Of a stretch of 64,000 nt of DNA, positions 1 through 64,000 are shown piece after piece. The stretch spans positions 2,683,001 to 2,747,000 of the forward strand of contig NC_016745.1 of NCBI RefSeq assembly GCF_000243075.1. The letters are read 5' to 3'. The position numbers were made by a program, and so were the translations under genes. The stretch's first letter is position 1, and every line of letters begins with the position of its first letter. The DNA is from Oceanimonas sp. GK1 (GTDB taxonomy: Bacteria > Pseudomonadota > Gammaproteobacteria > Enterobacterales > Aeromonadaceae). The notes beneath the pieces are model-generated. The model worked only from the letters and a program-made list of their open reading frames with translations. It did no database searches and had not been told where the DNA came from.

Positions 1-416
1 TCGAGGTCGGCTCCTGCCAGAATGCAGCCGGCCTGAGCGCCTTTTTCGCGCAGAATGCGAGTCAGCTTGCGGGTATCGATATCGGCAATACCCACTATGT
101 TGTGAGCCTTGAGATAGTCAGACAGGGTGCGCTGATTGCGGAAACTGGAGGCGATCAGCGGAAGATCGCGAATGATCAGCCCCTGGGCGTGAACCCGGTC
201 GGACTCTTCATCTTCGGCGTTAGTGCCGGTATTGCCTATATGAGGATAAGTGAGCGTGACGATCTGGCGTGCGTAGGATGGATCGGTGAGTATTTCCTGG
301 TATCCCGTCATTGACGTGTTGAATACCACCTCACCAACGGCACAACCGTCGGCGCCAATGGCTGTACCGCGGAAGACCGAGCCATCTTCCAATACGAGCA
401 GCGCTGAGTGATTCAA
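1..416 (-). CDS. carA: Carbamoyl-phosphate synthase small subunit, 5' part (runs off the window)
   Basis: The small (glutaminase) subunit of carbamoyl-phosphate synthase supplies ammonia for carbamoyl phosphate used in arginine and pyrimidine synthesis. About 138 codons are present: they read [17 protein letters not shown], then [17 protein letters not shown] and later [18 protein letters not shown], all typical of the CarA N-terminal domain; the glutaminase domain lies outside the window. No ATG precedes the conserved start, so I place initiation at a TTG at 416-414, seven bases after GGAGG. E. coli carA is, from memory, also TTG-started. dapB lies 401 bases upstream on the same strand, the usual dapB-carAB order. 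Confidence 0.93.
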
Positions 417-817
417 GACAACCTCCAAGTTAATTCTTATAAATCAACAATTTACCTGGCTGTCCCGAGTTACAGACAAAAAATTTTACTGCATCTCGGC
501 TAATACTGGGCAAATTCTGTGTATTTTATCTGGATGCGTCGTTTTCGACAAACTTTTTTGTGATCCCAGCCACCGAAAGCCGAACAATCGAGCGCTTCGC
601 GCATAAAAACTCAAAAGGCAAGCATAAAAACAAGGGGAGAACGCAGAACAGGGGAAAAAACAACGACTTGAAACAATCTTTACGCGAAGCTACCGAAAAA
701 GTAAAAAATACAAAAAAAACACTTACAAAACAAGCAGATAAACCAGACCCATGAAAAAAGTAAGCAACCAGACCGGCCCGCGGGAGCCAGCCTGGCTTCA
801 GATGGGACAATGACTGC
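417..817 (-). promoter_or_regulatory. dapB-carA intergenic region, probable carAB control region
   Basis: This 401-base gap is AT-rich compared with its neighbours, with long purine runs on the plus strand (about 640-745). On the minus strand the last 70 bases before carA contain AT-rich words (around 436-452, TTGATTTATAAGAATTAA) in the position where E. coli has arginine-repressor boxes, but the match to an ARG box is poor. No convincing gene was found here: the two ORFs are low-complexity and lack ribosome binding sites. That carAB is regulated from here is inference from synteny. Confidence 0.4.
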
Positions 818-1657
<840 letters not shown>

Positions 1658-1728
1658 TCATGCGAATGTTGCGCAGTTTGCCAGAATGCGCATCGCTTGC
1701 AAATTACGCCGGGCCAAAAAGCGCCCAT

Positions 1729-1755
1729 AAAAAAACCGGCGGCTGCCGGTTTTTT
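1729..1755. terminator. Bidirectional rho-independent terminator
   Basis: AAAAAACCGGC and GCCGGTTTTTT pair around the loop GGCT, leaving A- and T-runs on either side. It lies just past the fklB stop on the minus strand and before dapB. Confidence 0.85.
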
Positions 1756-1769
1756 CAGACGCTGCCGGA

Positions 1770-2381
1770 TCAGGCGATCTCGAGCAGCTCCACTTCAAAG
1801 ACCAGGGTGGAGCACGGCGGAATGGAGCCGGCACCCTGCTCGCCATAAGCCAGGTGATGGGGTACGTACAGCTTCCATTTGGAGCCAACTGGCATCAGCT
1901 GCAGGGCTTCTACCCAGCCCTTGATCACGCCGTTAACCGGGAACTGGGCCGGTTCGCCACGCAGCACAGAGCTGTCGAAGACGGAGCCGTCGATAAAGGT
2001 GCCGTGGTAGTGCACGCGCACGGTGTCGGTGGCGGCGGGCGTGGCGCCTTCACCTTCGGCCAGCACTTCGTACTGCAGGCCGGACTCGGTCTGCTGCACT
2101 TCGTCACGGGCGGCGTTGGCGGACAGGAAGGCGGCTTCCTCTTCCTTGGCCTTGGCAGACTGGGAGGCCTGCTCGGCCTTCATGCGCTCGGTGATCACGC
2201 CAAAGGCGGCATTGATGTCTTCCCGGGATACGGCAAACTCTTCACCGTTGAGGGAGTCGGCCAGCCCTTGTTGTACGGCGGCAATGTCCAGCCCTTCAAA
2301 CGGCTGCTGGGCCAGTTGATCACCGATCTGACGGCCGATGCCATAGCTGGCTTTCTGTTCTACTGTCTCAAATGACGACAT
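1770..2381 (-). CDS. fklB: FKBP-type peptidyl-prolyl isomerase, FklB type
   Basis: This is a cytoplasmic peptidyl-prolyl cis-trans isomerase of the 22-kDa FklB/FkpA family; E. coli FklB is 206 residues, this protein 203. Residues about 1-95 form the helical dimerisation region (KASYGIGRQIGDQLAQQPFEGL). Residues about 100-203 form the FKBP domain, with VRVHYHGTFIDGSVFDSS, FPVNGVIKGWVEALQLMPVG and the end VFEVELLEI. No signal peptide is seen, which argues for FklB and against periplasmic FkpA. AGAGGGA lies upstream of the ATG. It is a single transcription unit ending at the hairpin before dapB. Confidence 0.92.
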   Translation of the reverse strand: MSSFETVEQKASYGIGRQIGDQLAQQPFEGLDIAAVQQGLADSLNGEEFAVSREDINAAFGVITERMKAEQASQSAKAKEEEAAFLSANAARDEVQQTESGLQYEVLAEGEGATPAATDTVRVHYHGTFIDGSVFDSSVLRGEPAQFPVNGVIKGWVEALQLMPVGSKWKLYVPHHLAYGEQGAGSIPPCSTLVFEVELLEIA

Positions 2382-2425
2382 GAGATTCCCTCTGTTTTTG
2401 GGTGCAAAGACTTAATGCTAACAAA

Positions 2426-3355
2426 TTACGCCCCCGAGCTGAACGGCAAATCCGGCCGCCCGGCCAATAATGCCGCACCGCGCATGCCGCCGGCACCGCC
2501 AAACACCGGCCGGTGCACCGGGGCCGCGAGGACCCCGCGCATCATCTGTGCGGGCAGACGCCGGGCCAGGGCCTCGTGCAGCCAGGCCGCCTCCCCCAGG
2601 CTTCCCCCCAGTACCACCGCATCGGGATCAAGCTGGGTCATCAGCGCTCCCAGTCCCGCCGCCAGCACATCGAAATAGATGTCCATGCAACGTGCCGCCG
2701 CGGGCTCGCCCCGCTGCCAGGCCGCGATGATGGCCTGTCCGTCGCGCTCCGCCCCGCCACAGTGACGGTACAGCCGGGCCAGGCCGGTACCGGACACATA
2801 GGCTTCCAGACAGGCGGTACGGCCACAACCGCATTCAAACAGCGGCAGGCCGGCATGGCGCGCCAGCAGGCCGGCATCGATGGGGCCATGACCAAACTCG
2901 CCGCTGCCGCCCCGCCGGCTGCTCATCAGCCGGCCGTCATGAATAAGCGCACCGCCCACGCCGGTACCCAGGGTCAGGCCCAGGGCCAGACGGCTGCCTG
3001 CTACAGCGCCGCCGTGGTACTCCGACAGCAAAAAGCAGTTGGCATCGTTGTCGCCAGACAAGGGCCGCTTAAGCCGTGCCTGCAGATCTGCCAGCAGCTC
3101 CCGGCCGTGAATGGCCGGCACATTGGGGGCCAGAATTCGTCCCTCGGCGTCCAGCACGCCGGGAAAGCCAAGCCCCACCCGCCCTCGAACACCCAGTCGC
3201 TCATCGGCCTCCCTCACCAGGCTGGTGATCAGTTCAAGAAAGGCCGCATAACTGTGGCCGGGCGTGGCCTGGCGAGTGGTCTCAAGCAGATGGGCATTTT
3301 CGTCAAAGACGCCAAAGGCGGTCTTGGTGCCGCCGATATCAAACCCGTACCGCAT
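2426..3355 (-). CDS. nagK: N-acetyl-D-glucosamine kinase, ROK family
   Basis: NagK phosphorylates N-acetylglucosamine recovered from cell wall or chitin using ATP. The 309-residue protein starts with the ROK phosphate-binding motif FDIGGTKTAFGVFD, has the catalytic DNDANCF segment, LGTGVGG, EFGH, and the zinc-binding ECGCGRTACLEAY cluster; the overall match is to E. coli NagK (303 residues) rather than glucokinase. The start at 3355 is chosen because the protein begins there with the family N-terminus and the codon overlaps the stop of the preceding M48 gene (TGATG), so translation is probably coupled. The longer ORF upstream has no homology. Confidence 0.9.
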   Translation of the reverse strand: MRYGFDIGGTKTAFGVFDENAHLLETTRQATPGHSYAAFLELITSLVREADERLGVRGRVGLGFPGVLDAEGRILAPNVPAIHGRELLADLQARLKRPLSGDNDANCFLLSEYHGGAVAGSRLALGLTLGTGVGGALIHDGRLMSSRRGGSGEFGHGPIDAGLLARHAGLPLFECGCGRTACLEAYVSGTGLARLYRHCGGAERDGQAIIAAWQRGEPAAARCMDIYFDVLAAGLGALMTQLDPDAVVLGGSLGEAAWLHEALARRLPAQMMRGVLAAPVHRPVFGGAGGMRGAALLAGRPDLPFSSGA

Positions 3356-4134
3356 CAGCGACGACAGGCCGGTTGCTTGCCCTGGGCGCGGGCCTGCATA
3401 TAAAGGTTGCTGGCCTCGGGCATCAGTGCCGACAGCCCCTGAATGCGGGTACCGTGTGACGGGTGAGTAGAAAGCAGCTCCGGCGGCTGACTGCCGGACT
3501 GCGCCGACATGTTGCGCCACAGGGCAACGGACTGCTGCGGATCAAAGCCCGCCCGGGCCATCAGCTGCAGCCCCAGCCGGTCGGCTTCCGCTTCCTGCTC
3601 CCGGCCATAGGGCAGCAGGTAGCCCACCTGTACCCCCAGCCCCAGGGCCGCCATGGCCGGCTGACGCAAACCGGACTGACCCAGCGCCGTGTCGGCGGCA
3701 CTGAGGCCAATGTTGGTCAGTTGGGTACGGGACACCCGCTCGTTACTGTGGCGGGCCAGTACATGGGCTATTTCGTGGCCGATCACCGCGGCCAGCTGAT
3801 CCTGGGTTTCGGCCACCGTGAACAGGCCGCTGTAAACCCCCACCTTGCCGCCAGGCAGGGCAAAGGCATTGACCTGTTTGGAGTCGAACAACACCACCTC
3901 CCACTGCCCCCCGCCGGGCACCTCGGCGACCAGATGATTGGTAACGCACTGGACGTAACGGTTGAGTGCCCCATCGGCACTGATGGTTTCCTGCTCCTTC
4001 AACTGGGCAAAGGATTGTTCTCCCAAACGCTGCATGTCATTTTCGGAAAACAACAACACCTGGCTGCGGCCGGTAGGGGACTGGGTACAGGCGGTCAGCG
4101 AGCCCAGCATCAGGGCAAGTAGAATGGCACGCAC
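3355..4134 (-). CDS. M48-family zinc metallopeptidase, lipoprotein
   Basis: A predicted periplasmic or outer-membrane zinc metalloprotease, 259 residues. It has a lipoprotein signal with lipobox LTAC (Cys16), the catalytic motif HEIAH at 120-124, and a downstream EAEADRLG (about 184-191) that supplies the third zinc ligand, the arrangement of M48/Oma1-type proteases such as E. coli LoiP, YcaL and BepA. It is not close enough to any of these to name it. Translation appears to begin at GTG 4134, nine bases after a GAGG. The gene is followed by nagK with a one-base overlap, an unusual pairing. Confidence 0.88.
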   Translation of the reverse strand: MRAILLALMLGSLTACTQSPTGRSQVLLFSENDMQRLGEQSFAQLKEQETISADGALNRYVQCVTNHLVAEVPGGGQWEVVLFDSKQVNAFALPGGKVGVYSGLFTVAETQDQLAAVIGHEIAHVLARHSNERVSRTQLTNIGLSAADTALGQSGLRQPAMAALGLGVQVGYLLPYGREQEAEADRLGLQLMARAGFDPQQSVALWRNMSAQSGSQPPELLSTHPSHGTRIQGLSALMPEASNLYMQARAQGKQPACRR

Positions 4135-4267
4135 GGCAATGGCCTCATCACAATAACAATGAACACCTTTTTAGCATAAACCGCGGCAGGCACAAACGCA
4201 GGCGTGGAAACGAGACCGAAGCAGACCCGAAGCGACCCTCAGGTATCGCTTCGGGGAAGGGCAAGCA

Positions 4268-4519
4268 TCACTCGGGGCTGATCTGGCCCGCTTCCGGCAC
4301 CGTGGTGTCGGACAGCAGCCACAGCGTGTACTTGTGCAGCTCCGGATGTTGAGACAAGGCCACCAGAAAGGCGCCACCGACCTCCCGATACCCCAGTTCA
4401 TAGTTTTTGAGTGTGGTGGGGGGCACCTGCAGCAACTCAGCGAACTTGGGTCGGCTGAGCCCCATAGCCTCACGGATTTGCCGGATTTTCTTTCCGACCA
4501 GGCTGGTATCAGGATTCAT
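4268..4519 (-). CDS. Small XRE-family helix-turn-helix regulator
   Basis: An 83-residue protein whose first half is a Cro/CI-type helix-turn-helix: KIRQIREAMGLSRPKFAELL then VPPTTLKNYELGYREVG. The rest is a short tail ending in PEAGQISPE. ATG 4519 is preceded by GAGGAG. It stands alone between the M48 gene and the OmpA-type gene, so its target is not shown by context. The single domain and small size fit a transcriptional regulator that binds as a dimer; autoregulation is a guess. Confidence 0.8.
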   Translation of the reverse strand: MNPDTSLVGKKIRQIREAMGLSRPKFAELLQVPPTTLKNYELGYREVGGAFLVALSQHPELHKYTLWLLSDTTVPEAGQISPE

Positions 4520-4564
4520 AATCTTGCTACTCCTCAATGGCAGATTACGACAGGGACGTTGCAT

Positions 4565-4908
4565 ACACTGTTTAGTTTAACACCCCTCAACAGACTCGTT
4601 GTGAACTGGCGACCTTTTGTTGAAAAAATGTTTCCATATGGCAAATAAGGACTCATACAGGGATATTTCTATGACATTCAAACCCCGTTAGAGTCCTCTT
4701 TTTGTACCCATTGCCGACCGGCACCGTTGCAGGCGCCTTGTGAGCCATTCCAAAACAGGATAGTCTGGATTCGCGCGGAACAGCGTCTGGAATGCAGTAA
4801 CCGAGCGCAACATTCCGGAAGCACCTACCCCGGAACGGGGCGGCGAGTACGGGACCGGTTATTCCGCTGTGAGCGCGCCAACAACTCATTCGAATGAGGA
4901 ACAAAAAC
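4565..4908 (+). promoter_or_regulatory. Long untranslated region upstream of the OmpA-type gene
   Basis: The 344 bases between the XRE gene and the porin hold no convincing gene. GGACTC (about 4649) and GAGTCC (about 4692) are inverted repeats followed by TCTTTTTG, which could terminate a short transcript. Immediately before the porin, ATTCGAATGAGGAA carries the ribosome binding site in a small palindrome. A long structured leader would suit an ompA-type mRNA, but this is inference. Confidence 0.35.
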
Positions 4909-5862
4909 ATGAAAAAGACAGTGGCTTCTTCTCTGATCGCAATGGCGCTGGCAACGGCCGGCATGTCTGCCGGTGTACAGGCCAACGACTGGTATCTGGG
5001 GGCCGGTGCCGGTTACGCCGACTATGAAGATATCGATCGCAACAACGTCGACGCCGATGACAACGCCGCCGCCGTCAGCCTGTTTGGCGGTTATAACTTC
5101 AACCAGTACTTTGGCACCGAGCTGGGCTTCACCAACTTTGGTGGCGATGCCGATACCCGTGCCCTGAACCTGTCCGCCATCGGCCGCCTGCCGCTGGGTG
5201 AGCGCTTCTCCGTGTTCGGTGAAGTGGGTGCCCTGGGCTGGGATACCGACGTGGCCAACGGTGACGAAGGCGTGTCTCCCCTGGCCGGCCTGGGTCTGGC
5301 CTACCGTGCCAGCGACCTGGTAGACGTCCAGCTGCGCTATCGCCGCGTTGAAGACATGGGTGACGAAGTGAACAACGGCTTTGAGACCGACGTCAACAAC
5401 GTCATGCTGGAGCTGGTGCTGCACCCCAACCGTCGCGTGGCCGCCCCCGCTCCGGTGGCGCCTGTCGCCCCTCAGCCGCAGCCTGAAGTGACTTACGAGA
5501 CCCGTACCGTGACCGCCGACGGCTCTGTCTACTTCGCCTTTGACAGCTCCGCCCTGTCTGCCGACGCCCGCGCCACTCTGGATGAAGTGGCCCGTTTCGC
5601 CGAACAGAACCCGGACTACCAGATTGAACTGGCCGGCTACGCCGACCGTCTGGGCAGTGCCGAGTACAACCGCAAGCTGTCTGAGCGCCGTGCGCTGGCC
5701 GCCAAGGAATATCTGGTGCAGCGTGGTGTCGCCGCCGAAAACATTCAGACTGCCTGGTACGGCGAAGAGCTGGCTCAAGGCATGAGCGAAGAAGAGCGCC
5801 AGCGCGATCGTCGTGTAGACGCCAAGGGACAGGCCAGCATTCAGGTGGAAATCATCGAATAA
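4909..5862 (+). CDS. ompA: OmpA-family outer membrane protein
   Basis: A 317-residue outer-membrane protein linking the outer membrane to peptidoglycan. Residues 1-25 are a signal peptide ending GVQA; residues about 26-180 alternate hydrophobic and polar residues as in an eight-stranded barrel (DWYLGAGAGYADYED at its start). A Pro-Ala hinge (about 183-197) leads into a C-terminal OmpA domain with VYFAFDSSALSADA and the peptidoglycan-binding pattern YNRKLSERRALAAKEYL. The start at 4909 follows GAGGAA by seven bases, better than the in-frame ATG 15 bases upstream. It is monocistronic, with a strong terminator. It could be any OmpA-type porin; orthology to E. coli OmpA is not proven. Confidence 0.88.
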   Translation: MKKTVASSLIAMALATAGMSAGVQANDWYLGAGAGYADYEDIDRNNVDADDNAAAVSLFGGYNFNQYFGTELGFTNFGGDADTRALNLSAIGRLPLGERFSVFGEVGALGWDTDVANGDEGVSPLAGLGLAYRASDLVDVQLRYRRVEDMGDEVNNGFETDVNNVMLELVLHPNRRVAAPAPVAPVAPQPQPEVTYETRTVTADGSVYFAFDSSALSADARATLDEVARFAEQNPDYQIELAGYADRLGSAEYNRKLSERRALAAKEYLVQRGVAAENIQTAWYGEELAQGMSEEERQRDRRVDAKGQASIQVEIIE

Positions 5863-5882
5863 GCTGCTTTGCCAAGCCTGTC

Positions 5883-5910
5883 ACAAACGGCCCTGCGGGG
5901 CCGTTTTTGT
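5883..5910 (+). terminator. Rho-independent terminator after the OmpA-type gene
   Basis: ACAAACGGCCC pairs with GGGCCGTTTTTGT around TGCG, 20 bases after the stop codon, and is followed by more T residues. Confidence 0.88.
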
Positions 5911-5969
5911 TTTTCACGATTCCTGCTCGAATCTGGCATACTGGCTTTTTTCATTGTTGACCTTATTCC

Positions 5970-6431
5970 ATGCAATGCCATTGTGACAGCGGACAGCCGT
6001 TTTCCGACTGCTGCCAGCCCTTTCTGGAAGGCCGGCTTGACGCCCCTACTCCCCTGGCGCTGATGCGCTCCCGCTACAGTGCCTACCGGCTGGGACTGGG
6101 CGACTACCTGGTCAGAACCTGGCATCCGGATACCCTGGGCGAGCTGAATGCCGCCACCCTGCGCGATTCGGGCCTCGGCACCGAATGGCTGGGGCTTGCC
6201 GTCGTTTTTTCACGGGGCACCCCGGGCGACACCGAGGGAGAAGTGGAGTTCAGAGTGCGCTACCGCGAACAGGGCCGGGTGGTGGTGCTGCACGAACGCT
6301 CCCGTTTTCTGCGCCATGACCGCCGCTGGGTTTACCACTCGGGCCAGTTCAACCCGCCCAAAATCGGTTCCAACCAGCCCTGCCCCTGCGACAGCGGCAA
6401 CAAATACAAGCACTGCTGCGGCCGGCGCTGA
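5970..6431 (+). CDS. ychJ: YchJ-family SEC-C motif protein (UPF0225)
   Basis: A 153-residue protein of the YchJ family, function not established. Cysteine clusters occur at both ends: CHCDSGQPFSDCC at the N-terminus and the SEC-C zinc-binding motif NQPCPCDSGNKYKHCCG at the C-terminus, enclosing an NTF2-like middle region. In E. coli ychJ also sits beside purU, as here, where purU begins 33 bases downstream on the same strand. Zinc binding is expected from the motif; a role in protein quality control or translation is only suggested by SEC-C domains in other proteins. Confidence 0.9.
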   Translation: MQCHCDSGQPFSDCCQPFLEGRLDAPTPLALMRSRYSAYRLGLGDYLVRTWHPDTLGELNAATLRDSGLGTEWLGLAVVFSRGTPGDTEGEVEFRVRYREQGRVVVLHERSRFLRHDRRWVYHSGQFNPPKIGSNQPCPCDSGNKYKHCCGRR

Positions 6432-6464
6432 CGCCTCATTTCCACAACAAGAAGCAACAACAAA

Positions 6465-7301
6465 ATGGAACGTAAAATACTGCTGAGCCACTGCCCCGAT
6501 GCCCGCGGGCTTATCTCGAAAATCACCAATATCTGCTACAAGCACCAGCTCAACATTGTGCGCAACGACGAGTTCGTGGATCACGATAACGGCCATTTTT
6601 TTATGCGCACCGAGCTGGAAGGGCGCTTTAACGACCACACCCTGCTGGCGGATCTGGACGACGCCCTGCCGGCGGGCGGTCAAAACCGGCTGGTGCCGGC
6701 GGGCAGCAAGCGGGTAGTGATCCTGGTGACCCGGGAAGCCCACTGCCTGGGCGACATTCTGATGAAGCACTTCAGCGGCGCCATGAACATCGACATCGCC
6801 GCCGTGGTGGGCAACTACGATACCCTGCAGGGGCTGACCGAGAAATTCGACATTCCCTGGCACACCGTGTCCCACGAGGGGTTAAACCGGCCCGAGCATG
6901 AGCAACTGCTGGCGGAGGTGATCGACCGCTACCAGCCCGACTATGTGGTGCTGGCCAAATACATGCGTATTCTGAGCCCGACCTTTGTGGCCCGCTATGA
7001 AAAGCGCATCATCAATATTCATCATTCCTTCCTGCCCGCCTTTATCGGCGCCAGCCCTTATCGCCAGGCTTATGAACGAGGAGTCAAGATGATCGGTGCC
7101 ACCGCCCACTTCGTCACCGACGATCTGGACGAAGGCCCCATTATCGAGCAGGACGTCACCCACGTGAGCCACGCCTTCACCGCTGAAGACATGGCCAAGG
7201 CCGGCCGGGACGTGGAAAAATCGGTACTGAGCCGGGCGCTCAACCTGGTGCTGGAAGAAAAGGTGTTTGTCTACGGCAACCGCACCGTGGTGTTTAAATA
7301 A
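6465..7301 (+). CDS. purU: Formyltetrahydrofolate deformylase
   Basis: PurU hydrolyses 10-formyl-tetrahydrofolate to formate and tetrahydrofolate, balancing one-carbon pools and feeding formate to PurT. The 278-residue protein has an N-terminal ACT domain (about 1-80; LSHCPDARGLISKITNICY) and a C-terminal formyltransferase domain with YVVLAKYMRILSP, the catalytic INIHHSFLPAFIGASPY block and GATAHFVTDDLDEGPII. Length and order match E. coli PurU. It follows ychJ and ends four bases before a perfect hairpin built from an ACTGGGG heptamer. Confidence 0.96.
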   Translation: MERKILLSHCPDARGLISKITNICYKHQLNIVRNDEFVDHDNGHFFMRTELEGRFNDHTLLADLDDALPAGGQNRLVPAGSKRVVILVTREAHCLGDILMKHFSGAMNIDIAAVVGNYDTLQGLTEKFDIPWHTVSHEGLNRPEHEQLLAEVIDRYQPDYVVLAKYMRILSPTFVARYEKRIINIHHSFLPAFIGASPYRQAYERGVKMIGATAHFVTDDLDEGPIIEQDVTHVSHAFTAEDMAKAGRDVEKSVLSRALNLVLEEKVFVYGNRTVVFK

Positions 7302-7305
7302 TTCG

Positions 7306-7333
7306 GGGACTGGGGACTGCTATCCCCAGTCCC
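7306..7333. terminator. Heptamer-derived hairpin between purU and the DUF1244 gene
   Basis: GGGACTGGGGA and TCCCCAGTCCC form a perfect 11-bp stem with loop CTGCTA, starting four bases after the purU stop and ending nine bases before the end of the convergent gene. There is no T-run, so termination is uncertain. The arms are made of the same heptamer (ACTGGGG) as the array near 17.7 kb. Confidence 0.6.
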
Positions 7334-7341
7334 GTACGGCG

Positions 7342-7638
7342 TCAGTCGTGCTTGTGGCTGCTCTCAAAGGCGGCCTTTTGCTCGGCCGTCGCCTCTTTCT
7401 GGTATTTCTCCTTCCACTCGCCGTAGGGCATGCCGTATACCCGCTCCCGGGCCTCGTCGTAGTTCATCTCCAGGCCCCGCTCCTCGGCGGCGGCCAGGTA
7501 CCACTTGCTCAGGCAGTTGCGGCAAAAACCGGCCAGGTTCATCAGGTCGATATTCTGCACGTCCTTGCGTTGATCCAGATGCGCCAGCAGGGCGCGAAAG
7601 GCGGCGGCGTCCAGCTCGGTTTGGGTTTGCTTGTCCAT
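7342..7638 (-). CDS. DUF1244-family protein
   Basis: A 98-residue protein of unknown function belonging to the DUF1244 family. Recognisable family segments are FRALLAHLDQRKDVQNIDLM, NLAGFCRNCLSKWY with two cysteines three residues apart, and RVYGMPYGEWKEKYQ. ATG 7638 is chosen because GGAGAAG lies five to ten bases upstream; longer in-frame starts have no ribosome binding site. It is transcribed toward purU and is divergent from yfbR, whose start is 68 bases away. The Cys-x-x-Cys pair might bind a metal; nothing more can be said. Confidence 0.85.
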   Translation of the reverse strand: MDKQTQTELDAAAFRALLAHLDQRKDVQNIDLMNLAGFCRNCLSKWYLAAAEERGLEMNYDEARERVYGMPYGEWKEKYQKEATAEQKAAFESSHKHD

Positions 7639-7706
7639 CGTCTTCTCCATTGGCAGTTGAGATGCCATTATAACGGCAAGCCCCGCAAACCTCATGAGGC
7701 AACATC

Positions 7707-8300
7707 ATGAATCGCAGCCACTTTTATGCCCAAATGGCACGCATGAAGCTGATCCAGCGCTGGCCGCTGATGCGCAACACGGATCCGGAAAACGTGGCAG
7801 AGCACAGCCTGCAGGTGGCCATGGTGGCCCACGCCCTGGCGGTGATTAAAAATACCCTGTTCGGTGGCCGGCTTGATCCCGGCATGGCCGCCCTGCGCGC
7901 CCTCTATCACGACGCCAGCGAAGTGCTGACCGGAGACCTGCCCACCCCGGTCAAATACTTCAATCACGACATTGCCACCGCCTACAAGGCCATTGAGCAG
8001 AACGCCGAGCAAAGCCTGCTGGCCATGCTGCCCGCCGAGCTGCAGCCCGCCTTTGCCCCCTTGTTGTGCGGCCACCGGGACGATGACTACAGCCACCTGG
8101 TGAAGTCCGCCGACATGCTCTGCGCCTACCTCAAGTGCGAAGAGGAGCTGTCGGCAGGCAACCGGGAGTTCGCCAAGGCCCGCGAGCGGCTGACCGCCAT
8201 GCTGGACGCACGCATGAACGACGAAATTCAGTATTTTCTGGAGGTGTTTGTGCCCAGCTTTTCCCTGTCGCTGGATGAAATCTCCACCCCGGGGTTTTGA
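7707..8300 (+). CDS. yfbR: 5'-deoxynucleotidase, HD-domain (YfbR)
   Basis: YfbR removes the 5' phosphate from deoxyribonucleoside monophosphates and takes part in dCTP-to-thymidine salvage. The 197-residue protein is the usual length and shows the HD-domain metal ligands: [14 protein letters not shown] (His), [13 protein letters not shown] (His-Asp) and [15 protein letters not shown] (Asp). A substrate-selecting region [13 protein letters not shown] precedes the first ligand. It is a single gene. A 12-copy heptamer array begins at the base directly after its stop codon. Confidence 0.95.
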
Positions 8301-8384
8301 AGACGGGAGACGGGAGACGGGAGACGGGAGACGGGAGACGGGAGACGGGAGACGGGAGACGGGAGACGGGAGACGGGAGACGGG
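8301..8384 (+). repeat. Tandem array, 12 perfect copies of AGACGGG
   Basis: Twelve uninterrupted copies of the seven-base word AGACGGG run from the base after the yfbR stop codon. No spacers are present, so this is not a CRISPR. It belongs to the heptamer-periodic family found at several other gene ends in the window. Confidence 0.97.
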
Positions 8385-8431
8385 GACACTACAGGCCACA
8401 ATAACCTAAGCAAGCTCGTCTTCGTCCAATC

Positions 8432-8486
8432 TCACACGTCCACACGTCTTATTTTTACGTCTTACATCTTACGTCCAACGTCTCAC
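8432..8486 (-). repeat. Degenerate heptamer repeat after the DUF3833 gene
   Basis: Read on the minus strand from the DUF3833 stop codon, the sequence runs GACGTTG, GACGTAA, GATGTAA, GACGTAA, then decays into GACGTGTG words. The first 22 bases are almost identical to the sequence after the trpA stop codon at 57190. Confidence 0.75.
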
Positions 8487-9019
8487 GTGGATCCTTTTCG
8501 TTCAATCCACAGGGTGACTTCACCGACCTTGAAGCCCCATTTGGTCATGTCGGCACGGTTGATCAGCCGGTTTTCATCCAGCAGGTACATCCAGTCGTTA
8601 AAGTCGATGTGCCAGACCTTGCCGTCTACCGGCACCGCCAGGGTATAACGCCAGTTCAGGGCATAGCCTTCGGTTCTGCCCTCGGCGGGGGTAACCACAT
8701 CCGCGGCGGTACCGGTATAGCGGCCGTCGGCATGTTTTTCCAGCTGCCACACCCGGCGTTGCTGCTCACCGTCATCGTAAAAGAAGTCTTCCTCCAGCAC
8801 CCCCTGGTTGCCTTCCCAGTTGGCCACCATGTCGACCCGAAAGCGTCGCAGCACCTTGCCGGATCTGTCCTGCACCATGCCAAAGGCCACCAGCTCACCG
8901 GTAAAGAACTCATCCAGCGCCAATGCCGGGGTGGTGCCCTGGTAATCGGCAATCTGGCTGCTGCAGGATGTCAGCAGCGGGGTCAGCAACAACGTCAGCG
9001 CCACCAGCAGAATTTTCAT
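8483..9019 (-). CDS. DUF3833-family lipoprotein
   Basis: A 178-residue predicted lipoprotein (signal MKILLVALTLLLTPLLTSC, lipobox cysteine at 19) of the DUF3833 family. Family segments seen are ALALDEFFTGELVAFGMVQD, GKVLRRFRVDM, LEEDFFYDDGE and the aromatic-rich WHIDFNDWMYLLDENRLINR. It is the last gene of the eleven-gene photolyase operon, one base after the preceding stop codon, with AAAGGAGG within the end of that gene. DUF3833 genes are often found with CFA-like and DUF1365 genes, suggesting a role in lipid or envelope modification; the reaction is unknown. Confidence 0.87.
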   Translation of the reverse strand: MKILLVALTLLLTPLLTSCSSQIADYQGTTPALALDEFFTGELVAFGMVQDRSGKVLRRFRVDMVANWEGNQGVLEEDFFYDDGEQQRRVWQLEKHADGRYTGTAADVVTPAEGRTEGYALNWRYTLAVPVDGKVWHIDFNDWMYLLDENRLINRADMTKWGFKVGEVTLWIERKGST

Positions 9020-9020
9020 G

Positions 9021-9503
9021 TCAGCCTCCTTTCAGCTGTCGGGTCAGGTTCGGATCCCGGCTGTCAGACGACAGCCAGATAGCCAGAAAGGCGGGGGCAA
9101 AGGCCGGGTCTTCAATGCGGCCCAGCAGCCGCCAGTTGAAGTAGAACGAGCTGGCGCCGGTTTCATCCACCCTGAGCACCAGCTCGTCATCGGTGCGTAC
9201 CGAGGGCCACAGCCGTGCCAGCTGTTGCGGCCATTCCGGCTTCCAGTTCACCCCCAGGCGCTGCCATTCCTCCACGGTGGCGGTCAGCAGATCTTCCTTG
9301 TCGATATTGCGCTGGTAACGCAGTGACAAGGCCTGAGGATACCGCCCCGGCTGGTAGCGGCCATCCTCGCTGTAAAACCGGGCCTGGTACAGATCCCAGA
9401 ACAGCCAGCTCATTCTGCCCTGGCCCACCAGGGTCAGATCCGCCACCGGACTGGCCCATGCCGATGACACCAGCAGCAACAACATTACGCAGAGCTTTTT
9501 CAT
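9021..9503 (-). CDS. Chalcone-isomerase-like protein
   Basis: A 160-residue exported protein (signal peptide MKKLCVMLLLLVSSAWA) of the chalcone isomerase-like fold. Segments such as LVGQGRMSWLFWDLYQARFY, LSLRYQRNIDKEDLLTATVEEW and FYFNWRLLGRIEDPAFAPAF match the bacterial family in which a plant-type flavonoid reaction is not expected; a fatty-acid-binding role is more likely by analogy with plant FAP proteins. It overlaps the DUF2878 gene upstream (ATGA) and is followed after one base by DUF3833, so it belongs to the photolyase operon. Confidence 0.82.
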   Translation of the reverse strand: MKKLCVMLLLLVSSAWASPVADLTLVGQGRMSWLFWDLYQARFYSEDGRYQPGRYPQALSLRYQRNIDKEDLLTATVEEWQRLGVNWKPEWPQQLARLWPSVRTDDELVLRVDETGASSFYFNWRLLGRIEDPAFAPAFLAIWLSSDSRDPNLTRQLKGG

Positions 9504-9988
9504 GGTTCAGTCTTCCTCAGTCGTTGATCGAGCTTGACCAGCAGCGGCAACAAGCCCGACCAGATCAGCGCCAGCAGCAGTGCCGAGGGCCAGAGCCCCA
9601 ATGGCAGCGCGACCGCCTCCAGCTTCCAGCCGGCCAGGTATGAAGATGCTCCCGCTCCCGCCCCGGTCAGCGCCAGCCAGGGCCAGGAGAACCGGCGCAA
9701 CCACACCAGGCTGTGCCCCAGGGTCAGCACAAAACCCACCCACAGCAGGGCCAGCCACAGCGGCCAGTGGCTGAAGGCAAACACCCCGCCCGCCGTCAGC
9801 AGGGCATCCACCCCCAACCCCAGCACCGCCAGCCACAACACCCGCACATCCGCCCGGCGGCTGGGGGTAAAGGCAAAATGCACCCCCAGCAAGGCGGCGG
9901 TCAGCCAGGCCCAGGGGTTCTGCCCGGCCACCGCCAGCAACCAGAAGCCCTCAAAGGCTACAAGCTGGGTCCATTGCCACTTCGACAT
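9500..9988 (-). CDS. DUF2878-family membrane protein
   Basis: A 162-residue integral membrane protein with about five hydrophobic helices and tryptophan-rich caps (for example LWLAVLGLGVDALLTAGGVF, HWPLWLALLWVGFVLTLGHS, LALIWSGLLPLLVKL). It matches DUF2878, of unknown function. It overlaps the end of the CFA-like methyltransferase gene by 31 bases and the chalcone-isomerase-like gene by four bases, so all three are probably translationally coupled. The combination suggests an inner-membrane partner of the lipid-modifying enzyme; that is inference. Confidence 0.83.
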   Translation of the reverse strand: MSKWQWTQLVAFEGFWLLAVAGQNPWAWLTAALLGVHFAFTPSRRADVRVLWLAVLGLGVDALLTAGGVFAFSHWPLWLALLWVGFVLTLGHSLVWLRRFSWPWLALTGAGAGASSYLAGWKLEAVALPLGLWPSALLLALIWSGLLPLLVKLDQRLRKTEP

Positions 9989-11211
9989 GCTCTCGCTCCG
10001 GGTTTGGCCGCCTCAAAATGCGCCAGGCCGATGGTGCCTTCCAGAAAACCGCCTTCACAATAGGCAAAGTAGAAGGCCCACAACCGCTGAAAGTCGGCGT
10101 TGTAACCGAGCCGGGCGAGCTCGGGGCCGGCCCGGCGAAACCGCTCGGCCCAGATGCGCAGGGTTTCGGCATAGTGCCAGCCGTAATCGTGCAACCGCAC
10201 CAGGGTCATGTCGGTCTGCTCCCGCAGATGCCGCGACATTTCACTCACCGACGGCAGGCAGCCGCCAGGAAAAATGTAACGCTGAATAAAGTCCACACTT
10301 TTGCGGTATTGCTGATAACGCTGATCGGCAATGGTAATGGCCTGGATCAACAGCCGGCCATCGGGCTTGAGCAGCCGGTTGAGGGTGCGAAAGTATTCCG
10401 GCAGGTATTCATGTCCCACGGCTTCAATCATTTCCACCGACACCAGCTTGTCATAATGACCGGTCAGCTCCCGGTAATCCTTCAGCAGCAGGGTCACCCT
10501 GTCCTCAAGCCCTTCTTGTTTGACCCGGGCCTGAGCATACTCAAACTGCTCCTTTGACAGCGTGGTGGTGGTCACCCGGCAGCCGTAATGGCGCGCCGCG
10601 TAGCAGGCCAGTCCGCCCCAGCCGGTGCCGATCTCCAGCAGGTGATCCTCCGGCTTCAGCTCAAGCCGGGCGCAGATAAGCCGAAGTTTGTGCTCCTGGG
10701 CCAGCTCCAGCGTGGAGCTGTTTCTCGGGAATACCGCCGAGGAGTACTGCATGTGCGGGTCGAGAAACCGCTCATACATGTCGTTGCCCAGATCGTAATG
10801 GGCGGCGATATTCGCCCGGCTGCCATCCCTGGAATTGCGGTTGCGCCGGTGGGCCAGCCGGTGCCAGGGCCAGGTCAGCCAGCCCAGGCGCCGTTCCAGC
10901 CGGTCCAGCACCGCCAGGTTGCGGGCAAACAGCCGTACCAGACTGGTGAGATCCGGGCTGTGCCAGCCGCCTTCCACCCAGGACTCGGCAGCGCCGATGC
11001 TGCCGCCGGTCATCAGCCGGCGGTAAAAGCGCGGGTCCATCACCCGCACCTCGGCCTGCAACGCAGCCTCGGGCTCACCGAAGAAAAACCGGTCGTCGCC
11101 GTCCTGCACCGTCAGCCCGGCGTCTTTCAGGCCGGACAACAAGGAAAATGCCAGACTGCGGGCCCAGCGATCCAGACGGCGGGGGGCGGCCAGTGTCAGG
11201 GTTGTTTCCAT
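9958..11211 (-). CDS. CFA-synthase-family SAM-dependent methyltransferase
   Basis: A 417-residue enzyme of the cyclopropane-fatty-acyl-phospholipid synthase family. It has an N-terminal lipid-binding region (GGSIGAAESWVEGGWHSPDL), then IAAHYDLGNDMYERFLD, the SAM-binding LLEIGTGWGGLACYAARHYG, SVEMIEAVGHEYLPEYF and IFPGGCLPSVSEM. In Rhodobacter a homologue in a similar singlet-oxygen regulon methylates unsaturated fatty acids on the way to furan fatty acids; whether this one makes cyclopropane, methyl-branched or furan lipids cannot be read from sequence. ATG 11211 follows AAGGA. It sits ten bases after DUF1365, within the photolyase operon. Confidence 0.9.
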   Translation of the reverse strand: METTLTLAAPRRLDRWARSLAFSLLSGLKDAGLTVQDGDDRFFFGEPEAALQAEVRVMDPRFYRRLMTGGSIGAAESWVEGGWHSPDLTSLVRLFARNLAVLDRLERRLGWLTWPWHRLAHRRNRNSRDGSRANIAAHYDLGNDMYERFLDPHMQYSSAVFPRNSSTLELAQEHKLRLICARLELKPEDHLLEIGTGWGGLACYAARHYGCRVTTTTLSKEQFEYAQARVKQEGLEDRVTLLLKDYRELTGHYDKLVSVEMIEAVGHEYLPEYFRTLNRLLKPDGRLLIQAITIADQRYQQYRKSVDFIQRYIFPGGCLPSVSEMSRHLREQTDMTLVRLHDYGWHYAETLRIWAERFRRAGPELARLGYNADFQRLWAFYFAYCEGGFLEGTIGLAHFEAAKPGARACRSGNGPSL

Positions 11212-11221
11212 CTTGGCGTCC

Positions 11222-11941
11222 TTAAGGATGTGAATGGTAAGGAATGCGTTTTAAAAACAGCTTCAGTGCCTGCCAGTAAATGCCTCGTACTACCGTCAGG
11301 GTCATCACCGGCCACTGGCGCAACGCCGTGTTCAGGGCGTGGGCATCAAAGGGCCGGCGGCGCAGGGCCAGGGTGGCGTCAAACAACAGCCCGGGGTCGC
11401 GGTTTTCAATGTGCACCAGCGCTCGGGGGCCCGGCGGCGTAATGCGCCAGTGATATGCCATGGCCATGCCCATAAAGGGCGACACGTGAAACGCCTTGTC
11501 GGTGGCCTGGGGCTGCTGTAGATCCACCAGATAGCAGTGGCGCTCGTTCCAGGGGGTGTTGTGCACCTCGGCCAGCAGGTAGCGGGCCTCGCCCCCCTGG
11601 TAACAGAAAAACAGGTTCACCGGGCTGAAATAAATGCCAAAACAGCGCACCTGACCCAGCATCAGCACCCGCTCAAGGCCGTCGGCTTCGCCGCCCAGGC
11701 GAGCCACTTCATTCAATACCGCTTGCTTGAGCGGCAACGCCGGATCGCCCAGGTAGTCGCGGCGGCGAAAGCTCAGGGGCGCAAAGCGCTCCAGGGCAAA
11801 CCAGCGGCTGGTGGCGGCGAGTGTGGGCAGCTCGTCCAGATCCAGCGCCAGCATATAGAGACCGTAACTGAAGGCATGTTCTCTGGGCTGATAGCGGCGA
11901 TGGCGCACCACACCGGTGTAAATGGCACTGTTGAGGTTCAT
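11222..11941 (-). CDS. DUF1365-family protein
   Basis: A 239-residue DUF1365 protein. It starts MNLNSAIYTGVVRHRRYQP and contains HAFSYGLYMLALDLDEL, FSPVNLFFCY and EVHNTPWNERHCYLVD, followed by FHVSPFM, all typical of the family. ATG 11941 overlaps the stop of the FAD oxidoreductase (ATGA), which fixes the start. DUF1365 proteins nearly always accompany the FAD oxidoreductase and CFA-like methyltransferase seen here, and all three recur in light- and singlet-oxygen-induced gene sets; a part in making modified fatty acids is likely but the step is not known. Confidence 0.9.
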   Translation of the reverse strand: MNLNSAIYTGVVRHRRYQPREHAFSYGLYMLALDLDELPTLAATSRWFALERFAPLSFRRRDYLGDPALPLKQAVLNEVARLGGEADGLERVLMLGQVRCFGIYFSPVNLFFCYQGGEARYLLAEVHNTPWNERHCYLVDLQQPQATDKAFHVSPFMGMAMAYHWRITPPGPRALVHIENRDPGLLFDATLALRRRPFDAHALNTALRQWPVMTLTVVRGIYWQALKLFLKRIPYHSHP

Positions 11942-13185
11942 AGGCTGACTCCGAAGCGCGCACACACGTCCAGGGCACTGCGCACGCCGTCTTCGTGAAA
12001 CCCGTTGTACCAGTAGGCGCCGCAAAAGTGAGTGTGGTCCCGGCCGCAAATGTCATCACGCCGCCCTTGGGCGTGAATGGCGGCCCGGTTGTACACCGGG
12101 TGGGCGTAGGTGAAGCGGCGCAGAATGCGGGCGGGATCGATGGCCTCGCTGCGGTTGAGGGTCACACAGAGGGTCTCGTCGGACTCGATGCCCTGCAAAA
12201 TGTTCATGTTGTAGGTCACCGCCGGCAGGGCCTGCTCGCCGCCGTCGAGGTAATAGTTCCAGCTGGCCCAGGCCCGCCGCTCGGTGGGCAGCAGGCGGGT
12301 GTCGGTGTGCAGTACCACCTCGTTGTTACGGTATTCGAGCCCGCCCAGCACCTGCTGCTCCGCCTCGGTGGCATCGGCCAGCAATCGCCGGGCCTGATCC
12401 GAGTGGCAGGCCAGGATCACCTCGTCAAAGTGCTCAACGCCCGCGGCGGATGCGACCTCCACGCCGCCGTTCATCCGGCGCACCGACTGCACCGGGCAGT
12501 TCAGGCGAAGATCCTGCACGCCCTGCACCAGCGCCGGTATGTAGCTGCGTGAGCCCCCTTCCACCACATACCACTGGGGCCGGTCCACCAGATTGAGCAG
12601 GCCGTGATGGTTGAAGAAACGCAGAAAGAAGGCCAGGGGAAAATCCCGGCTGTCGGCCAGGGACGACGACCAGATGGCCGCCACCATGGGTAGCACATAA
12701 TGGCCGGCAAAGAACTCGGAAAAGCCATGCCGCGCCAGAAAACGGCCCAGGGTATCTTCGTCGCTGAGGCCGCCGGCTTTCAGCGCCCGCTTGCACAGCA
12801 GGTTGAAACGGACGATTTCCAGCAAAAAGCCGTAGAAGCGGCCGTTCACCAGGTTCTTGCGCTGGGCAAACAGGGTACCGAGGGTATGGCCGTTGTATTC
12901 CAGCCCGGTCGCCGCCTGCTGCACGCTGAAGCTCATTTCCGTGGGCCGGGCTTCGACGCCAATCTTCGCCAGCAGCTTTTGGAAGCGCGGATAGGTGCGA
13001 TCGTTGAACACGATAAAGCCGGTGTCCACCGCATGGCTACGACCGTTGAGGGTGACGTCCACGGTGGCGGTGTGGCCGCCGAGGTAATCGTTGGCCTCAA
13101 ACAGGGTGACCTGGTGCTGCCGGCTCAGCAGCCAGGTCGAGGTCAGGCCGGCAATGCCGCTGCCAATCACGGCGATGTTACTCAT
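11938..13185 (-). CDS. FAD-dependent amine-oxidase-like oxidoreductase
   Basis: A 415-residue NAD(P)/FAD-binding protein. The N-terminus has the dinucleotide fold IGSGIAGLTSTWLLSRQHQV followed by TLFEANDYLGGHTATVD, and the end has HFCGAYWYNGFHEDGV, as in the desaturase/oxidoreductase family next to CFA-like genes. In Rhodobacter sphaeroides a homologue belongs to the sigma-E singlet-oxygen regulon and, from memory, is required for furan-containing fatty acids. It overlaps the SDR gene upstream by eight bases and DUF1365 downstream by ATGA. The substrate is probably an acyl chain in phospholipid; this is inferred from context. Confidence 0.88.
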   Translation of the reverse strand: MSNIAVIGSGIAGLTSTWLLSRQHQVTLFEANDYLGGHTATVDVTLNGRSHAVDTGFIVFNDRTYPRFQKLLAKIGVEARPTEMSFSVQQAATGLEYNGHTLGTLFAQRKNLVNGRFYGFLLEIVRFNLLCKRALKAGGLSDEDTLGRFLARHGFSEFFAGHYVLPMVAAIWSSSLADSRDFPLAFFLRFFNHHGLLNLVDRPQWYVVEGGSRSYIPALVQGVQDLRLNCPVQSVRRMNGGVEVASAAGVEHFDEVILACHSDQARRLLADATEAEQQVLGGLEYRNNEVVLHTDTRLLPTERRAWASWNYYLDGGEQALPAVTYNMNILQGIESDETLCVTLNRSEAIDPARILRRFTYAHPVYNRAAIHAQGRRDDICGRDHTHFCGAYWYNGFHEDGVRSALDVCARFGVSL

Positions 13186-13909
13186 GCGTGCTCCTTTTCA
13201 TGCGACGGGCCAGGCTCAGCCACAGCCGGTGCGGCAGCCAGGACAATACCCTGAGGGTGGCGATAAAGGTGCCGGGAAAGGCGATTTCACTGTTGCCTTT
13301 GGCCAGGCCGGTGCGAATGGCGCGGCTGGCCTGCTCGGGGCTCACCCGGCCGGGCATGGGAAAGTCGTTTTTTTGCGTGAGCGGGGTGTCCACAAAGCCC
13401 GGCCGCACCAGGCTCACCGCCACCTTGCGCGGATCAAGATCCACCGCCAGGGTGCGGGCCAGATAGTCGACCCCGGCCTTGGAGGCGCCGTAGGCCTCGG
13501 CCCGGGTCAGCGGCACAAAGGTCACCGACGAACTCACCAGCGCCAGCCGGCCGCCGGTCTTGATGTGCGGCAGTACCGCCGCCACGCAGTTGGCGGTACC
13601 GATCAGGTTGGCCTGCACCACCCGCTCAAACAACGCGGCGTCAAAGCGGTGGGCATCGTCCACGTATTCACAGGTGCCGGCGTTGAGAATGGCCAGATCC
13701 ACCGACGCCACCTCATTCAGGGCGGCCTCGGCGGCGGCGCGGTCATTGATGTCAAACACGCAATGCTCCACTCCCTCGCCGGGCAGCTGCTGCGCCAGTT
13801 TGTCGCGACTTCGGCCACAGGCCACCACCTGCCAGCCGTCGGCGGCATAATCCCGGGCCAGTTGCAGCCCCATGCCGGAGCTTGCCCCGGTTACCAGAAC
13901 CCGTTTCAT
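13178..13909 (-). CDS. Short-chain dehydrogenase/reductase
   Basis: A 243-residue classical SDR. The cofactor motif is TGASSGMG (7-14), followed by DINDRAA, NAG at about 90, and the catalytic Ser and YxxxK in LVSSSVTF and YGASKAGVDYLARTL. The C-terminus has a hydrophobic-basic tail (LRVLSWLPHRLWLSLARRMK) that could touch the membrane. It overlaps the SnoaL-like gene upstream by ATGA and the FAD oxidoreductase downstream by eight bases. The substrate is unknown; a lipid-derived alcohol or ketone would fit the operon. Confidence 0.88.
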   Translation of the reverse strand: MKRVLVTGASSGMGLQLARDYAADGWQVVACGRSRDKLAQQLPGEGVEHCVFDINDRAAAEAALNEVASVDLAILNAGTCEYVDDAHRFDAALFERVVQANLIGTANCVAAVLPHIKTGGRLALVSSSVTFVPLTRAEAYGASKAGVDYLARTLAVDLDPRKVAVSLVRPGFVDTPLTQKNDFPMPGRVSPEQASRAIRTGLAKGNSEIAFPGTFIATLRVLSWLPHRLWLSLARRMKRSTHE

Positions 13910-14328
13910 GAATTCAGCCTCCGTTTCAGGGCACGAATGCAGCCGCCCAGCAGCGGCAGCCGCTCATAGAGCATGGCGCCGAGATCAAAAAAGTCCCTGT
14001 GGTAGTAGACACTGTCGGTAAAACACAGGTGGCTCACGCCCGGCACCGTTACCGGACAACCGCCGTTCAGGCGTGGGTGCATAAAGTGCATTTCCCAGCG
14101 CACATAGGCCTCGCCGTCCTGCTCCATCACCTGAATGATGTCAAAACGGCACTGTTTCACCCGAGTAAACAACCCTTCGAAATAGGCCACCAGGGCATCT
14201 ATGCCGTGAATGTCGTGGGCCGGATCCGCAAACAGCACATCCTTGGAATACACTCGGCGCAGGCCATCCAGCGCCCCGGGCGACAGGCTTTGATACAGCC
14301 GGCAAAAGGCATCGAGGGCCGGGCTCAT
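13906..14328 (-). CDS. SnoaL/NTF2-like protein
   Basis: A 140-residue cone-shaped alpha/beta-barrel protein of the nuclear transport factor 2/SnoaL type, seen in [38 protein letters not shown] and the strand-rich [16 protein letters not shown] and [19 protein letters not shown]. These often act as small enzymes or binding proteins. Its start overlaps the stop of the photolyase gene and its stop overlaps the SDR start, both as ATGA, so it is tightly coupled in the operon. Homologues accompany photolyase-SDR-FAD-DUF1365 clusters; the function is not established. Confidence 0.83.
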
Positions 14329-15737
14329 ACCGCCTCCTCGTCCTTCAGGGCATCGAACATGGCAATGGCGTGCAACCGGGCCTTGGCATGATCCACCACC
14401 GGAGCGGCATAGTCGTGCTCACGCCGGTGCTGGCGCAGCCACTCGTGGGGCGCATGAATGTGCTTGGCCGGCACGTCCGCCAGCTCCGGCACCCAGCGGC
14501 GAATAAAGTCGCCGTCGGGATCGAAGCGCTCACTCTGGGTCAGCGGGTTGAACACGCGAAAATAAGGCGCGGCATCGGCGCCGGTCCCCGCCGCCCACTG
14601 CCAGCCACCGTTGTTGGCGGCCAACTCGCCGTCAATCAGGTTGGCCATAAACCAGGCCTCGCCCCGGCGCCAATCGATATGCAGATCCTTGGTGAGAAAA
14701 CTGGCCACTATCATGCGCAGCCGGTTGTGCATCCAGCCGGTTTCCCGCAAGCAGCGCATGGCCGCATCCACGATGGGATAACCGGTGTTGCCCTCGCACC
14801 AGGCGCTAAAGGCATCGTCGTCGTTGCTCCATTGCAACGCCTCGGTTTCCGCCTTGAAGGCCCGGTTCATGGAAAGCACGGGAAAGGCCACCAGCAGGTG
14901 GCGGTAGAATTCCCGCCAGATAAGCTCGTTCAGCCAGGCAAAGCCCCGCTCACCCCGACCGAAAGGCAGCGAGCCCAGGGCCGCCTCGATGGCCGCCAAA
15001 CACTGATTGGGCGACAGCACCCCCAGGGCTAGATACGGCGATAACCGGCTGGTGCCCGCCACCGCGGGAAAGTCCCGCTGCTCGCCGTAATCGAGCAGCG
15101 GGTCGGCGCAAAACCCCTCGAGGGCCTGCCGCGCAGCCTCTTCGCCGGCGGGCCATGCCCGGCTGTCTTTACGCTCCCCGGCCAGCACAATGTCTGGCGC
15201 CTTGACGGGTTCACCCCGCCCCTCGGGCACCGGCAGCAGCCGGTACCCCTGGGCCCTGAGGGCGCTCAGCCAGGCCTTGGAGTAGGGGGTAAACACCCGG
15301 TACATGTCGCCGCTTTGGGTGGTGATGCTGCCGTGGTTCATCACGCAGTCGCCGTTGAACACCCGGCAGGGAATGGCCAGGGCCTGCTGCACCGCCTTGT
15401 CCCGGCGGCGCTCGTTCACGCCGATATCCCGGTTGGCGTAAAGGGCGTCGATCCCCTGCTGTTCCACCCAGCCGGCAAGCAGCGCCGGCACCTCGGCAAA
15501 ATACTCGCACTCCAGCACCGTTAAAGGCACCCCCAGGGTGGCCAGGCGCTCCCCCAGGGCCTGCAGGTTGCGGCGGAGAAAGTCCCGCTGGATGGGGCTG
15601 TTGCCGTGCTGCCGCCACTGGCCGGGACAGTCGACATACACCGCCTGTACCCTGTCGCCGTCGTTGAGGGCGGCATGCAGCGCCGGGTTATCCGCCACCC
15701 GCAGATCGTTTCTAAACCACACCAAATGTCGCATCAT
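14325..15737 (-). CDS. phrB: Deoxyribodipyrimidine photo-lyase
   Basis: A 470-residue class I photolyase that uses light to split cyclobutane pyrimidine dimers. Residues about 1-130 form the antenna (photolyase) domain starting [16 protein letters not shown]; the C-terminal half is the FAD-binding domain with [47 protein letters not shown] and [17 protein letters not shown]. The gene begins inside the end of the MerR gene. Two ATGs lie in tandem (15737 and 15734) after GAGGA; either could be used. In E. coli phrB follows ybgA, whose domain is found two genes upstream here. Confidence 0.95.
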
Positions 15738-16551
15738 GCTTCCTCGCGATTTCGCTCAGGGTGACTTCATGGGGCCGGTTCAGCCAGCCCTGCTCGGCAT
15801 ACACCCGACCCAGCTCTCCGATAAAAAAGCAGTGTTCGGGCCAGCACTGGGCACGCTCCGCAAACCAGGCCTGGTTCAGCCCGCCACCCAGCACCACCAC
15901 CAGGGCGTCGCATTTCAGGCGTTCGGCGGCCAGCGGCAGTTGCAGCGGCTCCAGCCCTCCCAGCTCCAGACTGCGGCATTCCAGCCCCTGCAATTCAAAA
16001 CAGGCCAGCAGGCCGGCCAGCTCGTGGCCCTGCCCCACCCGGGCCACGGCGATGCGCGGCCCGGTTTTGATGGTCAGCAGCTGGGTCAATACTCGGGCCA
16101 GCAAGGCGCTGGCGCTTTGTTCAATCAGCCGGGCATCGGGCCGCGCCAGCTGAGCCAGGCTGGCAAGCCAGGGCTCAATCACATGGCGCAGCAGCAGCTC
16201 CGCCGGATAGAGGCTGGCCAGCTCATGGAGCTCCGCTTCCAGCCGGCCCAGGTTGAGCTCACAGGCCGCCGTCAGCAGCCGGTGCCGGGCTTGTTCCCAG
16301 TTGGAGCCCTCTTCCACCGGCTGGGGGTTGCTCAGCAATCCCTTGACCTGGCCGATGCTGACGCCCTGCTCCAGCCAGTGCAGAATTTGCCGAATGAGGG
16401 CGATGTCGTCATCGGAATAGAGCCGGTGGCCCTTGTCGGTACGCGCCGGCTTGAGCAGGCCATAGCGCCGCTGCCAGGCCCGCAGGGTGACCGGGTTGAT
16501 GCCGGTGAGACGGGAAACTTCCCGAATAGGGTATTGGGGCTCAGATGCCAT
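15712..16551 (-). CDS. MerR-family regulator, LitR-like without clear B12 motif
   Basis: A 279-residue regulator with an N-terminal MerR helix-turn-helix ([20 protein letters not shown], then [20 protein letters not shown]) and a C-terminal region like the cobalamin-binding domain of LitR/CarH light sensors. The usual D-x-H-x-x-G cobalamin signature is not visible, which would place it with the 'class II' LitR proteins described in Pseudomonas putida. It overlaps the DUF523-DUF1722 gene and the photolyase gene. Probable repressor of its own operon through the TGTACA sites upstream of 17494. Lack of B12 binding is inferred from one motif only. Confidence 0.85.
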
Positions 16552-17494
16552 AACGCAGTCGCAATGCCTCCGGGTGTGGATCGAGGTAGACCTGCTGGCG
16601 CAGATAGTCGTTGGGGTGCTCTTCCAGGTAGTGGCGCAGCAGGGTAATGGGCGCCAGCAGCGGCAAGATGCCTTCCCGGTACTGATGAATGGTGCGGGCC
16701 AGCTCCTGGCGCTGGCGGGAAGTCAGCTGCCGTTTGAAATAGCCCTGCAGGTGCTGCAGCACATTGGTGTGCCCCCTGCGGCTGGCCCGTTTGCTTAATG
16801 CACTCATCAGACCATGAATGTATTGCTCGGCTTTTTGTTCCGGGTTTTCCGACAGATCCGCCACCAGACGGCCCAGCGCCTGGTAGCTGTCTCTGTGATG
16901 GGCCATCAGCAAGTATTTGTAGCGGCTGTGAAAGGCGATCAGCCGGGATGGCGTCAGCCCCCGGTGCAGCAGGCCCTGCCAGTCGTGCAGGGCATAAATG
17001 CGGGTGACGAAGTTTTCCCGCAGCACCGGGTCGTTGAGCCGGCCGTCTTCTTCACAGGGCAGCAGGGGCAGTGCCTGCATGATCTCGGCGGCGTAAATGC
17101 CGACGCCTTCCTTGGCATTGCCCTGGCCGCTCTCGTGATACACCCGTACCCGCTCCATGCCACAGCTGGGCGATTTGGCGCACAGCACATAACCACTCAG
17201 CCCCTCGAACTGCGCCGCCATGGTGCGGCCGTAGTCACGCAATGCCTCGGTCACATCCAGCCCCTTGGCGGTTTGGGCAATCACCTGCCCTTCCCCGCCA
17301 ATCAGCCGAATGCTGGGCCGAGGGGTGCCGAGGCCAATGGCCATCTCCGGGCACACCGGCACGAATTCCACAAACTTTGCCAGCTCGTCGGTGCAGAAGT
17401 CCGAACGCTTGTGGCCGCCATCGAAACGTACCTTCTGGCCCATCAGGCAACCGCTGATGCCCAGTTTGATAACCTGTGGATCGAACTTGTACAT
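16541..17494 (-). CDS. DUF523-DUF1722 fusion protein (TudS-like plus YbgA-like)
   Basis: A 317-residue two-domain protein. Residues about 1-160 are DUF523 with cysteines in [14 protein letters not shown] and CAKSPSCGM that probably hold an iron-sulfur cluster, as in the thiouracil desulfidase TudS. Residues about 170-317 are DUF1722 (YbgA-like): [27 protein letters not shown] and [14 protein letters not shown]. It is the first gene of the photolyase operon, and E. coli ybgA likewise precedes phrB. Substrate and reaction are not known; removing sulfur from modified nucleobases or a link to photodamage repair is possible. Confidence 0.9.
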
Positions 17495-17562
17495 TGCTAA
17501 CCCTCTTGTACAACTATGCTGTTACCATAGCGTTAGTTGTACAAAGTGATCAAGGCTGTACA
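17488..17562. promoter_or_regulatory. Four TGTACA sites, probable LitR/MerR operator
   Basis: TGTACA occurs at 17488, 17507, 17538 and 17557 (first bases). The first and second, and the third and fourth, are each separated by 13 bases. In Pseudomonas putida class II LitR is reported (from memory) to bind T(G/A)TACA-N12-TGTACA. A minus-strand promoter fits inside: TTGATC (complement of 17548-17553), 18 bases, TATGGT (complement of 17524-17529), so a bound regulator would cover it. Confidence 0.7.
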
Positions 17563-17616
17563 AGAAAAAATTCTTCAACGGCAAGAGGTGAGACGCGTGT
17601 CGTTGGGGCTGGTAAA

Positions 17617-17761
17617 TTGGAAAGTGGGAATTGGGGAATTGGAGGCTGGGACTGGGGACTGGGGACTGGGGACTGGGGACTGGGGACTGGGGACTGGGGA
17701 CTGGGGACTGGGGACTGGGGACTGGGGACTGGGGACTGGGGACTGGGGACTGGGGACTGGG
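17617..17761. repeat. Tandem array of ACTGGGG, about 15 perfect copies plus decayed units
   Basis: From 17651 to 17761 the sequence is fifteen perfect ACTGGGG units and a partial one; the preceding 30 bases are decayed heptamers (GGGAATT, GGGGAATT, GGAGGCT). The array lies between the DUF1315 gene and the operator of the photolyase operon. The complementary word CCCCAGT resembles heptamer repeats known from filamentous cyanobacteria (STRR family, from memory). Confidence 0.97.
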
Positions 17762-17794
17762 AACCTTGCCCGGGATAACCCCGGGCCACCAGGG

Positions 17795-18073
17795 TTAATT
17801 CAGCTTGCTGCGTACAATTTCCTGCTCATCGCGAAACTGGCGGCGCAGCTCGGCCTTGCTCTTCAGCACCAGCTCACCGCCCTTGCCAATGGTCATGTGC
17901 TCGGGATTGTCGTTGTGCATGGCCTGCCAGGCCAGCACCGCCTGCATGCTGTTTTCCTTCTGCTCCGGGGTCAGAGCTGAGCCATCGGGCCATTTGCCCA
18001 GCTCAACGGCGGTTTTAAGCCGCTCGTACACTTCTTTGGGCATGGCGGCAATGGCTTGCTGAAACGATGACAT
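17795..18073 (-). CDS. DUF1315-family protein (YeaC-like)
   Basis: A 92-residue protein like E. coli YeaC (DUF1315), of unknown function. Conserved segments are AMPKEVYERLKTAVELGKWP, GSALTPEQKENSMQAVLAW and HMTIGKGGELV. ATG 18073 is chosen since AGGAGG lies eight bases upstream; the longer ORF would run through a terminator. In E. coli yeaC also lies close to gapA, as here it follows a GAPDH gene on the same strand. It may be monocistronic. Confidence 0.88.
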   Translation of the reverse strand: MSSFQQAIAAMPKEVYERLKTAVELGKWPDGSALTPEQKENSMQAVLAWQAMHNDNPEHMTIGKGGELVLKSKAELRRQFRDEQEIVRSKLN

Positions 18074-18117
18074 GGCAACTCCTCCTGTAAAGAGCGCCCA
18101 ATTTACCACTCCCCACG

Positions 18118-18148
18118 AAAAAAGGGGCGGCTCACGCCCCCCCTTTTT
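18118..18148. terminator. Rho-independent terminator after the long GAPDH gene
   Basis: AAAAAAGGGGCG pairs with CGCCCCCCCTTTTT around GCTCA, 30 bases past the GAPDH stop on the minus strand and ahead of the DUF1315 gene. A- and T-runs on both sides allow use in either direction. Confidence 0.85.
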
Positions 18149-18177
18149 ACTGCCGGTTTGCAAAAATGCGATCAACC

Positions 18178-19608
18178 TCAGGCGGGCAGATCCATCAGCT
18201 CGATACCGGCCATTTTCTGCATTACTCGTACCACCTGGCAGCTATAGCCGAACTCGTTGTCGTACCACACGTACAGTACGGCACGGTCGCCGTCCACGAT
18301 GGTGGCCAGGGAGTCAACGATACCGGCAAAGCGGGAGCCGACCATGTCGGTGGACACCAGCTCGCTGCTGGTGCTGAAGTCGATCTGGTTGTGCAGCGGC
18401 GAGTCCAGGGACACCTTGCGCAGGTAATCGTTCAGCTCTTCCACGGTGGTGGCTTTTGCCAGGTTCAGGTTCAGCACGGCCATGGACACGTTCGGCGTCG
18501 GCACGCGAATGGCGTTGCCGGTCAGCTTGCCTTTCAGCTCGGGCAGGGCCTTGGCCACGGCAGAGGCGGCACCGGTGCTGGTGAGTACCATGTTCAGCGC
18601 GGCGCTGCGGCCACGACGATCGCCCTTGTGGTAGTTGTCGATCAGGTTCTGATCGTTGGTGTAGGAGTGCACGGTTTCCACGTGACCGTTCTTCACGCCA
18701 TAGGCATCGTTCACCGCCTTCAGCACCGGGGTGATGGCGTTGGTGGTGCAGGAGGCGGCAGACATGATGCGGTCTTCCGGCTGGATCATGTGGTCGTTGA
18801 CACCGAACACGATGTTCTTGATGTCGCCCTTGCCCGGCGCGGTCAGCAGCACCTTGGCGGCGCCCTTGGCCTTGAGGTGCAGGCCCAGACCGGCCTCGTC
18901 ACGCCACTTGCCGGTATTGTCGACCACCAGGGCATCGTGAATGCCGTACTGGGTGTAATCGATTTCGTCCGGGCTGTTGGCGTAGATCACCTGAATGTAG
19001 GTGCCGTTGGCGATAATGGCGTTGTTCTCGGCATCCACTTCGATGGAGCCGTTAAAAGGACCGTGTACCGAGTCGCGACGCAGCAGGCTGGCCCGCTTTT
19101 CCAGGTCGTCACCGCTGCCACGCACCACGATGCCCCGCAGGCGCATGCCGTTGTTGTTGCCGGCCCGTTCGATCAGCAGGCGGGCCAGCAGGCGGCCGAT
19201 GCGGCCAAAGCCGTACAGCACCACGTCGGTGGGCTTGGCATCGGTGTCGGCATTCAGGGCCGGCGCCAGCTCGGCTTTCAGGAAATCGGCCAGACCGGAC
19301 TCGTCCTGGTGGGTTTTCCAGTAACGTACCGCCAGCTTGCCCAGGTCGATGCTGGCCGGGGCCAGTGTCATCTCGCTCAGGGCCTTGAGCACGGGGTAGC
19401 TCTGGCTGACCGGCAGCGGCTGGCCTTCGTGGCGACGCACCACGCGGTGAGCCTTGAGAATGTCAATGGTAGAAGCGTTCAGCAAGGGGCGGGCATAGAC
19501 GCAGGTTTCCACGCCCTGGTTGCGGTACAGTTTGCCAATCAGGGGCTGCATGGACTCTGCCAGTTCCTGGCTCTGCTGCCAGGCGGACAGGTAACTCTCA
19601 TGGGTCAT
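18178..19608 (-). CDS. Glyceraldehyde-3-phosphate dehydrogenase, long form
   Basis: A 476-residue GAPDH carrying about 125 extra N-terminal residues before the Rossmann motif [17 protein letters not shown]. The catalytic cysteine lies in SAASCTTNAITPVLKAV, with STGAASAVAKALPELKGKLT and YDNEFGYSCQVVRVM further on. This long type is distinct from classical GapA and is found in Vibrio, Shewanella and Pseudomonas, where it is usually linked to gluconeogenesis; that assignment is by family, not shown here. It is divergent from the DUF2989 gene and ends at a strong terminator. Start codon ATG 19608 follows AAGGA. Confidence 0.93.
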   Translation of the reverse strand: MTHESYLSAWQQSQELAESMQPLIGKLYRNQGVETCVYARPLLNASTIDILKAHRVVRRHEGQPLPVSQSYPVLKALSEMTLAPASIDLGKLAVRYWKTHQDESGLADFLKAELAPALNADTDAKPTDVVLYGFGRIGRLLARLLIERAGNNNGMRLRGIVVRGSGDDLEKRASLLRRDSVHGPFNGSIEVDAENNAIIANGTYIQVIYANSPDEIDYTQYGIHDALVVDNTGKWRDEAGLGLHLKAKGAAKVLLTAPGKGDIKNIVFGVNDHMIQPEDRIMSAASCTTNAITPVLKAVNDAYGVKNGHVETVHSYTNDQNLIDNYHKGDRRGRSAALNMVLTSTGAASAVAKALPELKGKLTGNAIRVPTPNVSMAVLNLNLAKATTVEELNDYLRKVSLDSPLHNQIDFSTSSELVSTDMVGSRFAGIVDSLATIVDGDRAVLYVWYDNEFGYSCQVVRVMQKMAGIELMDLPA

Positions 19609-19756
19609 CGACCGGATCCTTTTAATTCACGTAACCGTTATGGGTATCAACAGCAAAAACAGAAAAAAGTTGCTGCTTTTGGGCTTTTCAGGCGCGCCCA
19701 TTTTAGTGGATAGGGGGTATGATTACCAGACCGGAGCCGAGCGCGAAAAGACCGAA

Positions 19757-20563
19757 ATGAGAACCAAACCCCTGTTATTCCTGCTGGTGGGCACGCTTTT
19801 GTTGGCAGGCTGTGAGCGAGATCGCACCAGTGGTCTGTGCGGTCGCTTTCCCCAGTTCTGTGCCGATTTGCACGACGACAGCTGGTGTACCCGGGAGCGT
19901 AACGGACTCGTAGAAGCCCGTTACGAACATGCCGAACGCCCCGGTGACGCCAGCCGCTACCGGCTGATGAGCAGCCTGGAAGCCTACCGGCTGTGCCTGG
20001 ATCCGCTGCTGGATATTCAGTACACCAAACGCCACGAACGCAAGAACACCAAGGTGGAAGCCATTATCGACATCGGCGAGGAACTGGCCCGGCTGGAAGC
20101 CCGCACCGCGTCGTCAGACTACCCCTACCTGCAGCTGTGGCGCTGGCAGCGTCATGGTGACCGGGCGGCCCGCAACGCCTTTATCGAGCAGGCGGGCCGG
20201 CCGGAAATGCAGCAGGCCGATCTGCAGCAGGCCCTGGCCGGGTTGTTACTGCAGCGGGACCCGGCGGCGGCCGAACGCGCCCTGCACCGCTCCCTGGAGC
20301 TGAGCGGAGCGGATCACAAGCCCGATGCCAGCCTACTCGCCAGCCTGGTGGATCTGTATATCAGGCAAAAGCGCTATGAAGAAGCCTGGATCTGGGCCGG
20401 CGCCATCAAGACCCTGTATGACAGCGAGCTGGTCAACTGGCAGCATATGGAGTCCTATGTCCGCTTTGACGAACAACAGCAGAAAGTGATGCAGCAGCAG
20501 GTCAACCAGCTGGCACAACAACTGGAACAAGGCCGCTACCAGCGCCATGCCGCCGGCAACTGA
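19757..20563 (+). CDS. DUF2989-family lipoprotein
   Basis: A 268-residue predicted lipoprotein: signal MRTKPLLFLLVGTLLLAGC with lipobox cysteine at 19, then ERDRTSGLCGRFPQFCADLH with paired cysteines and DDSWCTRERNGLVEARY. The C-terminal half is helical and TPR-like (DASLLASLVDLYIRQKRYEE), ending in a Gln-rich coiled coil. This matches DUF2989, whose function is unknown. The upstream in-frame start at 19640 is rejected because the signal peptide begins at 19757. It lies between two GAPDH genes; a link with them is not evident. Confidence 0.82.
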   Translation: MRTKPLLFLLVGTLLLAGCERDRTSGLCGRFPQFCADLHDDSWCTRERNGLVEARYEHAERPGDASRYRLMSSLEAYRLCLDPLLDIQYTKRHERKNTKVEAIIDIGEELARLEARTASSDYPYLQLWRWQRHGDRAARNAFIEQAGRPEMQQADLQQALAGLLLQRDPAAAERALHRSLELSGADHKPDASLLASLVDLYIRQKRYEEAWIWAGAIKTLYDSELVNWQHMESYVRFDEQQQKVMQQQVNQLAQQLEQGRYQRHAAGN

Positions 20564-20652
20564 GCCGGCCCGGACCGCCCTCTAACCCTGGCCCCTTGCC
20601 CCGCCGGCAACCGCAACCCGCCGTGGTGTTGACATACCCTGTCAAACAATGA

Positions 20653-21762
<1,110 letters not shown>

Positions 21763-21816
21763 TGGTGGTTTGAATGCAGTGATGCGTTCCGCCTGCCCCC
21801 TCCCTCTGGCATGATT

Positions 21817-21838
21817 GCCCCGCAAACGCGGGGCTTTT
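21817..21838 (+). terminator. Rho-independent terminator between gapA and the MarR gene
   Basis: GCCCCGC and GCGGGGC pair around AAAC and are followed by TTTT, 54 bases after the gapA stop codon. Confidence 0.8.
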
Positions 21839-21866
21839 CAAGGCTTATTCCCGCGGGAGTCGTTTC

Positions 21867-22358
21867 CTATTCGGACGGCATCTGCGCTTCGGCGCCGAAC
21901 GCATCAAGCCGGCGTTGATAGTTACTGGACCCCACCCAGGATGACAGGCGCGCCAGCAACTCGTTGAACACCTCGGCTTCTGCGGCTTGCAAAGGCGCCA
22001 TCAGCAGCTCTTCCAGCGCGTCGGACAGCTTTCTTGCCTGGTCCCGTGTCGCTTCGCCTTGCGCTGTGGTAAACAGCCGAAAGCGGCGGGCATCGGCCTC
22101 GTCGTTCTCACGCCGAACCAGCCCCTGCTTGATCAACCGCTGAATAATGCGCGAGGTCTGGCTGCGCTCCAGGCTGGCCTGACGGGAAAGATCCACAAAA
22201 ATAATGCCCGGCTGCCGGCCAATAATGCGCAACACGCGTACCTCATGCACCTTCAATCCCAGCCGGGATTGAAAAATGCCGTCGTTGACCCTGATCGCTT
22301 CCTGGGCAAGGAGATCGAGACGAAAGGTCCATCGCTCCTGAGTCAATGATTTGTTCAT
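21867..22358 (-). CDS. MarR-family transcriptional regulator
   Basis: A 163-residue winged-helix regulator. The core runs GLKVHEVRVLRIIGRQPGI, FVDLSRQASLERSQTSRIIQ with the recognition helix, then LIKQGLVRRENDEADARRF and LFTTAQGEATRDQARKLSDA, typical of MarR dimers. It is divergent from an MFS transporter, and the 293-base gap between them contains a near-palindrome TTGATACATGTCAA. The likely role is repression of the transporter and amidohydrolase genes until a small aromatic or acyl-amino-acid ligand binds; the ligand is unknown. Confidence 0.9.
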   Translation of the reverse strand: MNKSLTQERWTFRLDLLAQEAIRVNDGIFQSRLGLKVHEVRVLRIIGRQPGIIFVDLSRQASLERSQTSRIIQRLIKQGLVRRENDEADARRFRLFTTAQGEATRDQARKLSDALEELLMAPLQAAEAEVFNELLARLSSWVGSSNYQRRLDAFGAEAQMPSE

Positions 22359-22496
22359 ACATCTCCTGCTCGTTACCCGTCACTTTCGGGCAGATACGGC
22401 ATCAAAACGACTAGCCGGTTGTATGTGATACCGCCGACGGCGTGAATGCTGCCATCGCGGCACCCGTCTCCCTGCTGGTCATGATGAATAAATTAA

Positions 22497-22533
22497 TTGA
22501 TACATGTCAATATTTGCTAATTGCAACTATTGT
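22497..22533 (+). promoter_or_regulatory. Possible promoter and MarR operator for the MFS gene
   Basis: TTGATACATGTCAA (22497-22510) is a 14-base imperfect palindrome in the only AT-rich stretch of the MarR-MFS gap. It overlaps a possible -35 (TGTCAA, 22505-22510), with 17 bases to a possible -10 (TATTGT, 22528-22533). A second small palindrome, TTGCTAATTGCAA, follows. Confidence 0.4.
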
Positions 22534-22651
22534 AGATTGAACTCAACGACGAAGCGCGCCGGGCTTGCGGACATTAGCCGGCGTATCGCCACCTACTCCG
22601 CGTCGCTTGTGCGCGGCCCCATATCGTAAGCTGCAAACAGAGGACAGCCTT

Positions 22652-24115
22652 ATGAGTCAAACCGCTGCATCCACCTACAAGGGTAATGACAAGCTCCTGT
22701 ACGGTATTATTCTGGGCGTACTCGCCTTCTGGCTCTTTGCCCAAACCACGCTGAACATTGCGCCGGCCATGGCCGAGGATCTTGGCGTTGAACAATCTCT
22801 GATGAACAGTGCGGTGGCGATCACCGCCCTGTTCTCCGGTATTTTTATCGTGGTGGTCGGCGGGCTGGCCGACCGTATCGGCCGCGTGAAGACCGTGATG
22901 TGGGGCTTTGTTTTCTCCATCATCGGCAACCTGCTGGTAGGGCTGGCCCCCGAAGGCGCCCTGGGCGGTACCTTCCTGATGGGTGGCCGTATCTTCCAGG
23001 GTCTGTCAGGCGCCTTTATCATGCCCGCCTCCCTGGCGCTGGTAAAAGCCTACTGGGAGGGTGCCGGTCGTCAGCGCGCCATCTCGCTGTGGTCCATGGG
23101 CTCCTGGGGCGGCTCCGGCTTTGCCGCACTGTTTGGTGGCCTGATGGCGCAGAACGTGGGCTGGCGCTGGATCTTCTTCATCGCCGCCGCCGTCTCCGTT
23201 GTCGGCATGCTGATGGTCCGTGGCACTCCTGAGTCCAAAGCGGAAGTGGAAGGTAAGTACAAGCTGGACATCAAAGGCATCGTCACCTTTATGATCACCA
23301 TGGTGTCGCTGCAGGTGCTGGCCACCCAGGGCAGCCAGTTCGGCTGGACCAGCCCCCAATCACTGGGTCTGCTGGCCATCGCAGCGGTTTTTGGGCTTAT
23401 CTTCTTCAAGGTAGAGTCCAGCAACCCCAACGCCTTTGTACAGTTCCGTCTGTTCCGTAACAGCACCTACACCGGTGCCACCATTTCCAACCTGCTGCTC
23501 AACGCCACTGCCGGTATCATCATCGTGGCCATGCTGGTGCTGCAACAGGGTGGTGGTATCACCGCCCAGGAAGCCGGTCTGCTGACCCTGGGTTACGCCA
23601 TCTCCATCCTCGCCTTCATTCGAGTAGGTGAAAAACTGCTGCAACGCTTTGGCCCGCGCAAGCCGATGCTGTGGGGCTGCTTTATCGTGGGTATGACCAT
23701 AGTGCTGCTGATGCCCACCCACCTGATGCTGGACAACTACAAGATCCTGTCTGTCATCTCCTTCACCCTGTTCGGTGTGGGTCTGGCCTTCTATGCCACC
23801 CCGTCCACCGATGCGGCCCTGTCCAACCTGCCGCCTGACCAGGCGGGTGCCGGTGCCGGTATCTACAAAATGGCTTCTTCGATGGGGGCTTCCTTCGGTG
23901 TCGCTATCGCTGCCAGTGTCTACACCGCTATCTCTGGTAGCAACGAAGGCGTGGCCTGGATTGAAGGCGTTATCACCTTCGTCGGCAACCAGGAAAACCT
24001 GGCCTACCGTGAAGCGGCCTTCTTCGCTCAGCTGACCATGCTGGTGTTGCTGGTTATCGCGGTCTTCTCCATCACCCTGACCATACCGAAGGGCAAGCCT
24101 GCCGACCGTGGCTAA
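22652..24115 (+). CDS. MFS transporter, 14-helix drug/efflux type
   Basis: A 487-residue major facilitator protein with about 14 hydrophobic helices, as in the DHA2 (QacA/EmrB) group. The MFS signature appears as GGLADRIGRVKTVMWG between helices 2 and 3, and GGRIFQGLSGAFIMPASLAL resembles motif C-type proton antiporter sequence. ATG 22652 follows AGAGGA; the upstream in-frame extension has no homology. It is divergent from a MarR regulator and followed after 65 bases by an M20 amidohydrolase, so it may import or export the amidohydrolase substrate or product. Substrate unknown. Confidence 0.9.
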   Translation: MSQTAASTYKGNDKLLYGIILGVLAFWLFAQTTLNIAPAMAEDLGVEQSLMNSAVAITALFSGIFIVVVGGLADRIGRVKTVMWGFVFSIIGNLLVGLAPEGALGGTFLMGGRIFQGLSGAFIMPASLALVKAYWEGAGRQRAISLWSMGSWGGSGFAALFGGLMAQNVGWRWIFFIAAAVSVVGMLMVRGTPESKAEVEGKYKLDIKGIVTFMITMVSLQVLATQGSQFGWTSPQSLGLLAIAAVFGLIFFKVESSNPNAFVQFRLFRNSTYTGATISNLLLNATAGIIIVAMLVLQQGGGITAQEAGLLTLGYAISILAFIRVGEKLLQRFGPRKPMLWGCFIVGMTIVLLMPTHLMLDNYKILSVISFTLFGVGLAFYATPSTDAALSNLPPDQAGAGAGIYKMASSMGASFGVAIAASVYTAISGSNEGVAWIEGVITFVGNQENLAYREAAFFAQLTMLVLLVIAVFSITLTIPKGKPADRG

Positions 24116-24122
24116 TATCGCT

Positions 24123-24147
24123 GACCGCCGGCACGGAGCCGGCGGTC
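24123..24147 (+). other. Perfect intercistronic hairpin between the MFS and M20 genes
   Basis: GACCGCCGGC and GCCGGCGGTC pair perfectly around ACGGA, eight bases past the MFS stop and before the amidohydrolase. No T-run follows, so it may adjust mRNA stability or partial read-through. Confidence 0.7.
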
Positions 24148-24180
24148 GTCCACCATCTTTCTTCGCAAGGGGTAACCAAC

Positions 24181-25341
24181 ATGGACGCCATCATCAAGCA
24201 ACTCGAACAGAACAAAGACCAAATCCACGCCTGGTTTGAGCACATGCACAGCCATCCCGAGCTGTCGATGCAGGAAGCCAACACCGCCAGGTACATTGAA
24301 GACACCCTACGCAGCTTCGGCGAATACGACGTGCAAGCCGGTATCGGCAAATACGGTATCGTCGCCACCCTGAAAGTGGGTGACGGCGACCAGGCCATCG
24401 GCATTCGCGCCGACTTCGACGCCCTGCCCATTCAGGAAAGCAACAAGCTGCACTACTGCTCCAAGACCTCGGGCGTCTCTCACCTGTGCGGTCACGACGG
24501 TCATGCCACCATGCTGCTGGCGGCGGCCAAGTACCTGGCGCAAACCAAGAACTTCAACGGCACCCTGCGGCTGTTTTTTCAGCCGGCGGAAGAAACCATG
24601 CAGGGCGCTCCGGCCATGATTGCAGACGGTTTGTTTGAACGCTTCCCGGTGGATGCCGTGTTCGCCATGCACAATATGCCGGGGCTGGAGCAGGGCAAGC
24701 TGTACTTTACCGAGGGCAACGTGATGTCGGCGGTGGACAACTGGGAAGTGGTGCTCACCGGCAAGGGCGGCCATGGTGCCTTTCCCGAGCTGGCCATCGA
24801 TCCGGTGGTAGCCGGATCTTCCCTGGTGATGGCCATTCAGTCGGTGGTGGCGCGCAACGTCTCCCCGGCCCACAGTGCCGTGGTCACCATCGGTGCCTTC
24901 CAGGCCGGTGAGGCGGGCAATGTTATCGCCCACAGCGCCACCCTGCGCATGTCCATCCGCACCACCACCGACGAAGACCGCACCCTGGTGCTGACCAACC
25001 TGCGCCGTCTGATCCAGCAACAGGCCGAGTCCTTTGGCTGCACCGCCGAGATCCGCGAAGGCCAGCCGGGCGCCGTGCTGGTTAATGATCCGCAAGAAAC
25101 CCGCAAGGCCGCGCAAATTGCCCGGGAAGCCTTCGGTGAGGAAAATGTGTTTGAGGACGGCCCCACCTACCTGGCCTCCGAAGACTTTGCCTTTATGCTG
25201 CAAAAGTGCAAGGGCACCTACTGCTTCCTCGGCAATGGCGACAGCAAGTTCGTGCATCACCCGGAATATGTGTTTAACCGGGATATTCTGCCGGTGGGAG
25301 CCGCTTACTGGGTCGCCCTCACCGAGGGATATCTGAGGTAA
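24181..25341 (+). CDS. M20-family amidohydrolase
   Basis: A 386-residue zinc amidohydrolase of the M20D group (hippurate, N-acetyl-amino acid and IAA-amino acid hydrolases). Metal ligands are visible in LCGHDGHATMLLAAAKYLA, FFQPAEETMQGAPAMI, the DAVFAMHNMPG histidine and the C-terminal FVHHPEYVFN. The dimerisation insert follows GKGGHGAFPELAIDP. It cleaves an acyl or aminobenzoyl group from an amino acid; the specific substrate cannot be told. The gene sits 65 bases after the MFS transporter, separated by a hairpin, and likely shares its MarR control. Confidence 0.9.
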   Translation: MDAIIKQLEQNKDQIHAWFEHMHSHPELSMQEANTARYIEDTLRSFGEYDVQAGIGKYGIVATLKVGDGDQAIGIRADFDALPIQESNKLHYCSKTSGVSHLCGHDGHATMLLAAAKYLAQTKNFNGTLRLFFQPAEETMQGAPAMIADGLFERFPVDAVFAMHNMPGLEQGKLYFTEGNVMSAVDNWEVVLTGKGGHGAFPELAIDPVVAGSSLVMAIQSVVARNVSPAHSAVVTIGAFQAGEAGNVIAHSATLRMSIRTTTDEDRTLVLTNLRRLIQQQAESFGCTAEIREGQPGAVLVNDPQETRKAAQIAREAFGEENVFEDGPTYLASEDFAFMLQKCKGTYCFLGNGDSKFVHHPEYVFNRDILPVGAAYWVALTEGYLR

Positions 25342-25539
25342 CATCCGGCTTACCGTCTGGGCGGTGCCATCCTGGCCGCTCAACGTAAAAAAGCCCGCCG
25401 GCAGGTATGCTTTACCCGAGGTTCTTGTTACTTTCCCCGGGTCAGGCATGCCTGCCTTTTTATGGCACAGCCGGCTGCGCTACCATGGTGGCGAGGCCAC
25501 GTTGGCGCTCATGCCGCCCCCACTGCACAGGAGATCCCC

Positions 25540-26196
25540 ATGCTGTTACTGCTGGTCGAAGACGATCTGGCCCTGGGTAACGCCCTGCTCAAACTGCTCC
25601 GCCCTCACTACCGGGTAGAGTGGGTCAGAACCCTGGTGGCAGCAAAGCAGCATCTGGCGGCCAGCGATGCGGATCTGATCCTGCTCGATCTCGGGCTGCC
25701 GGACGGCGACGGCCTGCACTGGCTGCAACAGTTGCGCCGCCAGCACTATGCCCGACCGGTGCTGATCCTCTCGGCCCGGGATCAGCTGGATGACCGGGTA
25801 CAGGGGCTGGACACCGGCGCCGACGACTACCTGGTCAAGCCCTTTGAGCCCGACGAGCTGCTGGCCCGCATTCGAGTGCTGCTGCGCCGTGGTGCCGGCT
25901 CGGCCAGCCCGGTAATCGCCATGGGAGCGCTGGAATACGCTCCGCACACCGACGCCTTTACCCTGTCCGGTAAAGGGCTTGCCCTGTCCCCCATGGAGCA
26001 CCGGCTGCTGCAGACCCTGATCATGGCCAAAGGTCAGGTAGTGGCCCGGGAGCGGCTGCTGCAGCAATGGTACGGCACCGGCAACGGCGGCGATTCCAAC
26101 ACCCTGGACGTGCACATTCATGCCCTGCGCAAACAGCTCGGACGAGAACGTATTGTCACCGTGCGCGGCCAGGGCTACCGGCTGGTGGCCTTGTGA
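25540..26196 (+). CDS. qseB: OmpR-family response regulator, QseB-like
   Basis: A 218-residue response regulator. The receiver domain starts MLLLLVEDDLALGNALL with phospho-acceptor Asp50 in LILLDLGLPDGDGL, and DYLVKPFEPDELLARI carries the conserved lysine. The C-terminal winged helix has LSPMEHRLLQTLI and SNTLDVHIHALRKQLGRERI. ATG 25540 follows AGGAG. It overlaps the sensor kinase gene by four bases (GTGA), and the order qseB-qseC-ygiW, though here all in one direction, recalls the E. coli ygiW-qseBC locus. It could equally be a TctD/PmrA-like regulator; the name is by synteny. Confidence 0.85.
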   Translation: MLLLLVEDDLALGNALLKLLRPHYRVEWVRTLVAAKQHLAASDADLILLDLGLPDGDGLHWLQQLRRQHYARPVLILSARDQLDDRVQGLDTGADDYLVKPFEPDELLARIRVLLRRGAGSASPVIAMGALEYAPHTDAFTLSGKGLALSPMEHRLLQTLIMAKGQVVARERLLQQWYGTGNGGDSNTLDVHIHALRKQLGRERIVTVRGQGYRLVAL

Positions 26197-27497
26197 GGCT
26201 GCGTCTCACCCACCTGGCCCTGACCCTGGCCCTGGCCATAGTGCTGGGCTCCGGCCTGGGCATCTACCTGACCTACCAGGCGGCCGATCAGGAGTTCCGG
26301 GATCTGCTTGATGAGGATCTGGAGCAGCAGACGGAATTGCTGGCCCGGCTGATGGCGGCCAGCCCCGGCGCCCTCTCCGACACCGAGCTGCGTGCGCTGC
26401 TCTCCCGCACCTTCAGGCACGACGATGAAGAAACCCTGCTGGTCACCATCACGGATCTGCAGACACGCCGTCAGCTCAGCAACCTGGACATGGCACAATG
26501 GCCGTCCGACACCAACAAAGGCCGGGTGACCCTGCAGTTTGATGGTCATGACTGGAGTGGCCGGCAGTACCGGCACGAACACATCCTGGTCCAGTTGCTG
26601 CGACGGGACGATTTGTACCGGGAGCTGCAGGGAGACATCGCCGAAGACATCATCACCCCGGCGCTGGCCAGCAGCGGCCTCACCCTGCTGCTGCTGGCCG
26701 CCCTGGTCGGTCTGGTGCTGTGGCCCCTCTCCCGCCTGATCCGCCAGCTGGAACAGCGCTCGGCCCAGGATCTGTCGCCCCTCAAACCAGAGTCGCCACT
26801 GCGGGAAGTGGCGGTGGTCAGCGAGCGCATCAACCAGCTGATGACCGATATCGCGGAAGTGCTGGAACGCGAACGGCGGTTTGCCGGGGAGCTGGTCCAT
26901 GAATTGCGCACGCCCCTGACCACCCTCAAACTGGAGCTGGCCTGCGAGGAACCGGACTTGCCGGCCATTAGCGCCGAAGTGGAGCGCATGGCCCGGGTGG
27001 TGGAACAACTGCTGCTGCTGGTGCGTCTTGATCAGGGCCGCTGGCACCACAGCTTTGCCCGCCAGCCGCTCAGGCCGATACTGGCGGCGGTGCTGGAGCG
27101 CTTTGGCCGGCGATTGCCCCCGGAGCAACGGCTGCTGAGCAGCCAGCTGGCCGACCTCGAGGCCAGGGTCGAGCCCACCCTGCTGGGCATCCTGCTCGAC
27201 AACCTGCTCAGCAACACCCGCCGCCACTGCCCCGCCGGCACCGCCGTGACCGTGAGCCTTCGGCGCGAGCACAATGAGGTGGTACTGGAGGTCACCGACA
27301 CCGGCCCCGGCATTTCCCCGCCGCTGCGCGCCAGCATGGGCCAGGGCCATACCCGCCTTGACAGCAAAAGCCAGGGGCTGGGGCTGGGGCTGGCCATCTG
27401 TCACCAGATTGCCCGGGCCCATGGCGGCCGACTCACCTTTCTGGCCCGGGAGGATGGGGCCCCGGGGCTGCGGGTTCGTCTGGCCATTCCTTTTTAA
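26193..27497 (+). CDS. qseC: Sensor histidine kinase, QseC-like
   Basis: A 434-residue membrane histidine kinase. One helix at about 7-28 and another at about 160-179 enclose a periplasmic sensor domain like that of QseC. The dimerisation helix contains ELVHELRTPLTTLKLELA with phospho-His236, followed by the ATP-binding motifs DNLLSNTRRH, DTGPGI and GLGLAICHQIARAHGG. Translation starts at GTG 26193, overlapping the qseB stop. The stop codon itself lies inside a direct repeat that looks like a PmrA/QseB box for the next gene. The signal sensed is not visible in the sequence. Confidence 0.87.
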   Translation: MRLRLTHLALTLALAIVLGSGLGIYLTYQAADQEFRDLLDEDLEQQTELLARLMAASPGALSDTELRALLSRTFRHDDEETLLVTITDLQTRRQLSNLDMAQWPSDTNKGRVTLQFDGHDWSGRQYRHEHILVQLLRRDDLYRELQGDIAEDIITPALASSGLTLLLLAALVGLVLWPLSRLIRQLEQRSAQDLSPLKPESPLREVAVVSERINQLMTDIAEVLERERRFAGELVHELRTPLTTLKLELACEEPDLPAISAEVERMARVVEQLLLLVRLDQGRWHHSFARQPLRPILAAVLERFGRRLPPEQRLLSSQLADLEARVEPTLLGILLDNLLSNTRRHCPAGTAVTVSLRREHNEVVLEVTDTGPGISPPLRASMGQGHTRLDSKSQGLGLGLAICHQIARAHGGRLTFLAREDGAPGLRVRLAIPF

Positions 27498-27525
27498 GGT
27501 TACGTTAAGGTTGCTTCACTATCAT
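27493..27525 (+). promoter_or_regulatory. PmrA/QseB-like box and promoter of ygiW
   Basis: TTTAAG (27493-27498), five bases, GTTAAG (27504-27509) match the direct-repeat pattern of PmrA/QseB-type regulators (half-site about YTTAAK, spacing five). TATCAT (27520-27525) follows ten bases later as a -10, so the box covers the -35 region as expected for an activator. The first half-site overlaps the qseC stop codon. Confidence 0.6.
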
Positions 27526-27559
27526 TGCCCTTGTCCCAATAACAACGGAGCATGAGACC

Positions 27560-27919
27560 ATGAACAAGCCTTTTAGCCTGACCCTGGCAGCCGTCACCCT
27601 TACCCTGCTTTCCGGCACTGCCCTGGCTGCCACCGGCGGCTTCAGCGGCCCGGATCGTACCGAACAGGTCAGCGTGTCCCAGGCGCTGGAACTTGGCGAT
27701 GACAGCCAGGTTCGCCTGACCGGCGTGATCACCGAATCCCTGGGCGACGAGAAATACCGCTTTCAGGATGACAGCGGCAGCCTGGTGGTGGAGATCGACA
27801 ATGAAGACTGGCAGGGCGTCGAAGCCACGCCCGATACCCGGCTGATATTGTGGGGAGAAATCGACAAGGACTGGAACGAAACCGAGCTGGACGTGGACAG
27901 GGTCGAGCTGGCGCCCTGA
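27560..27919 (+). CDS. ygiW: YgiW/YdeI-family periplasmic BOF-domain protein
   Basis: A 119-residue secreted protein: signal peptide MNKPFSLTLAAVTLTLLSGT-ALA, then a bacterial OB-fold (BOF) domain with SVSQALELGDDSQVRLTGVI, KYRFQDDSGSLVVEID and the end ELDVDRVEL. The family (YgiW, VisP) is linked to stress tolerance and envelope lipid modification. It follows qseBC with its own promoter, carrying a PmrA/QseB-like box, so it is probably a target of that two-component system, as in E. coli. A bidirectional terminator separates it from nadA. Confidence 0.92.
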   Translation: MNKPFSLTLAAVTLTLLSGTALAATGGFSGPDRTEQVSVSQALELGDDSQVRLTGVITESLGDEKYRFQDDSGSLVVEIDNEDWQGVEATPDTRLILWGEIDKDWNETELDVDRVELAP

Positions 27920-27937
27920 ACCAAGGATGAGCCCAAC

Positions 27938-27971
27938 AAAAAAAGCCGAAGGCAGGGCCTTCGGCTTTTTT
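27938..27971. terminator. Bidirectional terminator between ygiW and nadA
   Basis: AAAAAAAGCCGAAGGC and GCCTTCGGCTTTTTT pair around AGG. The hairpin lies between the convergent ygiW and nadA genes and has A- and T-runs on both sides. Confidence 0.92.
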
Positions 27972-27982
27972 ACGCGCCTCGA

Positions 27983-29044
27983 TCAGGCGTTGCCCTGTAC
28001 CTTCATTTTCAAGGCTTTGGCAAAGTTGAGCATGCGCTCCAGCGGGATCATGGCCTTGACCCGGGTGGCTTCATCCACGTGAATTTCGTGAGTTTCACCA
28101 CCGTCCTTCAGGGCGTCACGAATGGCCACCAGGCCGTTCATCGCCATCCAGGGGCAGTGGGCACAGCTGCGGCAGGTGGCACCGTTGCCGCCGGTGGGGG
28201 CTTCCACCATTTCCTTGTCGGGGCAGGCCTGCTGCATCTTGTAGAAAATGCCCTTGTCGGTGGCCACGATCAGCTTTTTGTGGGGCAGGTCTTTGGCGGC
28301 CTGGATCAGCTGACTGGTGGAGCCCACCGCGTCCGCCAGCTCCACCACCGACTGGGGCGACTCCGGATGCACCAGCACGGCAGCATCGGGGTTCTGGGCC
28401 TTGAGTTCCTTCAGGGCCTTGGCACGAAACTCGTCGTGGACGATGCAGGCGCCCTGCCAGCGCAGCATTTCACAACCGGTCTGCTTTTCGATATAGGCAC
28501 CCAGGTGACGGTCCGGTGCCCAGATGATCTTGTGGCCTTCGCTGTCGAGGTGCTCGACGATTTCCAGCGCAATGCTGGAGGTCACCACCCAGTCGGCCCG
28601 GGCCTTGACCGCCGCCGAGGTATTGGCATACACCACCACGGTGTGATCGGGATGGGCATCGCAAAAGGCAGCAAATTCATCGGCCGGGCAGCCCAGATCC
28701 AGGGAGCATTCCGCTTCCAGGGTGGGCATCAGCACGGTTTTTTCCGGGCTCAGGATCTTGGAGGTCTCGCCCATAAAGCGCACCCCGGCCACGATCAGGG
28801 TTTGTGCCTCGTGCTCCTTGCCAAAACGGGCCATTTCCAGGGAGTCGGCCACACAGCCGCCGGTTTCCTCGGCCAGCGCCTGGATTTCAGGATCGGTGTA
28901 ATAGTGCGCCACCAGCACCGCATTGCGGGCTTTCAGCAGGGTCTTGATTTCATCCTTCAGCGCTCGCTGCTGCTCCGCGCTGAGCGGGGCCGGCTTGGCA
29001 GGAAAAGGATAGTCAAATTCGACAATATCAACAGCTTCAGTCAT
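27983..29044 (-). CDS. nadA: Quinolinate synthase
   Basis: NadA condenses iminoaspartate with dihydroxyacetone phosphate to make quinolinate for NAD synthesis. The protein (353 residues from ATG 29044) carries the three cysteine segments for its [4Fe-4S] cluster: [23 protein letters not shown] and [15 protein letters not shown]. It also has [20 protein letters not shown] and VIVYAN-like [18 protein letters not shown] start seven codons upstream (29065) is possible; neither has a strong ribosome binding site. As in E. coli, nadA lies downstream of the cpoB-tRNA-Lys/Val region; here it follows the tRNA array on the same strand. Confidence 0.95.
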
Positions 29045-29173
29045 GGCGGTGTGCCGGTGCTCCATCCAGATAACATACTGGCGCCATTATACCGCCGAAC
29101 ACGGGGCAACCCAAATTTACGTTAACAACAGGAAGCAGCAGGACGTGGAATACTGAAGGGGAATGGGAAAAAC

Positions 29174-29249
29174 TGGTGGGTCGTGCAGGATTCGAACCTG
29201 CGACCAATTGATTAAAAGTCAACTGCTCTACCAACTGAGCTAACGACCC
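29174..29249 (-). tRNA. tRNA-Lys(TTT), copy nearest nadA
   Basis: 76 bases including encoded CCA; starts GGGTCGTTAGCTCAG, anticodon loop CTTTTAA, TTCGAATC in the T arm. Its first 15 bases are repeated just upstream in a 47-base tandem duplication. Confidence 0.97.
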
Positions 29250-29328
29250 GTATAAACGGAAGCTTATTCATTCGGAATAAGCTGAGCTAACGACCCGTAT
29301 AAACGGAAGCTTATTCATTCGGAATAAG
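29235..29328 (-). repeat. 47-bp perfect tandem duplication with a tRNA-Lys 5' fragment
   Basis: Bases 29235-29281 and 29282-29328 are identical. Each copy holds the first 15 bases of tRNA-Lys and a 32-base spacer with the hairpin CTTATTC-CGAAT-GAATAAG. Only the copy next to 29234 is continued by a full tRNA; the other is a 15-base remnant. Confidence 0.95.
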
Positions 29329-29404
29329 TGGTGGACGCTACTGGGATCGAACCAGTGACCCCCTCCTTGTAAGGGAGGTGCTCTCCCGGCTGAGCTAAGC
29401 GTCC
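29329..29404 (-). tRNA. tRNA-Val(TAC), type A
   Basis: 76 bases with encoded CCA; acceptor stem GGACGCT, anticodon loop CTTACAA. Uridine-34 is a likely substrate of the CmoA/CmoB pathway encoded at 42.8-44.5 kb. Confidence 0.97.
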
Positions 29405-29411
29405 GGGAATC

Positions 29412-29487
29412 TGGTGGGTCGTGCAGGATTCGAACCTGCGACCAATTGATTAAAAGTCAACTGCTCTACCAACTGAGCTAACGACCC
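29412..29487 (-). tRNA. tRNA-Lys(TTT)
   Basis: 76 bases with encoded CCA, identical to the other four tRNA-Lys genes of the array; seven bases separate it from the next tRNA-Val. Confidence 0.97.
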
Positions 29488-29512
29488 GAATTGTGTCACT
29501 TTCCTCGGAAAG

Positions 29513-29588
29513 TGGTGGGTGATACTGGGCTCGAACCAGTGACCCCCTCCTTGTAAGGGAGGTGCTCTCCCAGCTGAGCTAATCACCC
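29513..29588 (-). tRNA. tRNA-Val(TAC), type B
   Basis: 76 bases with encoded CCA; acceptor stem GGGTGAT pairs with ATCACCC, differing from type A, while the anticodon arm is the same. Confidence 0.97.
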
Positions 29589-29617
29589 TGGGTGCACTTT
29601 TAAGAAAGTACTAAAAC

Positions 29618-29693
29618 TGGTGGACGCTACTGGGATCGAACCAGTGACCCCCTCCTTGTAAGGGAGGTGCTCTCCCGGCTGAGCTAAGCGTCC
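29618..29693 (-). tRNA. tRNA-Val(TAC), type A
   Basis: 76 bases with encoded CCA, acceptor stem GGACGCT, anticodon TAC; same sequence as the copy at 29329. Confidence 0.97.
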
Positions 29694-29699
29694 GGGAAC

Positions 29700-29775
29700 T
29701 GGTGGGTCGTGCAGGATTCGAACCTGCGACCAATTGATTAAAAGTCAACTGCTCTACCAACTGAGCTAACGACCC
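29700..29775 (-). tRNA. tRNA-Lys(TTT)
   Basis: 76 bases with encoded CCA, identical to the other copies; followed in the transcript by tRNA-Val type A after six bases. Confidence 0.97.
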
Positions 29776-29800
29776 GAATTGTGTCACTTTCCTCGGAAAG

Positions 29801-29876
29801 TGGTGGGTGATACTGGGCTCGAACCAGTGACCCCCTCCTTGTAAGGGAGGTGCTCTCCCAGCTGAGCTAATCACCC
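29801..29876 (-). tRNA. tRNA-Val(TAC), type B
   Basis: 76 bases with encoded CCA, acceptor stem GGGTGAT; part of the second Lys-ValA-ValB unit. Confidence 0.97.
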
Positions 29877-29906
29877 TGGGTGCACTTTTAGCAAAAGTAC
29901 CAAAAC

Positions 29907-29982
29907 TGGTGGACGCTACTGGGATCGAACCAGTGACCCCCTCCTTGTAAGGGAGGTGCTCTCCCGGCTGAGCTAAGCGTCC
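29907..29982 (-). tRNA. tRNA-Val(TAC), type A
   Basis: 76 bases with encoded CCA, acceptor stem GGACGCT, anticodon TAC. Confidence 0.97.
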
Positions 29983-29989
29983 GGGAATC

Positions 29990-30065
29990 TGGTGGGTCGT
30001 GCAGGATTCGAACCTGCGACCAATTGATTAAAAGTCAACTGCTCTACCAACTGAGCTAACGACCC
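29990..30065 (-). tRNA. tRNA-Lys(TTT)
   Basis: 76 bases with encoded CCA, identical to the other copies. Confidence 0.97.
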
Positions 30066-30090
30066 GAATTGTGTCACTTTCCTCGGAAAG

Positions 30091-30166
30091 TGGTGGGTGA
30101 TACTGGGCTCGAACCAGTGACCCCCTCCTTGTAAGGGAGGTGCTCTCCCAGCTGAGCTAATCACCC
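30091..30166 (-). tRNA. tRNA-Val(TAC), type B
   Basis: 76 bases with encoded CCA, acceptor stem GGGTGAT; first type B copy in transcription order. Confidence 0.97.
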
Positions 30167-30195
30167 TGGGTGCACTTTTAAGAAAGTACCAAAAC

Positions 30196-30271
30196 TGGTG
30201 GACGCTACTGGGATCGAACCAGTGACCCCCTCCTTGTAAGGGAGGTGCTCTCCCGGCTGAGCTAAGCGTCC
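30196..30271 (-). tRNA. tRNA-Val(TAC), type A
   Basis: 76 bases with encoded CCA, acceptor stem GGACGCT; first type A copy in transcription order. Confidence 0.97.
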
Positions 30272-30278
30272 GGGAATC

Positions 30279-30354
30279 TGGTGGGTCGTGCAGGATTCGA
30301 ACCTGCGACCAATTGATTAAAAGTCAACTGCTCTACCAACTGAGCTAACGACCC
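30279..30354 (-). tRNA. tRNA-Lys(TTT), promoter-proximal copy
   Basis: 76 bases with encoded CCA; first gene of the array, about 40 bases after a stable-RNA-type promoter. Confidence 0.97.
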
Positions 30355-30394
30355 GTGCTGGTGGGTGGCTGCTGCCCCCTGCCAACGGCGGCCT

Positions 30395-30422
30395 ATATTA
30401 CGGATTTAATTGTGTGACGCAA
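30395..30422 (-). promoter_or_regulatory. Promoter of the tRNA array
   Basis: On the minus strand TTGCGT, 16 bases, TAATAT, then a GC-rich discriminator (AGGCCGCCG), the pattern of stringently controlled stable-RNA promoters. It lies 40 bases before the first tRNA-Lys and after cpoB. Confidence 0.65.
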
Positions 30423-30494
30423 CAGCTAAATTATCATTTTATTTCGTTTGCTCAAGGAACAAGCGACTCTCACAAAATTCCGCCAATCCGCCGT

Positions 30495-31268
30495 TTATTT
30501 CATCGCATCCAGGTTTTCCTGTGCCAGCCGCGCGGCACTGCTGCCAGCGTATTCGCTCAGTACCTGCTCAAAATGTTGTCGGGCCTGACCGTCGTCTTTT
30601 TGCTCCCGGGCAATCAGCCCCAGCTTGAGCAGGGAATCCGCCCGCTTGTTGGACTTGGGATACGCCTCCACCACCCGGGCAAACTGGGCCTTGGACTGAT
30701 CAAAGCGCTTTTGGGCATACAGCAGCTGTCCCAGCCAGTAGTGGGCATTGGGCACATAGGTGGACTGGGGGTACTGGGTAATGAAACGGGCAAAGGCCGG
30801 AATGGCGGCGTTGTAGTCCTTGTCCTGCAACACCAGGTTCACCGCCCTGTCGTAGGTGGCCTGCTCATCGCCGGCGGGCTCGGGATCGGGAGTGGCCTGA
30901 CTGGACGCAGCCCGGCTGGCCGCCGGGGCCGGCTCAGCAGCGCTTGCCGGCGCCTCCGATGCCCCCCTGGGAGACGAGGCGGCTTCCTGCTGGGCCGCCA
31001 GCATGCTGCGCTGGCGCTCTATCACCTGCTCCAGCCGGTAGCTCTGCTCTTCCAGCAGGCCACGCAATTCGCTCAGCTCCTGCTGCATGGCATTGAGCTG
31101 ACGTTGTTGATCGATCTGCGCCTGGCTGCGGGCACTGAAGCCCCGCTCCAGCTCGGCCAGGCGCTCATTGACGGAGCCGCTGCCACCCACACTGGCCACC
31201 GGGGCCTGGGCCCAGCTGGCGGTGGATAAAACAGCGGCCATCGAAATGGCCGCGAATTTAATCATCAT
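30495..31268 (-). CDS. cpoB: Cell division coordinator CpoB (YbgF)
   Basis: A 257-residue periplasmic protein that links Tol-Pal with peptidoglycan synthesis during division. Signal peptide of about 20 residues, an N-terminal coiled coil for trimerisation (VNERLAELERGFSARSQAQI, QELSELRGLLEEQSYRLEQV), an Ala-Pro-rich linker, and C-terminal TPR repeats (YDRAVNLVLQDKDYNAAIPA, YWLGQLLYAQKRFDQSKAQF, HFEQVLSEYAGSSAA). It is the last gene of the tol-pal operon, 16 bases after pal, and precedes the tRNA-Lys/Val array as in E. coli. Confidence 0.94.
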   Translation of the reverse strand: MMIKFAAISMAAVLSTASWAQAPVASVGGSGSVNERLAELERGFSARSQAQIDQQRQLNAMQQELSELRGLLEEQSYRLEQVIERQRSMLAAQQEAASSPRGASEAPASAAEPAPAASRAASSQATPDPEPAGDEQATYDRAVNLVLQDKDYNAAIPAFARFITQYPQSTYVPNAHYWLGQLLYAQKRFDQSKAQFARVVEAYPKSNKRADSLLKLGLIAREQKDDGQARQHFEQVLSEYAGSSAARLAQENLDAMK

Positions 31269-31284
31269 GTAACCGGATCAGTCC

Positions 31285-31812
31285 TTAGTAAACCAGTACC
31301 GCGCGGCGGTTTTTGGCAAAACCGTCTTCGCTGCGGGACGTATCAATCGGCTTTTCCTCGCCGTAGCTGACGATGGCCAGCTGAGAGCCGCTCACACCCA
31401 GGCTTTGCAGGTAGCTGGTAACCGCCTTGGCACGACGCTCGCCCAGGGCGATGTTGTACTCGGGAGTACCGCGCTCATCGGCATGACCTTCCACCAGAAT
31501 GCTCACATTGGGGTTGGAACGCAGGAAACTGGCATGGGCTTCCAGCACCTGAGCATAGTGGCCGGTTACTTCGTCCCGGTCGAACTCGAAGTAGATCACG
31601 TTTTCACGACGCAGGGCTTCGTATTGCTGACGCATCTGCTCTTCGGCGGACAAGGCGCCTCCGGTCTGGGCACCACCAGTCTGAACGCCACCGTCCTGGT
31701 AGCTGCCGTCAGCGCCGGACATGGTGTCGGAGTCGCCGGTGGAGCTACATGCAGCCAGGGTCAACATGGGAAGTGCTACCGCCAGACTCTGAAGCAGTTT
31801 TTTCATTTGCAT
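31285..31812 (-). CDS. pal: Peptidoglycan-associated lipoprotein Pal
   Basis: A 175-residue outer-membrane lipoprotein. The signal ends in lipobox LAAC (Cys22), then a flexible Gly-Gln-rich linker, and an OmpA-like peptidoglycan-binding domain from about residue 70: VIYFEFDRDEV, ILVEGHADERGTPEYNIALG, ERRAKAVTSYLQSLGVSGSQ. Pal binds peptidoglycan and TolB and is recycled by TolQRA. ATG 31812 follows AAGGA by seven bases; ATG 31806 is the alternative. It lies between tolB and cpoB on the same strand. Confidence 0.96.
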   Translation of the reverse strand: MQMKKLLQSLAVALPMLTLAACSSTGDSDTMSGADGSYQDGGVQTGGAQTGGALSAEEQMRQQYEALRRENVIYFEFDRDEVTGHYAQVLEAHASFLRSNPNVSILVEGHADERGTPEYNIALGERRAKAVTSYLQSLGVSGSQLAIVSYGEEKPIDTSRSEDGFAKNRRAVLVY

Positions 31813-31837
31813 GGTTTTTCCTTAGAAAAAGCAATTT

Positions 31838-33139
31838 TTAGTTTAGAAACGGTGACCACGCCGGTGAGCGGACATCGCCGCTGCGCGCCGGCAGCCTGGC
31901 CTTGAAACGACCATCCATCGATACCAGGGACAGCACCTGCCGGCCCTGATAGGTGGTACTGTAGATGATCATGGTGCCGTTGGGCGCCGGGCTCGGAGAC
32001 TCATCCAGCTGTGTTTCGGTCAACACCTGCAGATAGCCTCCGTCCAGCTCCTGTCGGGCAATCCGGTATTGCCCCTGGGAGCGGCTGACCAGCACCATGT
32101 TCTGACCGTCTGCCGTGACCCGGGGGCCCAGATTCATGTCTCCCTCAAAGGTCACGCGGCGGGCATTGCCGCTGCCCGGCTCGGTGCGGTAGACCTGTGG
32201 CCGGCCGCCCCGTTCGGAGACAAAATAAATACTTTTTCCGTCCGCCGACCAGGTCGGCTCGGTGTCGATTGTGCGGTTATTGGTCACCCGGGTCAACTGG
32301 CCACTGGCCAGAGTGAGTACATAAACCTCGGGCTGACCATCCCGGGACAGCACCAGCGCCAGCCGGCTGCCGTCGGGGGACCAGGCGGGGGCGCCATTGA
32401 TGCCAGGCTGGGAGCTCACCACCCGGCGTTGCTGGCTGTAAATATCCTGCACCACAATCTCGGCCTTCTTGTTTTCAAAGGACACATAAGCCAGTTTACG
32501 GCCGTCCGGCGACCAGGCCGGCGACATCAGCGGCTCCCGGGAGCGCAGCAGCACCTGCTCGTTGAAGCCGTCGTAATCGGCGATCATCAGCTGGTACGGA
32601 TACTGGGCACCGTGCTGCACGTTAACGTAGGCGATGCGGGTAAGAAACGCGCCCTTGATGCCGGTCAGCTTCTCAAACACGATGTCGGCAATACGGTGAG
32701 CGTACTGGCGCAACTGGGCGGCGGGCACGGTGGCACTGCGGCTTTCCAGCAGCTGGGCGCCGTTACCGCCGAGCACGTCGGCCAGCTCAAAGCTGATGCG
32801 ATACTGGTTGTTGCCCGCCGGCGCAATGCTGCCCACCACCACGGCTTCCGCCTGGCGCGAACGCCACAGCATGGGGTCCAGCTGATCGGCCCGGGACACC
32901 CGCTGGGGCAGCGCATTGCGGTCCAGCGGCCGGAACATGCCGCTGTTGCGCAGATCGTTGGCAATCACCTCGGACAGCTCCTGGGGGGCGGCGCCACCGC
33001 CGGTCCATTCAAAGGGTACCACCGCCACCGGCCGGGCACTGTCTATGCCGCCGGTGATCACTATGTCCAGCGCCGCCTGGGCTCGTCCTGCCAGCATCAG
33101 CAGCGGCAGCCATAACCACAACCATCGTTTTGTCATCAT
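31838..33139 (-). CDS. tolB: Tol-Pal system beta-propeller protein TolB
   Basis: A 433-residue periplasmic protein that binds Pal and TolA. A signal peptide (ending GRAQA) is followed by an N-terminal alpha/beta domain ([20 protein letters not shown]) and a six-bladed propeller with repeated [53 protein letters not shown] motifs. The start ATG 33139 overlaps the tolA stop (TGATG) and follows GAGG; a TTG three bases upstream is less likely. It is within the ybgC-tolQRAB-pal-cpoB operon. Confidence 0.95.
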
Positions 33140-34329
33140 CAAAGCCTCGGTATCAGGGTCAAATTCAGATTTTGCAGCTGTTTGTTCACGTCCGGATCCT
33201 TGGGCATGGGCAGGGTTCCGGTTTTGCGAATGGCCAACTCCGCCGAGCGGCAGACCTCTGCATCGCCCTGCCCCTGCCCTATGGTCAGAATAAGGCCATC
33301 GGGCGCCACCCGCACGTTAATGCGACACTGCTTGCCCACCATGGTCGGCCCCACCAGCCAGTTGCGCTGAATGGCGGCGATGATCATGCCGGTGTAGCGA
33401 TCCACTTCCGCGGCCGAGGCAGCGGACGACGCGCCTCCCGCCGAGCCGCCGCCCATCAGGGCTTCCAGATCCTTCATCGCCTGCTCGGCTTCCGCTTTTT
33501 TCTTGGCTTCCGCCGCCTTGCGGGCCGCTTCGGCTTCCGCCTGTTTCTTGGCCTCTGCCGCCTTGCGCTCGGCCTCGGCCTTCTTCTTCGCTTCCTCGGC
33601 CTTGCGCGCCGCCTCGGCTTCCGCCTGCTTCTTGGCTTCCGCCACCTTGCGTGCCGCCTCGGCCTTCTTCTTCGCTTCCTCGGCCTTGCGGGCCGCCTCG
33701 GCTTCCGCCTGTTTCTTCGCTTCTGCCGCCTTGCGTGCCGCCTCGGCCTCCGCCTGTTTCTTGGCTTCCGCCGCCTTGCGCGCCGCCTCGGCTTCCGCCT
33801 GCTTCTTGGCTTCTGCCGCCTTGCGCACTGCCTCGGCTTCCGCCTGTTTCTTCGCTTCCGCCGCCTTCTGCGCCGCTTCGGCTTCCGCCTGCTTTCTGGC
33901 CTCTTCCGCACGGCGGGCGGCTTCGGCCTGACGTTGCTGCTCCAGCACCTGTTGACGCTCCGCTTCGGCCTTGGCCTGCTGCTCGGCCACGGCCTTTTGC
34001 TGCTCGGCCTGGCGCGCCGCTTCGGCGGTGGCGGCTTGCTCCGCCGCCTGTCGTTCGGCTTCCTCGGCGGCCTTTTGCGCGGCCTCGGCTTTCGCCTGGG
34101 CCGCGGCCTGCTCGGCGTCGCGGTTTGCCTGCATTTCCGCCAGCCGCTCGGCCTGGGCCGCCACCATGCCGTCGTCGATCATGGTGGCTTCAATAATGGA
34201 CGCCGCCTGGGTCGGCCGCTTGGGCGTGTTGAAGTTGACCCCCACCAGCAGTATCACGCCGATCAGTACATGCAGCCCCAGCGAAATCACCAGCGCCTTG
34301 CGAATGCCCCCGCTCTGGTTATCAAACAC
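33139..34329 (-). CDS. tolA: TolA, inner-membrane-anchored periplasm-spanning protein
   Basis: A 396-residue protein. One N-terminal helix ([20 protein letters not shown]) anchors it; residues about 55-300 form a long Ala-Glu-Lys-rich helix with many near-copies of a 13-residue unit ([13 protein letters not shown]); the C-terminal domain III has [17 protein letters not shown] and [12 protein letters not shown]. It transmits energy from TolQR to Pal. The repeats give the plus strand a long false ORF. The stop overlaps tolB, and tolR ends four bases before it. Confidence 0.93.
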
Positions 34330-34332
34330 GCC

Positions 34333-34757
<425 letters not shown>

Positions 34758-34758
<1 letters not shown>

Positions 34759-35438
34759 TACTGGTTACCCGTGGTCACTTGCCGGTTGAGAATGGTGGAA
34801 AACTCATCCATGAAGTTGGCCAGGTGGTTTTCCAGCCGCTCGACCTGATAACTGAAACGGTTGTAGGCGATCACCGCCGGAATGGCGGCAAACAGGCCCA
34901 TGGCGGTAGCGATCAAGGCTTCGGCGATGCCCGGGGCCACCATGGCCAGGGTGGCCTGCTTGATTTCCGACAGGGCGATAAAGGCATTCATAATACCCCA
35001 GACGGTACCGAACAGACCGATATAGGGGCTGATGGAGCCGATGGTCGCCAGTACCGATAGATTGGTTTCCAGACGGTCCACTTCCCGGGACAGGGCCACA
35101 CGCATGGTGCGGTAGGTGCCTTCCAGTATGGTTTCCTGAGGCCGGCCCTGCTTTTGCAGACGCACAAACTCGCGAAAACCGGCGTGAAAGATCTGCTCCA
35201 TGCCGGCCAGGCTGTCGCGCCGGGCGTTGGACTCGTGATAGAGCCGGCTGAGATCGGCACCGGACCAGAACCGGTCTTCAAACTTGTCGGCGTCGGCCCG
35301 GGCGGAGGTGAGCACCCGGCGGCGATTGATGATCAGCGCCCAGGACAGCACCGACATGCCCACCAGCCCCAGCATCACCAGTTTGACCAGCAGGCTGGCC
35401 TGCAGAAAAAGACCTATAAACGAGATTTCAGCGTGCAC
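34758..35438 (-). CDS. tolQ: TolQ, Tol-Pal proton channel subunit
   Basis: A 226-residue inner-membrane protein of the MotA/TolQ/ExbB family, with three helices: [20 protein letters not shown], then [20 protein letters not shown] and [20 protein letters not shown]. It forms a pentamer around TolR. The gene overlaps the end of ybgC by 11 bases and the start of tolR by one base. Confidence 0.95.
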
Positions 35439-35838
35439 CCGACAATACCCCCATCAACGGCTCAGGAATGGCAAAAGGTTTCATTTTGGCGATGTCGACG
35501 CAGGCGATGACCACTTCGCCCCTCACCAGAGAAAGGCCCGCATCATCCAGAATTTCCTGCTCAAACACAATAGAGGCACGTTTGAGCATTTTCACCGTGA
35601 CGGTGACTTTTAATGCATCATTGAACCGGGCCGCCCGGCGCAGATCCATCTCGACCCGGCGCACCACAAAGGCGATCCCCTTGTCGAGCAGGCCATCCTG
35701 CTCTATCCCTAAGTGCCGCAGCCACTCGGTACGGGCTCTTTCCATGAATTTCAGATAATTGGCGTTGTAAACGATACCGCCGGCATCGGTATCTTCGTAG
35801 TAGATACGCACCGGCCAGTGAAACGGCGTGTGTGACAT
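35428..35838 (-). CDS. ybgC: Acyl-CoA thioesterase YbgC, Tol-Pal associated
   Basis: A 136-residue hotdog-fold thioesterase that is always the first gene of the tol-pal operon. It has the family motif [20 protein letters not shown] with the catalytic Asp, then [15 protein letters not shown]. It hydrolyses short- or medium-chain acyl thioesters, possibly in phospholipid metabolism at the inner membrane. ATG 35838 is chosen because the conserved domain begins there; the upstream extension has no homology. Confidence 0.94.
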
Positions 35839-35949
35839 GCAAATCCCGGGGATCCGGCCAAAAAAGATGGAATTACTATACCCAAGTCGGCGCCGCGAAA
35901 GAAGAAGGCCGCGACAGGGCACGACACTGGATGACCCTGCTCCCCTTCG

Positions 35950-35990
35950 GGAGAGCTGGAAGTTCTGAGCTGGAAGCTGGAAGTGGAGTT
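35950..35990 (+). repeat. Decayed GCTGGAA heptamers
   Basis: GAGCTGG, AAGTTCT, GAGCTGG, AAGCTGG and AAGTGGA follow one another at seven-base spacing. This repeats the period of the GGGNNNN arrays elsewhere with a different word. Confidence 0.55.
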
Positions 35991-36060
35991 GATTGGTGAT
36001 GCTGTGCTGTGTCTGCAGGAGCGGAGTTCTTTGTGAAATCGTCCGAGCGACGGTGTGTTT

Positions 36061-36150
36061 GTAGGCGCCGCTTTAGCTGGCGCAACCAAACCGGCGACGC
36101 CTGTAATAAAGGACTGCTGCGCAGCCCCTGCCAGCTAAAGCGGCAGCTAC
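36061..36150. repeat. Pair of inverted REP-like palindromes
   Basis: GTAG-GCGCC-GCTTTAGCT-GGCGC at 36061-36083 and its partner on the minus strand, GTAG-CTGCC-GCTTTAGCT-GGCAG (36150-36128), have the REP layout: GTAG tetranucleotide then hairpin. Stem bases differ between the two in a compensated way (GCGCC/GGCGC against CTGCC/GGCAG) while the loop is identical. Confidence 0.85.
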
Positions 36151-36156
36151 CTGCCG

Positions 36157-37164
36157 TCAGGCTTCAGGGAGATCGAATCCAAAATGCAGGTAGGCGCGCG
36201 GGGTGGCCATGCGACCGCGGGGAGTGCGCTGCAAAAAGCCCTGCTGAATGAGATAAGGCTCAATTACGTCCTCGATGGTTTCCTTTTCCTCGCCAATGGC
36301 CGCCGCCAGGTTGTCGAGACCCACCGGGCCGCCCATAAACTTGTCGAGCACCGCCATCAGCAGCTTGCGATCCATATAGTCAAAGCCCTGCTTGTCCACA
36401 TCCAGCATGTCCAGGGCCTGGGCGGCGATGGCGGCGTCGATGGCGCCACTGCCCTTGACCTCGGCAAAGTCGCGCACCCGGCGCAGCAGGCGATTGGCGA
36501 TACGCGGCGTGCCCCGGGCGCGGCGGGCCATTTCCAGGGCGCCGTCGTCGTCGATGGTCAGGCCCAGCTTGCCGGCGCTACGGCTGATGATGTGGGCCAG
36601 ATCCGCCACCTGGTAAAACTCCAGCCGCTGCACGATGCCAAAGCGATCCCGCAGGGGCGAGGTCAGCGAGCCGGCCCGAGTGGTGGCGCCCACCAGGGTA
36701 AAGGGCGGCAGTTCCAGCTTGATGGAGCGGGCGGCGGGGCCTTCGCCGATCATGATGTCGAGCTGGTAGTCTTCCATCGCCGGATAGAGAATTTCTTCCA
36801 CCACCGGGCTCAGCCGGTGAATTTCGTCGATAAAGAGCACATCGCCGGGCTCCAGGTTGGTGAGCATGGCGGCCAAGTCACCGGCCTTTTCCAGTACCGG
36901 ACCCGAGGTGGTCTTGATGCTCACCCCCATCTCATTGGCGACGATGTTGGCCAATGTGGTCTTGCCAAGCCCCGGCGGGCCGAAGATAAGCAGGTGATCC
37001 AGGGCTTCTTCCCGCCGGCGCGCCGCCTCGATGAAGATTTCCATCTGGCCGCGCACATGGTCCTGGCCCCGGTAGTCCGCCAGCGCCTTGGGCCGAATGG
37101 CCCGGTCGATGGCTTCCTCTTCCTGCCGCGGGGCCGGGTTGATAAAACGATCCGCTTCTATCAT
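36157..37164 (-). CDS. ruvB: Holliday junction branch-migration ATPase RuvB
   Basis: A 335-residue AAA+ motor that drives branch migration with RuvA. Walker A is [19 protein letters not shown], Walker [16 protein letters not shown], sensor 1 [20 protein letters not shown]; the C-terminal winged helix ends [17 protein letters not shown]. It follows ruvA by three bases on the same strand. Expected to be SOS-induced with ruvA from the LexA-like box at 37818. Confidence 0.97.
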
Positions 37165-37167
37165 GGC

Positions 37168-37770
37168 TTATCCCATGCTTTTGAGGGCTTCGCGGATCAG
37201 CTGCTCCGCGTCCATGCCGGGTTTGGCAATTTTCTTCATCAGCTGCTCGGCCTGAGCGGCCTTGTAGCCCAGCGCCTGCAACGCGGCCAGGGCTTCGTCC
37301 CGAGCACCGTCGCCACCGGCCGACAAGGCCGACTCGGGTGCCGGGTTGAACAGATCGTAGCCGCCAAAGCCCTTGAGCCGGTCGCGCATTTCCACTATCA
37401 GGCGCTCGGCGGTTTTCTTGCCCACCCCAGGCAGCTTGACCAGGGCGGTGATCTCGCCCTGCTCTACGTTATGAATAAACTGATCGGCGGTCATGCCCGA
37501 AAGAATGGCCAGCGCCAGCTTGGGGCCCACGCCGTTGGTCTTGATCAGCTCCCGAAACAGCGCCCGCTCGGTTTTGGTGTTAAAGCCAAACAACAGCTGG
37601 GCGTCTTCCCGCACCACAAAGTGGGTCAATACCGTGGTCGCCTGGCCCACATTGGGCAGCTCATAAAAGCAGCTCATGGGCAGGGTGACTTCATAGCCCA
37701 CGCCATTGATATCCAGCAGGATCTCCGGGGGCTGTTTTTCGACGATGATACCTTTTAACCGACCTATCAC
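37168..37770 (-). CDS. ruvA: Holliday junction DNA helicase subunit RuvA
   Basis: A 200-residue protein that binds the four-way junction as a tetramer. N-terminal OB-fold ([20 protein letters not shown]), helix-hairpin-helix pairs ([38 protein letters not shown]) and a C-terminal domain for RuvB contact ([20 protein letters not shown]). It is followed at once by ruvB. A LexA-like box and a -35 TTGATA (complement of 37835-37840) lie about 50-70 bases upstream. Confidence 0.97.
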
Positions 37771-37817
37771 GAAGGCGCTCCGCTAACGTACAAAACTGGG
37801 CCAAGAATAATAAATAA

Positions 37818-37833
37818 CTGGATAAATATCCAT
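37818..37833 (-). promoter_or_regulatory. LexA-like SOS box upstream of ruvAB
   Basis: CTG-GATAAATATC-CAT matches the LexA consensus CTG-N10-CAG except for the final G. It lies 48 bases before the ruvA start; on the minus strand it fills the spacer after TTGATA, where a repressor would block transcription. The E. coli ruvAB box is similar (CTGGATATCTATCCAG). Confidence 0.7.
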
Positions 37834-37870
37834 GTATCAAAGCGGGGATTCAGGCCTGGGCATGAGGGAG

Positions 37871-37913
37871 ACGACGCTTTCCATTCCCGAGTCCCCAATC
37901 CCTCATCCCTGAT
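37871..37913 (-). repeat. Heptamer repeat after ruvC
   Basis: On the minus strand, a few bases after the ruvC stop: GGGATGA, GGGATTG, GGGACTC, GGGAATG in exact seven-base register. Four units, each different in its last four bases. Confidence 0.8.
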
Positions 37914-37914
37914 T

Positions 37915-38436
37915 TCAGCGCAGACGCCCGCGCACGGTGCCGCGCACCTGGCCGGCCATGCCGATCAGGCTCTGGCGGGTGTGGCCGTGGCACAGGGCCA
38001 CCGCCAATGCGTCGGCGGCATCCGCCTGGGGCGTGCCCGGCAGGCTCAGCAGCCGGACCACCATGTGCTGTACCTGGGTTTTGTCGGCGCCCCCCTGCCC
38101 CACCACCGCCTGCTTGATCTGACGGGCGGAATACTCCGCCACCTCCAGTCCGGCATTGGCGGCGGCGACGATGGCCGCGCCCCGGGCCTGGCCCAGCTTC
38201 AGCGCCGAGTCGGGGTTGCGGGCCATAAACACCTGCTCGATGGCGAACAGATCCGGGCGAAACTGCAAAATGATCTCGCTGACCCCGTCGTAGATTTTCT
38301 TGAGCCGGGGCGCCAGCGCCTCATCGCTCATGCGAATGCAGCCGGAGCCCAGGTACTCCATTTTATTGCCGGTCTGGCGTACCACCCCGTAACCGGTGAT
38401 GCGCGAGCCGGGATCGATACCGAGAATAATGGACAT
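37915..38436 (-). CDS. ruvC: Holliday junction resolvase RuvC
   Basis: A 173-residue nuclease that cuts Holliday junctions symmetrically. The catalytic acids are in [16 protein letters not shown] (Asp), [11 protein letters not shown] (Glu) and [16 protein letters not shown] (two Asp). ATG 38436 gives the same N-terminus and length as E. coli RuvC; a TTG at 38451 would place initiation at the edge of the palindromic element. It lies between yebC and ruvAB. Confidence 0.96.
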
Positions 38437-38453
38437 AGGAAGCAGAGCCAATG

Positions 38454-38555
38454 GTCACCCCCGCGAAGGCGGGGGTCCAGAGAAAAGGTGTACGGCTCTG
38501 CAGACATGGCATCGCCTGCAGAGCCGCACTGGATCTCCGCCTACGCGGAGGTGAC
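38454..38555. repeat. 102-bp palindromic MITE-like element
   Basis: Outer arms of 27 bases (38454-38480 and 38529-38555) are inverted with four mismatches and begin GTCACC; each arm also folds on itself (CCCCCGC-GAA-GCGGGGG type). Inside, CGGCTCTGCAG (38493) and CTGCAGAGCCG (38516) are a perfect inner inverted repeat. It fills nearly the whole yebC-ruvC gap. Confidence 0.88.
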
Positions 38556-38565
38556 ATTCCGTCGT

Positions 38566-39306
38566 TTACAGTTGTTCGGCCAGTTCGTCGGAGATGTCCC
38601 CGTTGTGGTACACCTCCTGCACGTCGTCCAGATCTTCGAGCATGTCGAGCAGCCGCAGCAGCTTGGGCGCGGTGTCTTCATCCAGCTCCGACTTGGTGGA
38701 GGGGATCATGGTGACTTCGGCGTTGACGGCCTCGAGACCGCTTTCATCAAGGGCATCCTTCACCGTGCCGAACTCGTCCCACTGGGTGTAGACGTCGATG
38801 GAGCCGTCGCCGTTCACCACCACGTCGTCGGCACCGGCGTCCAGCGCCGCGTCCATCACGGTTTCCTCGTCCGCCTCGGCGTAAGTGATCACGCCCTTTT
38901 TCTCGAACAGGTAGGCCACCGAACCGTCGGTGCCCAGGTTGCCGCCGCTCTTGGAAAAGGCATGGCGTACCTCCGACACGGTGCGATTACGGTTGTCGGT
39001 CATGCATTCCACCATCACGGCGGTGCCGCCCGGGCCGTAGCCCTCGTAAACGATGGTTTCCAGCTGCTGGCCGTCGAGCTCGCCGGCGCCGCGCTTCACC
39101 GCCCGTTCGACGGTGTCGCGGGTCATGTTGTTGGACAGCGCCTTGTCAATGGCGGCACGCAGCCGGGGGTTGGAAGCCGCATCGGAGCCGCCCTCGCGGG
39201 CCGCCGTGGTCAGTTCACGGATTAATTTGGTGAAGATCTTGCCGCGCTTGGCGTCCTGAGCCGCCTTGCGGTGCTTGATATTGGCCCATTTACTGTGACC
39301 TGCCAT
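38566..39306 (-). CDS. yebC: YebC/PmpR-family protein
   Basis: A 246-residue protein of the YebC family (translation factor easing ribosome stalling at proline runs, formerly called a transcription regulator). It starts [19 protein letters not shown] and has the DNA/RNA-binding-like fold with [20 protein letters not shown] and [29 protein letters not shown] precedes ATG 39306. It lies between nudB and ruvC in the aspS-nudB-yebC-ruvC order. Confidence 0.95.
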
Positions 39307-39321
39307 AACTTCAGTCTCCTT

Positions 39322-39753
39322 TTACTCGCCGTTTATCAGCCTGCCAATGGCGTCCCGGTTGGTCCAGGAGCCGGCTCTGGCGCGAGCCTCCTCAAAGGGC
39401 AGCCAGCACTGATCCAGGTGCTCGGTGAGCCGCACGGATTGCGGCTCGGGCAGGCATAAACGAAATTCGTATTCCCAGTTGTGGGTGACCCCCGGGCGGT
39501 AGCGGTGCCGCCAGTGGGGGTAAATTTCAAAGCGCACCCGGTGCCCGGTCTCCACCAGTTGCAGGCCGTTGCCCACCACCAGGCCGGTTTCTTCCTCCAG
39601 CTCGCGGGCGGCGGCCTGCAGGCGATGCTCGCCGGCTTCCAGGCTGCCGGTCACCGACTGCCAGAAGTCCGGGTTGTCCTTGCGCTGCAGCAGCAGTACC
39701 CGATCCGCAGTATGAATGAGGATCAGTACCGACTCCGGATGCTTGTGGGCCAT
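39322..39753 (-). CDS. nudB: Dihydroneopterin triphosphate diphosphatase, Nudix
   Basis: NudB removes pyrophosphate from dihydroneopterin triphosphate in folate synthesis. The 143-residue protein has the Nudix box GSLEAGEHRLQAAARELEEE-TGL preceded by WQSVTG. It starts MAHKHPESVLILIHT and lies three bases after aspS and 15 bases before yebC, so these are likely one operon. Confidence 0.92.
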   Translation of the reverse strand: MAHKHPESVLILIHTADRVLLLQRKDNPDFWQSVTGSLEAGEHRLQAAARELEEETGLVVGNGLQLVETGHRVRFEIYPHWRHRYRPGVTHNWEYEFRLCLPEPQSVRLTEHLDQCWLPFEEARARAGSWTNRDAIGRLINGE

Positions 39754-39756
39754 GGC

Positions 39757-41520
<1,764 letters not shown>

Positions 41521-41631
41521 GGAGTCTTCCTATGATGTGCTTTGGCTGCGGCGCCCGGCCGCAGGCTTGAATTGGTCTGTGAACAGCGCGCTAGTATAAT
41601 CGGAAACCCGAACAGGGGTAAAATCATGTCT

Positions 41632-41712
41632 TTAAAGGCGGGAATAGGGAATAGGGACTGGTAAAGGCAAAAACCGCATTCTTCTGGTGCCGATTCCCTA
41701 TTCCCCAGTCCC
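41632..41712. repeat. Inverted heptamer repeat between aspS and yecE
   Basis: GGGAATA, GGGAATA, GGGACTG lie on the plus strand from about 41640; about 30 bases on, TCCCTATTCCCCAGTCCC is the matching arm. Seven-base period and word content match the heptamer family. Confidence 0.75.
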
Positions 41713-41737
41713 TGCTCCCTTGGTTGAAAGGAGAAAT

Positions 41738-42580
41738 ATGCCGTTATATCTGGGCCTGAGCCAGTGGTCCCATCCCGGCTGGCCGGGCCATTTGCTGAGC
41801 CGGGGGCTGAAAAGTACCGAGCATTTGTCCGACTATGCCCGTGTGTTCAACACCGTGGAAGGCAACACCAGCTTTTACGGCGTGCCCGACACCCAAAGCC
41901 TCACCCGCTGGGAGGCCATGACCGGCCCGGACTTTCGCTTCACCTTCAAGTTTCCGTCCACCGTCAGCCACCAGGGCCGCCTGGGCGACAATATCGCCCC
42001 GGCGCTGGCCTTTATCGGGCAGCTTGAGCCCCTGCACCACAAGCTGGGCATGCTGATGCTGCAACTGCCCGCCGCCACCGGGCCGGAGCAACTCGACGGC
42101 CTGCAGCAGCTGCTTGACGCCCTGCCGCAAGACGTTGAACTCGGCGTGGAAGTACGGCACCCGGCCTTTTTCGCCAAGGGCGAGGCGGAGCGCCGGCTCA
42201 ACCGGTTGTTGCTGGAGCGGGGTGCCAACCGCATTATCATGGACTCCCGCCCGGTGTTTGCGGTCGCCCCCACCACACCGGCCCTGGCCGATGCTCAGCA
42301 AAAGAAACCGAAAGTGCCGGTGCATATCATCAGCACCGGCAAGGCGCCGGTGGTGCGCTTTATCGGCAATCCGGATTTGCCCGCCAACACGCCCTTCTGG
42401 CAGCCCTGGCTGCCGCGCCTGCAGAGCTGGCTGAATGAGGGCAAGTCGGTGTACCTGTTTGTGCATACCGCCGACAATATTCAAGCGCCCGTGCTGGCCG
42501 CCACCCTCGCCGAGGCACTGGGGGCGCCCCTGCCCGTCTTTCCAGGCCAGGCGCCCGAAGCCCAGGGCAGTCTTTTTTGA
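41738..42580 (+). CDS. yecE: DUF72-family protein (YecE-like)
   Basis: A 280-residue TIM-barrel-like DUF72 protein of unknown function. It contains YARVFNTVEGNTSFYGVPD, FRFTFKFPSTVSHQGRL and ELGVEVRHPAFF, followed by YLFVHTADNIQAPVLA, all family features. ATG 41738 follows AAAGGAG. In E. coli yecE also sits between aspS and cmoA, which supports the name. Confidence 0.9.
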   Translation: MPLYLGLSQWSHPGWPGHLLSRGLKSTEHLSDYARVFNTVEGNTSFYGVPDTQSLTRWEAMTGPDFRFTFKFPSTVSHQGRLGDNIAPALAFIGQLEPLHHKLGMLMLQLPAATGPEQLDGLQQLLDALPQDVELGVEVRHPAFFAKGEAERRLNRLLLERGANRIIMDSRPVFAVAPTTPALADAQQKKPKVPVHIISTGKAPVVRFIGNPDLPANTPFWQPWLPRLQSWLNEGKSVYLFVHTADNIQAPVLAATLAEALGAPLPVFPGQAPEAQGSLF

Positions 42581-42587
42581 GCTGGCC

Positions 42588-42660
42588 CGTAAGGGGTGAG
42601 GTGTGAGGGGAAAAACACTCAAATCCATCCTTCTCCTCCCCCCTCACCCCTCACTTCCCT
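42588..42660. repeat. Inverted heptamer repeat between yecE and cmoA
   Basis: Starting about ten bases after the yecE stop: GTAAGGGGTGAGGTGTGAGG, then 30 bases, then the opposite strand words CCCCTCACCCCTCAC. The heptamer GGGGTGA is shared with sites at 47776 and 57209. Confidence 0.75.
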
Positions 42661-42674
42661 CACCGCCAGCATAA

Positions 42675-44520
<1,846 letters not shown>

Positions 44521-44524
<4 letters not shown>

Positions 44525-45285
44525 ACAAAGCGGCCCTGTCATTGCTGATGCCCCTGTTATTGAGCGCCTGCGCCGGCCAGCTCTCCCCCAGCGAGCCCGA
44601 GCCCCGGCCCCTGTCCGAGCCCGAGCTGTCGGCGGCGCTGGCCGAGCAGGAAACCCGGCTGACCACCATCATGGAGCAGCAAAACACTCGGCTCAGCAAC
44701 AATCATCACGCCTTTATGACTGCTCTGCAGCAGGAAATCCGCAACCTGAAAAAGCAGGTGATCGCCACCCCGCCCGCGGCCACCCCGGCCGCGGTCAGCG
44801 AGCCCGCCCCCGATAACACCCCCGACAACGAAACCCGGGACGGCAAGCTGATTGTGGGAGAAACCGAAAGTGTGTGGCTGGATGCGGTCAACGACCTGTT
44901 TCCCGCCCGCATCGACACCGGCGCCACCACCTCCTCGCTCAGCGCCCAGGACATCACCGAATTCGAGCGCGACGGCACCCCTTGGGTGAGCTTCAACATG
45001 GCCCACGAAGGGGTGGATGAAAAGCTGCCGGTGGAAGCCCCCCTGGTGCGTTATGTGCGTATTCGCCAGGCCTCGGCCGAGGAAACCGAACGCCGCCCCG
45101 TGGTGGAGCTGACCATGCGCCTTGGCCGGCTGTCGGAAAAAACTGAGTTTACCCTGACCGATCGCTCCCAGATGACCTACCCGGTGCTACTGGGCCGGGA
45201 GTTTCTCAAAGACATCGCCGTGGTGGATATTGCCCGCCGTAATGTGCAGGGCAAACCCAAGCGCCCCAACCCCTCCAGCGAGTAA
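44521..45285 (+). CDS. Retropepsin-like aspartic protease, lipoprotein
   Basis: A 254-residue lipoprotein (lipobox LSAC, Cys17) with a coiled-coil region (about 35-80) and a retropepsin-type domain: the catalytic motif is [14 protein letters not shown] with D132-T-G-A, and [17 protein letters not shown] is the usual second strand-rich block. Such proteins were long annotated 'ATP-dependent zinc protease'; the DTGA motif shows an aspartic protease that would work as a dimer. It overlaps cmoB and is six bases before the 7TM gene, forming a conserved cassette with the next two genes. Substrate unknown. Confidence 0.85.
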
Positions 45286-45290
45286 ACCGC

Positions 45291-46805
45291 ATGTACTCAC
45301 GCAAACCCTTTTATCTGATCGTGGCAGCCCTGTTCCTGGTGGGGCTGGCACTTATGCTACACCGTCACTTTGTCTATGAAGTGCCCTGGCTGCCCGGTGA
45401 AAAACGCCAGATCTGGTCGGTGGAGGCCAAGGTGGAGTTCGAAGCCAATGGCCGGCCGGTAAAGGCCTCCCTGGCGGTGCCCGGCAGCCAGCCCGGCTTT
45501 ACCCTGATGAACGAGTCTGCCGCTTCTCCCGGTTATGGCCTGTCGTTCGTGCAAACCGAAGGCGGCGCCCGCGCCGAGTGGTCCATTCGCTCCGCCACCG
45601 GCCATCAGGAGCTGTACTACAAGGTCGACATGATGCTCGACCCCTTTGCCAAGGGCCCCATCGGCAATACCCCGCCCCAGATCACCCCGGTGGAAGTGGC
45701 CGAGCCCTATGCCACCGCCATGGATCAGGTGCTGAGCCTGGCCCGGGAGCGCTCTTCCGACAACATTACCTTTACCCGGGAGCTGTTGCGGGAACTGGGC
45801 GGCGGCGGCCAGAACGCCGAGCTGCTGGCCCAGCACAAATCGGCCGGTCCCTTGTTGCTCGACATGCTGCACCGGGCCGGCGTGCAGGCCCGGCTGCTGA
45901 AGGGCCTGCAGCTGGAAGACGGCCGCCGGCGCCAGCCGCTGGTGGACGTGGTGCAGGTCTTTGACGGCGAGCGCTATGACATCTTCAACCCGGCCACCGG
46001 AGCCCAGGGCCGCCAGGAAAACCTGCTGCTGTGGGAGTACCACTCGGCGCCGGTGCTGGATCTGGTGGGTGGCAGCAACTCCCGCGTTACCTTCACCATG
46101 CTGCAGCAGGAGCAACCGGTGAACGTGGCCCTGGCCAAGAAGTTTGACCAGCCCGACTGGATCAACGTGTCGCTGTACAACCTGCCGCTGGAAGAGCAGG
46201 CCCTGTTCAAGGGCATTCTGCTGATCCCCATCGGCGTGCTGGCAGTGGTGTTCCTGCGCATTATCGTGGGGGTGAAAACCTCGGGTACCTTTATGCCGGT
46301 GCTGATCGCCATGGCCTTTATTCAGACCAGCCTGCTCACCGGCCTGGTGGGCTTTCTACTGATCGTGGGCACCGGCCTGGTGCTGCGCTCCTACCTCTCC
46401 CACCTCAACCTGCTATTGGTGGCGCGGATCTCGGCGGTGATCATCATGGTCATCGGCATGATCGGCTTTTTCAGCATCGTCGCCTATCAGCTGGGCCTGA
46501 CCGAGGGCATGAAGATCACCTTCTTCCCCATGATCATTCTGGCCTGGACCATAGAGCGAATGTCCATTCTGTGGGAAGAGGAAGGCCCCAAAGAAGTCGT
46601 CAAGCAGGGCGGCGGCTCCCTGGTGGTGGCGGTGATGGCCTTCCTGGCCATGAACAACGAGCTGATTCGTCACCTCACCTTCAACTTCCTCGGTCTGCAG
46701 CTGATGGTCATGGCCGCGGTACTGCTGCTGGGCAACTACACCGGCTATCGCCTGACCGAGCTCAAGCGCTTCAAGCCCCTGGTGGACGAGCTGAAACATG
46801 ATTAA
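45291..46805 (+). CDS. Inactive transglutaminase fused to seven membrane helices
   Basis: A 504-residue membrane protein. One helix at about 6-26 leads to a periplasmic domain (about 30-300) like an inactive transglutaminase (LLDMLHRAGVQARLLKGLQL, YDIFNPATGA), and about seven helices follow (for example GVLAVVFLRIIVGVKTSGTF, LTGLVGFLLIVGTGLVLRSY, ISAVIIMVIGMIGFFSIVAY). This domain pair is known from cassettes with a retropepsin and an ATP-grasp ligase, as found on both sides here. It overlaps the ligase gene by eight bases. Function is not established. Confidence 0.87.
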   Translation: MYSRKPFYLIVAALFLVGLALMLHRHFVYEVPWLPGEKRQIWSVEAKVEFEANGRPVKASLAVPGSQPGFTLMNESAASPGYGLSFVQTEGGARAEWSIRSATGHQELYYKVDMMLDPFAKGPIGNTPPQITPVEVAEPYATAMDQVLSLARERSSDNITFTRELLRELGGGGQNAELLAQHKSAGPLLLDMLHRAGVQARLLKGLQLEDGRRRQPLVDVVQVFDGERYDIFNPATGAQGRQENLLLWEYHSAPVLDLVGGSNSRVTFTMLQQEQPVNVALAKKFDQPDWINVSLYNLPLEEQALFKGILLIPIGVLAVVFLRIIVGVKTSGTFMPVLIAMAFIQTSLLTGLVGFLLIVGTGLVLRSYLSHLNLLLVARISAVIIMVIGMIGFFSIVAYQLGLTEGMKITFFPMIILAWTIERMSILWEEEGPKEVVKQGGGSLVVAVMAFLAMNNELIRHLTFNFLGLQLMVMAAVLLLGNYTGYRLTELKRFKPLVDELKHD

Positions 46806-47769
46806 GCAGCTGCTCGCCAAATACGCCACGCCCTTTGAGCTGGGCCGCCACGGTATTATGGGCATGAACCGCCGTAATATTTCCTATATCAGCCGCTACA
46901 ACCCGCGGCGGCTGTATCCGCTGGTGGACAACAAGCTCAAGACCAAGCAGATTGCGCTGGATGCCGGTGTCACCGTGCCCGAGCTGGTGGGGGTGATCGA
47001 ATACCAGCACCAGGTGTCCCGCCTGTGGGACATGGTCAAGGACTGGCCGGGCTTTTGCATCAAGCCCGCCAAGGGCTCGGGGGGCAAGGGCATTACGGTG
47101 ATCGTGGATCACGACCGCCAGCGCTTTACCAAGCCCAGCGGCAAGGCCGAGACCATTGAGGATCTGGAGCGCCATGTGTCCAACATTCTGGCCGGGCTGT
47201 ACTCCCTCGGCGGCAAGCCGGACGTGGCGCTGATCGAGGCCCTTATCAACTTCGACGATGTGTTTGACGGCTTTTCCTACGAAGGCGTCCCCGACACCCG
47301 GGTGATCGTGTTCAAGGGCTTTCCCATCATGGCCATGATGCGGCTGTCCACCCAGGCGTCGGACGGCAAGGCCAACCTGCACCAGGGCGCCGTGGGCGTG
47401 GGGCTCGACATCAACACCGGCCGGGCCATTCGGGCGGTGCAGTTCAATGCCCCGGTGCGCTACCACCCGGATACCGGGCGGGATCTGTTCGAACTGAAGG
47501 TGCCCTACTGGGAGCTGCTGCTGAACCTGTCCTCTTCCTGCTACGAGATGTCGGGACTGGGCTACATCGGCACCGACATGGTGCTCGACAAGCAAAAGGG
47601 CCCCATGCTGCTGGAGCTGAACGCCCGCCCGGGGCTGGCGATACAAACCGCCAACGCCGCCGGCCTGGTGCCGCGCCTGCGCAAGATTGAAAAACTGGGC
47701 CGCAAGATCACCATGACCCCCGACGAACGGGTGGCCTTCTCCCGCCGGGAGTTCGCCAGCGAGTTGTGA
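46798..47769 (+). CDS. ATP-grasp alpha-L-glutamate-ligase-like protein (RimK-related)
   Basis: A 323-residue ATP-grasp enzyme. Nucleotide-binding features are PGFCIKPAKGSGGKGITVIV and DVALIEALINFDDVFDGFSY, with metal-binding LLELNARPGLAIQTANAAGL at the end. By family it ligates an amino acid or amine to a carboxyl group, as RimK does, in the cytoplasm. It is the third gene of the retropepsin/transglutaminase-7TM/ligase cassette. Whether it modifies a protein, peptide or small molecule is unknown. A bidirectional terminator follows. Confidence 0.87.
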   Translation: MIKQLLAKYATPFELGRHGIMGMNRRNISYISRYNPRRLYPLVDNKLKTKQIALDAGVTVPELVGVIEYQHQVSRLWDMVKDWPGFCIKPAKGSGGKGITVIVDHDRQRFTKPSGKAETIEDLERHVSNILAGLYSLGGKPDVALIEALINFDDVFDGFSYEGVPDTRVIVFKGFPIMAMMRLSTQASDGKANLHQGAVGVGLDINTGRAIRAVQFNAPVRYHPDTGRDLFELKVPYWELLLNLSSSCYEMSGLGYIGTDMVLDKQKGPMLLELNARPGLAIQTANAAGLVPRLRKIEKLGRKITMTPDERVAFSRREFASEL

Positions 47770-47773
47770 GTGT

Positions 47774-47806
47774 TGGTAAGGGGTGAGGTGTTTAGAGTGA
47801 GGAGAT
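47774..47806 (+). repeat. Heptamer repeat after the ATP-grasp gene
   Basis: About nine bases after the stop codon: AAGGGGTGAGGTGTTTAGAG, then TGAGGAGA; the opposite arm CCTCACCCCTCACAGG is at about 47857-47872, before the rluB end. Shares TAAGGGGTGAG with sites after yecE and trpA. Confidence 0.7.
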
Positions 47807-47841
47807 AAAAACGGCGCCGGGCTTGAATCCGGCGCCGTTTT
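47807..47841. terminator. Bidirectional terminator between the ATP-grasp gene and rluB
   Basis: AAAAACGGCGCCGG and CCGGCGCCGTTTT pair around GCTTGAAT, between two convergent genes. Confidence 0.9.
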
Positions 47842-47875
47842 ACTTTGCGCGTTTATACCTCACCCCTCACAGGTG

Positions 47876-48811
47876 TTACATGCGGGTTTTGCGCTTTTGC
47901 CGCTGGCCCGGCTTGGGGCCCTGGCTGCGGGAGCCGGTGGGGGCCGGCTTTTTCGGCGCGGCACCGGTGCCGGCCCCCTTGACCCGAGTGTTGTGCTTGC
48001 GCACCGCCTTGCGAATGCGGGCCACCTGCTTGAAACGGTCGGGGGCGTTCACGTCCACCTTGCTTTCCCGCTCCGGCGGCAGGCCCACTTCCTTGCGCAG
48101 GTAGTTCACCTGATCCAGCGGCAGCTCGGCCCAGCCGCCCCGGGGCAGGTTCTTGGGCATTTCAATCTTGCCGTAGCGTACCCGCATCAGCCGGCTCACC
48201 TGCACGCCCTGGGATTCCCACAACCGGCGCACCTCCCGGTTGCGGCCTTCCTTCAGGGTAACGTGGAACCAGAGGTTCATGCTCTCGCCGCCGGTGTATT
48301 TCAGGGTTTCAAAACGGGCCTCGCCGTCTTCCAGCATCACCCCCTTGCGCAGCCGCTGCAGCATGGCTTCGTCCACCTCGCCAAACACCCGCACCGCGTA
48401 TTCCCGGTCAATCTCATGGCGCGGGTGCATCAGCCGGTTGGCCAGCTCGCCGTCGGTGGTAAACAGCAGCAGGCCGGAGGTGTTCACATCCAGCCGGCCC
48501 ACCGCCACCCAGCGGGCGCCCTGCAGCCGGGGCAGGCGGTCAAATACCGTGGGCCGGCCTTCCGGATCCTTGCGCGTGCTCACCTCGCCTTCCGGCTTGT
48601 GGTAGGCCAGCACCCGGCACACGATGTCGCTTTCGGCCTGGGTTTCCACCAGGTGGCCGTCCACCCGGATCTGCTCGCTGCCGGTGACTCTGTCCCCCAG
48701 CACCGCCACCTTGCCGTCCACGCTCACCCGGCCCTGGCTGATCAGCCCTTCAATTTCCCGGCGCGATCCCTTGCCGGCCCGGGCCAGCACTTTTTGCAGT
48801 TTTTCAGTCAT
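47876..48811 (-). CDS. rluB: 23S rRNA pseudouridine(2605) synthase
   Basis: RluB makes pseudouridine 2605 in 23S rRNA. The 311-residue protein has an N-terminal S4 domain ([20 protein letters not shown]), the catalytic [20 protein letters not shown] with the active Asp, and a long basic tail ([20 protein letters not shown]) like other RluB proteins. ATG 48811 follows AAGTGA; GTG 48820 has no ribosome binding site. The order rnm-yciO-rluB beside trp is shared with E. coli. Confidence 0.92.
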
Positions 48812-48820
48812 GTCGTTCAC

Positions 48821-49441
48821 TTATTCAAAAGGGCTGAGATCGCCCGCGCCTTCACGCAGGATCACCGGGTTATCGTCATACAGATCCACCACCGTGGTGG
48901 GCCTGGGGTCGAGCACGCCGCCGTCGATGATCAAATCCACCACTTTTTCCAGCCGGTGGCGGATCTCAAAGGGATCGTATTCCGCCTCGGTCTCGCCGGG
49001 CAAAATCAGGCTGCAGGACATTAGCGGCTCGCCCAGGGCCTCCAGCAGCGCCAGGCTGATGGCGTGATCCGGCACCCGCAGGCCAATGGTTTTGCGCTTG
49101 GGGTTCTGCAGCCGCTTGGGCACTTCCTTGGTGGCCCGCAAAATAAAGGTATAGGCCCCGGGCGTGTTGTTTTTCATCAACCGGAACGCGGTGTTCTCCA
49201 CCCGGGCATAAGCCGACAGCTCGGACAAGTCCCGGCACACCAGGGTGAAATTGTGCTCCTTGTCGATCTGGCGAATGCGGCAGATGCGTTCCATGGCATT
49301 CTTGTCGCCCACCAGGCAGCCGATGGCGTAACCCGAATCGGTGGGGTACACCACCACGCCGCCCTGGCGCACAATGGCCACGGCCTGGTTGATCAGCCGG
49401 GGCTGGGGATTGTCTGGATGAATTTCAAAAAACTGACTCAT
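48821..49441 (-). CDS. yciO: YciO, Sua5/YrdC-family protein
   Basis: A 206-residue protein, same length as E. coli YciO, with the YrdC-like RNA-binding fold: GGVVVYPTDSGYAIGCLVG, MERICRIRQIDKEHNFTLVC and LRVPDHAISLALLEALGEPL. It is related to the threonylcarbamoyl-AMP synthase TsaC, but its own role is not settled. ATG 49441 follows GGGAGG. It lies between rnm and rluB. Confidence 0.92.
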   Translation of the reverse strand: MSQFFEIHPDNPQPRLINQAVAIVRQGGVVVYPTDSGYAIGCLVGDKNAMERICRIRQIDKEHNFTLVCRDLSELSAYARVENTAFRLMKNNTPGAYTFILRATKEVPKRLQNPKRKTIGLRVPDHAISLALLEALGEPLMSCSLILPGETEAEYDPFEIRHRLEKVVDLIIDGGVLDPRPTTVVDLYDDNPVILREGAGDLSPFE

Positions 49442-49461
49442 GATTCCTCCCGGAATGATTT

Positions 49462-50286
49462 TTATAGAAAACGTTCCCATACGGGATCGGCTTCCTTGGG
49501 CAGCCACAACTGGCGGCCCAGTTCCCGCCACTGGCTGGGAAAATGAAAATCGGAGCCCACGGAAGCGGCCAGGCCGTACTCCCGGCTCCACTTACCCAGC
49601 GTGGCACGTTCCTGCGGACTTTGCTGGGCCATGGACACCTCCATGGCATCGCCGCCGGCCTCGGCAAAGGCCGTCAGCAGGTTGCGCACCCATTTGTTCG
49701 ACAGGTCGTAACGGGTGGGGTGGGCCAGCACCGCCACGCCGCCCGCCTGTTGTATGGTAGTGATGGCATCGGCAAGGGAGCACCAGTCCGGCGGCGCATA
49801 ACCGGTGTTGCCCCGGCTCAAAAACTTTTTGAACACCTTGCCCATGGAGTCGGCGGCGCCCTGCTCCAGCAGCCAGCGGGCCATGTGGGTGCGGGTAATG
49901 GCCGCCTTGCCGGCAAGGGCCCGGGCACCGTCATAGGCGCCGGGATAACGGGCCTTTTCCAGCCGCTCGCTCATCAGCCGGGCCCGGGCCTCGCGCCGCC
50001 CGGTCTGCTCGCCCAGCAGTTGCACAAGCTCCGGATGGGCCGGATCCAGGTTCAGCCCCACCACGTGGATTTCCTTGTGTTGCCACAGGGTCGAGATTTC
50101 CACGCCGGTCACCAGCCGAATACCGTGTTCATTGGCAGCGGCCTGCGCCTCACTCAGTCCGGCCACGGTATCGTGGTCGGTCAGCGCCAGCACGTCCACT
50201 TCCTTTTCGGCGGCCCGGGCCAGCAGTTCGCCGGGGCTCAGGCTGCCGTCGGAGGCGGTGGAGTGGCTGTGCAGGTCGATGCGCAT
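49462..50286 (-). CDS. rnm: PHP-domain 5'-3' exoribonuclease Rnm (YciV/TrpH)
   Basis: A 274-residue PHP-family phosphoesterase. Metal-binding motifs are DLHSHSTASDG, LALTDHDTVAG, TGVEIST, VLAHPTRYD and VGSDFHFP. E. coli Rnm (RNase AM) is reported to trim the 5' ends of ribosomal and small RNAs. The gene is divergent from the trp operon, 75 bases from the trp promoter, as in E. coli. Confidence 0.93.
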   Translation of the reverse strand: MRIDLHSHSTASDGSLSPGELLARAAEKEVDVLALTDHDTVAGLSEAQAAANEHGIRLVTGVEISTLWQHKEIHVVGLNLDPAHPELVQLLGEQTGRREARARLMSERLEKARYPGAYDGARALAGKAAITRTHMARWLLEQGAADSMGKVFKKFLSRGNTGYAPPDWCSLADAITTIQQAGGVAVLAHPTRYDLSNKWVRNLLTAFAEAGGDAMEVSMAQQSPQERATLGKWSREYGLAASVGSDFHFPSQWRELGRQLWLPKEADPVWERFL

Positions 50287-50306
50287 AAAAAATCCTGTGG
50301 TTGGGC

Positions 50307-50335
50307 TTGACTTGCCCCCGCAAATATCGTTTAAC
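50307..50335 (+). promoter_or_regulatory. trp operon promoter
   Basis: TTGACT (50307-50312), 17 bases, TTTAAC (50330-50335). The -10 region, ATCGTTTAACTGTAT, only partly resembles a TrpR operator (core AGTTAACT). Confidence 0.7.
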
Positions 50336-50369
50336 TGTATCCAGTTTTTCGATTAGCGAGATGAGCGCC

Positions 50370-50420
50370 ATGTTGCAGCAAACTTCCACTCTGACCATTT
50401 GGTGGTGGCACACTCCCTGA
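50370..50420 (+). CDS. trpL: trp operon leader peptide
   Basis: A 16-codon leader, MLQQTSTLTIWWWHTP, with three consecutive Trp codons (50400-50408) followed by TGA. An in-frame ATG nine bases upstream would add MSA. Ribosomes stalling at the Trp codons when charged tRNA-Trp is scarce would favour the antiterminator. The peptide resembles Vibrio-type leaders (WWWHT) more than the E. coli one. Confidence 0.9.
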   Translation: MLQQTSTLTIWWWHTP

Positions 50421-50494
50421 AGCGGGTGTGATTTGCTGTATTCGTTCAACAGTCTCAGCGAAACATGAAAGCCCGCAACTCTGCGGGCTTTTTT
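50409..50494 (+). terminator. trp attenuator
   Basis: Segment 1-2: CACACTCCC and GGGTGTG (about 50409-50430). Segment 2-3: GCGGG (50422-50426) can instead pair with CCCGC (50472-50476). Terminator: AAAGCCCGCA (50468-50477), loop ACTC, TGCGGGCTTT (50482-50491) and T-run. The alternative pairings are mutually exclusive as in classical attenuation. Confidence 0.88.
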
Positions 50495-50517
50495 ATTATC
50501 CAGCAAAAGGTGATGCG

Positions 50518-50652
50518 ATGAAACCGACCTCTTTCATTTTTTGGCGATGGCAACCCGACAACCGGCCTGTTCAGCAACCGGCATTTGCGTGCGTTACCGA
50601 CGACGACATTGCCAGCCAGGTCATCAGACAGATACCCGATGATCAGCATTAA
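50518..50652 (+). CDS. Small 44-residue ORF between the trp attenuator and trpE
   Basis: An uninterrupted 44-codon ORF starting MKPTSFIFWRWQPDNRPVQQ, with AAAAGGTGA seven bases upstream, ending 18 bases before trpE. It has two Trp codons in WRW near the start and an acidic C-terminus (VTDDDIASQV, RQIPDDQH). I do not recognise it as a known family. It could be a real small protein, a second translated leader that couples trpE translation to attenuation, or chance. Its position and ribosome binding site favour translation. Confidence 0.5.
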   Translation: MKPTSFIFWRWQPDNRPVQQPAFACVTDDDIASQVIRQIPDDQH

Positions 50653-50670
50653 CTCATAAGGAATACCCCC

Positions 50671-52218
50671 ATGGCGCAAGGTCAGCTCCACGTTTTATTG
50701 CAGAATGCACCCTACACCGATGATCCCCTGGCGTTATACGCCGCCCTCAGCCAGCCCGGCGACAACAGCCTGCTGCTGGAATCCGCCGAAATCGACACCA
50801 AGGCGGGCACCCAAAGCCTGCTGATGCTGGACGCCTGTGTGCGCCTGGTCTGCCACGGCCGCACCGTTACTCTGAGCGCCCTCAACGCCAATGGCCTGCC
50901 GGCCCTTGAGCTGATACACCATGAGCTGGGCGGCGAACGCACCGAGCGCGAACTCACCGTGACCCTGGCCGAGGCCGACGCCAACCTGGACGAAGACAGC
51001 CGGCTCAAGGCGCCCTCGGTACTGGAAACCATTCGGCTTATACTCACCCGCTTTCATGCCGACCGGGGCCAGCAGCACCTGTTTATGGGCGGCACCTTCG
51101 CCTATGACCTTATCGCGTCGGTTGAGTGCCTGCCCGCCGTACCCGAGGGCATCAACCACTGCCCCGATTTCTGTTTTTACCTGGCGGAAACCCTGATCAC
51201 CCTGGATCACGTCAAAGAACAGTGCCAGCTGGCTGCCTGTGTTTTTGCCCCCGGCGAGCGCGACCGCCTTGAACAGCGCCTGAGCGAACTGGCCACCGCC
51301 TGCGGCGAGCGCCATGAAAGCCCCAAGGCCGAATCAACCCTGAGCGGCAAGGTGCAGGCCAGTAAAAGCGACGCCGAATTCCGTGCCGACGTAGAACGGC
51401 TCAAGGGCAACATCGTCGCCGGCGACATCTTTCAGGTGGTGCCGTCCCGCTGCTTTACCCTGCCCTGCCCCAGCCCGCTCGCGGCCTACGGCAAGCTCAA
51501 GCAGACCAACCCCAGCCCCTACATGTTTTATGTGAACGATCAGGACTTCATCCTGTTCGGCGCCAGCCCCGAAAGCTCGGTGAAGTTTGACCATCACAGC
51601 CGCCAGGTGGAAATGTACCCCATCGCCGGCACCCGCCGCCGGGGCTTCAACCCCGATGGCAGCATCAACCTGGATCTGGACGGCCGCATTGAGCTGGACC
51701 TGCGCCAGGACGCAAAGGAAACCGCCGAGCACCTGATGCTGGTGGATCTGGCCCGCAACGACATCGCCCGCATCAGCGAGCCCGGCAGCCGCTACGTGAA
51801 GGATCTGCTGAGCGTGGATCGCTACAGCCATGTGATGCACCTGGTGTCTCGGGTCGTGGGCACCCTTCGTGCCGACCTCGACGCCCTGCACGGCTACCAG
51901 GCCTGCATGAACATGGGCACCCTCACCGGCGCGCCCAAGCTTCGCGCCAGCGAGTTGATTCGCGAGGTGGAAGGCCAGCGCCGGGGCAGCTACGGCGGCG
52001 CCGTGGGGTATGTCAACGGCCTGGGCGACATGGACACCTGCATCGTTATTCGTTCGGCCTTTGTGAGCCAGGGGCTGGCCCACGTACAGGCCGGTGCCGG
52101 CGTGGTGTACGACTCGGACCCGCAGTCGGAAGCCGATGAAACCCGCAACAAGGCGGCGGCGGTACTGAACGCCATCGCCCTTTCCCACGGCAGCACCCTG
52201 GCGGAGGTGAGCGCATGA
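50671..52218 (+). CDS. trpE: Anthranilate synthase component I
   Basis: TrpE makes anthranilate from chorismate using ammonia delivered by TrpG. The 515-residue protein carries the tryptophan feedback-site motif LLES-x10-S (residues 35-49) and the chorismate-binding core (SAD-type [75 protein letters not shown]). It starts the trp structural genes and overlaps trpG by ATGA. Confidence 0.97.
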
Positions 52219-52811
52219 GCCAGACCATTTTCCTGCTCGACAACTACGACTCCTTTACCTACAACCTGGTGGATCAGTTCCGCGCCCTCGGCGCCACGGT
52301 CAATGTTTACCGCAATACGGTGCCGGTGGCCCAGTTGCTGGCCGCCATGACACAGGCCGACAACCCGGTACTGGTGCTCTCCCCCGGTCCGGGCAAACCC
52401 AGTGACGCCGGCAACATGCCGGCACTGATTGAACAGTGCCTGGGCCGCTTTCCCATTCTCGGCATCTGCCTGGGCCATCAGGCATTGGTGGAGCACTATG
52501 GCGGCCGGGTGGAAAGCGCCGGCGAAATCAAGCACGGTAAGAGCTCGATGCTCAGCCACTCCGGCAAAGACATGTTTGCCGGCCTGCCCAACCCGCTGCC
52601 GGTGGCCCGCTACCACTCGCTGGTGGGCACCCACATTCCCGCCGGCCTGGAAGTGGTGGCCGACTTCAACGGCATGACCATGGCCGTGCAGGACAGGGCC
52701 CGCCGGGTGCTGGGCTTTCAGTTCCATCCCGAATCCATCATGACCACCGACGGGGCCCGCCTGCTGGCCCAGAGTCTGCAATTTATTACCACCAAGGAGA
52801 ATGCCGCATGA
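52215..52811 (+). CDS. trpG: Anthranilate synthase component II (glutamine amidotransferase)
   Basis: A 198-residue class I glutamine amidotransferase. The nucleophile is in [15 protein letters not shown], with FHPESIMT carrying the catalytic His-Glu. It starts [20 protein letters not shown]. Here trpG is separate from trpD, unlike the E. coli trpGD fusion. It overlaps trpE and trpD by ATGA on each side. Confidence 0.96.
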
Positions 52812-53815
52812 ATCAGGCCATGGAACAACTTTACCGGGGCGAAAACATCAGCCGTGAAGCCTCTCATGCCCTGTTCGAGCAACTGCTGCGCGGCGACATG
52901 GATCCCATTGTGCTCTCCTCCCTGCTCACCGCCCTGAAGATAAAAGGCGAAAGCCCGGACGAGATCGCCGGGGCCGCCAGCGCCCTGCTGGCCGCCGCCA
53001 AACCCTTTCCCCGCCCCGATTACGCCTTTTGCGACATCGTTGGTACCGGCGGCGATGGCATGAACACCATCAATGTGTCCACCACCTCGGCGCTGGTGGC
53101 CGCCGCCTGCGGCATTCCCGTGGCCAAGCACGGCAACCGGGGGGTGTCGTCCAAGTCGGGTTCGTCAGACCTGCTGGAGCAACTGGGCATTCGCCTGGAT
53201 CTCAGCCCGGAAGCGGCCCGCCGCTGCCTGGACGAAGCCAAGGCCTGTTTTCTGTTCGCCCCGCTCTACCACGGTGGCATTCGCCACGCCATGCCGGTGC
53301 GCCAGGCCCTGAAAACCCGCACCATCTTCAATGTGCTGGGCCCGCTCATTAACCCGGCACGCCCGAGCTTTATGGTGCTGGGGGTGTACAGCCCGGCACT
53401 GGTCCGCCCCATTGCCGACACCCTGGTGACCATGGGCCTGGAGCGGGGCATGGTGGTGCACGGCAGCGGCCTGGATGAAATTGCCATTCACGGCCCCACC
53501 CACATTGCCGAGATCAACGGCAACACCGTCACCGAATATCACATCACCCCCGAGGAGCTGGGGCTGGAACGGCACGATATCAGCACCATTGAGGGCGGCG
53601 AGCCGGCAGAGAACCGCAAAATTACCGAAGCCCTGCTGGCCGGTGAAGGTACCCTGGCCCAGCAGAGCGTGATTGCCATGAACGTGGCGCCGCTGCTGGT
53701 GATGAGCGGTCAGGTGGAAAATCTCAAGCAGGGCGTGGAGCGGGCACTGTCCGTGTTAAGATCCGGCCGTGCCCTGGATGTGGCCAAACAACTGGCGGAG
53801 TTGAGTCAATGCTGA
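52808..53815 (+). CDS. trpD: Anthranilate phosphoribosyltransferase
   Basis: TrpD joins anthranilate to PRPP. The 335-residue protein has the PRPP-binding [60 protein letters not shown] and [13 protein letters not shown]. It overlaps trpG (ATGA) and trpCF by seven bases. Confidence 0.97.
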
Positions 53816-55197
53816 ATACGGTGCTCGGCAAAATTGTTGCCGACAAGAAAATCTGGGTGGAAGCCCGCAAACAAAGCCAGCCGCTGGCCAGCTTTGAAGC
53901 CGCGCTCACCCCAAGCGATCGTCCCTTTGCCGAGGCCCTGGCCGCCGGCAAGCCGGCCTTTATTCTGGAATGCAAAAAGGCCTCGCCCTCCAAGGGACTG
54001 ATAAGGGAAGTGTTTGATCTGGATGCCATTGCCGGCGTCTATGGCCGTTACGCCTCGGCCATTTCGGTGCTGACCGAAGAAAAGTACTTTCAGGGCCGCA
54101 TGGAGTTTGTGACCCGAGTGCGCGAACAAGTGACCCAGCCGGTGATCTGCAAGGACTTCATTGTCGATCCTTACCAAATCAAGCTGGCCCGCCACTACCA
54201 GGCCGATGCCATTCTGCTGATGCTGTCGGTGCTGGACGACGAGCAGTATGCCGAACTGGCCAAGGTGGCCGAATCCCTCAATATGGGCGTGCTCACCGAG
54301 GTGATCGACGAAGAGGAAGTGGCCCGGGCGCTGAAACTGGGTGCCAGGGTGATTGGCATCAACAACCGGGACCTGCGGGACCTCAGCATCGATCTCGACC
54401 GCACCAAACGGCTGGCGGCACTCATTCCCGAAGACCGCATCGTGATCTCCGAGTCCGGCATTTACCATCACGGCCAGACCAAGGCGCTCTCGGCCCATGC
54501 CGACGGCTTTCTGGTGGGCAGCTCGCTGATGGCCGAAGACCACCTTGAGCTTGCGGTGCGCCGGCTGATCCTCGGCGACAACAAGGTCTGTGGCCTCACT
54601 CGGGCCGAAGACGCCGCCGCCGCGTTTGAAGCCGGTGCCGTTTACGGGGGCCTCATCTTCGTGGAGAAAAGCCCCCGCTGCGTGAGCCTGGACCAGGCCC
54701 GCCGCGTGATGGCCGGCGCCCCGCTGCACTACGTGGGCGTATTTCAGAATCAGCCAGCAGACGAGATAGTGGCCACCGCACAAGAGCTGAACCTGGCGGC
54801 GGTGCAACTGCACGGTGACGAAGACGATGCCACCATCGAGCAACTCAAAGCCCGGCTGCCCGGCGTGGCCATCTGGAAAGCGGTGGCGGTAAGCGATGCG
54901 CTGCCCGCCCTGCCCCAGCACGCCGATCGGCTGCTGTTTGATACCAAGGCTGGCGGCCAGAGCGGCGGCACCGGCCAGGCCTTTGACTGGAGCCTGCTCG
55001 CAAACATCGATAAGGCCAGTGCCATGCTGGCCGGCGGGCTCACTTCCGACAACGCCGCCACCGCCGCCGCCGTTGGCTGCCGCGGCCTGGACTTTAACTC
55101 CGGCGTGGAAAGCGCTCCCGGCCAAAAAGATGCCGGCAAACTCAAGGCGGCCTTTGCCACCCTCAGACACTACGGACGCAGGACAAACACACAATGA
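53809..55197 (+). CDS. trpCF: Bifunctional indole-3-glycerol-phosphate synthase / phosphoribosylanthranilate isomerase
   Basis: A 462-residue two-domain enzyme doing two steps of tryptophan synthesis. Residues about 1-255 are the synthase ([67 protein letters not shown]). Residues about 256-462 are the isomerase ([54 protein letters not shown]). The fusion is typical of gammaproteobacteria. It overlaps trpD and trpB. Confidence 0.97.
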
Positions 55198-56387
55198 GCT
55201 TACTGAATCCCTTTTTCGGCGACTTTGGCGGCATGTACGTGCCGCAGATCCTGATGCCGGCCCTGCTGCAACTGGAGCAGGCCTTTGTGGACGCCCAGCA
55301 GGATCCGGAATTTGACCGCGAGTTTCGCGAGCTGCTGACGGAATACGCCGGCCGCCCCACCCCGCTGACCCGGGTGCGCAACCTGGCCGCCAACACCAAA
55401 ACCCGCATTTACCTGAAGCGGGAAGATCTGCTGCACGGCGGTGCTCACAAGACCAACCAGGTGCTGGGCCAGGCGCTGCTTGCCAAGCGCATGGGCAAAA
55501 AACGCATTATCGCCGAAACCGGCGCCGGCCAGCACGGCGTGGCCACCGCCCTGGCCTGCGCCCTGATGGACATGGAGTGCATCGTGTACATGGGCGCCAA
55601 GGACTGCGAGCGGCAAAAACCCAATGTATTCCGTATGGAGCTGATGGGCGCCAAGGTGATACCGGTGCATTCCGGCGCAGCCACCCTCAAGGACGCCTGC
55701 AACGAGGCCATGCGCGACTGGGCAGCCAACTACGAGACCACCCACTACATGCTGGGGACCGCCGCTGGCCCGCACCCCTTCCCCACCATAGTGCGCGAAT
55801 TCCAGCGCATGATCGGCGAGGAAGCCAAGGTGCAGATCATGGAGCACGAAGCGCGGCTGCCCGATGCGGTGATTGCCTGTGTGGGCGGCGGCTCCAACGC
55901 CATTGGCCTGTTCGCCGACTTTATTGAGGAAGACAGCGTCAAGCTCATCGGCGTGGAGCCGGCGGGCAAGGGCATTGACACCGGCGAGCACGGCGCCACC
56001 CTGGGTGAAGGCACCAAGGGCGTATTCTTTGGCATGCTGTCGCTGATGATGCACGATGAAGACGGCCAGGTGGAAGAATCCTACTCGGTCTCCGCCGGCC
56101 TCGACTTTCCGTCCGTGGGCCCCCAGCACGCCTACCTGGCCACCACCGGCCGGGCCCAGTATGTGTCGGTCACCGACGACGAAGCCCTCAACGCCTTCCA
56201 GGCCCTGGCCCGTAACGAAGGCATTATTCCGGCGCTGGAATCCTCCCACGCCCTGGCCTATGCCCTGAAAATGGCCGAAGCCGATCCGGAAAAAGAGCAG
56301 GTACTGGTGGTGAACCTGTCGGGTCGTGGCGACAAGGACATCTTTACCGTGGCCGAAATCCTGGAGCACAAAGGAGCCCTGAAATGA
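55194..56387 (+). CDS. trpB: Tryptophan synthase beta subunit
   Basis: TrpB condenses indole and serine with PLP. The 397-residue protein has the PLP lysine K86 in [39 protein letters not shown], the phosphate loop [15 protein letters not shown] and [18 protein letters not shown]. It overlaps trpCF (ATGA) and trpA (ATGA). Confidence 0.98.
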
Positions 56388-57190
56388 GCCGTTACCAGCG
56401 TTTGTTTGACCGTTTGAAAACCGCCGATGAAGGCGCCTTTGTCCCCTTCGTGACCCTGGGCGACCCCACCCCCGAACACTCGCTGAAGGTGATTGACGCC
56501 CTGGTGGCCGGCGGTGCCGACGCCCTGGAGCTGGGCATTCCCTTCTCCGATCCGGTGGCCGATGGTCCCACCATTCAGGCCGCCACCCTGCGCGCCCGAA
56601 AGGCCGGCACCAACTCGCAAATCTGCTTCGACATGCTGACTCAGGTACGGGAAAAATACCCCGAGCTGCCCATTGGCCTGCTGGTGTACGCCAACCTGGT
56701 GTATGCGCCGGGAATGGACAGCTTCTATGGCCGTGCCGCCAAGGCCGGTGTGGACTCGGTGCTGGTGGCCGACGTGCCGCTGGAAATGGCCGGACCCTTC
56801 AAGGCCGCCGCCGACCGGGCCGGCATTGAGAGCATTTACATCGCCCCGCCCAACGGCGACGAGGCCACCCTGAAAGCGGTGGCACAAACCGGCTCCGGCT
56901 ACACCTACCTGCTGAGCCGGGCCGGCGTGACCGGCACCGAAACCAAGGCAGGCGCCCCGGTCGACACCCTGCTGGCTACCCTGGCCAAATACGATGCGCC
57001 ACCGTCGCTGCTCGGCTTTGGTATCTCCAGCCCCGAGCAGGTGCGCGACGCCATTGCCGCCGGTGCCGCCGGCGCCATCTCCGGATCCGCCGTGGTCAAG
57101 ATCATCGAGCAGCACCTGGACCAGCCCCAGGCCATGCTGGATGCCCTCACCGCCTTTGTCAAAGAAATGAAGGCCGCGACGCGGAAGTAA
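56384..57190 (+). CDS. trpA: Tryptophan synthase alpha subunit
   Basis: TrpA cleaves indole-3-glycerol phosphate and passes indole to TrpB. The 268-residue protein keeps catalytic E49 and D60 in [38 protein letters not shown], and [23 protein letters not shown] binds phosphate. It is the last trp gene; a degenerate heptamer repeat begins at the base after its stop codon and a terminator follows. Confidence 0.97.
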
Positions 57191-57219
57191 GACGTTGGAC
57201 GTGAGATGTAAGGGGTGAG
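57191..57219 (+). repeat. Heptamer repeat after trpA
   Basis: GACGTTG, GACGTGA, GATGTAA, GGGGTGA in register, beginning at the base after the stop codon. The first three units nearly match those after the DUF3833 stop at 8483; the fourth matches the yecE and ATP-grasp sites. Confidence 0.8.
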
Positions 57220-57298
57220 CAAAATTTGCCCCGTATTTTCCTCCGTCATCCCGGCACAGGAACGTCATTCATCACGAAAATAAGGACAGGCGTCCGAC

Positions 57299-57332
57299 AA
57301 AACGGCACTTGGGTTAACCTGGTGCCGTTTTT
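57299..57332 (+). terminator. Terminator after the trp operon
   Basis: AAAACGGCAC and GTGCCGTTTTT pair around TTGGGTTAACCTG, about 110 bases past trpA. Confidence 0.82.
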
Positions 57333-57339
57333 ATGGAGC

Positions 57340-57377
57340 GCAGGCTGCCAGCCTGCAACTTGCCGCGAAGCGGCAAG
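57340..57377. repeat. Two adjacent hairpins (REP-like)
   Basis: GCAGGCT-GCC-AGCCTGC (57340-57356) is followed directly by CTTGCCGC-GAA-GCGGCAAG (57359-57377). Both stems are perfect. They lie between the trp terminator and the helicase gene and look like an interspersed repeat rather than a terminator, as no T-run follows. Confidence 0.65.
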
Positions 57378-57461
57378 CTCATGATCGCTTTACCCACTTC
57401 CTTCACCCTGCCAACGTGCTAACCTGGTCCGATAAAAATCTAACAATAACAAGGACACGGG

Positions 57462-60400
57462 ATGACTGCGCCGCTGCCCCAAGGGCTCTATGACCTGCTT
57501 ACCACCCAGAGTTTTACCGAATCGAAAAAAGTATTAGTAGAAGCTGGTTTATCCATTCACGCCGAAGATCTTAATCCGGAATTCAGCCATGAAAGACTGG
57601 CTAACGCGCTGGCAGAGCAACTTTCCCAACTGCTGGCCGATATCAAAGGCAAAGACAAGGTCGAGACTCAGGCCCTGCTGATTAACGAAATTCTGCGCTA
57701 CTCCCGCCAACGGCTTGAGCAACCTGACGAATCAGCAATGTTGGCCACACCACCTCGAGTGATTCGGGCCCTGTATGCTACCAAGCCTCCGAACATGCCG
57801 GCCATTGGGCTAGCGCAACCCTGGTTATTTACCGCTGGTAAAGACTCTCCCGCCCTGTTCCACGAGCTACAAGCTGAGCTCGCCTCGTGCAACAGCGTAG
57901 ATATTTTGATGAGTTTTATTACCGTCTCCGGTGTGCGCAAAATCATCGATGTGCTCAAACAAATCACCAGCACCAATGCGCAGGGTCAAAGCCAGGCCCG
58001 AGTGCGTATTCTTACCACCACCTACATTGGTGCCACTGAGCAAAAAGCCCTGGATATGCTGGCTCGCCTACCCAACTGTGCAGTGCGGGTTTCCCTTGAT
58101 GGCCGGCGTACTCGGCTGCATGCCAAAGCCTGGATTTTTGAGCGACACAGCGGCTTTGGCTCTGCTTATGTAGGCAGCGCCAATTTGTCCAGTGCCGCAC
58201 TCATGGGGGGATTGGAATGGACGGTTAAATTCACCGAAAAAGGCCAGAATCAGCTCTATCAACGGGCACAAGCGCATTTTGAAACCCTTTGGCAAGATGG
58301 CGAGTTTCAGCCTTATAATCCAGAAGATAAAACCCATCGCCAAGAGCTGGCCAACGCCATCAAGCGCGAGTCGGGACAAGACGTTATTGCCACTCCCACC
58401 TTCTTTGATATTGAGCCCAAGCCCTTTCAGCAAGACATTCTGGAGCAGTTAGCCAACGAGCGGGCCCATGGCCGCATGCGCAATTTGCTGGTGGCAGCCA
58501 CCGGCACGGGCAAAACAGTGATGGCGGCATTTGATTATCGAACGCTGGCCCGCCAGCAAGGTGGGCTACCACGTCTATTATTTGTCGCCCATCGCAAGGA
58601 GCTGCTGATCCAAGCCATGCGAACCTTTCGGCTGGTGTTACGGGAGCCAGACTTTGGTGATCTTTTTACCGGTGAGTACCAACCAACGCAAGATAACCAC
58701 CTGTTCGCTACCATTCAAAGCATCAACGCTCGTAAGCTGGTCTCACAGACCAAGGCTGATCATTGGCGAATGGTGATCATGGACGAGTGTCATCATATTG
58801 AAGCCAACAGCTTTGAACAGTTACTCACTACCTTAAAACCGGCCTGCTTGCTGGGACTGACCGCCACTCCTGAACGCACCGATGGCAAGAGCATTCTGCG
58901 CCACTTCGATAACCGCCCCGATGGCTCCCCGGCGGCCCAGTTACGCCTTTGGCAGGCGCTGGATCTGCAACTGTTAGCCCCCTTTGAATATTACGCCTGC
59001 GACGACAATACCGACTATCGCAGCATTCCTTGGAAAGATGCCAACGAGTTAAAAGAGCTCGACAAGCTGCTGACCGGAAACCATGTGCGTGCCGCCGCCG
59101 TTATTCGTTCATGGCAACAACTGGTGAACGACCCGCGTCAAGGTAAAACCCTGGTATTCTGCGTCAGCATTGCCCATGCCGAATTTATGGCGGAACAGTT
59201 TGAAAAAGCCGGCATACTCGCTAGTGTGATCACTGGCCAAAGCTCGTCAAAAGAGCGGCACGAGCTGCCTCAACGACTCAAGAAAGGCGATATTCATGCG
59301 CTGATCACCGTCGATCTCTACAACGAAGGCGTCGACTTACCTTTTGTCGACACCCTATTGCTGCTGCGCCCGACCCAAAGTGCCACCCTGTTTCAGCAGC
59401 AAATCGGCCGCGGTCTGCGCCTGCATGAAGGCAAAGAAAGCTGCCTCATTCTGGATTTTGTTGGCCAGCATAAACAGGGCTTTCGCTTCGATCTGCTCTA
59501 CAGCGCCATCACCGGGCTCACTCGACGGGAGGTGGTAGAAAGTGTCGATAAAGGCTTTGGTCGCTTGCCCAGCGGTTGCCATCTTCAACTGCAAAAACAG
59601 GCTCGCGAGCATATTCTCGACAGCCTACGCCAGGCCATTAATCAAAACTGGCGTCGCCTGCAACAAGAGCTGCATGCCTATGTGAATCTCACCAATAATC
59701 GTCAAGTGACCCTGAGTGAATTTCTAAACGAGCAGCAACTGGAGCTGGAAGATATTTATCGTTCCGGCCAAAACAGCGGTTGGACCAACCTGAAGCGGGA
59801 TGCAGGCCTGCTGGAGGGCGAGACCTGCGCGCAAGAGCGCTATTTCAGCCGTCGCATTGGCAGCCTGCTGCATATCGACGACGCCGAGCAATTACAGCTA
59901 ATCCAACAAGTCGCCGAGCAGAATGCCCACTACCTGATCGCCAATGAGAACGAACGTCAGCGGCTGCAAATGCTGGCCTACCAGATAGATGGTGAGCACA
60001 AACAAACCGGCTCGGCCCACGCCTTTCTCGACCGCTTGGCACAAACCCCAGCGGCTTGCGCTGAGCTGGCTGAACTCAGTCATTATCTCGATGCCCGCAC
60101 CCGCTATGCCTACTCTCCCCTGCCTGGCCTGGAACATACTCCGCTTAAGCTACATGCGGCCTACCAAAGCCGGGAAATTCTTACGGCAGTCGGCTTTTTA
60201 ACCGAGCACAAACGCACGCCTTTTCAGGCGGGCGTACTGCCCCTGAAAGAGCTGAAAACCGAACTCTTGCTTGTGACTCTCGATAAAAGCGCGGCGCAGC
60301 ACGAGGGCGTGGCCTATCACGATTACGCCATCAGCCAACAGGAGTTTCATTGGCAATCTCAGAACAGTGGGAGCCCCGACACCCCCAGCGGTCGTCGCTA

Positions 60401-60590
60401 CCTCGACAGCAGCGAGAACGGTTGGCGGTTTCAGCTATTTGTCCGCATCAATAAACAGTCGCCCTATCGCGCCTGTGGCCCGGTTCGCTTATTGCGTTAT
60501 CACGGCAGTAAGCCGATGAATATTGTCTGGCAGTTAGAGCATCCGCTACCGGTACGCCTGTTCCGTGAATTCAGCGTGTTGAAAGGGTAA
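57462..60590 (+). CDS. PLD-domain SF2 helicase with DUF3427, possible defence gene
   Basis: A 1042-residue protein in three parts. Residues about 110-290 form a phospholipase-D-like nuclease with H220-x-K222 and YVGSANLSSAAL. Residues about 330-680 form a superfamily 2 helicase: Walker A AATGTGKT (345-352), DECH (441-444), TATP (467-470) and motif VI QQIGRGLR (646-653). The C-terminus (about 720-1042) resembles DUF3427. AT-rich codons (TTA, ATT) are commoner than in trp genes next to it, suggesting acquisition. Homologues are widespread and defence is plausible, but no partner gene is present; DNA repair is an alternative. Confidence 0.85.
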   Translation: MTAPLPQGLYDLLTTQSFTESKKVLVEAGLSIHAEDLNPEFSHERLANALAEQLSQLLADIKGKDKVETQALLINEILRYSRQRLEQPDESAMLATPPRVIRALYATKPPNMPAIGLAQPWLFTAGKDSPALFHELQAELASCNSVDILMSFITVSGVRKIIDVLKQITSTNAQGQSQARVRILTTTYIGATEQKALDMLARLPNCAVRVSLDGRRTRLHAKAWIFERHSGFGSAYVGSANLSSAALMGGLEWTVKFTEKGQNQLYQRAQAHFETLWQDGEFQPYNPEDKTHRQELANAIKRESGQDVIATPTFFDIEPKPFQQDILEQLANERAHGRMRNLLVAATGTGKTVMAAFDYRTLARQQGGLPRLLFVAHRKELLIQAMRTFRLVLREPDFGDLFTGEYQPTQDNHLFATIQSINARKLVSQTKADHWRMVIMDECHHIEANSFEQLLTTLKPACLLGLTATPERTDGKSILRHFDNRPDGSPAAQLRLWQALDLQLLAPFEYYACDDNTDYRSIPWKDANELKELDKLLTGNHVRAAAVIRSWQQLVNDPRQGKTLVFCVSIAHAEFMAEQFEKAGILASVITGQSSSKERHELPQRLKKGDIHALITVDLYNEGVDLPFVDTLLLLRPTQSATLFQQQIGRGLRLHEGKESCLILDFVGQHKQGFRFDLLYSAITGLTRREVVESVDKGFGRLPSGCHLQLQKQAREHILDSLRQAINQNWRRLQQELHAYVNLTNNRQVTLSEFLNEQQLELEDIYRSGQNSGWTNLKRDAGLLEGETCAQERYFSRRIGSLLHIDDAEQLQLIQQVAEQNAHYLIANENERQRLQMLAYQIDGEHKQTGSAHAFLDRLAQTPAACAELAELSHYLDARTRYAYSPLPGLEHTPLKLHAAYQSREILTAVGFLTEHKRTPFQAGVLPLKELKTELLLVTLDKSAAQHEGVAYHDYAISQQEFHWQSQNSGSPDTPSGRRYLDSSENGWRFQLFVRINKQSPYRACGPVRLLRYHGSKPMNIVWQLEHPLPVRLFREFSVLKG

Positions 60591-60663
60591 GAGAAGCGCC
60601 CTGGCGGGCGCTGATGCAGGCGAGCCGCCCCTGTTCAGGGACAAGACCTGCGCTCCGGGGGCA

Positions 60664-61158
60664 TTATCTGACCGGACCGCCCCCTTCAAAATAGCGCCGG
60701 TGCAGCTCGCGGATTTCTTCGGCCAGCTCCGGCACCGGGCCGGCCACGGGAATGTCGGGAGCAATGTCGTTGATGGTCAGTGCCTTCACCGGCGCGGCGC
60801 CCAGGCCCCACTGCTCGCACCACACAGCAAACTGGCCGGCGGAGCTGGCAAAGACAATGCGCCCAAGGCCAGCCCAGGCGTGGGCGGCGGAACACATGGG
60901 GCAGTGCTCCCCCGAGGTGTAGAGGGTAGCGCGAGAGCGCTCGGTCGGGCTCAGGTTTTCGGCCGCCCAGCGGGCCAGGGCCATTTCCGGGTGCCAGGTG
61001 GCCTCCACCGTATGAATACGGTTGCGGTCTTCCGCCAGCACGGCCCCTTCGGCCGACACCAGCACAGAGCCAAAGGCCATGTCGCCCTCGCTCAGGGCTT
61101 CTTCGGCCAGCTCGACACAACGGCGCAGATGGCGCAGATCCTGCTCGCTAATGGTCAT
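60664..61158 (-). CDS. Nucleoside/cytidine deaminase-family zinc enzyme
   Basis: A 164-residue deaminase of the CMP/dCMP-guanine type. Zinc ligands and catalytic Glu are in TWHPEMALARWAAENLS (His-Pro-Glu) and SGEHCPMCSAAHAWAGLGRI (Pro-Cys-x-x-Cys form). It could act on guanine, cytosine or another base; sequence does not decide. AGGAGG precedes ATG 61158. It is divergent from an SDR gene 162 bases away and convergent with the helicase gene. Confidence 0.87.
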   Translation of the reverse strand: MTISEQDLRHLRRCVELAEEALSEGDMAFGSVLVSAEGAVLAEDRNRIHTVEATWHPEMALARWAAENLSPTERSRATLYTSGEHCPMCSAAHAWAGLGRIVFASSAGQFAVWCEQWGLGAAPVKALTINDIAPDIPVAGPVPELAEEIRELHRRYFEGGGPVR

Positions 61159-61320
61159 GTTTACCTCCTGTTCGCAAACACGGTTATGTTGTCTGTCTGC
61201 CTCACAAGGTACTGAAGAAACTAAAAATTTAAAAGTCGATCCGTATCACTTACCGGGTTTCGGTTTTATGCTTGCATGGCTGTTTATGTTTTAAACAAAC
61301 AACAACCAACAGGAGAGCCC

Positions 61321-62076
61321 ATGTTTGATTTAACGGATCAGGTCGCCCTGGTGACCGGCGGCGCCAAGGGCATTGGCAAGGGCATCGCGCGGGTGCTGAC
61401 CGAGGCCGGCGCCACCGTGGTGATCGCCGATATCGACGAAGCCGCCGGCAAGGCCACCGCCGGTGAGCTCAACGGGCATTATTACTATCTGGATGTATCC
61501 CGTCAGGAAAGCTGCCGGCAGGCGGTGGCGGCGGTACTCAGGGAGTTTGAACGGCTGGATATTCTGTGCGCCAACACCGGCATTTTTCCCCAGTGCGAGC
61601 TGGCCGCTATGACCGAGCAGCACTGGGACGAAATGCACAACATCAACCTCAAGGGCACCTTTTTCATGGTGCAGGCGGCACTGGAGGCCATGCGCCCGCG
61701 GGGCTATGGCCGCATTGTGATCACCTCTTCCATTACCGGCCCGGTCACCGGCTTTCCCGGCTGGAGCCACTACGCCGCCAGCAAGGCCGGCCAGCTTGGC
61801 TTTATGCGCAGTGCGGCGCTGGAATGCGCCCGCGATGGCATTACCATCAACGCCGTGATGCCCGGCAACATTCTCACCGAGGGGCTGCAGGCACAGGGAG
61901 AGGAATACCTGGAGCAGATGAAGGCGGCCATTCCCACCCACAGCCTGGGCACGCCGGACGACATTGGTCATGCGGCCTGTTTTCTGGCATCGAAAGAGGC
62001 GCGTTACATTACCGGCCAGACCTTGATCGTGGACGGCGGTCAGGTGCTGCCCGAGTCGCCGGAGGCGGTGCAGTAA
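61321..62076 (+). CDS. SDR oxidoreductase (3-oxoacyl-ACP reductase-like)
   Basis: A 251-residue classical SDR. Cofactor motif TGGAKGIGKGIARVLTEAG, DVSRQES, CANTGIF (in place of the usual NAG), catalytic Ser in VITSSITG and YAASKAGQLGFMRSAALE, and the family end GQTLIVDGGQVLPES. It resembles FabG-like oxidoreductases such as UcpA; substrate not known. ATG 61321 follows AGGAG. A second, similar SDR begins at the end of the window. Confidence 0.88.
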   Translation: MFDLTDQVALVTGGAKGIGKGIARVLTEAGATVVIADIDEAAGKATAGELNGHYYYLDVSRQESCRQAVAAVLREFERLDILCANTGIFPQCELAAMTEQHWDEMHNINLKGTFFMVQAALEAMRPRGYGRIVITSSITGPVTGFPGWSHYAASKAGQLGFMRSAALECARDGITINAVMPGNILTEGLQAQGEEYLEQMKAAIPTHSLGTPDDIGHAACFLASKEARYITGQTLIVDGGQVLPESPEAVQ

Positions 62077-62077
62077 A

Positions 62078-62161
62078 AAGCCCGGCCAATGCCGGGCTTG
62101 CCAGTGCCGCAGGGCACAAATGCGAACGGGCCGCCTGCCCTTGTGGCGGGCGGCTCGTTCG
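62078..62161. terminator. Two hairpins between convergent SDR and YkvI-like genes
   Basis: AAGCCCGGC-CAAT-GCCGGGCTT (62078-62099) and GAACGGGCCGCC...GGCGGCTCGTTC (62124-62161) both form strong stems. The first lacks a T-run; the second ends next to TTTAG at the stop of the convergent gene. Confidence 0.7.
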
Positions 62162-62162
62162 T

Positions 62163-63248
62163 TTAGTCGTTGTCGGCCAGGGGCTGCAGTTTGCCGGCAA
62201 ATTCGGCACGCTTCAGTCGCAGCGGCGCATACATCAGCGCGCCCACCAGGAACAGACCCAGATACCCGATCAGCGGGTAGAAGAAGGCCACCAGCTGGGT
62301 AAAGCCGGCGAAGCTAGCCACAAAGCCCACCACCATGGTAATGATGCTGAAACGGTTGGCCGCCGGGGTGTGCATTTCCACAAAACGAGCGACAAAGGCG
62401 TAGAACATGCTGGCGCCGGTGCTGAAAATCATGCCAAAGAGTACAAACGCCATGGCCTTGGCCAGCCAGGGAGAGATGCCGTCGATGATTTTCAGCAGCG
62501 GCAGCGCATAGCCGGCCACCTGATCAATTTGCGAGAACATGGCCAGATGGCTGATCATGATCAGCACCCCGACCCCGGCGCCACCCAGCAGGCCGCCCCA
62601 GCGGGCAATGCGGGCATTGGGCTCGGCCCCGCCCATCACCAGCGCCATGGCCGCTCCCACGGCAATGTTGAACGACACATAGTTGATGGCCGACACCAGC
62701 CAGTGCGGCAGAGTGGACTCAATGCTTTCGGCAATGGGCGCCAGCTCGGCAAAGCTGCGCTCCATGGTCAGCAGGCTGTAAACGCAGATCAGCACCAGCG
62801 CCAGCACCAGAAAAGGCGTAATGCTGCCAATCAGTGCAACCACCCGCTGCACGTTCAGCATCAGGGTGGCGCCCATCAGCAGGGTCATCAGCACACTGCC
62901 CACAAAGGGCGCCAGGCCAAACTGCTGATGCAGGGTAGAGCCGGCACCGGCGATCATCACCACGCCCACCCCAAACAGGGTAAAGATGATAACGCCATCC
63001 ACCACCACGCCAAGGTAGCGGCCGCTTATCTGGTACACCACGGTTTTATGGGAGCGGGTTTGCGTACGGCTGCCCAGCCAGGTCAGCATCATGCCAAGGT
63101 AGGCAAACAGGGCCGTGGCCACCACGGCCGCTGCCGTGCCCAGGTAACCAAAGCTGGTGAAGTACTGCAGTACTTCCTGACCGGAGGCAAAGCCCGCCCC
63201 CACAATGATGCCAATGAATGCACTGGCAATTTTAATGATGTTCCACAT
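62163..63248 (-). CDS. YkvI-family membrane protein
   Basis: A 361-residue integral membrane protein with about ten hydrophobic helices (for example IIKIASAFIGIIVGAGFASG, VVATALFAYLGMMLTWLGSR, LVLALVLICVYSLLTMERSF, FYPLIGYLGLFLVGALMYAP). The start IGIIVGAGFASGQEVLQYF is like YkvI and related amino-acid/choline transporters of the APC or LeuT fold. Substrate unknown. It stands between two SDR genes. Confidence 0.83.
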   Translation of the reverse strand: MWNIIKIASAFIGIIVGAGFASGQEVLQYFTSFGYLGTAAAVVATALFAYLGMMLTWLGSRTQTRSHKTVVYQISGRYLGVVVDGVIIFTLFGVGVVMIAGAGSTLHQQFGLAPFVGSVLMTLLMGATLMLNVQRVVALIGSITPFLVLALVLICVYSLLTMERSFAELAPIAESIESTLPHWLVSAINYVSFNIAVGAAMALVMGGAEPNARIARWGGLLGGAGVGVLIMISHLAMFSQIDQVAGYALPLLKIIDGISPWLAKAMAFVLFGMIFSTGASMFYAFVARFVEMHTPAANRFSIITMVVGFVASFAGFTQLVAFFYPLIGYLGLFLVGALMYAPLRLKRAEFAGKLQPLADND

Positions 63249-63401
63249 GATCGTCTGTTAATCCTTTTACAACCCAAAATACAACAATACTGATGGGCAA
63301 AGGTGCAAAATATGCGTTTGCCATACAATAAAGCCGGCGACCTTAGCAGAGGTTGCCGGCCAGTGCCATAACACCTTGGTCGTAAGGATCAATAATGTGG
63401 T

Positions 63402-64000
63402 TCAGTCCAGTGTTTGCACACCGCCACCGTTGACAAACAGGGTCTGACCACTGACCCAGCAACTCACCGGCGCCGCAAAGTAGAGCACGGCGCCGGCAAT
63501 GTCTTCCGCCTCCCCCAGGCGCCTGAGCGGAGTGTGGGCCAGCATGCGGGCCTCGATCTCGGGGGTCAGCACCGAGGCCAGGGCGTCGGTACGCACGGCC
63601 CCCGGGCCCACGGCGTTGACGCGAATGCCGGCGGGGCCGTAATCAAAGGCCAGGTTGGCGGTCATGTGATTGATGGCGGCCTTGGAAGACGCATAGGCAC
63701 TGATGGCCGGGCTTTTGTTGATGGAGCTCATCGACGACATATTGATGATGGAGCCGTAGCCGGCCTTTTCCATATGGGGAGCGCACAACTGGGCCAGCCG
63801 CCAGTTGCTGAACACGTTCAGCTCAAAGGTACGGGCGAATTCGGCCACCGTGAGCGTAGCGGGGCTCTCCCGGCCGGCCCCCCCGCCGCCCACGTTGTTG
63901 ACCAGAATGTGGATATGGCCAAATTCCGCCAGGGTCTGGTTCACCAGCCCGGTCAGATCTTCGTCTCTGGTCACATCACAGGCCACCGCCAGGGCCTTGC
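63402..64000 (-). CDS. SDR oxidoreductase, 7-alpha-hydroxysteroid-dehydrogenase type (5' end outside window)
   Basis: About 199 residues of a classical SDR run off the window; the cofactor motif is missing because the start lies beyond 64000. What is seen matches E. coli HdhA: ILVNNVGGGGAGRESPA, FELNVFSNWRLAQLCAPHME, catalytic Tyr-Lys in AYASSKAAINHMTANLAFDY, and LASVLTPEIEARMLAHTPLR, ending GQTLFVNGGGVQTLD. It probably oxidises a steroid or similar alcohol; specificity is not certain. Confidence 0.87.
   Translation of the reverse strand, partial: KALAVACDVTRDEDLTGLVNQTLAEFGHIHILVNNVGGGGAGRESPATLTVAEFARTFELNVFSNWRLAQLCAPHMEKAGYGSIINMSSMSSINKSPAISAYASSKAAINHMTANLAFDYGPAGIRVNAVGPGAVRTDALASVLTPEIEARMLAHTPLRRLGEAEDIAGAVLYFAAPVSCWVSGQTLFVNGGGVQTLD

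Follow-up and report, generated by a model that had tools for sequence, protein, structure and literature searches.

The closest described counterparts of the repeats analysed here are the heptameric GGGAATC and GGGGA(C/T)T repeats of Xanthomonas and Nostoc (Rehm et al. 2015, PMC4692102). According to the portions of that account drawn on here, they are dispersed and mostly intergenic, consist of heterogeneous GGGANTN words and are found at most 50 bp from stop codons on the sense strand, and on the opposite strand also upstream of genes. They show a preference for four units, form convergent inverted pairs, are under-represented between divergent genes and have ordinary metabolic neighbours, and in two close species extensive variation in repeat length and sequence is described, yet the gene context is kept for 83% (PMC4692102). 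Heptanucleotides are also cited as the most abundant class of long simple-sequence repeats in most genomes (Mrazek et al. 2007, via PMC4679880 and PMC4692102), and slippage tied to the polymerase contact length has been proposed (Mrazek et al. 2007, via PMC4679880); 6-11-bp repeats in general are described as normally or weakly over-represented in the passages of PMC4060949 used here. Other dispersed intergenic heptamer tandems are the TAACTGA direct repeats of marine Beggiatoaceae (MacGregor 2015, PMC4679880), and tandem heptanucleotide repeats occur in the cyanobacterial genome of Calothrix PCC7601 (cited in PMC4692102). The arrays found in Oceanimonas sp. GK1 are best read as heptameric simple-sequence repeats, of the same kind as those described in Xanthomonas and cyanobacteria.

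A seven-base period between genes

The tandem 7-nt unit is confirmed to be over-represented between genes in this genome. To the window, which is the whole 64,000-nt stretch analysed, 40 stretches of 20 kb each were added at even spacing along the same genome, giving a sample of 864 kb. Intergenic segments scoring at least 8 in a tolerant count number 44 at lag 7 and 3-11 at lags 3-6 and 8-13 (Poisson P ~1e-19 with lags 4-6 and 8-13, which average 7.6, as the reference), and with a stricter score 17 segments are left at lag 7 in the gaps between genes as against 0-1 at other lags. For the exact-run spectrum 439 gaps were kept (57.4 kb), after one gap containing N and 50 longer than 400 bp had been dropped; runs of at least 10 matches occur nine times at lag 7, never at lags 3-6, 8, 9, 11 and 12, and once each at lags 10 and 13. 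The initial annotation had proposed a dispersed heptamer-periodic family and named a missing lag-7 excess as its refutation; the excess is present in the 864-kb sample and the proposal thus stands.

The window is enriched over the rest of the sample, holding 14 of the 44 segments in 64 of the 864 kb. Thirty-six arrays belong to recurring word families, which were defined after the arrays had been seen, and the segments outside any family (8/44) are at about chance level. Pfam supports a formyltransferase (PurU-like), YfbR, DUF3833, RuvC, DUF72 and TrpA as array-bearing neighbours of the sites in the window (Table 1), and a gathering-score search of the window against Rfam 15 gave 12 matches, all of them tRNA and none an array. 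The array at 17614-17764, when read in the direction of the DUF1315 gene, is rich in pyrimidines, and the stop of that gene is ~30 nt away; the array at 47776-47870 falls under the lag-7 score used for the tolerant-segment count. A CRISPR array can be dismissed, with units that follow head to tail and no unique spacers between them.

Table 1 Heptamer arrays and inverted pairs at sites in the window.
Site	Words	Position	Strand	Context
purU	GGGGACTGGGGACTG, inverted arm CCCCAGTCCC	7305-7319, arm 7324-7333	+	3 nt past stop, 40-bp convergent gap
yfbR	(AGACGGG)12	8301-8384	+	0 nt past stop
DUF3833	GACGTTG GACGTAA GATGTAA GACGTAA words	8482-8455	-	0 nt past stop
	GGGAATTG-type words, then (GGGACTG)16.3 at 17648-17761	17614-17764	+	
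ruvC	ATCA GGGATGA GGGATTG GGGACTC GGGA	37913-37885	-	1 nt past stop
	inverted pair GGGAATAGGGAATAGGGA / AGGGAGCAGGGACTGGGGAATAGGGAATCGG	41640-41720, arms at 41640 and 41690		divergent gap, not next to any stop codon
yecE (DUF72)	GGGGTGA-type hairpin	arms 42589-42608 and 42635-42654	+	3' of stop
gene 46798-47769 (putative ATP-grasp)	GTAAGGGGTGAGG; GTAAGGGGTGAGGTGTTTAGAGTGAGGAG with inverted arm ACCTCACCCCTCAC	from 47776; 47857-47870		convergent gap, stops 47769 and 47876
trpA	GACGTTG GACGTGA GATGTAA GGGGTGA G	57191-57219	+	directly past stop, upstream of U-tract terminator

Placement, arm order and hairpins

The density of arrays is highest between convergent genes, with 18 segments in 8.5 kb, compared with 21 in 31.9 kb of tandem gaps and 5 in 17.0 kb of divergent gaps. 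The general layout is a purine-rich strand that mostly lies in sense just past the stop codon and a pyrimidine-rich arm downstream, and the opposite arms can pair. A stop codon within 16 nt together with the purine-rich strand in sense is found for 21 of the 36 family arrays, whereas random placement of the same arrays gives a mean of 7.0 and a maximum of 13 in 2000 draws; the first 30 nt of array-free 3' regions are not purine-rich (purine 0.49-0.53). The claim of the initial annotation that the repeats start at stop codons and read in the direction of the gene therefore holds for those 21 arrays but not for the remaining ones. One variant of the idea, that words ending in TGA or TAA keep stop codons in register, was rejected, since the same stop recurs at +7 in only 3 of 508 3' regions, which is no excess.

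Inverted arms had already been noted at some sites; 20 pairs in convergent orientation were examined, and in all 20 the purine arm comes first (8/8 in the own genome), although the pairs are partly dependent, coming in part from orthologous loci and from G182 and G205 stretches chosen largely by pattern. The same asymmetry is seen in array-free convergent hairpins, where the 5' arm is purine in 25 of 38 and pyrimidine in none. The two arms in a gap are moreover alike: likeness is 0.86 against 0.65 when permuted (20 gaps), and in the own genome alone 0.88 against 0.71, a value reached in 0 of 1000 permutations. Poorly partnered arrays also exist, such as that at 8301, which has a likeness of 0.67 to the opposite arm, and antisense arrays in tandem gaps.

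When folded, the paired arms gave z < -2 in 19 of 19 pairs, scores that are flattered because each pair was selected for having one block rich in purines and one rich in pyrimidines, and shuffling mixes the two. The statement of the initial annotation that this is not a terminator pattern was too strong, as the paired arms fold as hairpins, sit where terminators sit and have a purine 5' arm as ordinary 3' hairpins do. Of 30 array gaps, 5 have a terminator with a U-tract, whereas the expectation from matched gaps is 11.4 (P ~0.01); by another count the shares are 4 of 30 and 203 of 591, respectively (P = 0.017). The test was post hoc, relied on a home-made detector and counted some convergent gaps twice. 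On the other hand, the five trpA arrays that lie no more than 10 nt from the stop are all followed by an intact U-tract terminator, and the arms at 47776-47870 surround an A-tract / GC-stem / T-tract terminator (both read by eye), so the arrays are not needed for termination there. Over the first 100 nt past the stop, the folding energy is -35.3 for 28 regions with arrays and -32.4 for 491 without (P = 0.11), and a greater overall stability of array 3' ends is thus unsupported.

Words, origin and possible use of the arrays

As the initial annotation had it, the words differ, and several recurring families coexist within one genome, GGGANT words making up 13 of the 36 family arrays and other words the rest. 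The families recur at unrelated loci without common flanks, and an exact 12-mer is held in common by 28 of 946 array pairs against 0.05 in the control; the blocks at 8483 and 57191, pointed out at the outset as near-identical, are so across ~22 bases. When the orthologous gaps were compared, as had been suggested, other words were found at the same address in related species for purU, yfbR, DUF3833 and trpA: relative G005 has GATGTAA/GACGTGA words at the purU 3' site, and several relatives have GGGGTGA-type words at that of yfbR. At the ruvC site GGGANTN words are present in G005 as well, which also has an inverted pair resembling the 41640/41690 pair. The yecE (DUF72) hairpin has similar counterparts in G002 and G003 and is absent in G005, G013 and G007. 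Words also drift inside arrays, as from AGAAGCT through AGAAGTT to GGGAGCT within a single G182 array. The constant period claimed for the family is kept at seven across differing words, but it is not absolute, the 17.6-kb site of G005 carrying the hexamer (CAGCCC)8. The presence and length of arrays differ among close species and the distribution is sporadic by genus; the G253 stretches have no array in their single usable gap. A reversed pattern meant as a control scored in 8 of 229 genomes, and since it is itself a GGGGTNA word it offers no valid control.

The explanation we favour, to which we would give about an even chance, is that heptamer repeats driven by slippage have settled in 3' gaps, where they now form part of terminator-like hairpins. 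A polymerase slipping seven bases at a time would create and re-word the arrays. These would last in 3' gaps owing to the tolerance of insertions at such places, and also because a hairpin with a purine 5' and a pyrimidine 3' arm could act as a transcription terminator or an mRNA 3' guard, extend an existing one or sometimes take its place. The arrays may help to mark gene ends.

A possible alternative is that the arrays are neutral slippage debris, expanding at a low rate everywhere, surviving where they do no harm, that is, in the 3' gap, and having no function. Their rarity in divergent and frequency in convergent gaps agree with it, as do the variation among close species, the sporadic occurrence by genus and the slippage idea put forward for 7-nt units by Mrazek and colleagues (via PMC4679880 and PMC4692102). 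The intact terminators adjoining all five close trpA arrays add weight to the neutral reading and take some from the terminator-like role. Tolerance alone, however, predicts neither the purine strand in sense near the stop, nor the likeness of the arms, nor their order in 20 of 20 pairs.

A bolder and rather unlikely reading is that of a word-blind copying process with an inherent seven-base step, acting at gene ends in many bacteria, which would re-word arrays and keep their place, period and direction, the recurring 3' hairpins being both its products and its selected use. If this were true, the AGCTNNA and AGAANYC arrays seen in other gamma-proteobacteria would be one phenomenon with the heptamers of Oceanimonas, Xanthomonas and cyanobacteria.

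That the arrays are retained for the sake of quadruplexes, formed at gene ends by G-tracts with a seven-base spacing, appears improbable. GGGAATC and GGGGAYT oligonucleotides are reported to form quadruplexes in vitro (PMC4692102), 13 of the 36 family arrays bear GGGANT words and 22 carry a weaker two-G motif. Four G3 tracts, counted over the array and 8 nt on each side, are nevertheless found in only 8 of the 36, seven of them among the 13 GGGANT arrays, and only that subset is placed in the class of Rehm et al.; GACGTNA, AGCTNNA, TACGCCG and GCGCCGA words retain place and period without G3 tracts.

The two enzymatic sources considered are poorer candidates still. Small mobile elements of the REP/MITE kind, put after genes by a trans-acting transposase, would account for the hairpin shape, the dispersed copies and the presence or absence at one orthologous site (DUF72), and the genome has one Y1-transposase gene; but no flank homology was found among the 36 arrays (0 matches, 60 nt on each side, partner arms masked), the word changes freely, target-site duplications were not established (by eye, at one site) and the 3.3-kb locus around the Y1 gene has no array of score 10, all of which makes such an origin very doubtful. 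Templated synthesis, in which heptamers are copied onto 3' ends from few templates by a reverse transcriptase or another enzyme working in a telomerase-like manner, would suit the small vocabulary at unrelated loci with no common flanks, the other words at one address with the period retained and the single reverse-transcriptase gene of the genome. That gene, however, lies after an integrase-like frame (a likeness seen by eye), its 3.6-kb locus likewise has no score-10 array, and stepwise drift and the change of unit from seven to six require no template, which renders the idea hardly credible. With one gene each and no such arrays at their loci, transposase and reverse transcriptase were both rejected as the array source. 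The most remote of the readings has the arrays as putative targets of proteins that bind single strands and cover seven bases, cold-shock proteins for example: B. subtilis CspB is described as binding heptamer repeats, one protein per heptamer and with weak sequence specificity (PMC4679880), and such binding would suit a constant period in which the words vary freely, but the preferred sequences cited there are T-rich and the sense arms here are purine-rich.

Comparison with described heptamer repeats

The initial annotation knew of no REP, CRISPR or terminator pattern of this sort; the arrays are indeed not CRISPR and very probably not REP, but their kind has been published (PMC4692102), as have other dispersed heptamers (PMC4679880). 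With intrinsic (bidirectional) terminators they share the 3' position, the hairpin and the purine-rich 5' arm, yet they differ in arms built of heptads and in the low share of array gaps with a U-tract. The GGGACTG word of the window is the Nostoc word GGGGACT in a different register. The repeat of Calothrix PCC7601 is named STRR1 and has the word CCCCAGT, the complement of ACTGGGG. The Beggiatoaceae TAACTGA repeats are, as presented in PMC4679880, of another character, being a single fixed word that is mostly directed at start codons, with related heptamers rarely repeated. The work of Mrazek et al. 2007 is a general survey, and its content as cited does not extend to orthologous gaps. Our literature search, which had most subscription papers outside its reach, brought up no description of words being exchanged between orthologous sites.

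The likeness to the repeats of Rehm et al. is the closest and comprises the unit of seven, the placement in sense near stop codons, the convergent inverted pairs and the scarcity in divergent gaps. Unlike in that class, as its account describes it, Oceanimonas, another gamma-proteobacterial genus, has several coexisting families, mostly without the G3 quadruplex motif, and orthologous 3' gaps bear words of different families. The account in PMC4692102, in the portions used here, is centred on G-quadruplex words with one family per organism; what the present arrays add to it and to PMC4679880 is the several families per genome, mostly with no G3 motif, and the exchange of words at one address. 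As the word changes under a constant period, place, strand and order of arms, the question shifts away from what any one word does towards why the unit is seven and why it is found at 3' ends. This can be tested with simple reporter assays and by comparing orthologous gaps.

Period, placement and strand of the arrays

The arrays of seven-base words that the initial annotation had placed after purU, yfbR, DUF3833, ruvC, yecE, the presumed ATP-grasp gene and trpA are present in the sequence, and the excess of self-matches at lag 7 that it had set as its own check was recovered over 864 kb of the 3.53-Mb genome. The sample comprised the window, bases 2,683,001–2,747,000 of contig C1, and 40 evenly spaced 20-kb stretches, in which a simple home-made finder called 777 genes. 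Each lag was scored in 439 intergenic gaps of 20–400 bp, after removal of 50 that were longer and one that contained N; lags 14 and 21 are harmonics of lag 7. Exact runs of at least 10 matches numbered nine at lag 7 and 0–1 at each of lags 3–6 and 8–13, tolerant segments scoring at least 8 numbered 44 (14 of them inside the window) versus 3–11 at those lags, and segments scoring at least 12 numbered 17 versus 0–1 at other lags. The signal is weak in the 201 gaps of G005, a genome of the same genus, with 14 lag-7 segments versus 1–11 at other lags at score 8 and six versus seven at lag 6 at score 10; the hexamer array that G005 carries at the position orthologous to 17.6 kb probably raises the lag-6 count. 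The closest YfbR with a species name is that of Oceanimonas marisflavi (93%). Among named loci, which represent one orthologous neighbourhood and are not random samples, 17 loci from the genus, with 82 gaps in 9.4 kb, gave 13 lag-7 segments scoring at least 10 versus 0–3 at lags 4–6 and 8–13, those of Aeromonas (23 loci, 25.4 kb) none, and those of other Enterobacterales (40 loci, 18.4 kb) one.

Five loose word families, defined after the arrays had been seen, cover 36 of the 44 segments: GGGANT (13), GTGAGG/GGNGTRA (15, three with ACGT words too), ACGTRA (4), GAGACGR (2) and AGCTNNA (2); the other eight are at about chance level. That arrays start at stop codons and read in the direction of the gene holds for 21 of the 36 family arrays (start within 16 nt of the stop, purine-rich strand sense) and not for the rest; when position and strand were randomized within these gaps the count was 7.0, with a maximum of 13 in 2000 trials. 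Tandem gaps contain 16 family arrays, seven of them sense and all 0–22 nt from the stop, while eight of the nine antisense ones lie 30–192 nt off it. In convergent gaps 16/18 are sense to the nearer gene, and the only two in divergent gaps share one gap. Array-free 3′ regions have no purine excess. A segment scoring at least 9 starts within 24 nt past the stop in 28 of 508 3′ regions, a few of these resembling chance or belonging to the array of the opposite gene, and eight of the 28 extend 1–16 nt into the gene.

Words shared among gaps and differing between species at one address

An exact 12-mer is common to 28 of 946 array pairs from different gaps (control mean 0.05), and the flanks of the 36 family arrays gave no matches after masking. 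The triplet (GGGACTG)3 occurs at 12 sites in the Oceanimonas sp. GK1 genome and in 14 of 61 genomes, namely this one and 13 of its 22 congeners, and in none of the 38 outside the genus.

Between species, different words occupy the same address, as at the 3′ end of purU (Table). For trpA, five of 23 genomes have a segment scoring at least 8 within 10 nt of the stop and two more have one farther off; the five close arrays are of four word kinds, GACGTTG types (2), AAGCCGT, GCGCCGA/GCACCAA and TACGCCG, and by eye all are followed by a U-tract terminator. AGACGGG after yfbR and GACGTTG after DUF3833 in the window stand against GGGGTGA types in G005 and others, and at ruvC both genomes keep GGGANTN words. 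Across 63 orthologous 3′ ends a segment was found in both genomes at six, in Oceanimonas sp. GK1 only at nine and in G005 only at none, counts that are rough because two of the six are weak (one distant from the stop in both, the other the opposite gene's arm in Oceanimonas sp. GK1) and trpA was scored as present in one genome only despite similar words in G005.

Elsewhere in the class, (AGCTNNA)3 occurs in eight of 229 genomes, with 30, 14 and 10 matches in G182, G205 and G253, overlapping registers counted. Stretches chosen for AGCTNNA show words drifting within one array at constant period, and in G205 three of the listed arrays are found close to starts, between divergent genes. In seven random stretches of G182, two strong lag-9 segments accompany two strong lag-7 arrays located near stops, so that this small sample has no clear lag-7 excess. 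(GGGGANT)3 was found in two of 229 genomes, Oceanimonas sp. GK1 and one with GGGGAGT; its reversed control pattern, (GGGGTNA)3, has 32 overlapping matches in G144, which may be a further genome with many GGGGTGA-type arrays.

Location and content of the features
Feature	Location	Content
purU 3′ end, 17 loci having the gene	window, L010, L014, L015	GGGANTN types
	L009, L012, L019, L020	AGCTGTA types
	L023	AGCCGTC
	L016	GGGGTGA types
	remaining 7	no score-8 segment
purU 3′ end	G005	GACGTGA types
Array	17648	(CAGTCCC)16
Its orthologue	L164 (G005)	hexamer (CAGCCC)8 in its place, unit length one base off
Arm pair	47776-47870	ordinary bidirectional terminator enclosed by heptad arms
Palindrome after unrelated genes	38455; trpA 3′ gaps of L141, L142, L159, L161	type CACCCCCGCGAAGGCGGGGG
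tRNA genes	29174-30354 (-)	twelve: seven tRNA-Val(tac), five tRNA-Lys(ttt); mostly a 289-bp tandem unit, about 3.6 copies, 98% matches
Tandem repeat	33484-33909	45- and 84-bp units, within the next feature
Predicted coding region	33139-34329 (-)	presumably TolA-like
585-aa open frame	L138:1360-3117 (G000:C1 about 2,037,300)	reverse-transcriptase domain; directly downstream of an integrase-like frame

Hairpins and terminators

Where opposite-strand arrays share a gap, their purine-rich arms face each other in all 20 pairs (eight from Oceanimonas sp. GK1, two from G005, four from genus loci, six from G182/G205; not all independent). Arms of the same gap are more alike than arms across gaps (0.86 vs 0.65, maximum of 300 permutations 0.74), as they are within Oceanimonas sp. 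GK1 taken alone (0.88 vs 0.71, reached in 0/1000 permutations). With one pair longer than 260 nt excluded, 19/19 fold with z < -2, a value flattered by the readier pairing of a purine with a pyrimidine block than of their shuffled versions. Array-free hairpins likewise have a purine 5′ arm in convergent gaps (fraction at least 0.6 in 25/38, at most 0.4 in 0/38) and more weakly in tandem gaps (26/50 and 9/50), and the arm asymmetry is therefore a general mark of 3′ hairpins. A U-tract terminator was found in five of 30 array gaps, where 11.4 would be expected from a comparison set matched in gap length and direction (P about 0.01, post hoc), and 3′ ends with and without an array do not differ in the folding energy of the sequence past the stop (P = 0.11). 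The CACCCCCGCGAAGGCGGGGG-type palindrome is apparently a separate dispersed repeat, occupying 3′ gaps alongside the heptad arrays.

Origin of the arrays and known repeats

The arrays combine a fixed period with drifting or differing words, a 3′ position, a sense purine strand and alike arms. Slippage in steps of seven would make such arrays, 3′ gaps would tolerate them, and they may then be used as a terminator or 3′ guard; a link between polymerase contact length and seven-base slippage has been proposed by Mrazek and colleagues, as relayed in PMC4679880 and PMC4692102. Slippage alone leaves the presence of one word at many loci unexplained, for which exchange between arrays by recombination would be our guess. 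Quadruplex formation does not account for the arrays in general: 8/36 family arrays carry four G3 tracts and 22/36 a two-G motif.

Within the searched and partly accessible literature, no account was found of several word families coexisting in one genome or of word-family exchange at an orthologous address. Nearly every feature listed in the initial annotation has already been reported for repeats of Xanthomonas and Nostoc (PMC4692102); there too, the repeat sequence varies between two close species while the gene contexts stay.
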